Positions 1 through 64,000 of a stretch of DNA of 64,000 bases are shown piece after piece. Every line of letters starts with the position of its first letter. Position 1 is the stretch's first letter. Below the pieces are notes generated by a model. It saw only the letters and a list, made by a program, of their open reading frames with translations. It was not told the origin of the DNA and ran no database searches. The stretch spans positions 45,961,693 to 46,025,692 of the forward strand of contig OX439045.1 in the NCBI GenBank assembly GCA_949317995.1. Reading direction: 5' to 3'. Source of the stretch: Acholoe squamosa. Taxonomy: Eukaryota > Annelida > Polychaeta > Phyllodocida > Polynoidae. Made by a program: the position numbers and the translations under genes.

Positions 1-1689
1 CCTTTTTTAGCACCATACTTCAATGACCACTTGTGAGCAACAAAAGGGACAAGTTATAGCTACATGAAAAGAAAGGACTGGAAATGAGGGCATTTTTAGA
101 CAGCTCTTCCTTTTACTATAGGAACAACACCCTCCTGGGCTTAAATACTACTTACACACATCTCTCTACTACCACTGCTGATCCAGGCTGAGCCAACAAC
201 AAATGTACTGCTACTCATCTTCAGACTCCACCATCAGCTGCTCCAGGCTTTGCCTTTATTCTATAAGCATGACAGCAGCACTCCCACCCGTCAGGCCCAA
301 TGTTGTAAAAGCATGCGGACAACAACAAAAACTGCATCTCCTTCAGCTGCAATATCTACTGGCGCCACACCATCCCTTCCACTACACGTCTACAGCACGC
401 AATCATGGTTCCCAACACTGGTATGTGGTAGCTTAACCCACTGGTCCAATTCCCTACTACCACTTGGCACTACTATCATGGAGGGAGACTAAGCAATGTT
501 TACCTGCAGCCTTCACTAGGCAATTGCATGCATGTGCAGGTTCTACAATACAATCACTACCACCAGACATCAATATAACCATACTAAACTCACACCAGCA
601 TTCTTGTACACCCTTCCTATGCAACAAATAGCAACGCCCAACTCGACATAGTCATAGAGAGTGTGAACGGTTGTTATACATGTACAATCATTACATTTAG
701 GATGAATATAAACATCGGCAGTAGGACAAGTTTAAAACTGGCTAGTTGTCAAAAGAGGTAATCATTATTGAGCTTTTCCCTCCCTCTTTTAGAAGGAAAG
801 GGTCTAGACCCCTCCTTCCTTAACAGAGAAGAAGTGCACACTATTTAAAGGAATAAGGTTTTCCTAATGTTGTATGGGTTTGTCATATTCTCGTTTAGAT
901 GTAGTTCATACAGTTACAGACTGATGGGAGAGGTTACTGGTAAAAGTCAACCTACATTTTGACCTACTCACTCACCTATTCTTCACTCATTCATCTATAC
1001 ACAGTCATTCTTTTCAGTCGATATTTAAGCTAGGATCAAAAGCAACTGTGAATGGTTTATTTTACCCCGTCTGTTCCATTTATATTCACTGCTAAATACC
1101 TACCTGCACCACGTAACATAACCACACCCACCATACATCGGTGACTTCAAGACCTTCAAACTACTATTTAGGATAAAGTTTTCTTCCTTTACTACACCAT
1201 AAACCATATCAATCTAAATATACCATTCCCCTATACTATTTCAAAGTTGAATAAACCCCTAAATTATGTTTTGTGCATGGTATTCTCTCCTTTCTCAGTG
1301 ACAGAATTAAGGCATAGGGACAAAGGGCCAGAATTGTTTTGGAATTACATCAAATCTATGCACTCAGGTAACTTGCCTTACAAATCGCTCACTTCGCCTA
1401 AAAATCAAGAAAATTCACCAAACTTTCTAAATTGGCTTCCATGGTAAACAGGTTATAATTTAGCGAGATATGTGACAGATCTTTTTTATTTTGTTTGTTC
1501 GTCTTCATTGGGAAGCGGGACTCTAGCTCGTTCGAGGAATTATGCTGAATTAAAGGTCAGTTTCCTTACCCTATAATAACTTGGGTGTGTAATCAGCATC
1601 TTTCAAAATAAAGATTGAAAGGAGGCACCAAAAATGTTTAAGGTTAGGGAATTGCCCTAAAATAATCTTTTGGCGTCTATGTTATAAGT
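1..1689. other. No gene recognised
   Basis: AT-rich sequence. Positions 100-620 are richer in CA and CCAC words and include an 80-codon ORF at 250-492 without any family resemblance. Nothing else could be supported. Confidence 0.6.
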
Positions 1690-1965
1690 GATATGCTATG
1701 GTATGCTATGTTATGCTATGTTATTCTGAATTGTTATATTGAATTATTGCTGACAAATTGTGAGTAAATACTGACATATATTTACTAATTGCTGACAAAT
1801 AGTGAGTAATTACTAATATATTGAATAATTGCTGACAAATGTGACACGATCTGCGAAAAGGGGGCTTAGTGCAGGGGGGACTAAGACCCCTTCTTGCAGT
1901 ACATGTCATAAATAGTGAATAATTACTAATATATTGAATAATTGCTGACAAATAGTGAGCAATTG
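1690..1965. repeat. Degenerate AT-rich tandem repeat (GCTGACAAAT units)
   Basis: After four copies of an ATGCTATG-type octamer, the phrase ATTGCTGACAAAT recurs near 1746, 1788, 1828 and 1942 with TGAGTAATTACTAATATATTGAA between. Units are about 40-50 bp and imperfect. A G-rich insertion interrupts the array at 1855-1905. Confidence 0.7.
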
Positions 1966-2750
1966 CCTAAAAAGGGTTATTGTATGTTAGGATCAATAAA
2001 TCATCATGTTGCATGTAGAGAGTTATTGTATGGTAGGGTAAATAAAACATCATGTTGCTGTAGAGGGTTATTGTATGGTAGGGTTAATAAGACATCATGT
2101 TGTCTATAAAGGGTTATTGTGTGTAAGGATCAATAAATCATCATGTTGCATGTAGAGGGTTATTGTATGGTAGGGTTAATAAAACATCTTGTTGCCTGTA
2201 GAGGGTAATTATATGACATAACTAATAATGCATTTTGTTGTCTATAAAGGGTTATCGTATGGTAGGATCAATAAGTCATCATATTGCATGTGGAGGGTTA
2301 TTGTATGGGAGGATCAATATATTATCATGTTGCCTGTAGAGGGTTATTGTATGGTAGTGTTCATATAAAACATCTTGTTGCCTGTAGAGGGTTAACTAAT
2401 AATCGTCTTGTCTATAAAGGGTTACTGTATGGTAGGATCAATAAATCATCATGTTGCCTGTAGAGGGTTATTGTATGGTAGGGATAATAAAATATCATGT
2501 TGCCTGTAGAGGGTTATTGTATGGTAGGATCAATAAACCATCATGTTGTCTAAAGGGTAATGGTATGGTAGGATCAATAAATCATCATGTTGCCTGTAGA
2601 GGGTTATTGTATGGTAGGGTTAATAAAACATCACATTGCCTATAAAGGGTTATTCTATGGCATAACTAATAATGCATCTTGTTGTCTATAAAGGGTTATT
2701 GTATGGTAGGATTAATAAAACATCATGTTGCCTGTAGAGGGTTATTGGAT
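1966..2750. repeat. 46-bp satellite, about 17 copies
   Basis: The phrase AGGGTTATTGTATGGTAGG, followed by an AATAAAACATCATGTTGCC-like second half, repeats with a 46-bp period (for example at 2065, 2111 and 2157). Two alternating variants (GCCTGTAGAGGG and GTCTATAAAGGG) suggest higher-order structure. Confidence 0.9.
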
Positions 2751-3185
2751 GATGCAGCCCATAGTCGGCATTATGCATGAATGCAGCCCTGGTGAGGACC
2801 TACTGCGTCCTTGGTGCATCATGTGCATCTTAGAGGGTTAAAGTAAAGTACTAAGAATGATGACAGTGCAGAGAGCTGCTTTGGGCCATCATGTGCATAG
2901 TAAACTACTAAGAGAGAATCACAGACTACCACACTGCATTGATGCATCATGACGACAATAGAACATAAACCTAGAGGCATTATGTAGCCCATAGAGTCGG
3001 CATGATGCATGAATACAGCCCTGGTGAATAGACTACCACACTGCATTGGTGCATCATGACGACAATAGAACATAAACCTAGAGGCATTACGTAGCCCATA
3101 GAGTCGGCCTGATGCATGAATAAAGCCCTGGTGAGTAGACTACCACACTGCATTGGTGCATCATGATTACATCTGACCAAGGAGG
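2750..3185. repeat. 107-bp tandem repeat, about 4 copies
   Basis: GACTACCACACTGCATTG begins at 2924, 3031 and 3138, a 107-bp period. Units contain TGCATCATG and TGATGCATGAAT words. A more diverged partial unit lies at 2750-2920. The array abuts the 46-bp satellite directly. Confidence 0.85.
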
Positions 3186-3806
3186 ACTTCATACTCTATG
3201 ATCTAACACTGCCAGAGTCTAATCCCAGAGAACAATAATATATGTAGGCATGGGGGGGGGTGATAGTCAGTGGTAATGTGACATACTGTGGGGAGGGTGT
3301 TGGGGGAGGTCCAGGCTGCAGCCCCTGGACAGCAGACGTGTCCTACTAACCCTGTAAGGATCACAGTGTGAATCAATGCATCATAAACCCTATGTACTAC
3401 CATATATGTACTACCCTATGTATACCCCTATAGAAACAGATACCAGTGCCTTAAAGGGTTAACATGGGTTTTCACGGCTATATCCAGGGTGAGTAGACTT
3501 TGTGCTAGCACTAATAGCCAATATCAAAAGGATAGGCTGGTGCCTGTGTAATCATATGAGTGAAAACGGACAATATTTGGCTAGGCTAGAGACTTGGTCA
3601 TGACAAGTCTACACTAGAAGGGCGATTCAACATCGGTGAACATGGTTCTTGTAGCTATTCTTTGGGCAGTCTATGCCCTAAGAATAATGAATGACCGCCC
3701 ACCTGAGTCTACCAATGACCACACACATAATGGGAAGTCTGAATGGTAAGCAACCACAGGTTCCCTGTCTTGTAGCCACCTTGAATCTCCAACAGAAACT
3801 ACGATG

Positions 3807-3808
<2 letters not shown>

Positions 3809-3877
<69 letters not shown>

Positions 3878-3878
3878 C

Positions 3879-3909
<31 letters not shown>

Positions 3910-4138
3910 GAGAGACAGAGAGAGACAGAGAGAGAGACAGAGAGAGAGAGACAGAGAGACAGAGACAGACAGACAGACAGAGAGGCATAGACAGAGACAG
4001 ACACACAGAGACAGAGACAGACAGACAGAAAGAGACAGAGAGTGATAGAGACAGAGAGGGACAGACAGACAGAGAAGAGGGGAGGAGAGACGGAGAAGAG
4101 AGGGGGAGCAGGGAGATAAATAGACAAATAGAGAGAGA
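3809..4138. repeat. GA/GACA microsatellite
   Basis: A nearly pure AG run at about 3810-3870 gives way to interspersed AGAC and AGACAG units up to about 4138. Long open frames on both strands here are products of the low-complexity repeat, not genes. Confidence 0.97.
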
Positions 4139-6360
4139 TGGAATTGTGTTTTCTTTCAAACAAGTACATTCAATATTCAGAAAATAACTAATAGTTCCAG
4201 GTAGCACGTGCATGGTGATATGGCACGGCCCTTCTTATCAGCTTTAAGTACCTTGGCGTGTTCTTAATGACACTAAAGTGGATGGCGGGAGGGGGACACA
4301 ACTGCCATCTTATGTTCCTCCTAATGTGTGAGCAGTTTATTTCACGGTTCTCCTGACTGGGATAGGTCATTATAGAAAGTGCTATCAGCATGAGTTATGA
4401 AGTGGGATGAGAAGTGGTACAAGTGCAGAGAAATCTAGTTAAGAGAAAATATAGAGTAGACTAATTTCCTGCAAAAACATTCAAATTCCATGGGGCTTTG
4501 CGTGCATCTTAACTGCGATTGACAATGCAGTTAAGCAAGCTCTATTTAAATGAGTAAATGTCTGAAAAAATAGAAGGTGTAACTATTTTCCAGATCGCAT
4601 TTCCCCTGATCAGAATAAGACAGAGCTAAAGGCACAACACACATACTTTTATAAAGTTGTTTATGACATTCAAATGGTTTGAGATGAGTCAGAGAAGCCA
4701 TGGCACTTTACTTGTTTCCAGAGTGAACAGGCAACGGATCCTAGTCAGGCTTTACTCGAATTGATTACTGGCGTCAGTCATTTAAATTCTATCCTTGTCG
4801 ATAATGAGGAAGGCGTCGCATTATTTTGCGGAGTACATTTAAAAGATCCCGATGTCAAGGTTAGGTGTGCTGTCTCGCCACGTTAAGAATAGATGTGAAA
4901 ACTCACGTTTCGTGCTTGCTAATTGGATGAAGCATTTAGAGAGGGTTGTACAATCACCCACTGCCTGGTCATAATGAGTCCCAGCCCGCGCATCCCTAGC
5001 CCTGAGGCTGGGTAGAGGGGATTGGTAGTGTCACCGCTATTCATACCCATCAACGCAACGCCCATTAGACAAATTTCACTCTTATTGGATTTCCAAATAA
5101 TCTATTATTAAAACTCCGCGGCATGGAAAGAACCATCTCTTCCCGGTTTGAATTCCCATCCCGTGGATGCCAAACCCCGATAGCACATAAAAAGATTATA
5201 ATTGAGTCTAATTTGAATTCCTCAATTTCCTAGTGTTTTATGACTGATGAATGCAAGGCATAATCCTAGGCCAACGCCCAGCACATCAGAGCTCTCTGGG
5301 ATGGATATCGTCGAATGAGATTAATAATAACCATGATATCAGTCATAATAATAGTTAATCACATAAAGAAGCAAGTTGGTCCACTCAAACAACTGAGTAA
5401 TTAGTGGCATTCCTGATTTAGCTTTTCCATTGCGTATTTTCTCATTTTGGGAGAGCCAGTGTGACGTGGACGTTAGCAGAAATAACGAAGGCCGTGCTCT
5501 CCTTCATCTGAAGCTTTTTTTCTGGCAGCTTGACCTTCAACTGCAAACCACCGCACCCAAATGTTAAATTCTCACACGTCCAAAACGCTCAATCAAATCA
5601 TCAAGCCTTTCAGTCTTACATGAACCTAGCTCACTACGTATTGGCTTACCAGATAATCAAGGATTAATGGGGATGAATTGCAAACGATGAATCATGTAGA
5701 TCATCTGGCAGTAATTGACCTTTAGTCATAACCATAGGCATCTAAGAAGAAGACTAGGAATTTCACAAAGGTTACATTCAAGTGAGTGGTGCTGAATAGC
5801 ACCAATATTTTACCAAAGCAATGAGCATGGAAACTGTGAATCCCTCTCTCATAAATGTAACAACCCAGCTGAACCATTCTCTCCTCCTTGTTAAAGATTC
5901 AAATGATTATCCAAGGAGAATAATTCACTTTCAAATTTAAAATAAATCACACTAGGCCATGGGATTCCATTCAGAAACGGAACCAATTTCTACCTTTTTG
6001 AATTAAGGCCTTATCAGTTTAGCGATTTTCCAATGGGTTTAGTATTGTACGGCCAGAGGCGGTTTCAGTCCCTTGTCAAAAGAAGTATCTGGTATTAAAA
6101 GAGTACAATTCACTTCTCACCTCATCTTATAACCACCCACTGTAAGGTTTTTTAACCTGGTTACAGGGAAATAGGAAAGAGCAGAGAAGTTTGAGAAGAT
6201 TTTAAAGCCTTCTTTTTATCACCATAGGTATAACTACGCGTTGGAGGGTGTGGGGGTAAAAGGTTGAGATACTGGAAATTATGCAACATTCGCATTTCAA
6301 ACTCACTCAAATGCGACAAAGTAATGCAAATCAACACGACTTTTATTTTGATGTTAGATA
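4139..6360. other. No gene recognised
   Basis: AT-rich unique sequence. The only structure seen is a 9-base inverted repeat CTTAACTGC / GCAGTTAAG near 4508-4535. No ORF over 70 codons lies between 4400 and 6160. Confidence 0.6.
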
Positions 6361-6367
6361 CATATAA

Positions 6368-6461
6368 GCAAATGTCAATGACCATAATGGCTGAGTGGAA
6401 TACGACCAACCACACAGGGGGGAACACGATGCAAAAATATTCCATGGTCATTGACATTTGC
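6368..6461. repeat. Foldback with 18-bp perfect arms
   Basis: GCAAATGTCAATGACCAT (6368-6385) is repeated in perfect inverse at 6444-6461, with a 58-base loop. It could be a miniature inverted-repeat element or a hairpin RNA. Confidence 0.7.
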
Positions 6462-6681
6462 ATTTATGTCATAGCCCACAGGATAATTTGCTTTTGAATA
6501 AAGAAAAAAATCCCCCTGTTTTTTGCAGCAAGTCATGTGATCGTTAGCGATTGAATACAAACACATCGTATTCACCCCCCCCCCCATTGAATAAGGCCGT
6601 TTTAGTACTAATCTATAGTGGCGTTCGTATCACCCATGACATAAAACGAGAAGCTCAACATTACTGTTAATAACTAAGAAA

Positions 6682-6775
6682 TGTATGGGCTAACAGGCAC
6701 CTCATTGCTTGTATCTACGGCCACTCGTTACAATATCCTACAATACAAGCAATGAGGTGCCTGTTAGCTCATACA
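6682..6775. repeat. Hairpin with 33-bp arms
   Basis: Arms 6682-6714 and 6743-6775 pair over 33 bases with one mismatch, around a 28-base loop. The size resembles a precursor of small RNAs, or a very short foldback transposon. No flanking target duplication is evident. Confidence 0.75.
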
Positions 6776-7111
6776 CTGAAAAAAGTGTTCCTGACAAAGT
6801 GACATGTATACCAATGTCAACTTGATTTGACACAGAGAGCACATGTCATTTGGACAAATGTGAGAGCGTCAACTTCATTCAACATGCCTTCATACATGTC
6901 ATGTGGGAGACAACTTGTGACCTGTGCAGTATGCGTCAAAGCGATCAGTGTTCTTCTCTCTGTGTACCTTACTAAGTTTATTACACGATTAATCAATAAA
7001 AAATCAATTAATAATCAATAGAATATCAATAAAAACAAGTTGAAAACAAAAATCCTTCCCCGGGACTCGAGGCCTGCCATAGTGTGTGTACACATGGCGA
7101 AAAAATGATTC

Positions 7112-7187
7112 ACCTGGACCGGGACTTGTCCCGCCTACCTGTAGAAGTTGAGCGCAATGCGCTAACCACTAGACCACTGCGTCTCCC
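7112..7187 (-). repeat. tRNA-derived SINE head (pseudo-tRNA)
   Basis: Read on the minus strand it starts GGGAGACGCAGTGGTC and contains the A-box-like TGGTCTAGTGG and a degenerate B box GGGACAAGTCC about 45 bases later. The ends do not pair as an acceptor stem, so it is a tRNA-derived repeat rather than a working tRNA. Confidence 0.5.
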
Positions 7188-7330
7188 ACTTCGGCGCCCA
7201 GCGGCCGTTGGGTTGGTACTGTGCGCGACTGGCCTGGTTATGGGTCAAGGTGCTGGACGCATTCACACTACACTACTGCTTGGTGGCTTTATATCATAGA
7301 GACATGGTTCTAACCAAGCTTCTCTCGTCA

Positions 7331-7403
7331 GTCCCTGTGGCGCAATGCATAGGGAGTTGGATTTGAGATCTGAGACTGCAGGTTTGAGCCCTACCCTGGC
7401 CAT
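7331..7403 (+). repeat. tRNA-Arg-like SINE head
   Basis: TGGCGCAATGCATAGG (A box) and GGTTTGAGCCC at 7381-7391 (B box, one mismatch) are spaced as in a tRNA, and the A-box half resembles tRNA-Arg. The acceptor stem is not paired. Probably a tRNA-derived short interspersed element. Confidence 0.5.
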
Positions 7404-7447
7404 GAAAATTTCGTGGGTTATAACATGTAACATATGACATGTTAGGA

Positions 7448-7535
7448 GTGCTGATATTCACCCAAAGTCGTGCTGATATCCACCCAAAGTCGTGCTGATA
7501 TCCATCCAAAGTTGTGCTGATATCCACCTTGCATA
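7448..7535. repeat. 22-bp tandem repeat, 4 copies
   Basis: GTGCTGATATYCACCCAAAG-type units begin at 7448, 7470, 7492 and 7514 with a strict 22-bp period. Confidence 0.9.
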
Positions 7536-7615
7536 TGTGCAAATTATGCAGGAATAACAGCACGGGATATCCACAAAAAAGCACCCAAAACCACAGAAGT
7601 CGTGTAATAATAATC

Positions 7616-7674
7616 CAATATAGCATAAATATGACAGCACACAAACCGTGTGCTGTCATATTTATGCCATATTG
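7616..7674. ncRNA. Near-perfect 27-bp hairpin with 5-base loop
   Basis: Arms 7616-7642 and 7648-7674 pair with a single mismatch around loop AAACC. The 59-base foldback has the geometry of a short-hairpin or miRNA precursor, or of a foldback transposon core. Expression is unknown. Confidence 0.35.
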
Positions 7675-7829
7675 CGTTTATACCACCTTTTCCTCCATTT
7701 TGTTTAATTTCTTACCTGATATTCACAGAATATAGCCACGAAAAGACATTTTGTAAGAGCAAGCAATACGGCCCGGGTCACCGCTCTGCGTGGAGCCATT
7801 GTTTCTGTTCCTTGCCGGGAGAGGTACCG

Positions 7830-8225
7830 CCATGTTTACACACACTTTTCGTATGGAATCTAACCATGATAAGTCTCCATATTAAAACATACACATCCTT
7901 AGATAGTCTAGATGATCCCTCCATACATATTAATGTCCAATATATTCAAAATAAAGAAGAAATTTTCGGCGTCTTCCTTGTACGACGAGCAGATGACCTA
8001 TATCTACATCTGGGGAACTGACACACTTTCGTCGGACAAGGAGGCTGGTGGGAATGGCCGGACCGCGACCCGCTTACGCTGGAAAAATCAATGGATTCTT
8101 CTTTATTGTTAATAATATGGACTCATTTGGTATGGAGGGATCATCTAGACTATCTAAGGATGTATTCTTTTTAATATCTCGACATGTCATGGTTGGATTC
8201 TATACAAAAACTGGGTGGAAACACG
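7830..8225. mobile_element. Long inverted-repeat (foldback) element
   Basis: A 33-bp perfect inverted repeat joins 7894-7926 to 8130-8162. Diverged pairing continues outward to about 7830 and 8225 and inward through ATAAAGAAGAA and the CCTTGTnCGACG words near the centre. The right half holds a GC-rich insertion (8045-8085). No transposase frame is present; likely a non-autonomous DNA element. Confidence 0.65.
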
Positions 8226-8282
8226 GACCAATCACTATCAGGTTAGTAGATCTCAACCTTTGCTTTGATTTTCCTCACCGTA

Positions 8283-8345
8283 CAGTGTGGCGCTATGGCT
8301 AACATCCTCGCCAACCAACACTGCGGCCGGGGTTCAATTCTTCTA
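8283..8345 (+). repeat. Degenerate tRNA-like segment
   Basis: TGTGGCGCTATGGC (A-box-like) and GGTTCAATTCT (B-box-like) are spaced about 40 bases apart. Probably another tRNA-derived SINE remnant beside the foldback element. Confidence 0.35.
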
Positions 8346-9958
8346 CGAGTTTGGACGATTTTTCACATTGAAACAATGGCGAGACTGAATTTGTATGTCC
8401 GCAAGCATTTCCCAAAATATTCTAAGTCCAACTTGACCTCGAAAAAGTATATCCAAAAATCTTTAAAATGAACATGTGGATATATGCTCATATAATGCAC
8501 TGGTAGGAGAGGGCATAACAGTAAGGCAGATGGCAGAATAGTGGTATAACTAGTAATAACTCGTCTTTTTAAGTCAATGTTCGCAATCATTCCCCTGCTG
8601 ACCCTGTACATCTTATTTTAACTCCTTTACGTATCTTATACGGTTTTCCCCTTATAAACATATTCATTAGAAAAATGATTACACATCCAGCCACGGGTAT
8701 CTGTTATTACAGTGCTTCATTTTCTTCTTTTGAACGACAATAACCGTGTACCTATATTTATATGATTTAATAATAATCAAATTCACCAAGTTGAAATTGT
8801 GCCGTGTGTTCCAAAAAGGAACCATAGTAGAATTGTACATTTGAGCCTATATGTTTCTGTGTGTACACCTGTGAGCTGCCAATCTAAAGCATGCTATGTG
8901 CGCCATTGCAGAGAGAACCCTTTGTGCGTGACCACTAACAGCTAACACCTACAAAGTTAGCAGCTCGCGGTGTATCAGAGGGAAATCAGAGTAGAGGTGG
9001 CTCTCATCTATATTGTGCCAGACAGTGCAACCTGCTAAAGAAGTCCTCGTGTGTCAGGAGGTATTACTAGTAATACTACCTGTTACAGAAGTCCCTGCTT
9101 TCCTGAAGAAAACACTATTTGTTGCAGAAGGTTCGAATTCTGTGTGACTGAAGGTGGTACTTCCAACTAGATAATGGTTCTTGTATCTATATATCAGATA
9201 TGTGAGGACCTTACTGTATCATCTTTCATTCCATTGCGTTCTTACAATGGCGTGTGGATCTCCCTATTTAATGGTGTATATAATGGGCACATAAAAGGTA
9301 GTCACACACAAAGACACTCACATCAGAGACAGGTAGAACCGGAAGCCTTGCAACAAACAAACACATTCCGCCGCACCTGGCGACCCTTCACATTGTGTTA
9401 TAGGAAGATAGAAATGAAGTAGTTCCACACGAACAACGTTCAGTATCTGATACCATGTTATCCTGAAACCCCCCTGTCTGCTTCAGGGGGTAGGAAATAG
9501 AGCAGCCAGCTGTGCTCTTCTCTCTAATCTACCCTGGATAGCACTGCGATAAGGCATCCATTGATGTCAAAATGATGAATAAGACAATCTTACTAGGCCC
9601 ACCATTATTTCATTACTTTGAATAATTATGTCAATGGTGATATGACTCGGCAGAGGGGTAGGAAGAGTCTGGAGAAATGTGTTTGCGTCTATGTATCATA
9701 ATCCACTTGTTCAGTTGAACTCATACCAGTCGCTTACTACAAATTGTCTCAGAAGGAACTACAGTGCATTCTAGCACGTTGGCACAGAGTGGAGTAGGCT
9801 TCTTTGTAATGGGGATGAATTCTACTAAGGGGTAGAAACGGAAATCTACTGAACATAGACTACATGGGTTTTGTGGCTGACTGGAGGGTACACACGGGGG
9901 AGGGGGTGGACATGCATGTATGTCCATGTATAGGATGAAGGGGTGATGTAACAGGTAA
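8346..9958. other. No gene recognised
   Basis: AT-rich sequence with short ORFs only. G-rich patches begin near 9890 and lead into the duplicated segment. Confidence 0.55.
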
Positions 9959-10231
9959 CAGGGTGGAGGAGTGTAGTGGCCATCTAGGTGGGGAGGGGGG
10001 TTTAGGGTCAGACTAGGGGAAGCATAAAGAATGATTTACAGCCACCACACGAGCAAAAGGGTGTGGCCTAAATTGTATTGTACCAGTGTGTCTATATATG
10101 TGAATGAGAATAAAGGTTCTAGAGAGTTGACTGGAACCTGTGGTAGTGTGCACTTCTTTCTATACTCATATGGGGGCACTTGCCCATATCTAATTATCTC
10201 TCTTATGGTGGCAAAAGCTCCTCGTTACATC
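9959..10231. repeat. Duplicated segment, copy A
   Basis: About 273 bp nearly identical to 12441-12711, starting GGGTGGAGGAGTGTAGTG and ending near TTACATCT. Copy A has GGGGGCACTTGCC where copy B has ACACTTTCC. Both copies lie in direct orientation at the two ends of the satellite block. Confidence 0.92.
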
Positions 10232-10309
10232 TGGAACCAACGGCAGGACCAAATTACAATGAACTGACTTGAGGAGGGGAGGGAGATCAATTGTTTATAG
10301 CTATGTACA

Positions 10310-10808
10310 TGTTGGAATCTTGTACCACAAAGGTGGTCTGAGGTTATATCAATGTATATTGTGTGTAATGGATCTATAGTAATGTCCAGGTCAGAATCCT
10401 ATACCACAAGGGTGGTCCAGGATCATATTAATGTAGAGATATGGAGGTTAGGCCTAGAGCAATGTACAGGTCATTATCTTATACCAAAAGGGTGGTCCAG
10501 GATCATATTAACATAGAGATATGGAGGTTAGGCCTATAGCAATGTACAGGTTGTTATCCTATACCACAAGGGTGGTTCAGTATCATAATAATGTAGAGAT
10601 ATGGAGGTTAGGCCTAGAGCAATGTACAGGTCATTATCTTATACCAAAAGGGTGGTCCAGGATCATATTAACATAAAGATATGGAGGTTAGGCCTATAGC
10701 AATGTACAGGTTGTTATCCTATACCACAAGGGTGGTCCAGGATCATATTTACATAGAGTTATGGATGTTAGGACTATAGTAATGTACAGGTCGTTATTCT
10801 GTACCACA
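10310..10808. repeat. 80-bp tandem repeat, about 6 copies
   Basis: GGAGGTTAGGCCTA begins at 10443, 10523, 10603 and 10683, an exact 80-bp period. Units contain ATACCACAAGGGTGGTCCAGG. The edge copies are more diverged. Confidence 0.93.
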
Positions 10809-11054
10809 AGCATGAGTTCTATGTACTATGTATAAGGAATGGATTGATTTATAATATTGTATTCAGGGTATGACTCTAAGCACGAGTTCTATGTACTGTG
10901 TATAAGGAATTGATTGATTTGTAATATTGTATTCACAGTATGACTCTAAGCATGAGTTCTATGTACTGTGTATGGGGAAGGGGTGGATCTATCATATTGT
11001 ACTCATGGTATAACTCTAAGCATGAGTCTATTGTACTGTGTATGGCGAATGGAT

Positions 11055-11098
<44 letters not shown>

Positions 11099-11240
11099 GT
11101 ATATATATTTATATATATATATATATATGATTTTGCATACATAGAAGGCTCTATGCACAAGTTTTATGTACTGTGTAGGGGGAAGGGATGGCTTTAATAT
11201 ATTGTACACATGGTATGCTCTAGCACAGTCTTCATGTATT
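10809..11240. repeat. 70-bp tandem repeat, about 6 copies
   Basis: CATGAGTTCTATGTACTGTG-type words recur at 10813, 10883, 10953 and 11023 with a 70-bp period. Two further diverged units follow after an AT insertion. It abuts the 80-bp array. Confidence 0.9.
11057..11129. repeat. AT dinucleotide microsatellite
   Basis: Two TA runs are separated by TTTATGTATATATATT. It lies inside the 70-bp array and has expanded one unit. Confidence 0.97.
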
Positions 11241-12440
11241 GTGTGGGGGATGGAATTGGTTTTTCATTTGATACATGTTAGATTCACATTTGTTACTTTG
11301 AAGAATAAGGGAGGGGAGGGCAGCTGGTATAGCATTGGGGTATGGGGAGGAGGGATGAAATATGGACAAAGGTGAGGATTTGATGGCCTGGGTACGCAGA
11401 GAGGAGGTAGATAGGGGGAGGGGTGGTCAAAGGTGTTTAATTCCCCCTTTGAAGTATTTGACATAGGAACTATGAATAGGCATGGTGTACATTAGGCTGT
11501 GGGCGTTTTATTACATTGTGAAACAATACCTGGGGAATGAAGGTGTTGTATTCGGAATTCCATTAGCTTAATGGGGTTATTTCTGACTCTAGGTATGGCT
11601 TTGGCTTGCATGGGTATGTGGGGAGGAGGAAGAGTTGTTAATCTACCGTTCGAAGTACTATTGGACGTCAGGGCAATGAATAGTAATAGGGGATGGGTTT
11701 AAATGGTGTATAGTAGTCTCAGGTGTACTAGCGTGTGTAAAACAATACTCAGGGATCAAGGTTACATGTTCACAGGGAATAAAGAGAGACATAGATGAAG
11801 GAATCCATTTCAATGGTAGGGGGGAGGCAAGCTCCATATATATGGTGTTACATATAGGGTAATGGGGATGTGGTATTAAGGGGCACAGGAGGAGGGGGTC
11901 ATGGACAGGTGGACTGGTGATAGTGTTACAACGTCTGTAATTGGGGGAGCAAGGTGTTGTTTACACACTAACATGGTCTAAATATAAGAGGGGGAAGCAT
12001 CCTGGGATCAATGTATTGTATTTAAAATTACATTAACTGAAAGGGGTTTGTTTTATTGGTGTGGGAGTCAGAGGCCTGAAATAGATCAATGACGCATACA
12101 CATCTGTGTAGAGGGTATTATCAATTAAAAGCATGGTAGTTTGGCCATACCACAGGTATCTTACTACAGGAATGGAGGGAAAGAGGAAAGGTCGAAATAA
12201 TAGGTAGCTTTGGAGGATAGCTTACATGGGGGATAGGATATGTAGTTTTGGAGGATAGGTTATACGGAGGAGGATAGGATACAAAGGATAGGTGGAGGAG
12301 GAAAAAGAGGAGGAGGAAAAGGAGGAGGAGGATAGGATCAGGATATAGAATTACCAGGATATCCTTTACTGTAGTTAGGTGGTTATACTCAACCTAAATG
12401 TTCTCAATCGAGTTGAAGACCGTTTCTATCAATTGGATAG
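11241..12440. other. G-rich non-coding stretch with degenerate repeats
   Basis: The sequence is rich in GGGGAGG and TTGTATT-type words reminiscent of decayed satellite units. It ends in purine-rich GGAGGAGGATAGGATA repeats at 12205-12345. No gene recognised. Confidence 0.55.
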
Positions 12441-12711
12441 CAGGGTGGAGGAGTGTAGTGACCATCCAGGTTGGGAGGGGGGTTTAGGGTCAGACTAGGG
12501 GAAGCATAAAGAATGATTGACAGCCACCACATGAGCAAAGGGGTGTGGCCTAAATTGTATTGTACCAGTGTGTCTATATATGTGAATGAGAATAAAGATT
12601 CTAGAGAGTTGACTGGAACCTGTTGTAGTGTGCACTCCTTTCTATACTCATATGACACTTTCCCATCTCTAATTATCTCTCTTATGTTGGCAAAAGCTCC
12701 TCATTACATCT
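12441..12711. repeat. Duplicated segment, copy B
   Basis: Direct copy of 9959-10231 with a few dozen differences and one short length difference. See copy A. Confidence 0.92.
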
Positions 12712-14829
12712 CTTCATGCTGTTCTAGTGGTACTTACATTTTCCATAGACACTGTCAGGACACTGACTATGTTAACTGCAGTTAGTCAATCAATGATGGC
12801 GGATGATAGGTATATCATGTTTAAATGTATTCTTTTGTTTTGTGATCTAAATACTTGATGGGCAGATATGAGTAGCGGCACAATTATAGTTAGGGTGTGT
12901 GTGCTTATGTAGAAAGTGACTGGGCTTTCTAAATCAATGGAATTTGAGAGAAATCAGCCTGAAGAATAATTTGGTGACCATACTAACTCTAAGTGAATGA
13001 CTATGCTAACTGTTATCTGCGTTAGAGACCTTGACTACACTTACTGACAAAAAAGGTGACTTTGCTAACTCAGTATTCTTTCTGGTTGCTTAATTACAGT
13101 GATAAAAAGTCTACATTGAAACCTTTTTGTGTGCAGAGACTAATGATTCATTTCAAAGGATAGTGCAACATTCAATCCGCCACCATACCTATCAAAGCTT
13201 CTCCATAAGAATGTAAATATTAGAAGTTCTACAGGAAAGCTGAAGGTTAATTCAAAACTTCCTACCATCAGGCCCCCCGTGATGGTGGGAAAATCCAGCC
13301 CTGTTGCTTCATCTGATGGTAGTGTGTTACTCCCTGGCATTGAAACAGACAGTACCATTGATTTAGTTGCTGGTAGTCTGAGCCCTGCATAGACCTGTCA
13401 CAAAAAACATACTGTGCACAGTACCAGGCCTATTGCAAGAGGCACAAAATAAATCAATAGCTGTGGAACACTCCTCTTTAAGGGCATAAACAATCATTCC
13501 CCTTTATTCTATGAACTATTTATAGTGTGTACTGCCCCTCCCCTAGGAAGGTAGGATGAATCACTTGATATAATATAATTAGTGGCTTTTGAGTAGAGCA
13601 ATGGTAATAATACAAACAGCTAGCTAGTCCTGTGTTCAGCCACTATGCATTCCTTTTCCTACCATCAGCACAATGCCCTCCTGACCAGGTTCAATTTCCC
13701 AGACATTTCCATCAGTTGAATTCCTATAGACTCAAGATTTAGTAGTTACCCTAGTCATGATAGTTAGTTTAGTCCCAACCATATGACCTCTGTTATGGAA
13801 TACTTTTTATCAATTGTACTTCAAGGTGTGCTGCCATGAAACTTTATAGACCCTACACTGTACAAGTTACATTAGCATCATAAATGCACATCAGGAAAGC
13901 ACCCTGAATGCCTTTTTTAAACTAATATCCGAATTCTGCTCTTGAGCAAAAACAGAGTTTGTATCATCCTAGCTTTGCAGTTAGTATTGTACTTACCATT
14001 ATATATATATATATACACTGAGTTAGGGTAGTCATGTGGATATTTTATCCATTGATTACTGCTTCTCTAGACCACTACAGCCTCTGGTAATGTGCCCATA
14101 ATTTTATGTATGACTATACCTCTAATCACACAGCTTTTCAGCTCATAACCCCAAGTAAATACAGAGATATCACATCCCTTGTTTTGCTTACAAACTTTGC
14201 AGTGATCTCCAAAACTCCATGTGTCCTGACAGTGATAGATTCATGTCTGATGATACATGAAATATAGAATAATTTCTTAACAGAGACCAGCAGATTCTAG
14301 GTTATGCAGGAACATCACGTACAGCGAGGCAGTAGGAAATTGATGAAAGCAGTTCATACAAAACCGCCTTTCTTACTGTCACCTGGATGTGCATAACACT
14401 ATTCAGAACAGAAACGAAACGTGGAAAGCACAAGTAATGATGTTGTCTTGCCCTGAATATGATGTAGCAATGTTATAAAACCTTGGTACATAATTGCATC
14501 AGAAAGTGTTACATTCGTTTTATAATTGGGAAATGGAAGAAGTTAGATACTGCCTTCATGCTTCCCCTTTTCAATAATATGGCTCGTTCAGTGGTCATAT
14601 ATATACACGGCAATGGGAATATAGCACGATTCAACATAACGAAATCCATATAAAGCCTGGTCCTGCAACCTGCACTATACACGGCCATCCATTGATCCGA
14701 ATTCCTTAGCTGACAGATATTCAAAGTTTGCTCTTTTCCTGGCAGTATCATGCAAAACTGTTACTGTCATCAAGGTTTCCCCTTCTATATCACGCTAGGA
14801 AGATTTTTAATTTAGGATGGGTATATGTT
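12712..14829. other. No gene recognised
   Basis: Contains loose repeats of the phrase GACTNTGCTAACT between 12750 and 13075 and a short AT run at 14000-14015. Nothing else supported. Confidence 0.55.
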
Positions 14830-14958
14830 AAGGGCTGGCTCCACAGCGTCGGTCGGGTCCATTTGTTGATAATCCGACTAATTTTTACATAGCAAATGCA
14901 TGGAAAACCGTCGGATTAGCAGAAAATGGACCCGACAGACGCAGTGGAACCAGCCCTT
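14830..14958. mobile_element. MITE-like hairpin element
   Basis: 129 bp with inverted arms of about 49 bp. The right arm, read inward, is AAGGGCTGGTTCCACTGCG; the left differs at three of the first 35 bases. The flanks (TTA on the left, TCA on the right) would fit a decayed TWA or TTAA target duplication, as in PIF/Harbinger or piggyBac families. Family assignment is uncertain. Confidence 0.75.
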
Positions 14959-15549
14959 CAGCTAAACTAATTATTCTGATTTGGATTTTGTATATTACAG
15001 TAGTGTGAAACTGCAATTTGATTGACTTTTTTTCGATATTATTGAGTAGAATGACGTCAATGTGAAATAATTTTTCTCATTCAATTAATTGTTAATGGGA
15101 ATGTCAGTTAATTAATGTTGCATTCATAATCCTATTGCCTGATATTTAAGAAGGATTACATTTTCTGGGTATTTTTAAAAATTGGATTCGATTTCAAGGT
15201 GAATCGGGTGAACGGATTTTGCGGATTATTAATTAGTTATTGACAAGGAGTATTACGCTTAGACAAAAGTCACATGTTAAAATAATCATGACCTTTGCTC
15301 GAGGCACATGAGGATAAATGAGAGTACAATGTAAGCATATCAATGTAAAAAAAATAAGATTTCAATTAGTGCTTAACCAACCTGGTTGTTATTCAGAGAG
15401 CTTTTAGTTAAGCCAAACTATCAAATATGTGTGAAATATGGTTTACCGTTATTTTCCACAGGCAAAGTTGGTATTGTAGATGTAAAATATTGGGGTAGAT
15501 CAGATGTGGGCTATTTGGGAAATGGTGAAACATGTTCTGAAAACACACG

Positions 15550-16126
15550 AGGTGAGGCTCCACTACGCGATTTTTGCTGAAAATCGGAGCTATTCTCACA
15601 AAAGCAGACACAAACACAGATTATAGAATGGTATTTGTTATTATTTCAAGGTGTAAATAGAAGATTGAGAGAGCTTTTTGTTTATGTGGGGAAGGCTTTG
15701 TGTACAATCTCAAGCACATTTTTGTTGTCAAAAGATGTTTTTTGTTTACTAAATCAAGTTGACCTAATGTAAATATTGCAGACTTTCACACTGATGACTC
15801 TCTGCAACTCAATATCAGACAGGTTTGATTTTTACAGTACAAGACCCTGTGATCTGTGTGACTGCTGTGTTGTTATTTATATTTTGTTGTGTTGATGTTT
15901 ATATATTGAACTCCCACCCAATCACAGAGTCTATGTAGGTACAGGTTAGTTGGTAAATATGGCACACAAGGAGAGAGATCACCTATAAAATAATCCTGAA
16001 ATCTCATGTTTACAATTGTGAATCTCATGTTCACAATATAGGAATGTCAACACCCTATACCTTAGGCACTATAGGGATAAAATTAGGTGAGAATGTACCA
16101 AAAAATCGTGTAGTGGAGCCTCACCT
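15550..16126. mobile_element. Non-autonomous DNA transposon with 26-bp terminal inverted repeats
   Basis: AGGTGAGGCTCCACTACG at 15550 is repeated inverted at 16101-16126, with 25 of 26 bases matching. A weaker inner match (GTGAGAAT) extends the ends. The 577-bp body has no transposase. The TIR core GGCTCCACTACG resembles GGTTCCACTGCG of the 14830 element, so both may use related transposases. Confidence 0.8.
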
Positions 16127-17960
16127 ATAGTCACCCCAACAGCTCTGCGCTCAGAAGATCGGGTTAATGTCCCCACATTGTGGAATTCATTTTCTGTAGG
16201 AAGTCATATCTCTGACAAGAGAGTTAGTGTACGACCCGTAATAAGATATACTTAATATTAAATCAATTAATTTGAACACTGATAACCAGTCTTTTCCGTA
16301 TCCAATTACGCCACTGATTTTACACCCAACACAGTAAGATACTTTTAAGACTCCCCGAGGCAATAAGTGAAAATCAACTCGATTCGCGAATGAATCTCAT
16401 TTCACTTTATCTCCTTCACCTCCACGTCAAAATGCAATTCTAATTAACACGAAGTAAAAAGGCGTGATCGTCCTAATTATGAAACTAATTCTCATCATTT
16501 ATCATGCTGTGCCTATTGTTACATAGCAACTCAGGAAGACATATTTCCATCATTACCACCGAGAAAATCACCAATGTTTTTTTGAAGGAATCCTCAAACT
16601 TTTTTCCAGTGCACCGAGATTAAGAATAAGTTCTATGAGTAAGATCTCGGGAAGACCAAGAATCTGATTAAAATAACATGGAATGACAAAAATAGCTCTT
16701 CTGGTGACGTCATTTTGTCAGAGGAACTCTCTTTTTCCCCGAGTGGAAACAATTTTGAGGTGGCCGAGGTGTCTGAGACTTTGTCTTTGATTGATGCAAC
16801 ATAAAAAGTAGAGCGCGGGAAGTGATTGACCTTTCAGAGATTTTTGCTCTTTGAAGTTAGCTGCCTCACAGGTAATATGCCATTCCGGGCTAGACCACAC
16901 CTGCGGGTAGTAGTGTCAGCCACAAAACCAAAGTAAACATTCATTTCAAGCTATGCTCTGCAAAAGCAACCCGGACAGAACGGTACTCAAACACTGGTCA
17001 TTTTTGTCGAGGGCGTCTTCCGCTCCAGCATTCCCTAGATTCCGGCCGAGGAATTCAATTTGGTTTTTATCACCCCGTAGCTATTGCAACAGGCAAAGGT
17101 CAAGTTGGAGTGCTAAGACAACACAACAATCAAGACAACCACGTCTCGATTCGAATCTTACATTGAACAAGCAACAATAAATGAGATGCAATACTAATGC
17201 GATTTAAATTGATAGATCTATAGAAAAGTGTGTAGATTCAAATTGTGGATAAGATATCATTCCAGAACTCTGAAGTTATTTTTTTCTGGCTCTCGTTCCT
17301 TTTCATTGAATTCCTCAACAATGACCAGGCCACATACTGTCTCATGATCAATAATGAATTGAGCGTCGAGGTCTCATAAAATTATTAGCGTCAATCTATA
17401 ATAATCACCGGGGTATAGAGAAATAGTTATCCAACACTAGTTCAATGTAAAAGAAAATGAGCAGCATAATTTTGAAAAGGCAACAGGAAAAGGTTTGAAA
17501 ATGAATTCTATGGAAGTTGTGAATAATAATAAACTGGGGTGAATCAAAGTGGGACGTGTGCTTTTCCGTCTGAAACATAGACAAACATGTTTGGCATTAT
17601 TGTAAATTTCTTATAGGAGAGGAAGTGTCTGATTACTTCCATCGGTGCTGAGACCGTGTTTATAAAGGGGGAAATCGGTAACCATAGAAACTAATAGACA
17701 TGCACTGGACACAGGCAAGTATGCCCGACATTTGTCCCTATGTTAGGGTAGGTTAACCTAAAGATGACCGTTCCTGTGCAGGCCTTCAAGGAGGGATTTG
17801 TAGTGGGTAATATCTCGGAGAGTTTTAGGTCCTAAGACCTCCAAAAGGCACTGAATGAAAGATAATTGATTAAGATTTTTCACCTGCTATATCTTGAAAA
17901 TCCATGTGTATAATATATATCTAGTTTATCACCCTTACTAAGAACATTCCATAAAGTTCA
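16127..17960. other. No gene recognised
   Basis: AT-rich unique sequence with a TGACGTCA palindrome at 16705-16712. No convincing coding frame. Confidence 0.55.
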
Positions 17961-17961
17961 T

Positions 17962-18530
17962 TTTCACCTTGAGATGACCACTTTGCCCCGTGAGACGACC
18001 ACTTGATACACAGCCTTTAAATGGGGCCATTTTCATAAAGCCATAATTTCAAAAATTGAATAAGTGTCTTACATAAATATACAATATAATGTTACTGTTG
18101 ATGGTGCTGTATTGTAATGAAAATGTACGTTTTGTAGCAGCTAAATTGGAAGGGATATTTCAGTAAAGATTATGTTCATCGTAGTTGCCATTCCCATCCA
18201 ATTAGAGGTAACCATCCTAGCCCTGCATTAAAAAGGCTCTGTTTTATGATTATCTATCAATATCCACCACAGTAACATTTTGCTTGACTTAGCATTTATG
18301 TTTTTGATGTCATATGGTTCCTTTGCATACTGCTCATAATAGGAAAACAGCAAAGTTTGAAACCCATGCATAGAGATATCATCTAGAGAATGCAATGTCC
18401 CAAGATATTATGGATATGAATCCTTTGATGTAATCCTACATAATCAGTGGTTTCTACTCAATTAAAGGCATAACTCTCTCTGTGAGTGCCGGTTGCCTCA
18501 AGGTGAAATGGTGGTCATCTCTAGGTGAAA
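17962..18530. mobile_element. Possible element bounded by 20-bp inverted repeats
   Basis: TTTCACCTTGAGATGACCAC (17962-17981) pairs with 18511-18530 with one mismatch. The right side carries a second half-copy (CTCAAGGTGAAA at 18497). GATGACCACTT and GACGACCACTT also repeat directly at the left. True ends and target duplication were not resolved. Confidence 0.4.
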
Positions 18531-20290
18531 TTGGCATACCTGGGAAAATGAGTTATAAACTGAAAGTATTTAACATTTTTGAACATTTGTTTATGTCATC
18601 ATTTACTTATGATATATATTTATGTTTATACCATGGTTATCACGTTCTTGAACGATTTTACGGTGCTGACAGCTGATAATGAAGTTTGAATAGTATGCGC
18701 TAATTGAACCCATGTTGACACTTGGATTGAAACGAGATGACAGCAAGTTAATTCGATATTAAAAAAACTATAGCAATAAGAGCTGAATGCGTATAGAGGA
18801 TGAATGTAGACAATCTATTCTATCACCTACCTTTAATTTGCCATGATTTGACCTGCATATGTAACAGGATTGAAGATAGAAAAATCGAATCGAGTGAAAT
18901 TTTCGCCATCATGTTGACTGTGTAGTGGACGGATTGGTTACCGCGGTGAGATATAAGTTGTCACGTTGGCATATGCTCTAAGAGTATTCTGGCCATCACA
19001 CGCACTGCTTACCAGTGGTTCTACTATGAAAATGCCCCTCGGACACACGTTGATGTAATATTTTGTGTCCAGGCATTCTGGTCGTCTCGCCGAGAAACCA
19101 GGATGGGGGAGGACGGATTAGGACGACTTGCAACAAATAACATTGATTGAGAAGACAGGATACACAGCCTGCAATCATCCTGACCTTGGCAATAATTTCC
19201 CATGTGCACCTCCCCCCTAACATCTCTAGTTTGTGCATTTAGCTGGCTGTCAATATTGTAACTGGTTATAAGTGAATTACCCCATATCAATTCCATGGAA
19301 TTTACCCGGACGGATATACTTATATCCGCCAGACAACTAGAGCGGTATCTGGGTTTTGCTTGTCTACCTTTGGCAATTAGCGAACTATTAATTATATCCC
19401 GGGAGCGCTATTCTAGGTACCTTTGCTCTATCTATTTCTCCAAGGTGGCGGTGAATAGACAAAAGGAGAAGGGCACTCCTATCATAATTAGGTTCCTTCC
19501 TCAATTGTTTCCAAATTTATTTAGTGGTATGCTATAAACAGAACAAAGTCCCTTGCGTTCATTCTTCATTCAGAACGTCTGGTTAATTTTGACATCCCCC
19601 TAATCGACTTTTCTTTTGTTAAAGGTCGTTAATTGTGGCAGCCCAAAGGTCAATCTTGGGGAATCCCTCTCATCTTTTTCCGGGTCAGGATTGGAGTTAT
19701 TTTCTGCCCAAAGGGATGACAAAATATCTGCAGACACACAGATAAAGCCAATGAGAGGAGGGAGGGGTGGCCCACCAGAGGAAGTGGATGTGTTCCATTT
19801 GAAATGTCAACGCTGGAGATCCTAATTAACAACACTTACTCCGACGGAGAAATGCTTCAAGACAATGTAGCCAATTATCAAGGCAGTAGTTAGAAGAACC
19901 TTTCCGTTGGCAGTCTGAAAAAAGGGGACCTGAGTTGGGAGCAAGTTGGGAGGTGGCGGGAAATGGGACGGTGAGGACGGGGGGGAGCGGAATAAGATAA
20001 GGGATAGAGCTTAAGGCTGACAGACCGGAATGCCACATTGGCTTAAAATCTCGCCATTTTTTCCAAATACTTTTTTCAAAGCTACAGCATGTTCAACTTC
20101 CACGCTCATCGATATTGGCTTTTTTTTTAATTTAGATCTGGTTTGTTTGAGGTTTTTATATCCCAATCCCCTTGGCCACAGCAAGGAAGTGGTCGCCATA
20201 CTTTTTGAGCTAGCCCCCACGTCCCTCCTCTCAAGAGCCTCTCCCACATTCCCTCCCAGCCAAGAACATCGCTGACGAAAGTGGTTGGCC
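18531..20290. other. Upstream region of the receptor gene
   Basis: No gene recognised. A 14-bp palindrome, AATTCCATGGAATT, lies at 19289-19302, and a CGGATATA / TATATCCG hairpin lies at about 19312-19330. Base composition turns more GC-rich from about 19.6 kb towards the promoter. Confidence 0.5.
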
Positions 20291-20302
20291 TAGGTGGCGC
20301 TG
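20291..20302 (+). promoter_or_regulatory. CTCF-like site next to the promoter
   Basis: TAGGTGGCGCTG matches the core shared by insect and vertebrate CTCF sites (AGRKGGCRS). It lies about 55 bases upstream of the TATA-like box. Motif match by eye only. Confidence 0.4.
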
Positions 20303-20348
20303 CGAGCGCTCCGTTGGGCGCGTGCGCAGTGGAGGCTGGGCCACCGAC

Positions 20349-20356
20349 TATAAGTA
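20349..20356 (+). promoter_or_regulatory. Putative TATA box of the receptor gene
   Basis: TATAAGTA lies 471 bases upstream of the start codon, at the edge where the sequence turns from intergenic to a CA-rich leader. If functional, transcription would start about 25-30 bases downstream, near 20380. This is inferred from motif and position; upstream untranslated exons are possible. Confidence 0.4.
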
Positions 20357-20379
20357 GTATTGATGGATCGAGCTTCTGC

Positions 20380-20819
20380 AGTACCTGACCGTGCTTCGCA
20401 GTGTTCATTGGGCTCCCCCCTACTGGCTGTAGACTGCCTGCCTGCTAGCAGCGACCACAATTATTACGGACGCAGCTGCGACAAGCACCAGCTCGTCACG
20501 CCACAATAACACATTGCCTATAAGCACACTATGCCAGTGTCATCCTGCTCAAGCTAACACAGTAGCTAACGACTACTCTGAGTGAGTGAGTACCCCCAGT
20601 ATATCAACAACACCAGGCACATACAGTATCTACACATACAACCACCAGGAGGTGTTCCATCAACCACCACGTGACAACCACCAGGCTTGGAGTTACTCTT
20701 TACCCGTGCAGAAGGAAGTAGTCAGCTGCTCCCTCACAACAAGGGTACCTTCACCCAGCGAGACCCCATATTTACCATAATACCCTGTGAGAACTACCAA
20801 TACTACCGACTACAGCACC
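20380..20819 (+). other. Probable 5' untranslated leader of the receptor gene
   Basis: About 440 bases of CA- and ACCACC-rich sequence lie between the putative start site and the ATG. It contains a short upstream ORF (ATG at 20531, eight codons, stop at 20555-20557) that could reduce translation. No splice sites need to be assumed. The upstream boundary is a guess from the TATA-like box. Confidence 0.4.
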
Positions 20820-20883
20820 ATGTGTCAACTATTCGTATGGATTGTTCTCTCCACCCTGGCAGCAGCACAGGTGTCAGCGCAAG
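20820..20883 (+). CDS. Coding exon 1: signal peptide
   Basis: The ATG follows CACC, a good Kozak-like context. It opens 21 codons with a hydrophobic core (MCQLFVWIVLSTLAAAQVSAQ), a typical signal peptide likely cleaved near the small residues of VSA-Q. The exon ends in AAG followed by GTGAGT, a strong 5' splice site, leaving one base of codon 22 (phase 1). That base joins CT from exon 2 to give Ala22. This is the only ATG nearby whose frame ends at a phase-1 donor compatible with exon 2. The assignment rests on that splice logic and the signal peptide; a transcript would confirm it. Confidence 0.8.
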
Positions 20884-23800
20884 GTGAGTACAAGTGCATT
20901 CCACCGAGGCCTTGAGCCGGTTCCTCCTGTACCTTACCCCTGTCTCTGAGGTGCTGCTTAGGTGTAGGCGGGCAGGGCTGGCAGTAGGGGTGCTTCTTCC
21001 TCCTACAGGGGGTTGCCTCCAGGCGTAGTGGCTGCCAACAACCTTGTCTAACATCATTGTAATTCCCATCATATTCTACACGCTCCGCCGCCAAGCGGGA
21101 ACGAGTATGGATTGGAGGAGGGAAAAAATGACTCCCCACGGCAGACATGTAAAACTCTAATCGCGTACGCCATGCCTCACCGACCCAGCACCCCCTAGAG
21201 ATTGGTTTAGACGCTGCAACAATTTGTTTACAATGCTCAAAAAGTCAATATCCACGTAGACATGAAAGGGACAACCTGCCTCTTTTCTCTGTTGTCTGTT
21301 CATAAAATAGACAGGGCATTGAAGGCCTTTAGGCTATGGCAAGCAGGAGTCTTCGGGGAGTAGTCCAGTGGAGAGGGCGGGTGGGCAGCTAGTCAATAAC
21401 CTCATATAGGGGATAATTACCCCACCAGTTATGTCACTGTGGTAATTTCCAACCCAATAATTGAATTAGTAATCTATGGTTATCTTGCTCAAATATTTAT
21501 ACTCCTGATTACCCTTGGGAAATGATGGAAAGGGTGATGGGACTGACGCGAATAGGTTCCCATTTTCAGGTATGCCTAATGTGCCCAACTCATGCATGTA
21601 TATATATGTTATGTACATAGTAGATTTCTTTGTATGTATATACCACATTGTGATATTGGGCATTGGTCTTGGTTTGTGCTAAGCATGAGATGAATGGAGA
21701 AATGGGAGGGGGAGGGGGGCTTCGACGCCAAAGCTGTATCGGCGGAGGTTGGACCTGCGTAGGATCACCGATAATTGAGCGGCGGCGACTTTGATGTGGG
21801 AGCGGGTCGGTGCTGCTACCGGAGCGGCCAGGTGGTGCCTCGGGCGTCGGAGATCTACACAAGAGGGAGGGGGTGACTTAGGGAGGTTGGGGGAGAGGCC
21901 AGTGTTGACTTAGAGTGGCCAACCAACTGCTCGACCCAGCTCTATCTAAGGCACTTCCATGCCTGAATGGCTGGACGTGCAGTCCGAGACTGCATATAAC
22001 CCCCAGGGCCTATCATCCCCAGTGGGCCAAGCGGATTGGCGATAATGGATAGTCGTGGTTGTGTTAAACCATATAGATACTGACCTCAGCCCACACGCCA
22101 ACGTCTGGGTATCGATATTTGGTCAGCTACGATAGTGATGGTGTTGGTCCTGTAGCCACAGTCCCCCACACCAACTCGGGTGAGCAGCTCTGAACTGCTC
22201 CCCCTTCTGCCGAGACCAAGGCTAATCCCATGATGTATCTCCTCCTCTAGCCAAGATCACATTCTGGAACTGCTGCCTTCAGAGCACAGCAGATATTTTT
22301 GTTTTGGAGTGAGCTAGAGAGAGGAGAAGGGAGCTAGTAAGGGGGGTCTGATCTCTCTCCTCTGGTCGTTTTTCCCCAGCTCCAAGCCCCCATTGCACAG
22401 ATAACAACTATGTGAGCTGCTCCGCCGAGCAGCTCCTCCCATGCTCTAATAATGAGGTATTGATTCTAGGGGAAGTGACGAATAAAAAGGGGCATTTCTA
22501 ATTTGGATAGGAACAGGGTTTAGACGCCGAGTCCCATGTCGTAGTATCAGTAGAATCAGCCATCGCCAGCCCCTTCGCACCTCCACTGCTTCGTATTGAC
22601 ATTGAGCGGCGTGAGTAGTACATGGAGGCGTGCCCCTTTTGTAGGCGACCTGAGACCTGGGTGACATTTAAAACAAGGTGTTCCCACTGTCAATACAAGT
22701 AAAGCTTTCAACTCACATTCCCTTCCGCTTCAACAAATAATTCAAAAACAGCTTACGTTGGGAAATAGAAAAAAAAGTCGCGCAACTTGAGATGGGAGAG
22801 GCAGAGTGATGGTTTGAATTCGGGCAGAGTCCATGAGAAGCCTCTATTAAGCGGCTAACATGGGAAAGGTGCCTGTGCTGTCCACAGGCATTGATCGTTG
22901 GATCTTGTGGCGCAAGGCTGATCGCGTATCGGTCTCTCCTGAGAGGTCTGGCCGGACCTGGACTAACAAGCCTGTAAGAGGGGTCTACAGTCGGGTGCTC
23001 AGGTCACACTGCACCAGGCTGTCAGTGTGGCTAAGGAAGAGCCAAACCCCCACCCTCTTCCACTCTTCCACCCTGATCCCACGCCAGGGAGCCCACATTA
23101 TGTGCAGAGTGGCCTAATGGTGCTCGCTAGGTCGGCGCCACGAGTCAAAGGCTCTCACGCCGGTCATATAATAACACCAGATGAAGGGGTTGGACAGAGA
23201 AAGGCGGCTTGCCGCTTGAAGGGATGCGCATGGCAGCTTCAGCATGCTTAAGGGAGAGTATGATCACGATGGTATCGTGTGTACAGTGCTGGCTCTGGGG
23301 AGCGGTTGGCGTTTTACCTCAATAGAATGGCTGTATGGATAGGGTGGTGCAGGGAGGGAAGGGGGTTAAGTAGGGAGGGTTTATAGTGGTATCTACCAGT
23401 ACAGGTAGGTTTCATCAGTCCATCATGACCTATTCCCCCCCTGTAACCCCATTACTTATATCAATGCAAACCCCAATCCACAAACCCAGCCTCCTTAAAC
23501 CCCTGATCCCACTGACGGATCTCAAGCTGCTGCGCCTCCTAACATTGTTTGGCGGTACCAATGACCCCCCCCCCCCACTTCCCACATACACGCACACTCC
23601 TCTCTCCAATCATGAGGCCTGAATCACCGGGTCTAAACACACAGTGCTCAGACTAGCGGTAAACTTTGCAAACTGAGATGAGAAAGTGCACCGGGTCACG
23701 CCCCCTTTGATCAGTGACCCTCTCTTGTTTAAGGCACATGCGCAGAACACACGTGGTGTAATACATCACGTGACCACGTCTGGAAAATGCGGTCTCGCAC

Positions 23801-26800
23801 AGAGGGAGAAATTTCCAACCACAGATGTCAGCCGGACCTCGATCCGTCTCAATTCAGGGACTGTGAGTCCTTTGATTACACTCCCTTTATGTGACATTGA
23901 TTGGGCTAAGGCGCTTGTGATAGGCAAAGTCTGATAAAGACACGAGCCATGAACTCTTTTACAGTGCCAACGGTATTAGGGCTTTCTTCTAGATCAGAGT
24001 CACTGGGGCCAGATGTTACTATAATGGTTCGAACATTGATGCAAACAATGTCCTGGTACAACAAGTAAAAACAAAACAAGAATAATATTTCTTCAACAAA
24101 ACCTCAATAGGACTAATAGTTCAAATAGATATGTAGATAGGTGAATTGAGAGTGCAAAATAAAAGATAAAACATACTTTTTGATAATTGAAAGGCGAGTG
24201 AGGAAATGTTTTCAAACATTGTTAAGATCTTATCAACAACAGGCCAGAGGGAGGTGGCACTCCAAGCACAACCTTTCTTGAAGAAAAAAAAATGTTTGAG
24301 GGATCGTGTTTCAAAGCCTTTTTACATAACACCTTTTTTCCGTCCATCATTTACTATTTCAGTCGATCCGGTCTAAATTTAAAGTGTTTATGAATTGATC
24401 AGAGGGAATCCTTGGAGAAAGTCAGTCTTCACTACTAATTAACGGACAGTGCGTCATTAGAACGCATCAAAAATAGCCTCAGTCGACAGCGAGTTGCTCA
24501 CCAGAAATAAAGATGACAGGCGGGAGTCTACCTAATTTTACCGTGACATTCGTGGTGGGCAGTGGGCAGTTAGAACGTTTAGCTCGGACATAAGACAGTT
24601 GACTATTTACACCCATTCCAATTGGCTGTGTTTTAGACGAGCTAGACAGCGAATTAAAGGTTCCCTCCTTCAGAACAAGCTATTCAGCACGAGCTGCTCA
24701 GAGGCAGTAGTGGTTTGAAATGTCAGGTCAAGTAGCCATCTTGATTTACCTGACACAACACCTGCCTTCCGCCCAGAGACGGGTCCTACGTGCCAGCAGG
24801 GAATAGATTCTGATTCATAATGAGCTGCTTCATGAGCTGTTGCGAGCTGCTCGAGGCGGATCATATTTCTGGCTAGCAGCATTCTGAGGGTAGCTTAGTG
24901 ATGGTGTGGTTTATAATAGCATACCATTACTACAGTGTTTGTGTGGTAGGTTTCTACCCCAAGGGACCACTTTCTTCCCAACCAACTTAAAGCAGTGGTA
25001 TTAGACCCCTCCCTCCCCAAACCCTAACACATGAGCTGCTCTCCAGTAACAGCTTTCGGTATGGGAGCTGCTCGATGTGGCACTACCCTCTAGCCTAGCC
25101 GACGGCCTCCACATTGCCAGACAGCGGCTCTAGCTATTTGTCCATTACCCCCTCCCCTTGCCCTCATCTTTCCTCTTGCCAAACCTCTCTCTGAGAACGG
25201 GAGCTCGCAGTCCTGGGCTGCGCCAAAGACAATTTGGCTAAAATCGCCCCAGATCTGCCCCATACCTGGGGCAGGCAGGGATAGGCCCTCCACCCAATAA
25301 CTCTGACTCAGCCAATTTTGTCCCAGTGCCATGTCCTACCTTACACACTTCCAGCTGTCATGGGAGAACCATGATACATAGATAAGGGTGGCACCAAGTA
25401 TGTGAAAGGAATCAGGCACCGTCACGCGTTTGTAGTTCATGCCTGAGAGTAGAATAAAACCTAGTTAGGTGAGCTTGTCGTCTATATACTTCTGATAGAT
25501 CACAGACTGGCGACACTTCACAATGTTCCCCCTAATTCGTACCATTACGCAGCTGTCGCTGCCTTCAAGGTGGAGGCGAACCTGAAGGCAGGCCGGGCAG
25601 GTAAAGTACGACAAATTATGCCCGTGATTAGCCTGATGCTGGGGCCCTAATTATCTTGGAGCAGATTACCCCGGGTCCGGCTCACTTGCGAAATAATCAT
25701 CATAATTAGTTTGCACAGAGGCTCAAATTAGAGGGGAAGGGAGCTGTTCAGACGCCACCACTACCTGCTCAACGGGCCTCCTTTTCGTGTCGCCCCCTAG
25801 TGGAGCAGTCGGAGTCGTTTCTCCAGCTTCCTTCTGCTCAGTCGTGGACCTTTTAGCGTGCATGCACAGTGATATGATATATGACGTCAGGGCACCACCC
25901 CACATTCAACATAATGGCAGTGAATTCATAGCCACCCTTGCAGCTTTCTTCATATTGGAGAGAGGTTGTTGTAGGGTTGGGGAGGTGGAGGGGGTGTGGT
26001 ATAAGGGTTTAGGTGGGGACCATATTCCTCTGACCCCCCCCCCCTTCCCACCTCTGCGAGTTTTCCATCAGGTTCTATGAGACTGAGGACAAGGCTGGGG
26101 TGGGGACAAAGGAGGCTAGTGAGAAGGTTGGAGGAAAGTGGACAGCAAAGTTGCTAACCCTCTTACTCAATAAGTCTTCTGGCCCTCCTCGCTATAAGGC
26201 CATATTCCTTTACACATATTGCAATTTCATTCCGCACGAGGCTGGTTGAACAGCAGTGCCCCCTGCTGCCTGCCCTGGGCTAAGCTGGCGCCGAGGCATT
26301 GCGGGGGATAACATCGGACGTGACAAATCCCAGAAATGACCCGCGCTGAGCCGGCCCCCATCTCAGCAAATGCCCTCCACCATCCCCCCTCTGAACCCCC
26401 AACCAACATCCCCTGTAAACTACCCCAACCTCCCCATCAGCCCTTCTTACTGCTAAACAGACAACCTCCAAGTGACACAGATTTATGTCTGATGCATTAT
26501 GCGTTTATGCCTAATAGATTTATTGTAATAAAAACAATTAGAGGATCCCTCCCGAAGTCTACGCCAGGCTAGCAAGGCATTCATCACTGGAGTAGGAATG
26601 GAGGAGCGAGGGAGCTGGCCTCCACCCCACCTCCTGCCTTACTCCCCCCCGACAGCCTGGGCGAGGGACACGCATGATTTGTTTAGCGTGTGCAACCAAA
26701 CTGGATTAGGGATTCGGGGCCAAAGAGCACGGGCGGGCCGACCACTCGGATCCAATCGGGCCAGAGTGGGTGTAGCGTCGGCCGGACACGTGTCTTCAGA

Positions 26801-29800
26801 ACCAGGAGGGGCTGACCAGCAACTGAACCCCCGCCCCCACTACCTTCCTGACCACAACCTGTTTCAGCCCGATGGATTGGTCAACGACAGAAAAAGAACA
26901 AAAGCCTCCTAATGGACCGCGCCTCTCCGTCTTAGACTTCATCCGCTATGCCACATACGTCTTCATTGTCCTGGTTAGGGTTGGGCAGGCTGCACGCTCA
27001 GGCCTTTCCATTGATTCCAGCCGCCTAGCAAAGAGTGCAGGCTAGGAAAGGCAGACTTATATAGGGGGTGTAGGAGCTATATGAGAAAGGCTGGAAGGGA
27101 GGGGGAGGGGATCGAGGCCAAGGGTGGCCGCGGGCATGTCATATCGGCAATGGCGTTGGGCCCATAGTCCAAGCACTAAATCCTGTGGCATTATTACGTT
27201 CGGAATATATTCACCATCCACCTGACTTATTTGTGACGTGGCCCAATGACAGGAATGGCCCCCTTGGTCTGCTGCATCAACCTCCAGTGTATGCCCTCTT
27301 TACACTGCCTTCTGGAAGGGGATCAGGAGGAAAGTAGGCAAGATCTATGACAGATGGGAGGCAAGAGGCTTTTCTAGTATGTATAAATTGCACTTGAGAC
27401 GGACCAGGCTGTTTGTAGACACTGTCCTTGAGTAGGGCAGGAGGGGCAAGCAACCAGTTTGAGTGTCAGCCAGTTTAGGAGCAATGTTTTCCTGCTGAGT
27501 CATGTGTCAAACACTGATTGACTGTCACGGCACTATTGGTCTGTTGGAGGATATACCTGATCTAAGAGAACTCATGTATGGGTCCTCTAACCAGGACCTA
27601 GTACCCCTACAGACCAACTATTGATGTACCCATCAGTCGCTCCCAACTACCTGCTCCAATGGTCCAATTTATGGCATTACTCAGCGGCTGGTTATAAGTG
27701 CCATCATAAGAGCAAGTGTCTCCCCTAACTCATAAAAAAATCCATAAAAAGCCAACACCATATCCATTTATTCTCACACCATCCCTGACTGGTCGCCAAT
27801 GTAGCTCGATGTGGTGGACATGATGCCCGTCAAAGTCAAACCAAAACTTGCCTTTGATTGAATCGATTATCAGAGAGGAAAACCAATTTGCTGTAAAGGA
27901 AATCCCTATAACAGGCAAAGCGTGGATCCCTCAGCCTAGCACTCAATGGTCGCTTGAAATTCGGCACATTTTTGGCAGCAGCGGTGCCATGGCTGAATTC
28001 TTTGATGTGGGCTGGCCTAATGGACACCCAACCCCCGCTAGCCACTTGAATGATGATAGTCCATTTTGCCATTTTGCCAGCGAGCAATCATGGGATCAAT
28101 AGTGATTGTCAGTGCTGGGGCATTACCTCTGGGGCGGTGAGCCTGTGGGCCACTGCTTGCTCTCTCATGGGGCATGTGCCCATAGGCAGGCAGCTAGTGG
28201 CCAGCACTTCTCCCTATCCCTCTGCTACAGCCTAGGGGCGGATGTTGATCTCTGGCCCCCAGGCAGTGGGGTGGTCGGGCACGTTGAGGGCGGTGAGTTA
28301 GCCGCCGACATTGTTCCTCCAGTCACGCTGGAGGGCACGGCAGGCGGAAAGCGGCCCGTCGTTGATCCATCACTGTACAGCCAGCGGGCGTGACCAGCGA
28401 GGTGCAGCCGTGCGTGGCCAGCGCCCACAATAAACCAGGGCATGGCGCCCGGTACCCGCCACCATGCAGCCGCCGATCCCATCAGGCCACAAAACAAGCG
28501 CCTTTCCCACCCACACCCAACCGGAACATATTATAAATACCGTCCTCTCGTATGCGTGACACAAAGTGCATGCATTCCAAATCCATACTTTCTGAGTTCT
28601 CACAATAACACATGAGCCCGGCTCCTTGCTTTTGACCCTGAAAAAGTACTATTATCTCTTCTGTGTCTATTTTTATTTGATAAAATTTCAATCCAATTTA
28701 TTCTGACAAGAAAAAAAAAGGTCAAATGGCATACGCTGTTTTAATCAGTCTGTTTCCCACGGTTTTAAAGAATCAAAACATCACCAACCGTTCGCTTGGC
28801 CGGAAATATCCCAGCAGGGATAGCTGCGACTAATTTGGTTGCAGAGAAAAAAAAATAGTGGAAACTGATGCAGGGATTAAAATAGTTCAGACAGGGCGAC
28901 TGCTGTGGCGTCGATGGGGTCGAGTTACAGATTACAAAAATGAAACACAATTTTAATATTCTCCAGGTGGTGTTTTTCCCCAAGACCTCTTCATAAAAGG
29001 CCAAGGGGGGATGGGCAGTCAGTCTTCATGAGATCTCAAAAAGAGGGTTTCCAATCACAGATATCATTATGATAAGGGAGCATCATTAACTTTTTCCCTC
29101 ATCAATATTCTCACAGAATATTGATACCACCCAAACATACCAATACACAATATTGAATATCTGCGCTTTATACAAAAACACCGTTTTAATGAAGAAGCTC
29201 CAGGAGAGCAGCTTGTGGTGTTTGAATTACCTCCATGTGAGCTGCTCGTGATGGAGATGCATGCAGTCAATGACACGGACCTGTGACTGAAAGCAGCTCG
29301 AGCACGTTTCTTATAATTAGAAGCCACCTGCTCCACTGTTCCCTGCACCCTCTCTGCTCACCGAGCAGGTCAGTTGTTAACATGGGGGTGGGGGAGCAGC
29401 TCTGAGGGAGTAGCTCAGAAGGAGGGATGTAGCGGCTGTTGTCCAACTAACTGTAATGGTGTTTTGAATTGCTGAGTGTGTACACTAGCCATGTATCTAC
29501 ACGGCAGGTAACACGTCGGTAAATTACTCTCGCACATGGGTGCTTCACATTAGGGTTTCCTTCTAACACACTGTCATTCCTTCTCCACTATTCTGATCAA
29601 TACCTGCACGTGCTTCCCAGGAACCTTCTCACACTTCTTACAGTCAATACAGCCGCAACATCTCTCTGTGTGGATTTTTTTTTTCAGTTGTACATGTATT
29701 TATTTTAGGACTTCTTGTCGCGACCATAGACCTCGACAATATCTAATATCTTGTGTGATCGATTTCAATCTCCGGTTAGAAGTGGCCCTCCAATACACAC

Positions 29801-32800
29801 AGATTGATTTTTATTTTCCCCAGGAGGGCTCCCTGCTCGCCACATCTCCCCCAGGACGCGTCACATGCCTGAGTGACTCCCATTAAACACAATGTCTGCT
29901 TCCAGGTGCCTTGAGCCTGTCCTACCGACAACGCTAATATCCCAACCCACTCTAGCATTGCAGGCATACACAGCTATTGGCAGAGGTCTGACCCTCTTCC
30001 AAACAGCTCCTCAAAGCCTTGAGGAAGAAATGTGTTTTATGTAACAGAACCTTTTGGAGATTTCCTTCTTCTCAGCCTAGTCATTTTGAGTCGGCTCAGC
30101 TGAATCCGGTTGGTGGTGCCACTGGGGTTTTGAAAATCTGTGTCGTGAGACATGCGCAGCTTGACTGCGGACAGCTGTTGCCCGCCACCCTCCCAACCCC
30201 TTGACTGGAGAGCAAGTTCAGCTGCACCCCCTCAACCCCTCCCAACTCCATCCCTTCCTCCACCTAACATGTTTCCCGTCTGCTTGCTTTGCTTGGTTCC
30301 TCAAAAAAAGGGGACTAAGAAGGCTTGTTGACAATGTTGTCTGACAAGCCTTCTGTCGCAATAAAATCGACCAATTTGTCACTGACCCTTTCCCGGCCTG
30401 CCAGAGGGACAGAAATCGGAAGGCTTCTCTTGTCAAGTAAGGCTGGCGCAGACTCTGGAGAGGACTTGGGCATTGGCCACATGGAGAAGAGGTGGTACCC
30501 AAAGGTACCAAATCAGTAAGTCATTTTCGCCAATATTATAGCAGTCCTTGGCCTTCTATAAGCCGTCAGCCATTACCTCCACTTAGGGCCACTGCTGCAC
30601 CTTTTAACCCCGTTGAGGGTGGGGAGGACGAGAGCGGCAAGGGGCGTGGTGCTTGGACTTTTGGTGCTACTCTTGGCAAGAGGGTGGGGCACCGGAACTG
30701 AGGGGCCGGAAACGGCGCCTTAGATTTGTGCAGTAGTGCGAATCACTGCGACGAGCCTTGGGGCTTCAATTCTTGAGGATGTAGAAGAGGGTGGGCCTCT
30801 ATGAGAAAGCTCGGACTGGTAATCACGACAGCCAAGCCTTTTGATAGTGGTCACTTCGTATTCTGGTAGCCCTTTGGTCTCGTCTAATTGCGAGGTCAGG
30901 GGAAGAGAGTATAGCGAACGCCCTCGACTTGTGACAGCGGCACTGCGGTGGCCGTTCTCCCATTTTGGTCCATTTTCTACCCGGTGGACCAGTAAATCAG
31001 TTCCGATTGCTTGCTGGCATGGAAGAGACCATCGGAGTGGCCACACTCAGAAGTTGTCGAGTTGGAATCACGACTCAACAGTTGAGTGACCCCTAGGAGA
31101 CCCTCTCATCTCTAGCCATAAGTAATACGTCAGAGCAATACCCGCACCCGACTTGCCTCAGCCTACATGATCCCCCAGTGCTAGTATCCATAGCTGGCTC
31201 TCAGTGACAGAGAGACCAAAGAAAAGGGGATGCTCGGGACTTACACTGAGCCGCTCAGAGTAGCTCAGTTAAAAAACACTGTTTGATATGAGTCCGTCGG
31301 GAGGAAGCTCTTTGGCATGAATTAGATTTAAATTTGCATTTCTTTACGAGACAGCCATCAGCTACACGCAAGTCACAGGACCGACATTCATTGGCTGTGT
31401 GCTAAGGCCATTTCAGTGATGGGTTTCTGCCTGACTAGGGCCGGGTAGGGAATCACAGGAGGTATGGGGGACCGTAATCATGTTAGCCGACGCTGCCCAT
31501 AAAAAAATACACACACGTTATGACCGATAGAAGACTTTCATGCAATTTAAGTGCTTACGTTATTCCCAGTGACAAAGATCATTTAATTTCCTCAATGCAT
31601 TCCTCTAGTCTGCTTTTATTGGTGGCCCACGGATGAAACCACTGGAAAATACTGTAAGCGTGTCTAAGTACACTTTGGGGATGGGCCTCACTGGCATACA
31701 CAATGATGTCGGTGCTTGTCCATAAAATCAGCCTAGGTGGCTGCCGTTATAACTGCCTTGTCATGTCGTGGTAAAACATGCAGGCGCACCTGTCATCTGT
31801 TACGTAAGGACAAAACAATAAAACTCTAACTCACCTAATGACACAAGGCAGTTTAATCTGATCGTCCAGATGGCAACTCCAGTACATAAAACAGCCACAA
31901 AGTCAGCAAAACCTTTTACCTATGCATATTATAGAGGCTGAGATAAAACACTACCTGAGGCTGAATTTAGCAGGTAACAACAGGGTTATTCACAGCTCTT
32001 GGATGCCATAATTGACCTCCCTGCTCTGGTTACCTCTAGTGACGTCACACTAGGGAATTATTGTGCTCATCAGATAAGGCAGAAAAAAACCATAGAAATG
32101 CAACCATATCCAATAGCATCCCCTAACGCAAAATGCATTATGGTTAAGCTGCTTCAAAGGGTTCCGTCTGCCTCCTGGAAGCCAGTGATTCATTTAGCGG
32201 AGTAGCTGGAGGATAGAGACCCGATGCATATACACCCTGCTGCACTGGAGGGAAAACACCAATCTGTCTATATACATAATCTGGTGTGGCTTTTTCTCAG
32301 GAAGAGAAGTCAGTGGGGGTTGCAGTGGCAGCAGCGCCCTCCGTCTGCCTTGTGGGGATTTTCTGTCTACCTAGGTAAGTGGACAGATGGATCGAACAAA
32401 GAAGGAATTCCCCAGTGAGGGAGGAAAGAGGTGGAGATGGTGGGGGTTCTTCCATAAAGACTTGCTGCTAAATAAGAAAAGCTGTGAAGAGATTCTCAGT
32501 GGATCTGGAAATCCTGTAAGTAGTTTACCCGGCCCGACCTTTACCTGCCTGACGTAATGAGGGTCTATTTTTGGATCGGGAAAAGCTCATGTCATTTCAA
32601 CCTGGAGTGACTCACGTAAAAATCAGATACAAGAGTCTTCACCACAGGGCCAGCAAGCTGTTAATGGAACTGTAGTGGAAATATTCCGAACCTTTGGATT
32701 ACCAAGAACATCACTGTTTTTCCCTACTTGGCTTAGGCGGGACAAAATAATGCAGATAGAAAAAGTGGAACAACCTGAGAGCCTTCCTCACTATTTCTGC

Positions 32801-35800
32801 TGTCATCTGCCTTCAAGGCATGACGGCTTATAGTATTGGATTATCACAGACGTCAGTCAGGCGAATGGATTTGTGAATCTTCCTCTGGAGGATTTCTCTT
32901 GGAAATGTCACTGAGGCTAACATTATAAGTACTATTCTTCATGCATCCCTGTCACATCATGGCTTCGCCTCTCCCCTTTTTCATATCTCTAGAACATATA
33001 TCGAACCTGAGTCTCCATCGATTCGGAACTAACAAGCTCGGAAATTTATAGCGGGCGAGCACCCTCGTTTGAACCATGGGGAGAGGGAAAAAGCATCTTA
33101 TTGAATGGATTCAATTGGTTTCATATCTGCAGTGGGTAATAAGCTCCTTGCCAGAGAGGAACAAAAAAAGATGCTTCAAAAATCAAAGATTGCCTAATCT
33201 CGCAAGAATTGCTACTCCTCCTTTCTTGTGGATGGACTGGCATGGGCTAACCAAGCTAGCTGCACTCTTCGGTTTTCTGCCATTGTAGTATCGGAATCTG
33301 GGGTTTGCTGGGGCTCGGTTTCAATTTGTCACTGAGTGTTGAGCTGAATACTGCAGGCATGGCCTATTCAATTATTGGGATTCGTTGGTCGCATTTCACC
33401 TTGTCAATACTAGTGTGCGATGCTCCTCCCCTATGACAGCATCTACCGAAACACTCACACCCACAAGCATCATTTCTCTCACCCTCACCCCAGCCCAGTA
33501 CTTTCCCTCATCCCTCCACCCACTCCCCTACGTCCTCTTAAAGCCACCACTCTTCCACTCCCAACCCTCACCGGGCCTCAAGGCGCTCTGGCTCCACTCA
33601 CAATCTCACTTTACAAACTGGTGTGCGATTCAGAGGAGCCTTCCCATTGTGGCCCGAGCCTGAAATATGAAATGGAGAGATCGGCCTCAGCCAAAGGGGC
33701 GGCGGGTTCTCCGACATTGGTTGCTATGAAAGACAGATCCTCAGACTTCAACGTGATACATCCTTGTCACAGCAGACCTGTCAGCCTACTGATCCTCAAT
33801 AATATCCTTTAATATCAGGCCTCTGGGCGTATGCAGCTATAGCTTTTCCTGTCAATTAATCCAATATGCATGGGTAGATGTACATATACATCTGTGTTAT
33901 TTTTTCTCTTTAGACTGGGTGTGTCCTTACAAAGACACAAGACCCACCCAGCCTTAAGGTAAGGCACATTTGAGAAAGGGGTAGCCCTAGTGGTTGCTCT
34001 TATTGGCATCAGTGCTGGGGGAACTAGCATTATACAAAGTGCTACCTCCATTCCCAGCCCAGATTAAACCGGCCAGCCCACCCTCGCAAGCACGGCCCCA
34101 GCGTCAGTTATAGTGTCAATTTACAATGAATGCCCTGCTTTGCAGTCACCCTGGAGGACACTGGCATAATGTCCACTAAGGCTTGGCATTGTGGAATGGG
34201 CCTTGTCGCCTCACACCTCATGGGCTATCCTATTGGTGGCTCGTCTTTTCGGGATAGAGGTGGGAGGGGACATAGAAGGAGGGATGGTAGTTGACAGCAT
34301 GCTCGCCCTATGCCATGGGACGGCAGGAAACTTCAGGAAATTAAGTGGCGCCTGGAGGAGACAGCTCCTCCAGACCAGAACATATTACCTAATTCTGGCC
34401 TGTCAGTCTAGAGGTAAAACAGCAGGGCCTAGCTGGGTCCCTCGGCCTCCTTCTCTCTATTCATCAGAGGCCCTGGTTGGGAATGAAGGACTATGGTTCT
34501 GCCCATAATAGTGAAGCTCAATCAGTAGGAACCATCAGCATCAGCGCCTTCCCTACCAGCTCAGCCTGAGTCAAATAATGGTATTGACACAGTATTAAGG
34601 CGTGTCCGTCCATAACCCAGCCTGCCACTCCTTCACACGACTCCTCCATCACCAATTACACAATATTTAACTGAGCTGAATGACTTTTAACGTGGGGGCC
34701 TAGTTTTGAGAGGGTTTCTTCCTGAGAGCAGAAAGAGAACAGTTAATGATGTTGACTGGAAACTACACGTGTTTGATTTCAAAGTTTGACTTGGGTTATG
34801 TTTTTTTCAAGAGTGCTTTCTTTAAAATCAAAAGCCTTGGTACTCGAACGCGGTCCAGAGAAGAGCACCAAGATCTGGCTGACAAAAATTGGATTGTAAA
34901 TTCCCCTTCTGTGTCCCTTTTGTGAGGAGATTGAAGAGGGAGGACAAACAGCCCTGGAGAGAAAACCATCACGTTGCCTGACGGACAGAGGACGCCACAG
35001 ATGCAAAGTACATGGCACCGATTGCAGGCGACTTGACTACTATTCGTGCAGACGCATCTACTTGAAACAATCCCAATTTTCCACTTTATTGTCTATGCAT
35101 TCACCCTTCTCAGCTATTCTCCTGCAATGACTTATTCAGTGGCACGTCCTCTTGGACAAACTCGGTGAAATCTAGCGAGAAGCGGAGGGGAGAGTGTGGA
35201 TAATGAGAAAACAAGTCACAGGGAGATCGAATACGTATTGAGGCATTGTGAGATTCTTCAATTATGCAGTATATATACTCGGCTTGCTGTATTCTGACAC
35301 TGTAGGGGACGTGAAGGGCAAAAGGCACTATCGCTTTAGGCTAGAGAAGGGTAATCTGTGATATCGGCTGACCTTAGTGGGTTAGCTTATACTCAGTATC
35401 ACGGCTCTATCACACTGATTCTATGACTTCTACAAATATACAAAAATACCCATTTTCCAAATAGGTACTACACAGCAAATAACCAAACAGGTCAGAATGC
35501 ACTGAGTACACTTGACTGCTGCCTAGGCCAACAGGCAATGACTTAACCTTAGCTTGCCCTAGGAGGAATGGAGGTCGCCACCTCTGTCACCTTTGTCTGT
35601 GGTCACCACACTAGCAAACTGACACCATTGAGGCTGCCTGCTAAAAGGCTACTGTCTGATACTTGAGACATGGACACTGAGGCAACCCCACCCTTCTTCC
35701 CTTTGTAACCCTTGCCCCTGTAGCGAAATTGATCCCCCGTACGAAGGTATTGTCGGGGTATCCCCCGTCTGGCCACATAACAAATTGGGAGCGCGCACCC

Positions 35801-38800
35801 ATGTGACGCTACCAACCAATAAGTCTCCCAATTACTACTAGATCTGGGTGCACATGCCATGCATCCTTAGTTGGCTTCAGGGTGGCGGCTGAGGGTTAGA
35901 TCCCCCCTTTACTTGTGCCACACCAGCCACGGATCTCACTAAAAGGATGACCTGCCACTTCAAATCGCACACTAATCATTAGGTAGAAAATCGTCCTCGC
36001 ATTTTCTGTTTGCCCTTCCAAAACAAAAAAACAGATATCAAATGATTTTGAGAACGGTTCAAGCCATTGATATGAACAAGATGATAGTTTTATGTGTTTT
36101 TACTGGCAATAATTCTGCACTTGAAAGACGATGGTTTTGCGTTTGAATGCCACATAAAAATCACATTACAGTCAGTTACCAATGTCAGCAAAAATAGTGC
36201 AGTTTGTTCACATTAATATCACACAGAGCAAATAGATCTTGAATTCCTTAGCACAAAACTACTACTTCCATATAAAAAAAACACATATCTAACCGGAAAA
36301 AAATCAGTCGGTGAGGCAGTTCCCGTGATATCCGTTGCAGCACTATTTTCAAAGCTGCATGAAGTAAATGTCATTTAAGTTAGTTTGCAATTGTTAGAGG
36401 TGAAAGGTGGACCTTCGCATCCGACTCCCACTCCGATGAAGCTTGTTAGTCGCGTTTTTTCATCAATTAACATTAACTCTGATGTTGTTAATGAGTGTAT
36501 TTGAGACAAAAGAAGCAGGTGGGCTCGGGCTACACACAGCCCTACTAACATTTACCAGCCCCCTCCGTGCTATCTCACTTCTCAATCATCCCCTGTGCCT
36601 CACTTTGAGTTTCTTTAACGGAATCTCCCGGCACAGAGGTGATCTTGGGTCCTCCCAACCTTTTTTCTAATCCTGGAAAACTAATTAAGCATCGTGAGGC
36701 CGATTTCAGCTTATAAAAAATGGACTAATCAAAGTAACCATCAGATGACTCTCCCCATTGTGATATTTACCAAAAATACCATTGTGCTGCCAAATATAAA
36801 ACCCGCGTCACAGAGCTGCTAGGAAGCTGGGGGTGTCCCTTGTTCATACTTTGGCTTGGAGACCGGCGGGTTGCACTAAATGCCAATCTCGAGCAGCTCT
36901 TTATGATCTGCTAGCTGAGTAGCTTATTGGTTGGGAGCCACGGCAATATCCTATCGTCTATGGGGCTGGAAGGCGGAAGTAAGCGGGTGCGCATGCCTTG
37001 TTCCGACAAGCATATCATATTATCATGAACATGAAATCCACAGCGCGCTGAAAGTCAGCTAGAGGAGCTTTCATCCAGAGGGGCTGGGTATAGTACAGGA
37101 GAGGGGCGTCATCTGGCATTCTGTCAGATGTATTACCGGTGCGACCATCTCCTCAACAATAGGGTATTACTGAGGGGTCCTCCGCAGTAGCAGATCAAGG
37201 CATTTAGTGCAGTCTGTCATCCCCCCACGTATAGGAGAATTATGTATAGCCCAGGCAGGGTCCGATCACGTTTCATTTTCTGTCCTCAACAAGGGAGCTT
37301 TTTCCCCTATCGACCATTTACTCAGACAGTGGTGGGGTCAGGTTCTTTTCTCACTTTTTACATAAAGCTGTCTGGAACAATAACAAAAAGGTATATACAT
37401 CATGAGTGGCGACTGGTGCTTGGCTTGCTGCGAATCCAATACTGCTCTCTCTTGGGTCTCTCAGGTAAGAGGTCATTTTTTACAAAGCAGACCATTTTGT
37501 AACAGGAAGGGACAGGGCTGCATGACCGATCCTAGGTCAATAAGACAATCGGTGTGCATGTCTGATAATGAGTAACTGGGTGCTTTTTAGCGTGCAGCCG
37601 ACTAGCCATTCCGTGATTGAAGGAGAATCAGGTTCGCTGCTGCCAGGGAAAGCAATCCAGCCATGGCCATGGGAGCCCATCAAACCTGCAGCCAGTGAGA
37701 AGCCAGGGTGAATCAGTGGGTCGGTGATTTAGGCGGGCGACACACTATTTGGTCGGGCTGGCCCGCTTGTAATGATGTAACTCTATCACACAAGACCCTA
37801 ATGAGTCGCAGGCCTGTGCCTCTAAAGAGTAATTGTTTCTCCACCACAGGATCAGACCCTGGCGTGATGAATCCCCCAACCACCGAAACAACCCCTCCCT
37901 AAGTCTCACTCTATTGTGGCCATCTGATAATGGAGGAGGATGCAGCAAGGCACAGGCGCCGCTTTGGGCTTCTTACAGTTTCATTTCTGAGTTTTGCCTG
38001 CAAACATTCCCCTGGTGATTAATCATTAGATATTCCCGAGCCCATGGAGAAAAATAACAAGAGAGATAAGACTGCCTTGCTGTAATTTCCTTTGGGACGA
38101 TACCAGGGAGGAGGGTGTTTTTATGTAAGGAGCTGAAAGAAAAGCAAACACTGGGAGGTGCGTGTAGGGAAAGAATCATTGTAGATGAAATGACAAGCCA
38201 ATCATTACTGTTTGGTGAATCATGCAAAATCTATTTGTCTGTGCCTGCTTTGAGATCCCGCCTGCCAATTATAGATCGCCAGTGCCTGTTAACAAATCGT
38301 TGTAAGCTCACCGGGCAAATGATATTAGTATATCAACAATGTGAGACATAAGTTGTGTTACTGCATTAGTAGCTTTTACTTTTTATTTTGCAAAGACAAC
38401 GGTCGACCTGAATTACTTTGAGCACCCATTCAAATATAGCTTTGATCTCCCATCATAATGTCTCTGAGATGTCCTTAAGTGAGTTCACTGTCAGTGCTAA
38501 GTCTGTAGGGTAGAATAGGACAAAAACAAAAACAAATCTCTAAGGGCTCTCATGAGTTGTCATGGGGCAATCATGGGTGTGAGTGGGTGGATCTGGGTGG
38601 TTCCCAGTTGGCCCATCAGTAGGGTAGCCCCACTGAGCTACTCATGGTAGTATAGGGAGCTGCTCGGGGTACTAGAAGAGGGTGTTAGCACTCAGGGAGA
38701 TGGGAGGGTGTAGTACCATCGCGACACCCTCCCTCCTGCAGAGTGACACTACTCCCAACACACCCGTTTCCATTTCAGCCTGGCGTCCAAACATAACCCC

Positions 38801-41800
38801 CAACCACCCTTCCCTCCACTCCACCCCATCCCTTGCCCATCCACCAAAAACGGAGGCTGTGGATATTGCTATTCTTACTCGGGTTGGTTGACAAACTAAG
38901 CGCCGGGACTGTTCGATATCACCTAGACAGACGCAATTTGGGCAGCGATAGCTGCAATTCTTTCGGGCCACTGGCTGCAAATCAGAAAGTGGTTGTCCCT
39001 CGGGAGGGGACACAGGGTGAGAACGCATAGCAGTGGGAGAGGGTTCATCACGGACCTTCTCCTAGAATGCCCAAAAGGAAGGAATTCCAGAGTGTGTACT
39101 AGGGATGAGTGGTGGTTAGTGGGAAGGGGTGGGAGGTAAAGCTGATGCTCACCCCTCACCATCCTCCCAACCCCTCCTGCCCCCAGGACTAGCATCTCTA
39201 AGGTTTCCTTCTAATCCGACCCATCTCATTCCTAGGAGGAAGCTGCAAGGGTGAACCGGGGGCCTCAGGCCTGGGTCCTCCCCAGCAGCGGCCCCCAGGC
39301 CCCTCTCTCCCTGTAAAGCGATAGGGATCAGGCCACGAAACGAAGCTCCCAATTCTATGCAGTACACACCCACGCCTCTGGCGACAGCACCATGACTGTC
39401 TGCCTGTCTGACTGCATGTCTGCCTGTCTGCCCTGTATATCCATCCCCTAAACTCTATCCCAGCCTACTAGTCCCTATAGAGCTTCACATACCAGCTCTT
39501 GTATTCAGTACTATTTGGTAAACTTATATATAGCCATCTTAGCTTCCTCTTCCTCCCCCCACCTCTTATACTCCCTGGGAAGCAGTCTCGAATAGTGTCC
39601 TCTGAAAGCTGTATTGTTGCTGCGTAGTCAAAGTCTCATATTTATTGTGAAGCAGCACGGACAATACCAGACCTTTATCTCCCGTCACATTCGACCTAAC
39701 CGTCCTTCTCTCTACCCTCACAACCAGCCCCCTCCTCCAGGCCAAGGAACATGTATTGGTGGGCAACGTAATTTCCATATCATGTTTGAGATGTATAACC
39801 CTGAGCCTAGGAGATACGGGCTCCCTCTCGCGGAGATTGCGTTAGCGACTAGGAGAGCGTGGGCCCCAGCGTGACTGGGGAACTTTGGTAATAATACCCA
39901 CGGTCAATATCCATTTAACCTAATGCCACCCGACACTGACACGTGATAGTGCGGCTTTCAGATGATTGACCTCCTAATTTGAATTAAGCTGAGGGGTGGG
40001 GCAGTGGGCATGCTCCCGTGAAATATTCAGATCTTTTTAAGATCTATCTCCACAGGCGATGACCTGTCAGTGTCGTGCCTACTCCTGCTGCTCCAAAAAG
40101 GCCATCCATTAATTAGAGCGGGATGATTGATTCTTGCTCCAAAAAGGAGCTTCATTTTTAAAAAGCCAACTTCATGCTGCTCCGGTCTAAGGGGAGAATT
40201 CGGAGGCGGTGCACTTCCCATCCTCTCATTAGTGCTCTATGTTAACCGTGAAGGAAGTCAGCACAGGAGGAGACAGGGGGTAGAGTGGGGAGGTGGTATG
40301 GACTTGGAATAGGGAACATAACCAGATCAAAGTATCACCAGTCCCACCTTGGGTGTGAGGACAAATCAGCCTTACAGAACCACAGGGAGGGACTTGCAGG
40401 AAAAAGGACTGGGCCGGCGGGTGACAGTACCTCATTAAGCCCGGCAGTTTTAATCAGAGCAGCCACGAGGCTACATTTGGAAAACAAATAGGATTTAATA
40501 GAACCGCCCTGTGGTGATGGCAGCATGGTGGTGGTAGCCTGATGGCATGGGAGGATGCGAGGAGGAGGAGGATTTCCAGGCTCACATTCTCTAAAATAAT
40601 GATCATATACGGCCATAACAGGCAAGGCTCTGTTTCGTTTCATTTGAAAATGGTCGACACCTTGTGTTATTTTGGTGACAATGATGTGTAGTCCCATTCC
40701 AATCCACCCACATCCTCCCTCCCCAAAGAACACAAAGCCAGCACATTAACAACTGTGGCTTAGGAAGCTGTGCAAAAGAGGAGTAACCTACAATCCCATG
40801 CACAGCGGACAGAAAAAAAATCCTCAGGCTTAGTTTTAACATCTGGCAAACTCGTATCTATGCCTGGCGGCAGTACAAATTTTGCAGATGTCTGCAGTAA
40901 TTCAGTGTCCGCCAAGTGAGAACTTGCAGTGTTGTAATAGGTTGTGCTCTCCGTCAAGCCGAGGAAAACTGCCCTGGGCACTCACGTTTCCCTACCTTAT
41001 ACATGGAGCCCCTCCAAATCACAGTTGGTCACTGCCTTTTTAGCTTTGGATTGTGGTGGCGGCAGTAATCCCGTACTTTACCTCTATAATGGGGGGGGGG
41101 GGCTGGTAACAATGACATCAAACCATTTTACCCCTGCTGGCTCAGCCACCGCCGACATCCAAACGCACTTTTCTGTGGGGACCGTTAAACACAATAAAGC
41201 GTTTCCCCTGCCTACCTGCCAGTCGCCTTGCCCCCCCTGTGGCGACCGATCACAGCGTGGTTTCACGTGTTCCCGGCGCGCCTACAGACACATATAGAGC
41301 TAACTATCATATCACTTACACCTAATGCTTCCCTTGCATGCGGAGCCGTGCGGCGACGGCCTGCCCAGCTATGCTATCATTCTGTCACAGAGGAATGTTT
41401 TGTTGACTCCTAATGAGCCTATTAAGTAATCTCCTTAACACACGCGCTGCCTTCTCACGAAAACTAACATGTACTATTTTTTTTCTTGCAACCCTCTCAT
41501 AACTTTCTGCTCTGCTATAGAGCCACGCCCCCGCTAGCATTTGTGGTGCTAAATATAGTTAAAGACAAGAGCCAGAGAAAAACACAAGAAACTTAATACT
41601 AGCAGACTGGGCAACTCCCCCGAGTGGTATGGGCCAGGCGGTTCATGTGAGTAGTATATCAAGAGAAGACTATGGCGCTGGCATAAACCATTAGTAGTAT
41701 AGACAACTGGGAGAAATGAACCTATGCAGCAGGCACACCCGCATGAGCAAGATAGCTTGTATGACTTTGAGCTTAGTCATATGTGAAATATTGGTTGAGC

Positions 41801-44800
41801 AGTTCTAAGGGAAGACTATAACAGATGAGAAGAGCAAGACGTTGGAAGCCATATGGTACAGCTCAATCCTCCTGGCCTACCGCCGCATCTAATAAAGACA
41901 GCTCAGGCTGCTTTTCGATAACTACTCTGATATACTGATTCAATTAGTGTACCCGCCTTTAACATTGATCACGATGAGGGAGATATAAGATGGCACATAA
42001 AAATTCATCTTGCGCGATGATGGTATACATCATTCCCATCATTATCCCTGTTACATTCCCCCGATTAGACCCACCTAATTAATTATGAGCTAGGGCTTTT
42101 TATACAGCCATGAGACTTGTTAGGGCGTGATAGGCCCACCTCCAGGTTTTACATAGAAACAGCCAACCCTATTTACTCACAAATAACCTGATTTAGACGT
42201 ATAAAGTCCACATTTTAAAGTGGCTTGAGCTGCTTGCAATTGCTCAGCGTCTGTTGGAGTCTTATCTCCTAATTAAAGATGGTTGTGAGAAAGCCTACCC
42301 TGACTTCGCTGCCTGATGCACTCCCACTTCGTTCTACAGAGGAGAGTAGCGAAAGTGGGAGGCCCTGCATGGGTAGAGAGCCCCAAACTAATTACTTATA
42401 GTGCCCGACTGGGGCTTCTCCGTGCTCTGCGAGCTTCATTCATTAACTCCTTGACTGGGAGCAGCTCAGTACAGGCAGGTTGCCGGCTGCTAATACCTCA
42501 CTAGAAGGCCCCGTCTGATGGGCTGATGATGGCCGGGGGTGCCTGCTGATAGCACGGGTGAAAGGTGCTAGCCCTGGCACAGCCGACTAGGGGTACATAA
42601 TCAGGGCCTCCATGCTGCGGCCCAGAGTGGGTGGCACGTTAGAAGGGGCTGGGTGGGAGGATGGGGAGGCCAGCCCGGCGTCATTACCGCTATCTGGTAG
42701 CGGCTAAGTCACGTCTGTCAATCAGGATGCCGCGTCGTGACAGGCCGGAGGACACCTTCCCGCGCTAATATACTTATCGCCCGTCACTTGCCGCCCAGGG
42801 AGAGCAGCTCCTGTCACGTCACCGATCTGCTCCCCTGAGCAGCTCGTCCCGGCCTGTCCTTATCCTGATGCATGTACACCTGTCAGCGAGTGGATTGCGT
42901 TTTAATCATCGCACCACAAACACAAAGTATGGCAGGATCCCGGCAGCCTATAATTTTGCCGACTCACCCCTAACCACCCCCCCCCCTCCGACCCCTACCA
43001 GCATCCCATACACTGCCTCATCCTTTCCAAGTCTCCAGTCCTCATCATGCACTTGCAGGGTATTCTGTTAGACACGCCAGTCTTTTCCCGCTATCCCAAA
43101 GTACTCTTTGCCAGGTAGACTTTGGCTCCGGGCTCTAATAATACACCCCATCCAACCCATATAGCTATCTACCATGCATACCTCCAGCCAAGGCAAAGTA
43201 TAGGTGGCAGGTCGTGGAGGGAGGATGCTTATGCTCCTGTGGAAGGCTCAATCGATACAGATAACACCAATAATAGTACACCTATTGTCCCTGAAGTAGT
43301 GACGCCAATCTGCCCACTCTCTGGCAGGTACTGACGTCACAATGGTGAGGGTTCATATGACAACAATCCCTTCCAGTGCAGTATCAGCCCGCTGATACAG
43401 TGAGTATCACTTTATCAATAACACATACCCATTTCAAACAACCGCCCATAGGATTATACTTACGTTATTTGTATGACATTCAGGCCGATTTGTCATAGAC
43501 ACTGCTAATAATCTAGCCTGACACACATCAGCGGAAAGGCAGGATTCCTACAAAAGAGAAGCCATTTCTTTCATACCATGATGGGTGATTATTCAGTACG
43601 CGGCCATTCATTATTAAGCAGGACGTTTCCACTGAAGCACTTCGCCCTGCTGTTTTACAAATAACCACTGGAGGGAGTTACGTGCCATCAACTGTATCCA
43701 CCTGAGTCAATTGCCATGCCTTACTTCATGTCAGAATCTATTATGAATGACCCAAGAGGTCAGAGTCTTGTCATAATATAAGGTTATAGATTACATACCC
43801 ACTGAGGTTTAATCAGAAAAGTAATCACTGATATTTTCTGTTGGCATATAAAGAATGATCAGGGGTTCTTTCTTGGCTAGACAAATGGGTGGGTTGACTG
43901 TAATGGGTTAGTGATACCTGAATACCATCACTTGGCTTTTATAGTTTACATGATACAGATTTAGGTGTGATTATGACCTCAATGTCCTTTGTCATACAAC
44001 ACTACTGAAGGTAATACTTTCCTGGCACACCTGCCATATAGGTGACCATATAGGTGAAAATACCACCTCCCTATATCGGCTTGCTTGTGATGTTTATTTT
44101 TGTCTCAAAGACGCCACACCGCTTTTAGATATAAAGGAAAAACACAATGTATAAGCTTAGGACAGTATGGCCCCTATAATGGACACGAGCTCAGTTTCTG
44201 TCCGAGGACTGAGTACACCTCAAAGGGGAGCTAAACTCAGCATGCAGATGCTACATTTAGAAACACTATAGACTATATCCCATCCCCTATATAGGTAATG
44301 GTCTTATCTACAGAAGAAACATTATTCCAGTGACTTTACCCCATCGTTCATTACCTGAGGCTTCTCCCTTCCATTACACTATTAGCTGTGCTGCCCAAGA
44401 GGGGTGTACACTTCTCGGCGAGTCAATAAGTAACAAGTGAATTTTTCTGCGATGGTTATACAGTCTATGTAATAGGCTATTCAAATACACCCACCTTGCT
44501 AAAAGGGAGTTTCCAGAAGAGCTGCTAAGAATTTAATGCAATGAGACAGACTGTCTAAAATGCATCCAAGCGACTGGTTCTTTTTTTCATATGAACGAAC
44601 AATTAATCCGCCTCATGCCTTTGGATGTGCAGTCATATATATTTTTGTCACATACAGTTCCATCTCTTAAAACGAGGAGGACTAAGACAAAGTGAAATTT
44701 CTGCATGGAGAAGGGACTTCAATGAACAAAATTCGAAGGTGATGGGCCATTGTCATCTAAAGGCAGGAGTGAATGGGCACACATGCAGCTTTTACTACAA

Positions 44801-47800
44801 TTAGGAGCAGCTCTAGAATCTATTTTAGGTAGCACCCCATCAATGAACATGTGGCATCTGATTATCATCACAGTGATCCCTTTCAAGTGTCGCGCACTGA
44901 TCTTGGGTTTACATTTAACACCCAAAGTACTTGGATGGTGAGTGGGTGTACACACAGAGTTATGAACAATGCACCCAAAGACACCCTTTAGGTGCTTCTC
45001 TGGAGTGTGCATGCACAGGGCATTTAGCTACTCTGAACAGGAAGTGGCGCTAGGATGAGGCGGTGCCAGTCGAGCTCTACTTTGCCTATGATTGCTCCGC
45101 CCCCCTCCCCAAAACACCAGACAGGGACAAGAAAGGCATGTGCTCTTACAAAATGGGGATTCTGTGTCGTCGGCATGGCACAGGAAACGCAGATTTCCCT
45201 CAAAAGGCCGCTGCCTAGTGGGACAGTTTTGATTACAGAGGCCAGATCGAGGTGGGTCCCGCCTTCCTGGGTAATGAGTGCGCCTGTGCTGACCTGTCGG
45301 CACAGGAGGCTAACGCACATGCGTGGTTTAGGCCCCCAGGCGGGCGTGAATTACCACCGCAAACAGATCGACCAAGTTATGAGCACAATCCCCCGCCCTC
45401 ATCGCCTTCCCTTCCCTCTGCATACTTCTCTATACCCAATCCCTCCACCTCCCAACCCTCCTACATCCACCTCCTGCAGGCACTACCATATTTCAGTTGC
45501 CACTCGTGGGGTCGCGTGCAGAGGGGCCATTGGCGGCACAGCTTGGGAAGCCCTTGGGGGGCCAGGCCCTGCCGGCTTAGCGATTCACTTGGCTTCCTCC
45601 AAGTCACTTGCTGGCTTCTCTGCACCTGACCCCCTCTCCTTCTTTTCCCCCATCCTCCTACTCACTCCACACCAACTTCACTTCTACATGCCTGCCTCAG
45701 GCAGCCAAATACATGCATACTTACCCCCGCAGGCCAGATGAGTAATGAAAGGATCATGACTCTAATATATTTTGATTGTGTTCGATAATTAGATTTCACG
45801 CTCACGGAAGGGCCAAGGGTTTCCCCATTCTATGATCGACCACTTGCAAGGAGCCCCTGCCGCCTTGTACTAAATCGAGGTGACAGCCCTCGAGAAAAGC
45901 TTTTGCTACACACACAGGGCATAGGGGCAGGGAGGGAGTTGCTGACCCATGAAAATTGAAGCAGCTTTACATAAATTGCTTGGCCCCAGCGACGCTGGCA
46001 TCATCAATGGTACAGCGTTTATTTTGCAAATACTTTTCGCATACACAAATATATGTATCCATATGGAGTGATGGGTGAGGCAAAAACTGGAAGGCATTGC
46101 CTATTCAATCTATGCTAGTGCTCCACCATCACATAAACCCACGTTGTTTGAATAAATACATGGTTTATGTATCATAAGGAGAAATAGCTCTGTCTGGTTG
46201 TTACACTGTGAAGTCATGAGAAAAAGGAGCAGTGTGGCCGTGCGGCGCCGCGATCACTAGGCTAGTAATAGAGACCAGGATTAACTCCCTGTAAGATTAA
46301 ATCTGCCCATCTTGGTCGACTCCATTACCAGGGGAGGCCTTGGCGTCCCATTACTGGGCTCGTAAATCAATATCTGTTGTCCTGATGCCACAGGATCTCT
46401 CTGTCATTCTATGATCAAAATACGCGAGCTATGTAAACCCCGACGCCGAGCCTGACGGACGGCAGGGGATGACACACAGTCTCCCCTACTGACAACCCCA
46501 CGTGCTCCGTCATCGTGGTGGGCTGCATGGGCTGAACTAGTGTTAGCCTCCTACCTAGTCACCCATCACCCATCCCCCACCAGCGACGCCATCATCAGCC
46601 TTGTTGCTGAGTGGCACCAGTGACGCCAAAATGCCAGAAGATGGGGCAGAATAAACAAGAAAAAAGAGGGGCCTCATGACCGATGTGCTTATCACGTCCC
46701 CAGGTCGTATTCAGAGGGCAGCAGAAGGCAGTAAGAGAAATTAAGCCTGAGAAGACTGCAACTGTGCAAAGTAACCTAGCCCCTCCCTTGCCTCCACCCT
46801 TTCCTGCTTCTCTCGACCGTGCCAAGTAACTTCAAGACTGATATCCATTAAACGCTTTTAACTCGGTGCATCTAATGACTCCAATAATTACCTTTCGCTA
46901 TCCAGTTTTGATTTTTCCATGGGCAGCCCATCGCGCTGGCTCGATTATCTCAAAAATATCGTTCGCCAAAGGTGATCAGTCATGGACATAATTAGTGCTG
47001 CGCCCATAATTGATTCCAAGACTCAGAGGGGCAGAGGGAGCACATAATCACACTAAATATGGCTATGTCTGAGTTGCTCACTTCTTGGGGCATGGTGCCA
47101 TTTTAAGATAGAGGGAGGGCACCAGGGCCTGCAATCACCATCTGATCAAGTTGTGTCCTTTTTGCAAAGGGTACCTCCCTCGGAGGAAGCCCCAGGTAGT
47201 CTGGCGCATTCCCAGTAATTATTTTGATAGAAGGGAAAAGGTGCATTAGGAAAGGCGGCATCTGGCTTAAAGAAGCCCGAAGGACCATCATGAAGAGTGA
47301 TTCGATTTATTTGCTGACGTTTTCCATGTCTTAAGGTTTGCTTATAGGTGGGATTCCTACCTTCGTGTAACAATCACTTTGCTTCTCTCCTCCCCCACTT
47401 CCTTACAAGAACTCATATACAGTCCATACATATAGAGCGAAACGGGCAAATGATAGGAAGATTGTGGCCAAATGGATGGCGCCTGTAGATAATGGCTTTA
47501 TTTACATTTCAAAGCAAAATAAAACATCCAGTTAGTGCCTTTGGCGGACAGACATTAGATGTGCACGTTCCATTTGGCGCAATTCAATAAGCCGTCTCCC
47601 ACTGTGTATCCGGACAATAGCGTGGCATGCAGGCCCTCATTTAGCCCGGCTGGCAGTCGCGAAGAGGCAATGTTTATTCCTTCGTTATTCGGCACTAAAG
47701 TCGTTGCAGCCAAGTCTGATCGCTTTCACACGAGTAATTGAATTTGGGAGGCAATCATTGACGTTAATATCCCCCGGGGAGTATCACCTGGACGTTGGGA

Positions 47801-50800
47801 TTGGACCGCCCCCTGCCATGACCTTCCTGCCCTTCTCCTCCTCTTTTCCCATCTACTGCAGTCAGTTTCACCGATACTATCTGCAACCATAAGGTAGTGG
47901 CCGCATCGCATCTAGGAGGTCCTTATAAGGGATATCAATTATGGCTCCACGCATATACCTGACAGAAGGCCGACATCAAAGCCTAAGGTTTAGACTCTAA
48001 GAGGGCCTAAAGAACGGCGGGCAGTGTCCTCCCAATTCAGGCAGTCCTCAGTTATCTAATTACATGAAAGCACCCTTCTGGTCTAGTCGTTAGCACGTGA
48101 ACGGAAAGACCGTCTGTGCTGGAAGGGGAGTGGGAAGGAGGGTATCAGTGTGGGTGGAAAGGGATTGGGGGAAGAGGTGCGTCAGAATAGTATGGCAAGT
48201 CTCACTTTTTAGTTGGCTCTTTTTGCTTGCCGAGTCTCACGCGATGTTACCATTTACCTGCATGTTCCATTCATCATCTCAAAACCTGAGCTGGAAGGTA
48301 TCTGCACCCCTTCTCTCTCCTTTTTCATTATCTTCATTGGGCTGTAATCTAATCGGCTACAAACTTTCAGGTTTTTTTCTAGAAAAGGTTCAGACGTTGA
48401 TTGATATGACTATTAAGTTTAACTGATTTCCTTCCGTTACCAGAGCAGCAGGAAAGACCCAGAATTGCATGTTTGCAAAGGCCCTCAATCGGATACAAGT
48501 CGAGTTGAAATCCTAGACAGCCTTTCAAATGAGCTACGCTGATTATTAATAAAGACACCCAAAGCCATCAATAATTTCCCCCCAGTAGGGAATATCACTT
48601 TATCCTTGGAGGATATTAACATGCGTTTACATAATTAATAGAAAATACACACCGGACCCTCTGCTTATTCTTTCAATGACAACAGGGAAATCCTACCGGG
48701 ATAAAGAGCACTGCCTTCATTAGTTAGTCTTTTGTGCTTGGTCTGTGTGAGCACAGAGGCCTTTTGCCTTTGAGGATGTGTATAAAAGAAATTGTAAGGT
48801 TGGGAATCCTGTCAGTAGCATGAACATTAGATAGAAAGGGTGCGTGCAAGCCAACACGTGCCCGGATGTAAACTGAAGCATGGATATCGGGTAGACTTGG
48901 TGTGAGCAACGTGAGGTCTAGGGATAGTCGGGATGCCCCGCCTGGCTTCCGGTGGAACTTCTATTTTATGACTTCCGCCTGCCAGCCTAAACAGCCCCCA
49001 TCAAAAGAGGTTGCGATTCCCATCGAGCCTTGATTTACCCGTCTAAGCAGGTCTTTTACATTCAAACAAATGCCCCTCTTTCCAATCTAGCTGTCACCTT
49101 CAGTCCCCGCCACATTAACCTAACCGACTTTAAGTCTGGATTAATGGCATCCGAAGCCTATTTATTTCCCAGGGAGAAGAGCTCTGGGCAAGATACCTGT
49201 GGCGTGGAAGCCAAAGACCATGGTTCAGTTTCCAAAATGTTGCCAAAGTATCATTTTGATCAGAGCATCACACCTGGGTGCCTTTAACTGCTGCACACAG
49301 GAAATAAGTTCTTCCGCTGTGCATTTACCATGCCAGCCAGCAAATCAGTGAGCCGCCGGCCTGGCACAATTTTTCGGCAGGGGGTCCACCATCCACTCAT
49401 ATTAGTGTGACACGGGGCCGAGCAGTATGGCTCAAGGGCAAATAATGCAGCCTATATTGGTCTAGTGACGTTGGGGTGCTCTCTGCCTCTCCCTCTGATC
49501 TCCCATCAGATCAAGGTCCCTTATAGGTAAAAACAGGTGATGAATTTTCTGGACATAGCCGGCTGGCATATGGCTCTCCTCATGGCTTAGGGCAGCCGTG
49601 GGGAGATAATTAAGGATGGCTGTTTACTGCAGGATCTAGCAGCCTAGGGGACTTCCAGGCTCTATTGGATAGTAGCAGAAAGTAAGGCCCTAAAACACCA
49701 AACCTCTAGGCTAGTGGTTACAGGATATGTGCACAGTTGGCCATGCTGATACTTACAGGCCTTCAGTTGTGTGCCTTTGAAGTGTAATTAATAAACAGGG
49801 TTAGGCGGAGTTGGATCCAATTTGACCTACTAGAGGTCAAAGGATCAAAGGACTGACCAGGGTGACCGGATCACTCCAAGTTGGACTTCGCTAATGGCTC
49901 CAATTAAAAGCACTCCTCCGGATACATTCCGTTACTGACTGGGACTGCTTGTCTGAGAGTAGAACACGCAAAGAAGCAATAAAAGGACGTTGGTGATATT
50001 AGTAGCTCTGCTCCATGTCCATTTGGCAGATAACTCGTTGAGTACAGTTTACAGCCTAGGCCACTAGCTTCACTTACTACTACCCAGGAAGGGAGGAACG
50101 GAAGGTAACCCTTACTGAAAGGACACAGTATATCTGAACTTATAGAAGAGACAACCCAAAACACTGCCCTAATCTGAGAGGCACAAGTACACCATTGGAA
50201 TTCCTTGTCCCCCATGGGGCCTGCGCTTGTTGAAGTTTGTGAATAATGGCTGCTATTGTGTGTAACTATAAGGGAGTGGCCGGGTGCACTCTGAGGCCGC
50301 CTCTAGCACAGTTGCTTTATGATGCTTTATATTTATCAGGTGCCCAGAATCCTGTCCTCTATTCTCATAAATAGTCTGTGGCGCCTGTCGTGGATGGATT
50401 GTTTGCTCCGTTTTGTGGCTCTGGCACACTTATCCATGAGCAGCTCCATCAGTCGCGAGTAGCTCATGACAAGGCTGGGCAACATAGTAGTAAAGATCCC
50501 AATCAACCATCCCAGCTCTATCCTCCCTAAATTTGCAGCCCTATCTGAAAAAGCCCTTCCCACCCTTAGCACACATATACTGAGTTCCTTCCTACTCACT
50601 CCACTCCACTGTAAGCTTCATAACAAGGTTTTGACCAGCTCGGAGCAGCTAAAACTGGGCCTCCCTCGCTCAAACAGATTTATGTTGCCGAGCAGTGTAA
50701 CTACCCAGAGAAAAAAATATTAATCACCTGGGTACATCCCCTGGTCAATGACATTGGGAGCAGAGGGTCGAAGATGCTCAGGGTAAAGATGACTGACGAG

Positions 50801-53800
50801 CCTGAGCAGCTCATGAGGGCGTGCCTGCTCCCGGCCCTGACCCTCACTGTGACCAAAGGTCAGCGAGCACATATGGTTCTATCTTGGCTATCCAGAGGAG
50901 GGAAAAAACGGATCATGAGTCTGGTCGGTCTCTATAAAGCGAGTCTCACAATAAGGAATAGGATTAGGCGCAGCACAATAACAAGCTTTAGAATGCTATA
51001 ATAAACCAGGGAGGCGACCTCAAGTAAGGATGGCGGACAGTGGGGGTTCTGGTCGCCTGCAAATATTGATAATAGCAATCTGTGGAACGATGGGCAGGGG
51101 GGAGATGGTCATGCAGCCGTAATAATTGCGTTGTTCTAAATTAATTTTGCTCCCATCGAGGAACAGGGTTGGGAAGATATGGGTGGGGAAGGTAGGACTT
51201 TAGGAGACATGGGTTTTCAAGGCCTAAAGGGACATTGCAGGCATGCTAAATGTCACATTAATGCACACCGTCAACGGGGCAGGGCCATTGACCAGTAGTA
51301 GATGAAAGGTTGGGCATGGGTGGATAGACAGCCCCTGCCTGAGGGCTGGGAGTCTACATATAGAATAGTGGATAGTGGGTCTGACATTGGTTGGCCAGCC
51401 AGTCGTTATTAGTGCCTATTATGGACTGGCCACAATGTGCGCGGGAAGCTGCCGTAATAATCATCGTTACCCGCCTCCATGCCTGCTTCCTGCTGCCTAG
51501 CAGTCGCTCTGTAAAAGCTCATTGTTGCGCTCATAGCCATGATTCGCTTCCACCTTAGTAATTAGGAAGTAAGTCCTTTCTCTAGTGAGAAGCTCTTGTT
51601 GATGTTCTACATTGCGAGCTGCTCCAGCCTCCTCAGCAATAGCCAAAGTCGAGTAACCTTCCTCATGTGCCGTTCTCTTCTTTTCTCTTCCACAGCTCTC
51701 CGTGAATACTGCCCCTGGGAGTCTTTCAAGGCTTCCTGCAAGCCTGACGAGGTCATCGTCATGGAGACGGCACGCTATGGACGTATGCGTCTAGGACGTT
51801 GTGTTAAGAACGACCTTGGCTATGTTGGCTGCTTCACTGATGTCCTGGATCTGCTGGATGCCCGCTGCTCTGGCAAGAATCAGTGTGAATTCCGCCTGCC
51901 TGACCCTGAACTGGACAAACTGCAGCCCTGTCTGGAGGACCTCAAGTCCTACCTCGAGGCCAGCTACCGCTGTGTAAAAGGTAAGTTAAGTTGAAGAAAT
52001 CATGAATCGTTATACTTTAGATAAACTTGCATACATCAATCAAAGAATCATGGTCTGTTAATCTACATCTATCATTGCTTTCTTTTTCTTTATCTTAAAT
52101 GGTGCCATAAACGCTAACTTTGTGGGATGGGGGCCGTCGGAAATGGACAATAAAAGTAAACATAGAGGCATTAGGGGAATGGGTCTAGTATTCAGATCAG
52201 GCAATGGTATGGGTGGGGCGGGGTTGCAGGGGTGGATTTGGGGCGGCGGCTATCTGGGAAGCTTTCTCCATGACTGCTTCAGCACTAGTGTCAAATTCAA
52301 GAAAGGCACATCTGAGGCGGGCTTGGTACGTGATGATCTGGCGCTACTTGATAACGTCGGCGTGATTATTTATAAGGACATAGCCGGCGGATCACAGAAG
52401 AGAACCTCAGTGCACGCCGCAGAACGCTCCTATTTCATAATACAATTGGGGCCAGCGCAGCATTTGACCCTTGCATGGAGGACTGGGGATGGGGATGGGG
52501 CTCACTCGCCCCTCAAGCCGGCCGTGGTCGGCGATAGCTTCCGCTAGCGGCCCGCTTTAGATTGCCTTGCTATAAAGGCCATCCGAACCAATCTGATATT
52601 TTTATCCCATAACCCACGGAGACTATTGCTGGATATTAAAAGAGGAGAACAATCCTAGGCGGCTACCCATGGCCTGCCCAGCCACCACGAGTGGCATCTT
52701 TGCCCATATCCACCCACAACATCCACCCCTCAGCCTCGTTTCACAAGCAGTGGTAGTTATTAAACTCAATCTAAAACAGAAGCAATGCAGCACCCCCTCC
52801 CTAAACCCTCCTCCCACTAACTCACCCACCCACACCAACCCTAATCCAGATTCTCAGTGATGTGGAACCCCCTGTGGGAGGATGCCTACACGCCCCTCAT
52901 TAACTTCTCTTTTATACTAACTGTAAACTCTCATGGTGAGGTGCTGGCGTGCAGTTGCTCCTGCATAGAGGCCAAAGCAGGGGACTCCCCAACTTCAACC
53001 ACCAACCCCCAAATTTGCCTCCTGACCTCGAGTGGCTAGGCGGCAGTGCTGGTAAAGCCTGTTTACATTAATGTCCTCTTTGGACAGGACGATGTCTGCT
53101 CCCATCACACGGGCTTTGGGAGGAATGTCTGAGTCCTAGCCCACTTTGAAGTGCTGGCAGACAGGGGTGGTTATTTGGTCCATATGGCGCTTCTCTCATA
53201 ATTATGCTAAGGTCTCACAGACCTCTGCTGTCTTTAGATCCATGTGCCATCTAAGGACATGGTCACTAGAGGTCTCCACCTGTTTGAGGCACCCTCCCCT
53301 GTAAACTAGGCTAGTGAGTGCATATCTCTCAAATGTAAAAAGGAGTAAAACCTTGAGGATAGGATTAAGTATGGAATCCTATTACAGGGTTGCCTATTTA
53401 AAGGATTACTCAGCATCCAATGCATATACTATGGGATAAAGAGGTATTTACATGCACAGACTGGAGTAGTGGTTTTTCTATAGACATGGATCACCTAGGT
53501 CAATAATGGGGAGGGGTTGATCTAATCAATACACCTTGTCCACCTGAGTGTATCAAAGCTAGCTCTCTGTACACGAGTATGCCAGACTCCACGGCAAGGC
53601 TGCAGTAACGGGTCTTCAGGTAACATGGCCTTCCCCAATGGTAGAGTGTAATAGGGCAGGTAAGACGCCTTTCAATTTGATGGTGCCATTGCATGCAGAG
53701 GCCCGTTTCTTAGAGAGTACCTGCCAAACGTGCGGAAATCGAAAGTAGGTGTATTTGTTCGCCTAGTGCTTTAAACCTACACTCCACCACAGTTAAACCT

Positions 53801-56800
53801 GAGCTAGTTTTGTTCTAATGCCAAGGAATGCCTGTGGAGCTCCTGCTTCCCGTGTAACACACCGCCCCTGGAGCGGTATTGGTACTGGCACCACTTCTAG
53901 AGACTGCTTTAAAACACGAGGAACTCTTATTTCAAAAGAGATCTGAAACTGAGTAGCTGGAAATTTAATTACATGCAATGTTCGAGGCTTCTTGAATTCC
54001 CAGTGGGAAATTGTGTTAGTATGTCCAGCAGTTTTCTTGACAAGGTCTTGGAGCTCAGCTGGAGGCCATTGCCCCAAGTTATAGCAGGTCCGATCCATGG
54101 GGCGACTCTGAGAGGGGTGGAGGCAGTATAGAGGAAGGGGTATCTGGATAGCTGTGCCTTGAGGCCAACCGCTAAGACATGGTGCTCCCTCCCCACCTGA
54201 GTGGACACACCTAATTGAAGGAGGCCACGCTCGGAGAAGGTCACTGTCGGTGACTCGAGGGTCGGTGCCCGGGGGTCAACTTCATTTGGCAGCCCGTGTC
54301 GCGGCCGCTGAGCAATATCAGGCATCATGGACGGCTCCTGCGGGTCGATCTGGCCGTGCTGAACAGGCTCTGGGAGCTACTCGCCCCAGAGATGAGCCGC
54401 TGACATGGAGAGGGAATAGGGGGATAGGAGGAAGGAGCGAGCAGATTGAGATACCCCACACACGTCTCAGCCCCCGCCCATCTACCTGCAGGTCTACAAC
54501 CTACCTACCTACCTCCCCAAGCCCGCCCTTCTCATCACCGGCCAAGGGAAGATAATTAAATGGGCAGGGGTAAAGTCAGAAGCCAACGTGATCGGGGGGA
54601 ACAGATGAGCTGCTTCTGACGAGGAGGCTGGGTACTCGTCTTACGATGAGCAGATAATAAAAGCCCCAGGATAAGCTCTTTCATGAGCTGCTCTCCCCTT
54701 GGTCGTGACGTCATGTGGACCCATATGCCGCCCTCTGGAGGTGCTCTCAACTGAGCTGGTGAATGTCATTTAGATAGCTTTGAGATTTTCATAACAGAAC
54801 ACCCGTGATACGAGGCAAGCGACACTGCAGCATAATGAATCTAGCTGAATGGTTTCTCCTTTCACTGCCAGAGAAGGTCAGGGGAAATGGGCAGATCAGG
54901 ACCGGAGCCTGAGCGAAGAGGGATTATGCTCAGGACAAGGCAATGTATTCTGTGAATAATAGTGAGTGAGTGAGTAATAGATGTTTAACGCCATTTCAAC
55001 AGCTAAGTTCATATTCATGGCGAGAACGACATTACACAATTTCAGAGGAATGTGTCAGTGCCCGCGCATATGTGCACCACACACATCCTGAGGGGATAGG
55101 AAAAACTAGAAGTAGACTCTTTTAAGTGGGCTAGGGAAGCCCTCTGTAAATAATAACCAGTGTGGATAACTTGTAGGTTTTACTATGACTGCTTCTATAA
55201 ATAAAGCACACAGGGAGACAATATTGAACTGGCACTGACGACAGCTCCTACCTTGTCCAACATCTAAGGTATCAGTCCTTTAGAGGAAGGAGGGAGACAA
55301 GACTACCTGTCGGTTTGCTTGGCCGAAATCAGCCCCATCCCTTTACGGGCAAAGACGGCCTATTGATCTAATTACAATCTCATCCACCAGCATCAAACTT
55401 CGTTTCCAACTTTTAGGGAGCCTCATTTAGCTTAGTACTAACTGAGTGGGATTGAAAATAGACAACAGCTCACGGTCGCCTTCCACTATAAAAGGTCCAT
55501 GGTCATTGAAAGGCTGGGCAGAACGAGTTAAGCCCGTGGCCTTTGATCTCTGATTACAGAGAAAGAATACTCTAGTATGCCACACCTTGGTCGACGTGGA
55601 TAGATGAGAAGGTGAAGCTCGGTAGACCATGTCCTTGTCTAGGTGAGCTGCTCTAATTGTCTTAGACATGGACAATGGAACTGATCACATCACAATAGTA
55701 GACTGTATACACAAGTACTTGCTAATAACTCGTAAAGATATTTATAGGTGAGGTGTCTCTTTTTGCAAAGAGAAAGAAGGGGATTAATGTCATCTGCTTG
55801 ACCGTAGTCATTTGTTTCTAAAGGCTGAGGCGACAACTCTTGCTTAAGGCAAAACTTCATTAGAGGAATATATATAACAGAAGCTAGGGCATGTGCCACA
55901 CAGCTGCCGGAGGCGGAATGCCTAGGCTTCTAAGGCACCGGGGACTTTTACATGATTAATTTCATCACAGATGCATACAAACTAAATGAACACGCGACCA
56001 ATCTGAATCTACAAGCCCGCCAACGACGCTCATTGTGCAAACCTTGAGCTAGATTGTATGTATGCCCAGAATTAAATTGACCGAGCTGCTCTGAGCGACT
56101 CTATTTATGTCTATGGTACTTGGTCTATTCCCAAGCCCTTGGGGAGATGGGGGAGTTGGGCAACTGGGTGAGGCAGGGCTTGACGTTGAAGGATGAGCAC
56201 CAGTTGAGACTGACCTTCCATCTCCTGGAGGTGGCCAACTGAAATCTTTGCTAGGGACACATGGATTTACAAGTCATGCCACCTGGGCGCTCTGCCAACA
56301 AGTCCCAGTGGGACGGCTACAATCAGTAAGGCTTGCTTTCTGAGAATAGCTTTCTGAGAGGAGGATGTTAGCTAAAGATGGCCATGTCTGTGGTTTTATA
56401 GATGACACATCTACAGCAGCCAGTTGGCTTCATATGACGTGGGAGTGCCCACCTCCTTCTTGTTATGGTGGCGGTGACTGCGCCAACAGAGTCGGAGCCG
56501 TGAGAGGGTGTGGGTGGGAGACTGGGATGTGGCACCTGCGGCTGGCGGCACAATACTTACCTGGCCAGGCAATGGTGCCAATAGACATCACTGTCAGGTG
56601 AGGAACAAAGCACATCCCATGCCTCTCACTAATGGATATGAGCAGCTTAATTAAGGGTCAGACCGTGTGCAGTCTGTGCTTGCCTTTACTAGCTGATCAC
56701 TTCAATGGCGGCTGGAAACATGTCTGAGGGTGTTAGGGGATGGGTGTAGGGAGGAGGGGCTGACTTGTGATCATGTATCCTCAGTGGCATACTCCCCTTA

Positions 56801-58844
56801 TCTACCATCCCTAGGGTCACCGATCTCCATCCTAGGGGGATGGGAGGATATCCTGGCAAGAGGAAGGCGGATCACGAGGATGTAATTATCTTATAACAAG
56901 GCAATCAGTCGAGTCTTAATTCGGAGCCTAGAGAGTAGAGCTTGCCAGAAATTTGCTTTAGCTTGTACTCGGTCTCTACTTCCTACTATCCCCTCACATA
57001 TGTAGGCGGAGGTAGCAAAGTGTTGAATGCTTATATAATTTATAAGGGCCGCATAGGGTGCTCCTGCCTCTTTGATCTTCAAAGAAGGCGGCTGCTTTTA
57101 TCAAAAGAAATCCATGCTGCACTAGAATAACCTTTAAACCAAAGAAATAGGGCCTAAAATCTCTCGTTGTTTAAAATAACGATGAGTTGAAAAGCTAAGA
57201 AGGTGTAAAGATCTATATAAGCGATAGCACCATTAGTAGCGCAGATTGGCACCCTTTTAATCTTTGCCTATTAAACTTCCTCATACCATAGCAATACCGT
57301 CACATTTAATAAGTATGAACCCAACCTTTTTCAATATCAGCAAAGACTAAGCTAGACTTTTACCCTTTCTTTCATTGCAGTAGTCAGCCACGCCGGCCAC
57401 AAATGTAACTCCAAGGCTGCCATCACCATCAAAGGCAAGGAAGGCTATATTGCTAGCACTGTCGCTAAGGCCACTGGATGCGGAAGCGAGGCGTCCCCAT
57501 GGAACATCGTGGCCGAGAAGGGCCAGATCATAGAGCTCCATCTTCTCGACTTCTCCAACAACGCCAACGCCCATGAGACCGCTGCCACTGGTGTCCACGA
57601 CAGTAACTGCCCCGTGTATGCCAATATCAAGGAAGATGGTGTCAATGTGGGACAGGTGCTCTGTGGGGGAAAGGGTAAGGAGCGTCATGTCTACACCACC
57701 GTTGGCAATAGTGTTCAGGTCGCCCTCCCCCACCGTATCCACGGTGAAGCTGAGAAGCGTTTCCTCATCTACTACTTTGGTAAGTGTCTATATCCCAAAT
57801 CAACATTCATCCTGATATTATTGAGCTAATATTAAGTCACAGAGTATCAGTCAATATGGGAGTAGAAGTTAAGAAGGGGAATTAATACAGAATATAATAG
57901 GTAATTTCACCGATTTATTTCAATAAGTTTACATGCTTTACAATCGCTGCTAATACACATAGAAACAAATACTAATGGTGCTTTCACTTTTATGTCTTAC
58001 AGTTAAGGGATGTGCTGAGCCCAATCTGTCTTCTGCCTACTGGTACAAGCGTAAGTGGGATGAGGCCCTGGTCGGCTGCAAGTCTGGTGGCGAGACCTGG
58101 ACCATGAAGTGTGTCGCCAACAAGTGGACAGGCAACCATCGCAACTGCACTGGAGAGGCCAGCACCGCCAATGAACAGGACTCCCTCTGGTCTGTTTCCA
58201 TCTCCAGCGGAGCTACAGTCGCCATCATCATCATTGTGTCTCTGCTTATCGGGGGCGTGATCCTCATGTTCGGCATCATCTACATCAGAAGAAACAAGGA
58301 CGATGAGTATGGTGACCGTAAGTCCGTGCGTCACATTGGTGAGCTCCCCTACAGTCAGCCTGGTAAACTCGAGGCCATGCAGTGTATGACCCACGCCCCT
58401 GATGTCTCACTGGATGCTGATAACCACGTCTCCTGCTTCTGTGAGAAGAACGAGTACACCCACACCTGGGATACCTACCCCGCCCACCTGGCCGCCCTGG
58501 AGGTGGGACAGTATGGAGGCACCGTCCTGGTGACAAACCCTGGAGTTTGCTCCATCCACCATCACCATGAGGGATGTGATAAGATCTACGATACCGCTGG
58601 TAATGGATACAGTCGGCCTTCAGGCACCACAGTCCGCTTTGCCAACCTTAAGAACCTCACCGATGCCACTAATAACATGGATGAGTCTTATTATGATATG
58701 GAGTGCAACACTGGTGCCAATATTGTAAATGAATATAGAGAGAGCAGTGCAGTGCCTGCTATCACATGTGGTGAGCCTACATACACCACCACACCCACAA
58801 CGAACACTGACAGTCTTATCAATGCCAACTTTAATCTGAAATAA
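20820..58844 (+). CDS. Spliced gene: SUEL lectin-CUB-sushi-like single-pass membrane receptor (4 coding exons)
   Basis: The coding sequence is the join of 20820-20883, 51696-51980, 57381-57779 and 58003-58844: 1590 nt, 529 residues plus stop. Every junction is GT-AG and phase 1, and the reading frame stays open throughout. Predicted order: signal peptide (about 1-21), SUEL/rhamnose-binding-lectin domain (about 25-115, eight Cys), CUB domain (about 125-249, four Cys), short CCP/sushi-like module (252-298), transmembrane helix (about 319-343), cytoplasmic tail (345-529). SUEL domains bind L-rhamnose or galactose in egg lectins and also occur in EVA-1 and latrophilin-type surface receptors. CUB and sushi modules mediate extracellular protein contacts. 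I infer a cell-surface recognition and signalling receptor; the ligand is unknown. Codons favour C or G at the third position, unlike the surrounding AT-rich DNA. No exact named orthologue is recognised. An additional alternative exon inside the 30.8-kb intron cannot be excluded. Confidence 0.88.
22182..22190. promoter_or_regulatory. First of 21 perfect GAGCWGCTC words
   Basis: GAGCAGCTC here is followed one base later by a one-mismatch copy, GAACTGCTC. Perfect copies start at 22182, 22414, 22427, 24691, 24844, 25033, 25065, 29239, 29394, 36891, 38657, 42459, 42802, 42837, 44805, 50438, 50804, 51616, 54685, 55645 and 56083. The word is an odd palindrome: GAGC, one A or T, GCTC. Copies lie in introns only. 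The function is unknown. Confidence 0.6.
22414..22435. promoter_or_regulatory. Mirror pair of GAGCWGCTC words
   Basis: GAGCTGCTC and GAGCAGCTC are separated by CGCC, forming an inverted pair with a 13-base centre-to-centre distance. It could bind two dimers or form a short hairpin. Confidence 0.5.
24822..24852. promoter_or_regulatory. Cluster of three GAGCTG-type words
   Basis: GAGCTGCTT, GAGCTGTTG and GAGCTGCTC begin at 24822, 24834 and 24844, spaced 12 and 10 bases, about one helical turn. A further perfect copy lies at 24691 and two more at 25033 and 25065. This is the densest stretch of the motif. Confidence 0.45.
25791..25803 (-). promoter_or_regulatory. CTCF-like site in intron 1
   Basis: On the minus strand this reads CCACTAGGGGGCG, a full match to the core consensus CCASYAGRKGGCR. 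Motif match by eye; whether this organism's CTCF uses the same core is assumed from its conservation in bilaterians. Confidence 0.45.
26255..26269 (-). promoter_or_regulatory. CTCF-like site in intron 1
   Basis: On the minus strand this reads GCAGCAGGGGGCACT, very close to the vertebrate CTCF core with its CAGCAGGGGGC centre. It lies about 460 bases from the site at 25791 in the same orientation. Confidence 0.45.
39394..39436. repeat. CTGT/CTGC short tandem repeat
   Basis: Interrupted CTGTCTGC tetramers. One of very few simple repeats in intron 1. Confidence 0.8.
49821..49851. promoter_or_regulatory. Nuclear-receptor and TCF/LEF-like composite site
   Basis: TTTGACCT and AGGTCAAA (49821-49828 and 49834-49841) form everted receptor half-sites. 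AGGTCAAAGGATCA is a DR1-type element. GATCAAAGG at 49843-49851 is the reverse of the TCF/LEF word CCTTTGATC. The overlap of three arrangements in 31 bases inside intron 1 suggests an enhancer; this is a motif-level inference. Confidence 0.35.
51696..51980 (+). CDS. Coding exon 2: SUEL / rhamnose-binding lectin domain
   Basis: This 285-nt exon is preceded by a polypyrimidine tract ending TTCCACAG and followed by GTAAGT, with phase 1 at both ends. It encodes residues 22-116, almost exactly one SUEL (Gal_Lectin) domain. Hallmarks visible are eight cysteines (27, 36, 57, 67, 79, 85, 100, 114), the ARYGR motif at 47-51, an RCxGKxxC segment at 78-85, PDP at 90-92, and the closing LKSYLEASYRC at 104-114. 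Soluble rhamnose-binding lectins use YGR and a DPC-type loop in sugar binding. Here the loop reads DPE rather than DPC, as in many receptor-type SUEL domains, so sugar binding is uncertain. Confidence 0.95.
54727..54741 (-). promoter_or_regulatory. CTCF-like site in intron 2
   Basis: On the minus strand this reads CCTCCAGAGGGCGGC, one mismatch to the 14-base core. It lies about 35 bases after a perfect GAGCTGCTC. Confidence 0.35.
54961..55131. repeat. GTGAGTGAG dispersed repeat, copy A (inside intron 2)
   Basis: Begins AGTGAGTGAGTGAGTAATAG, then TTTAACGCCATTTCAACA, and includes TGCACCACACACATCC. A second copy lies at 62730-62901 in the same orientation. The opening resembles SINE-like repeats I recall as common in molluscan genomes; that link is from memory and unverified. 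Confidence 0.8.
57381..57779 (+). CDS. Coding exon 3: CUB domain
   Basis: This 399-nt exon follows TTTCATTGCAG and precedes GTAAGT, and is again phase 1-1. It encodes residues 117-249. Four cysteines at 125, 150, 193 and 211 have the spacing of the two CUB disulfides (about 25 and 18 residues). The pattern SPWNIVAEKGQIIELHLLDF (155-174), a CxVYxNI segment at 193-199, LCGG at 210-213 and a closing FLIYYF (244-249) match the CUB beta-strand order. I do not see the full acidic calcium-site set of cbEGF-CUB proteins, so a calcium-binding role is not supported. The domain probably mediates protein-protein contacts outside the cell. Confidence 0.88.
57780..58002 (+). other. Intron 3, 223 bp
   Basis: A short AT-rich intron between the CUB exon and the membrane exon. 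Donor GTAAGT, acceptor CTTACAG, phase 1. No other feature was seen. Confidence 0.92.
58003..58844 (+). CDS. Coding exon 4: sushi-like module, transmembrane helix, cytoplasmic tail
   Basis: The acceptor is TGTCTTACAG. Residues 250-298 carry Cys253, Cys275, Cys286, Trp291 and Cys298, the C..C..C..W..C layout of a short sushi/CCP module, with sequons N257-L-S and N297-C-T. A hydrophobic helix at about 319-343 (ATVAIIIIVSLLIGGVILMF) is followed by positively charged IRRNK, giving type I topology. The tail (345-529) is hydrophilic with eleven tyrosines, among them Y366-S-Q-P and Y452-S-R-P (YxxP, a Crk/CrkL SH2-type motif), Y479-Y-D-M (YxxM, a PI3K-type motif) and N493-E-Y. It also has a run of four histidines (435-438). 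No kinase, TIR or death domain is present. The stop is TAA at 58842-58844. Confidence 0.9.
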
Positions 58845-58857
58845 ATTGACAAATAAA
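58840..58857 (+). terminator. Two AATAAA polyadenylation signals at the stop codon
   Basis: AATAAA at 58840-58845 overlaps the TAA stop (58842-58844), and a second AATAAA lies at 58852-58857. Use of the second would give a 3' UTR of only about 20-40 bases. A further AATAAA at 59063-59068 is a more conventional alternative. Confidence 0.5.
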
Positions 58858-58869
58858 TTCATGTAGTTT

Positions 58870-60139
58870 TTATACACTGAGCAAATGGTGATATGCTTTA
58901 TCAGATTGTACATAATCAAATTGGAGTAAATGAAAGAATGTGTACATACTCATTCCATTTGTAAGATTCATCGGTCAATACTTCATGAACATATGTAAAT
59001 ATTGTTAGTAATCTACAGTACTTGAGTAATGTACATTGAAGCAATATCTGTGCATTTTGGCAAATAAACGTCCAGGGTTAATGAGGAAAGACAACTGTTT
59101 GAATAATGTCAAAACAACCGCGAACACTGCCAAAGAAAACTTCTAAGAGGTATAGAATGAGTGTCTTGTTTCATATGAACAGTTACAACGAGGAATAGTC
59201 AGCCAAGTTATGAGTCAAAGTATTGTAAATATGCTATACATAAAAGAAAATAATGAAAGAAATAATTATAAAGAGAAAATAATAGTGAAAACGTGTTAGT
59301 TTACATCAGGTTTTTTGTGAGTTCGTCTCAGTGCAATAATTAATCATTTACTATGCAACTTACTCGAGGTGGAGACGTCAGATAGATTTATTTTCATACT
59401 AAATATATTCATAATGATTATATTTATATATAAAGACGTCTGATTGAAATTATTCTCGTCATTAGCATCTGTACAATGAACCCCAGTCGAGCTATTGTAT
59501 TACCAAGTTGTCTAGGCAATAATAATTAACGCTCAACATGATATGATTAGTGAGCGAGGTGATTGAGATTCAATATAACATCATCAATCAACTATTCTGA
59601 TTCACACGACAAGCATTAAGTTGTAATTATTACTATGAGGAAACGGGATAATGGTGATGCTGTGTTGACATTGTCATATCAAACTAGTTAAGTGATATAC
59701 TGGACGCTGTATATATGTATACTTGTGCAATATAAAGGGCTACAATCGTCATGTTGAGACCTCAATAAAACAAAGGATCTATTAGTATCCGAACTGAATA
59801 TCACCCTCTTTCTCATGATTTTCCCAATATAATCAAACTGTAAATTGAAAGGAGCGGGTTTAAGTTACACTCGAAAGCACTGTTCTTGCAAGTTTGATAC
59901 ACATGATTCAGACAGACGCGAGTGATGTGCCTGAATATAACTTTGGTTGCATATCAATCTGCAACATATTAAATCGAAATAAAACCCAGTCCAATCCTAT
60001 TTCAATATCACTAAGAATTCGTAAAATAATTCAAAGAGGAAATCGAATAACCTTAATATAAATAAAAAAAAGACGTTCAACAGTCATTCAACGAACTAAG
60101 GGCCGAAAATGCCTCAATGCTAACGTTCCCCTTTCGACA
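58870..60139. other. No gene recognised (3' flank)
   Basis: Very AT-rich. Contains the alternative poly(A) signal at 59063 and nothing else that can be supported. Confidence 0.6.
59063..59068 (+). terminator. Alternative polyadenylation signal
   Basis: AATAAA lies about 220 bases after the stop codon. It would give a 3' UTR of about 240 bases. The choice between this and the proximal signals cannot be made from sequence. Confidence 0.45.
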
Positions 60140-60142
60140 TGA

Positions 60143-60185
60143 TACACCAATGCAATGCTGGCAAAACCAGCACTGCATTGATGCA
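60143..60185. repeat. Imperfect hairpin at the edge of the 32-bp satellite
   Basis: CAATGCAATGCTGG and CCAGCACTGCATTG pair with one mismatch around a short loop. Its words (CAATGCA, TGCATTGATG) are shared with the satellite units that follow, so it may be the parent or the end of the array. Confidence 0.6.
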
Positions 60186-60186
60186 T

Positions 60187-60503
60187 ACTTATAATACATC
60201 AATGCATTGATGTACCTGAATTATAATACATCAATGCATTGATGTACCTGACTTATAATACATCAATGCATTGATGTACCTGACTTATAATACATCAATG
60301 CATTGATGTACCTGACTTATAATACATCAATGCATTGATGTACCTGAATTATAATACATCAATGCATTGATGTACCTGACTTATAATACATCAATGCATT
60401 GATGTACCTGACTTATAATACATCAATGCATTGATGTACCTGACTTATAATACATCAATGCATTGATGTACCTGACTTATAATACATCAATGCATTGATG
60501 TAT
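60187..60503. repeat. 32-bp satellite of palindromes, 10 copies
   Basis: The perfect 20-bp palindrome TACATCAATGCATTGATGTA begins at 60195, 60227, 60259, 60291, 60323, 60355, 60387, 60419, 60451 and 60483, an exact 32-bp period. Spacers are CCTGACTTATAA or CCTGAATTATAA. Copies are nearly identical, implying recent expansion or homogenisation. Confidence 0.97.
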
Positions 60504-62729
60504 CTTGTCGATTATTTGGGAATGTATCAACCCCGCCCCTAGAAAGAAAGGTCATAATTGTGTAATATAATTATGACTGCGGCATTGGTGAATCACCTGC
60601 AAGTGGTCCATCCATGCATTATAATGACAAACTTACATAGTGAATGAAAGAATAATAATATATCCTTTCAATGTTACCAATAAGGAATACACTATAGACA
60701 CACTGTGCAGAAGACCATACATTGATATGATATAAATCCATTGGGTAATCACGACATGGGATGTCTCTTGTAGGACATCGTCCTATATACAGAGACATTA
60801 TTAAGGCCTTCATTAGCTGGCTACATCTAATCCCAACTGTCATAAACAATGTGACGAGGAATGATTTTCCATTAGTGCCATATAATCAAGAATACGAAAC
60901 AGTCCTTCTCAATAAGACCACTGCATGGGAAATCAATCTTCATCAGAAACTAAGTTGACATTTGCCATCTGTAAGTAATCCCCCTATTTCTTAACGAGAC
61001 ACAATAGACGTGATAAAACAATGATGCTGATATCCCCCTCCAGCGCCTAGATAATATCTACTGCACAATCGGTGCTATATATATGCTATATGGAGCTGCT
61101 ATCAGCCCAGTATACACCCCCTTGTAATACTCATAAATATACCGACTGTAGCAGGTGTCTGAATTATGGCCTTCAAAATAGCAGTTGCCCTTGCCTTGCC
61201 AATAGTTAAGAACCCCTAGTGGAAGCATCGTGTGGATCACTACAACTGAGTAGGAAACTTCAAACAACGTATATCGATCTACCATATGGAAGAGAGAAAA
61301 ACAACATAGTGAAGATCGATGTATATTTAGTTCAGATCTGAATAGCAAATTAGTCTGATATCCATATGTAGCGAGATGTCAGGATGGTGGTGGTGGGATC
61401 ACTCGAAAGGATTTTCAGATTCTAACGACCTAAGGTTCCCTCCTGGGGATTGGGCTATATTGACAAATTGAACGCGATATTATTACAATGGCTCCCTCTG
61501 CCTGCTCTAATACGATACCACATCCATATCTACGTTTTGACGTAGCCCTGGGTATCGATGATAGAGGGGTTGCTTATGGAGCGGCAAATATGGTTGTGAC
61601 AGGGCCGCATTGTGTACGTTCAATTTAACAGTGGTTTTCTACAGACTATATGGCATTAGTGAATGGCAGTGCAAGCGCCAGGAAGATTGCGGAGAAAAAC
61701 TCCATTATTGCTTAGGCTGAATGAATCCATATAAATCCAGCCTGGCTGGTATTCAGATAGCTAAGTTTTTAGCTGTTACTCCAACAAAGGCTGTTCTACA
61801 TCACCACTTGAATGCTACATGTCTCGCAGTGCCCTCTCTAGACGATAACAGTCTATCCTCCATCTATAAGACCTTCATGCTGGATTGCTGTGGAAATGGC
61901 CTTCTCAAATTGCGCGGAAGGAGCATGAAAAGACAGCCTCTCAGTCCAGAGAAATGCAGCGAAAGGGAGGCGAAATACGTTAAATACATACATAAGGCCC
62001 ACGGCATTCACAATGGTTTCCATACAGTATATTCATTTTATTTGACCACAATTTCTCTTCAGGACTTCTGATAGAAATAGCATATAAATGATGACAGCTC
62101 TGAAAGAATACTTTTACATACCTCAGCTATGAGCACGCACGTTGCACAGCATTTAAGTCTAAGGTAACCATTTAGTATGTGGAGCTTGCTAACACACAAG
62201 GAAATACCTTACCCTTTAACAGGCAAGGGAAGGAATTGAATTTTAGAAGAATCATTCCTATTCATTCCTAGCAGCTGAAGATGACTACGTGAAGCCAATA
62301 TCGTTAAAGATAGCTCACACAATAATGGACTATTCCTATTGCACTAACTAGGTTCACACGGAATGGCCGTTCAAAATCTACTGCCTATTCATTTTACTTC
62401 TACATTGTATTGGGTGGATCCCTACAGCAGACTCCATGAGAGACCATTAGGTGGCAGTACTGTAGTTACAGGCATGTGCTGACACCTATACACCATCCTG
62501 TGTACTGCTCCTGTGAGCTGTTCATCGCTGAGTGTGGGTTAACATCAAAGTCTAGCCCAGGGATGGTTGTTCATAAGCTTTATCCTTACACAAATCTATA
62601 CACTTGGCGACCCTGAGACTGCAAACACTTTACACAAAAAGCCGTCATCTTTCCTTTTTACTGGTGGCCAAGTGCCAATTTACACCTTTGGATCCATTTG
62701 CTATTATAATTAATTGAATAAGCATTGGG
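60504..62729. other. No gene recognised
   Basis: A 116-codon ORF at 61721-62071 is the longest, but it has no recognisable motif or splice context. A GAGCTGCTA near-match to the intronic word lies at 61093. A CTCF-like word lies at 62444. Confidence 0.5.
62444..62457 (+). promoter_or_regulatory. CTCF-like site downstream of the gene
   Basis: CCATTAGGTGGCAG has one mismatch to the core and lies 3.6 kb past the stop codon. It has the same orientation as the promoter-proximal site and the opposite orientation to the intronic ones. Confidence 0.35.
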
Positions 62730-62901
62730 AGTGAGTGAGTAAGTAATAGATGTTCAACGCCATTTCGACATCTAAGGTCATTTTCATAGCAAGAACTACA
62801 TAACACAATTTCGCAGAGGAATGTGTCAGTGCCCGTGCATATGTGCACCACACACATCCAAGGGGATAGGAAAGAGGAGATATAGACCCTTTTTGAAGTG
62901 G
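62730..62901. repeat. GTGAGTGAG dispersed repeat, copy B
   Basis: Same order of words as 54961-55131 over about 170 bp: GTGAGTGAGTAAGTAATAG, CAACGCCATTTCGACA, GAGGAATGTGTCAGTGCCCG, CACCACACACATCC. There are scattered substitutions and small indels. Confidence 0.8.
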
Positions 62902-63199
62902 AATATAGTACAGCATTTTGCAATGCAAGTAACTCGAACGGGCACTTAATCTCTACTTTTTGGCCCCTTCTGATACTAACCTTATGTTTTCTTCGAGCAT
63001 TATCACTGTCAATGGTTAAGCCTATGGAGAATGCATCCATTATCGCTCGTATGTTTCATTGGTAAATAACTCCTCTCTTGGCGAATTAAGCATTGCAAAA
63101 CAGCAGCAGGTCTTGAATAAGGATCCATATTAACCATGAAAACGCATGAGACAGTGTAACTCTCCTCCATTTTGTTATAATCCAGCAGTTTCGATATGA

Positions 63200-63670
63200 C
63201 TGTGAGTCGATTGTCTCGCTGTCCGCCATTTTGGATATTAATGTTCTGTGCACATGCGCGACCCCCTCCTTGCCGGAAGTAGCATTTTCGACAGAGAAAT
63301 GATATATTCTATTGATTTAACTTGAAATTAATGGCTTTTTTAATACAATCAATGCATCTTTGGCAATATCAATAGAATGGAATCGAATACACACTGTCTT
63401 TTTACTGTTATAGCCCCACAAATCGATTGTTTTGCTGCCCGCCATGTTGGATTATGGTTCTATCTGCCTGACCCAATTTCCATGGTTATTTGGGTCAATT
63501 TGCACGACCACGGCTTTGTGATGCAAATTAAAGACAGGGCGAACACATATTTATTTTATGTTTTTAATGATACATATTGATTCAAATCATATCCTTTTGC
63601 CATTCTTTATCATATTTCTATATTATAATTAACAAAAAATCAATATCCGCCATGTTTGTGCCGAAATTAC
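63200..63670. repeat. Triplicated CGCCAT-TTGGAT segment
   Basis: CTGTCCGCCATTTTGGAT (about 63220), CTGCCCGCCATGTTGGAT (about 63437) and ATCCGCCATGTTTGTG (about 63645) recur about 210-220 bases apart. The first two are each preceded by a CGATTGTNTNGCTG phrase. Probably internal repeats of a non-autonomous transposon. Confidence 0.55.
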
Positions 63671-63805
63671 GACACTGGAGACGCGCGAACGGATCGAATG
63701 GCGGCAAATTCATCAACATTCATCAATTATTTGCACCACTCCATACCAAAAGGGCGGGAATGTTTGTTTTTTTGCACCACCTATGCAATTTAACAAACCA
63801 TAATC

Positions 63806-63990
63806 TCTAGCGTAGAAGGCGCACCCCTAACTCAGGGAAGGTTGGTTCACATAGAAGGCGCACCTATCTCCCCTGAATTGGTATTATAAAAAAAAACGTG
63901 TATAAGGCGCACCCCCAACCCAAGGAGGTCTGGTCCGCGTACAAGGCGCACCTTGTGCATGACCTGCCTATTATAAAGGTCTCCTTGTAG
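63806..63990. repeat. AAGGCGCACC repeats, probable transposon end
   Basis: AAGGCGCACC occurs at 63816, 63855, 63904 and 63943 (spacing 39, 49, 39), so a two-word block is duplicated with an 88-bp period. TATAAGGCGCACC-type repeats are known near the ends of some animal DNA elements. The element probably continues past the window edge. Confidence 0.6.
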
Positions 63991-64000
63991 TTCGGGATAG

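Follow-up and report, generated by a model that had tools for sequence, protein, structure and literature searches.

The nine-base odd palindrome GAGCWGCTC is heavily over-represented in the introns of a cell-surface lectin gene, where its information content ends sharply at nine bases and its copies form homotypic clusters. It recurs in a second dense stretch of the genome, in tightly spaced pairs, and in LTR-type elements on both sides of a TATA box. The excess in introns, the clusters elsewhere, and the position at LTR-type start signals together suggest that the word is probably the site of a sequence-specific DNA-binding protein. With slightly more confidence than doubt, we favor a model, built from sequence patterns, in which clusters of the word would serve as enhancers inside introns, with the same protein used by LTR-type promoters.

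Results

Copies in the window

The window, that is, the whole 64-kb stretch of DNA analyzed, holds 21 perfect copies of GAGCWGCTC. On the sense strand of the lectin gene, the two centre versions are nearly equal in number, with 10 copies of GAGCAGCTC and 11 of GAGCTGCTC. The copies, listed here without strand, begin at 22182 and end at 56091, and the rest of the window has none. GAGCAGCTC is found at 22182..22190 (followed 10 bp later, at 22192, by a one-mismatch copy), 22427..22435, 29394..29402 (one-mismatch copy 14 bp on), 36891..36899, 42459..42467, 42802..42810 (next copy 35 bp on, with a one-mismatch copy between), 42837..42845, 44805..44813, 50438..50446 (one-mismatch copy 19 bp on), and 50804..50812. 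GAGCTGCTC is found at 22414..22422 (next copy 13 bp on), 24691..24699, 24844..24852, 25033..25041 (next copy 32 bp on), 25065..25073, 29239..29247, 38657..38665 (one-mismatch copy 22 bp before), 51616..51624, 54685..54693, 55645..55653, and 56083..56091. All 21 are intronic, 18 in intron 1 and three in intron 2 of the single lectin gene, and a scan of its four coding exons gave no perfect copy.

This recount agrees with an earlier note on this DNA, which had placed 21 perfect copies in 22182..56091 and, by eye, none in 1–20.4 kb, 57–64 kb, or exons. Its chance estimate of about 0.3 was also right: the dinucleotide shuffles that it had asked for give a mean of 0.38 copies in 20.4–57 kb (200 shuffles, maximum 2), and a Markov-2 model gives 0.51. 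Its figure of about 16 one-mismatch copies was too low, as the window contains 32, of which 26 lie in 20.4–57 kb. With a z-score of 22.8, GAGCWGCTC ranks top among the 9-mers with at least six copies in 20.4–57 kb, and GAGC-N1-GCTC occurs 22 times, compared with at most five for every other gap from 0 to 30. Equal density throughout the genome, which would have spoken against a local pattern, is not seen here: with 21 copies over 36.6 kb, the domain reaches 574 per Mb, whereas the genome averages 48 per Mb.

The lectin gene and its GC-rich domain

The host gene is a cell-surface lectin gene on the forward strand. A TATAAG at about 20350 lies upstream of exon 1, whose coding part (20820..20883, from an in-frame splice model) encodes what appears by eye to be a signal peptide. 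Intron 1 (20884..51695) is defined by splice ends and frame, and exon 2 (51696..51980) encodes a SUEL lectin domain (PF02140, E 4.7e-09) that matches latrophilin-like and L-rhamnose-binding lectin chains in the PDB. The splice model further gives intron 2 (51981..57380) and exon 3 (57381..57779), which looks CUB-like by eye, and is followed by exon 4 (58003..58844), in which a CCP-like region, a transmembrane segment, a tail, and the stop were assigned by eye; neither exon 3 nor exon 4 gave a Pfam hit. A search of the window for RNA families and tRNAs found none.

The stretch occupied by the copies is also distinct in base composition, a point missed in the earlier note. This GC-rich domain (20400..57000, from composition and repeat comparison) contains all perfect copies; measured every 4 kb between 20 and 56 kb, its GC content is 0.47–0.51, compared with 0.38–0.41 before it and 0.44, then 0.40, after it. 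Internal repeats of at least 25 bases number only four, each with two copies, and 0.5% of the domain resembles other sampled loci, versus 8.0% and 13.6% of the window flanks.

Genome-wide distribution and a second dense stretch

The genome (1.48 Gb) contains 71,505 copies, about 10 times the Markov-2 expectation, in an uneven distribution. The local clustering described previously thus stands in that the lectin gene is dense, but the word is not confined to that gene. Sixteen of 20 sampled 10-kb stretches lack the word and one holds five of the eight copies, while three of the four sampled stretches with GC above 0.445 have no copy. Of 40 sites sampled from 3 Mb at a chromosome end, 27 lie inside repeats, and the 12 stretches that resemble nothing else amount to about the density expected by chance in those 3 Mb; a large share of the genome-wide excess is repeats. 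Elsewhere, at C1:7.18 Mb, the word forms the basis of a minisatellite with a 19-bp unit.

The second dense stretch, of ~33 kb, lies at C1:69.99–70.03 Mb and holds 17 copies (z 21.4), five in the stretch first noticed and 12 in a surrounding extension of 40 kb. Here the word ranks second among 9-mers, after poly-C, and the one-base gap occurs 17 times, with at most three occurrences of each other gap from 0 to 24. The share of this stretch that resembles other sampled loci (6.4%) is close to that of the less repetitive window flank (8.0%).

Shape, flanks, and spacing of the word

For 41 copies (21 from the window, 17 from the C1 stretch, and three from other stretches), the pairwise identity of the flanks is 25.1%, the same as for random positions, and sequence information stops sharply at 9 bp. 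The copies are therefore not a decayed repeat family, a candidate ruled out inside the lectin gene, where flanks do not align and there is little internal repetition. The previous statement that flanks differ and that the copies are no transposon family accordingly holds for the lectin gene; elsewhere, many copies do belong to LTR-type elements and a minisatellite.

The following counts refer to the lectin-gene domain (21 copies) and the C1 stretch (17 copies) together. One-mismatch copies are in clear excess only for the half-site changes G-to-A at position 1 (8 versus 1.6 expected), G-to-A at position 3 (5 versus 1.1), and C-to-T at position 4 (11 versus 0.9). G-to-T at position 1 was seen four times (1.3 expected), changes of the half-site A are not enriched (1 versus 4.1 expected), and C in place of the outer G shows no clear excess (3 versus 1.9). 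Palindromes with other gaps are absent or at background level, and GAGCWWGCTC is absent. A second shared word, GGTTGGGA, was rejected: it has 11 copies in the window domain and none in the C1 stretch, and therefore does not belong to the GAGCWGCTC pattern.

In these two domains, spacings of 9–40 bp between sites are 8.6 times as frequent as under uniform placement and those of 41–400 bp 2.3–2.8 times, with no excess beyond 400 bp; neighboring domain copies are mostly hundreds to thousands of bases apart. Partial copies of GAGCWGCTC top the list of 6-mers enriched beside the sites, and of five periods tested for helical phasing, 10.5 bp gave a weak signal (p about 0.02). The sites are thus over-represented relative to matched background, clustered at enhancer scale, and accompanied by weak copies near strong ones, as in homotypic clusters.

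Tight pairs

Pairs of GAGCWGCTC 1–8 bp apart occur at 976 places genome-wide, compared with 106 for the composition-matched control GTGCWGCAC; among the 50 control matches listed, most are in a few tandem arrays, and three matches are on C1. The first 50 matches listed for the word itself reach only C1:54.7 Mb, and eight of the 49 gaps between neighboring pairs on C1 are at most 50 kb, versus 2.2 expected. Tight pairs are present on further chromosomes too. Gap-4 pairs number 84 in all; four loci were sampled from the 50 listed, on C2, C4, C5, and C7, and all four have an extra copy, perfect or one-mismatch, within about 42 bp. No clear link to homeobox genes emerged: of nine homeodomain matches in C1:0–55 Mb, one is 19 kb from a pair and the others at least 90 kb.

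Adjacent copies have the same central base in 43 of 50 and 36 of 45 readable pairs, these being overlapping sets and the pattern one noticed after the fact. Such a bias is beyond what a plain symmetric dimer explains. The symmetric-dimer structure proposed earlier is therefore borne out by the odd-palindrome form and not by the orientation within tight pairs. Recent tandem duplication was rejected as the source of same-centre pairs, since in 13 of them the spacer matches the following and preceding sequence at 29% and 30%, near chance; the L033 pair is an exception, with five of six spacer positions identical to the bases that come next. Among the 50 gap-4 pairs listed there are 40 distinct strings, the other 10 repeating another listed string, and 23 of 24 readable pairs with gaps of 3–8 are distinct.

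LTR-type elements

In LTR-type elements, pairs of the word surround a TATA box. This word-TATA-word arrangement matches at 1724 places on the plus strand and 1596 on the minus strand, with overlap between strands, and the matches listed include several different spacers. It is found both in L032 and in L001-related copies, two groups without mutual similarity. The evidence for a retroelement is a 410-base direct repeat (97%), one copy of which is cut at the TATA; a protease match falls below the family cut-off. Of four TATA-bearing copies from the single-word list, two retain both words (L030 and L064) and two have lost one (L001 and L060). Because L029, L031, and L032 were selected on the presence of the pair, word retention is measured on a biased sample, and other blocks of the elements are conserved too.

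The intronic copies have no such TATA association. TATA-like words lie within 45 bp of none of the 21 window sites and two of the 17 C1 sites, compared with 7.5% and 11.1% of random positions, respectively. Likewise, none of the 21 and none of the 17 copies falls in a stretch similar to other sampled loci (~0.3 Mb compared).

Discussion

In the model that we favor, a sequence-specific protein would recognize GAGCWGCTC, most likely as a dimer contacting GAGC half-sites one base pair apart. Copies grouped within 10–40 bp, and more loosely over as much as ~400 bp, would form homotypic clusters that may serve as enhancers of presumptive target genes, and LTR-type retroelements would recruit the same putative protein through the sites around their TATA box. 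A broader reading makes the iterated palindrome a general regulatory or chromatin-domain word, with a dedicated factor shared by host enhancers and LTR-type retroelements and with LTR-type core promoters built around the word; taken as a whole, we regard it as tentative and rather doubtful. The putative shared factor is possibly lineage-specific and array-forming.

Copies that extend through ~34 kb of one gene as far as the drop in GC content, a second dense stretch of ~33 kb, and the closeness of tight pairs along C1 could also reflect a chromatin-architecture word, whose reader protein would make the gene body as a whole an open or insulated domain instead of marking individual enhancers. 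However, GC-rich DNA is insufficient, most sampled stretches of high GC being empty, and the clustering excess within the two domains ends at ~400 bp. Ordinary homotypic binding-site clusters therefore fit better, and we consider the domain word unlikely; of the "regulatory or chromatin-domain code" envisaged in the earlier note, the regulatory part is the better supported. Mutation is a more improbable source still: short tandem duplications or minisatellite seeds would raise copy number with no selection for binding, and the same-centre bias, the minisatellite at C1:7.18 Mb, the L033 spacer, and the repeated gap-4 strings point that way, but same-centre spacers otherwise match their neighbors near chance, most pairs are distinct strings, and the domain copies are mostly far apart with unrelated flanks.

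Many genome copies do reside in LTR-type elements with the word flanking a TATA, yet the intronic copies are very improbable as remains of LTR-type promoters that brought the word into the gene, as neither domain has a copy in a stretch resembling other sampled loci, LTR-type copies included, in the ~0.3 Mb compared, and TATA-like words are not enriched at the sites relative to random positions. We give hardly any credence to an RNA-level signal for splicing or RNA-protein binding: although every window copy is intronic, the centre versions are nearly equal on the sense strand, and the word also surrounds the TATA boxes of LTR-type elements.

If the binding-site model is correct, candidate enhancer clusters in the genome could be listed by a simple text search, the binder could be obtained with one short oligonucleotide, and the use of one factor by host and retroelement would become testable.

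Literature text searches did not return GAGCWGCTC as a described motif. Exact spellings gave no paper, a further search gave one on a bovine virus, and longer or degenerate strings occur in 149 papers, of which the 20 listed include no animal motif, judging by title. The p53-family half-site, RRRC-WW-GYYY, is bound by dimers in repeated units, and GAGC fits RRRC as GCTC fits GYYY; its centre, however, has two bases rather than one, and a p53 response element was rejected because GAGCWGCTC does not provide the WW centre. The E-box of bHLH factors, CAGCTG, is an even palindrome with the letters AGCTG in common, but GAGCWGCTC contains no CANNTG and, with outer G to C changes not clearly enriched, was correctly set apart from it before. 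Homotypic transcription-factor site clusters, a form of enhancer, repeat one short word many times over a few hundred bases in large introns. GAGCWGCTC resembles them in having degenerate copies beside perfect ones, in the few-hundred-base scale, and in the large introns, and differs in being a strict 9-bp word, dense over a whole 36-kb domain, with same-centre tight pairs. HIP1 of cyanobacteria is spread fairly evenly through the genome, unlike GAGCWGCTC, which is missing from 16 of 20 sampled 10-kb stretches. HIP1 is a highly iterated palindrome for which the abstract of one study points to orphan DNA methyltransferases (PMC4390886). The two are alike as short palindromes strongly over-represented in a genome, but HIP1 (GCGATCGC) is an even, bacterial palindrome, whereas GAGCWGCTC belongs to an animal genome, is clustered, and occurs at LTR-type promoters.

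The word in the introns of a lectin gene

The earlier note's count of 21 perfect copies of the 9-bp odd palindrome GAGCWGCTC (half-sites GAGC and GCTC around a central A or T; hereafter the word), all at 22182–56091, was reproduced exactly. In the GC-rich domain at 20400–57000 (GC 0.47–0.51, with ~0.40 on both flanking sides), 200 dinucleotide-matched shuffles give an expectation of 0.38 and a maximum of 2, and a Markov-2 model gives 0.51, in keeping with the chance figure of about 0.3 put forward previously. One-mismatch copies, estimated there at about 16, number 32 in the window, 26 of them in the domain. No other 9-mer with at least six copies in the domain reaches the word's z-score of 22.8, and GAGC-N1-GCTC occurs 22 times (one C-centred) versus at most 5 for every other gap from 0 to 30. 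The domain contains four two-copy repeats of at least 25 bases and is similar to other fetched loci over 0.5% of its length, in a comparison set holding only ~0.3 Mb of the genome.

The host gene lies on the plus strand, with four coding exons that join in frame: exon 1 (20820–20883; signal peptide by eye), exon 2 (51696–51980; SUEL lectin, PF02140, E 4.7e-09), exon 3 (57381–57779; CUB-like by eye, without a Pfam hit) and exon 4 (58003–58844; CCP-like and transmembrane by eye, without a Pfam hit). As had been noticed, none of its coding exons contains a perfect copy; introns 1, 2 and 3 hold 18, 3 and 0, with A at the centre of 10 and T of 11. Elsewhere in the window, 60187–60502 is a tandem array of a 32-bp unit (9.9 copies, 98% matching) containing the long palindrome ACATCAATGCATTGATGT, and minisatellites of 46, 80 and 70 bp occupy the AT-rich flank (1973–2751, 10374–11068).

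Genome-wide abundance and a second dense stretch

The window corresponds to C11:45961693–46025692 of a 1.481-Gb assembly that holds 18 contigs of 54–127 Mb. That this is an animal genome follows from the lectin gene and from the homeodomain matches in the assembly, which number at least 128; ten such matches, all on the plus strand, fall within 1.4 Mb at C14:35.17–36.53 Mb, probably a large Hox cluster. The word occurs 71,505 times, about 10 times the Markov-2 expectation of 7185 (6388–9339 over orders 1–4), and is 5.5 times commoner than the composition-matched control GTGCWGCAC (12,926). Twenty 10-kb stretches were sampled at arbitrary positions: 16 had no copy, three had one and one, at C1:70.00 Mb, had five. 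The last was picked for extension on its density, and 40 kb added around it yielded 12 more copies, or 17 within 33 kb, where again just the one-base gap stands out; the edges of this C1 stretch (69.99–70.03 Mb) in later tests were fixed after the copies were seen. Similarity to other loci covers 6.4% of the stretch but includes none of the 17 copies, and codon usage recognised no coding exon there. Separately, GGTTGGGA/TCCCAACC occurs 11 times in the window domain (1.2 expected) and not at all in the C1 stretch.

Shape and spacing of sites

In 41 aligned copies (21 from the window, 17 from C1 and 3 from other sampled stretches) information stops at nine bases. Their flanks do differ, as the earlier note held: flank identity is 25.1%, the same as at random positions, and the best-matching pair agrees at 21/40 versus 19/40. 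Among one-mismatch copies of the two domains, three half-site changes show a clear excess: G-to-A, both at position 1 (8 vs 1.6 expected) and at position 3 (5 vs 1.1), and C-to-T at position 4 (11 vs 0.9). G-to-T at position 1 is perhaps a fourth (4 vs 1.3), and copies altered at the A of position 2 show no enrichment (1 vs 4.1). This spectrum may represent either a binder's tolerance or decay through transitions.

Sites also cluster. Among the 47 perfect and one-mismatch sites of the window domain, 14 gaps between neighbours measure 40 bp or less, against an expectation of 2.4. For 62 sites in both domains (perfect copies plus the three enriched one-mismatch kinds), the excess is 8.6-fold at 9–40 bp and 2.3–2.8-fold at 41–400 bp, with none beyond 400 bp. 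Partial copies of the word head the list of 6-mers enriched within 75 bp of sites.

Tight pairs and the same-centre rule

Pairs of copies 1–8 bp apart number 976 genome-wide versus 106 for GTGCWGCAC. Of the 50 places listed for this control, most belong to a small number of tandem arrays and three are on C1. The first 50 pairs listed for the word, which extend just to C1:54.7 Mb, have gaps of 1 to 8 bp in 11, 11, 9, 7, 4, 2, 2 and 4 cases; the 45 readable ones comprise 36 distinct strings (23/24 at gaps of 3–8). Pairs with a 4-base spacer number 84, and the 50 listed are spread over C1–C8 with 40 distinct strings. Both copies share the central base in 36/45 readable pairs (binomial p 7e-5) and in 43/50 listed gap-4 pairs (p 2e-7), a rule noticed post hoc in overlapping sets.

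Recent duplication was considered as a general source of pairs and rejected, since over 13 pairs the spacers match the following bases at 29% and the preceding bases at 30%. Each of four sampled gap-4 loci (L075–L078) has an extra perfect or one-mismatch copy within ~42 bp; two have 33–34-base matches to other loci spanning the pair, and in L077 a repeat adjoins it. A symmetric dimer leaves the same-centre rule unexplained; arrays, an asymmetric partner or old duplications may account for it.

Repeats carrying the word

Around word sites listed for C1:0–3 Mb, 40 further stretches were fetched; some listed sites already lay within fetched stretches L001–L004, L030 and L033, and a near-duplicate at 223.6 kb was omitted. 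The site lies within sequence common to other fetched loci in 27/40, and 12 stretches have no similarity to any of these loci. L001 and L004 have in common a 410-base direct repeat (97% identity; the L004 copy stops at TATA), and an open frame between the repeats resembles a gag aspartyl protease at E 1.3e-05, below the family cut-off. L029, L030 and L031 are 72–93% alike to these or to one another. Related copies carry a TATA box with one word upstream and one downstream, a layout also seen in L032, which lacks similarity to them. L029, L031 and L032 were chosen for holding the pair and are therefore uninformative on word retention; among four TATA-box copies that came from the list of single-word sites, two (L030 and L064) retain both, and in L001 and L060 one of the two carries two mismatches. 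The word-TATA-word pattern has 1724 forward and 1596 reverse matches genome-wide, many being the same place on both strands. A 19-bp minisatellite at C1:7.177–7.180 Mb is built on the word, its unit starting with GAGCTGCTC.

Discussion

Taken together, the one-base gap, the sharp edges, the enhancer-scale homotypic clusters, the second dense stretch, the pairs on other chromosomes and the LTR-type word-TATA-word arrangement point, at the level of sequence, to GAGCWGCTC as the site of a putative sequence-specific DNA-binding protein, probably a dimeric one. The intronic clusters would then be candidate enhancers, while action of the word at domain scale in chromatin is a possible alternative. 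The exact word, in four spellings, was not found in the literature searched, and wider string searches gave no animal motif among the matches surveyed. The putative binding site is closest in kind to known homotypic binding-site clusters, and may be likened, by analogy, to HIP1 of cyanobacteria (PMC4390886).
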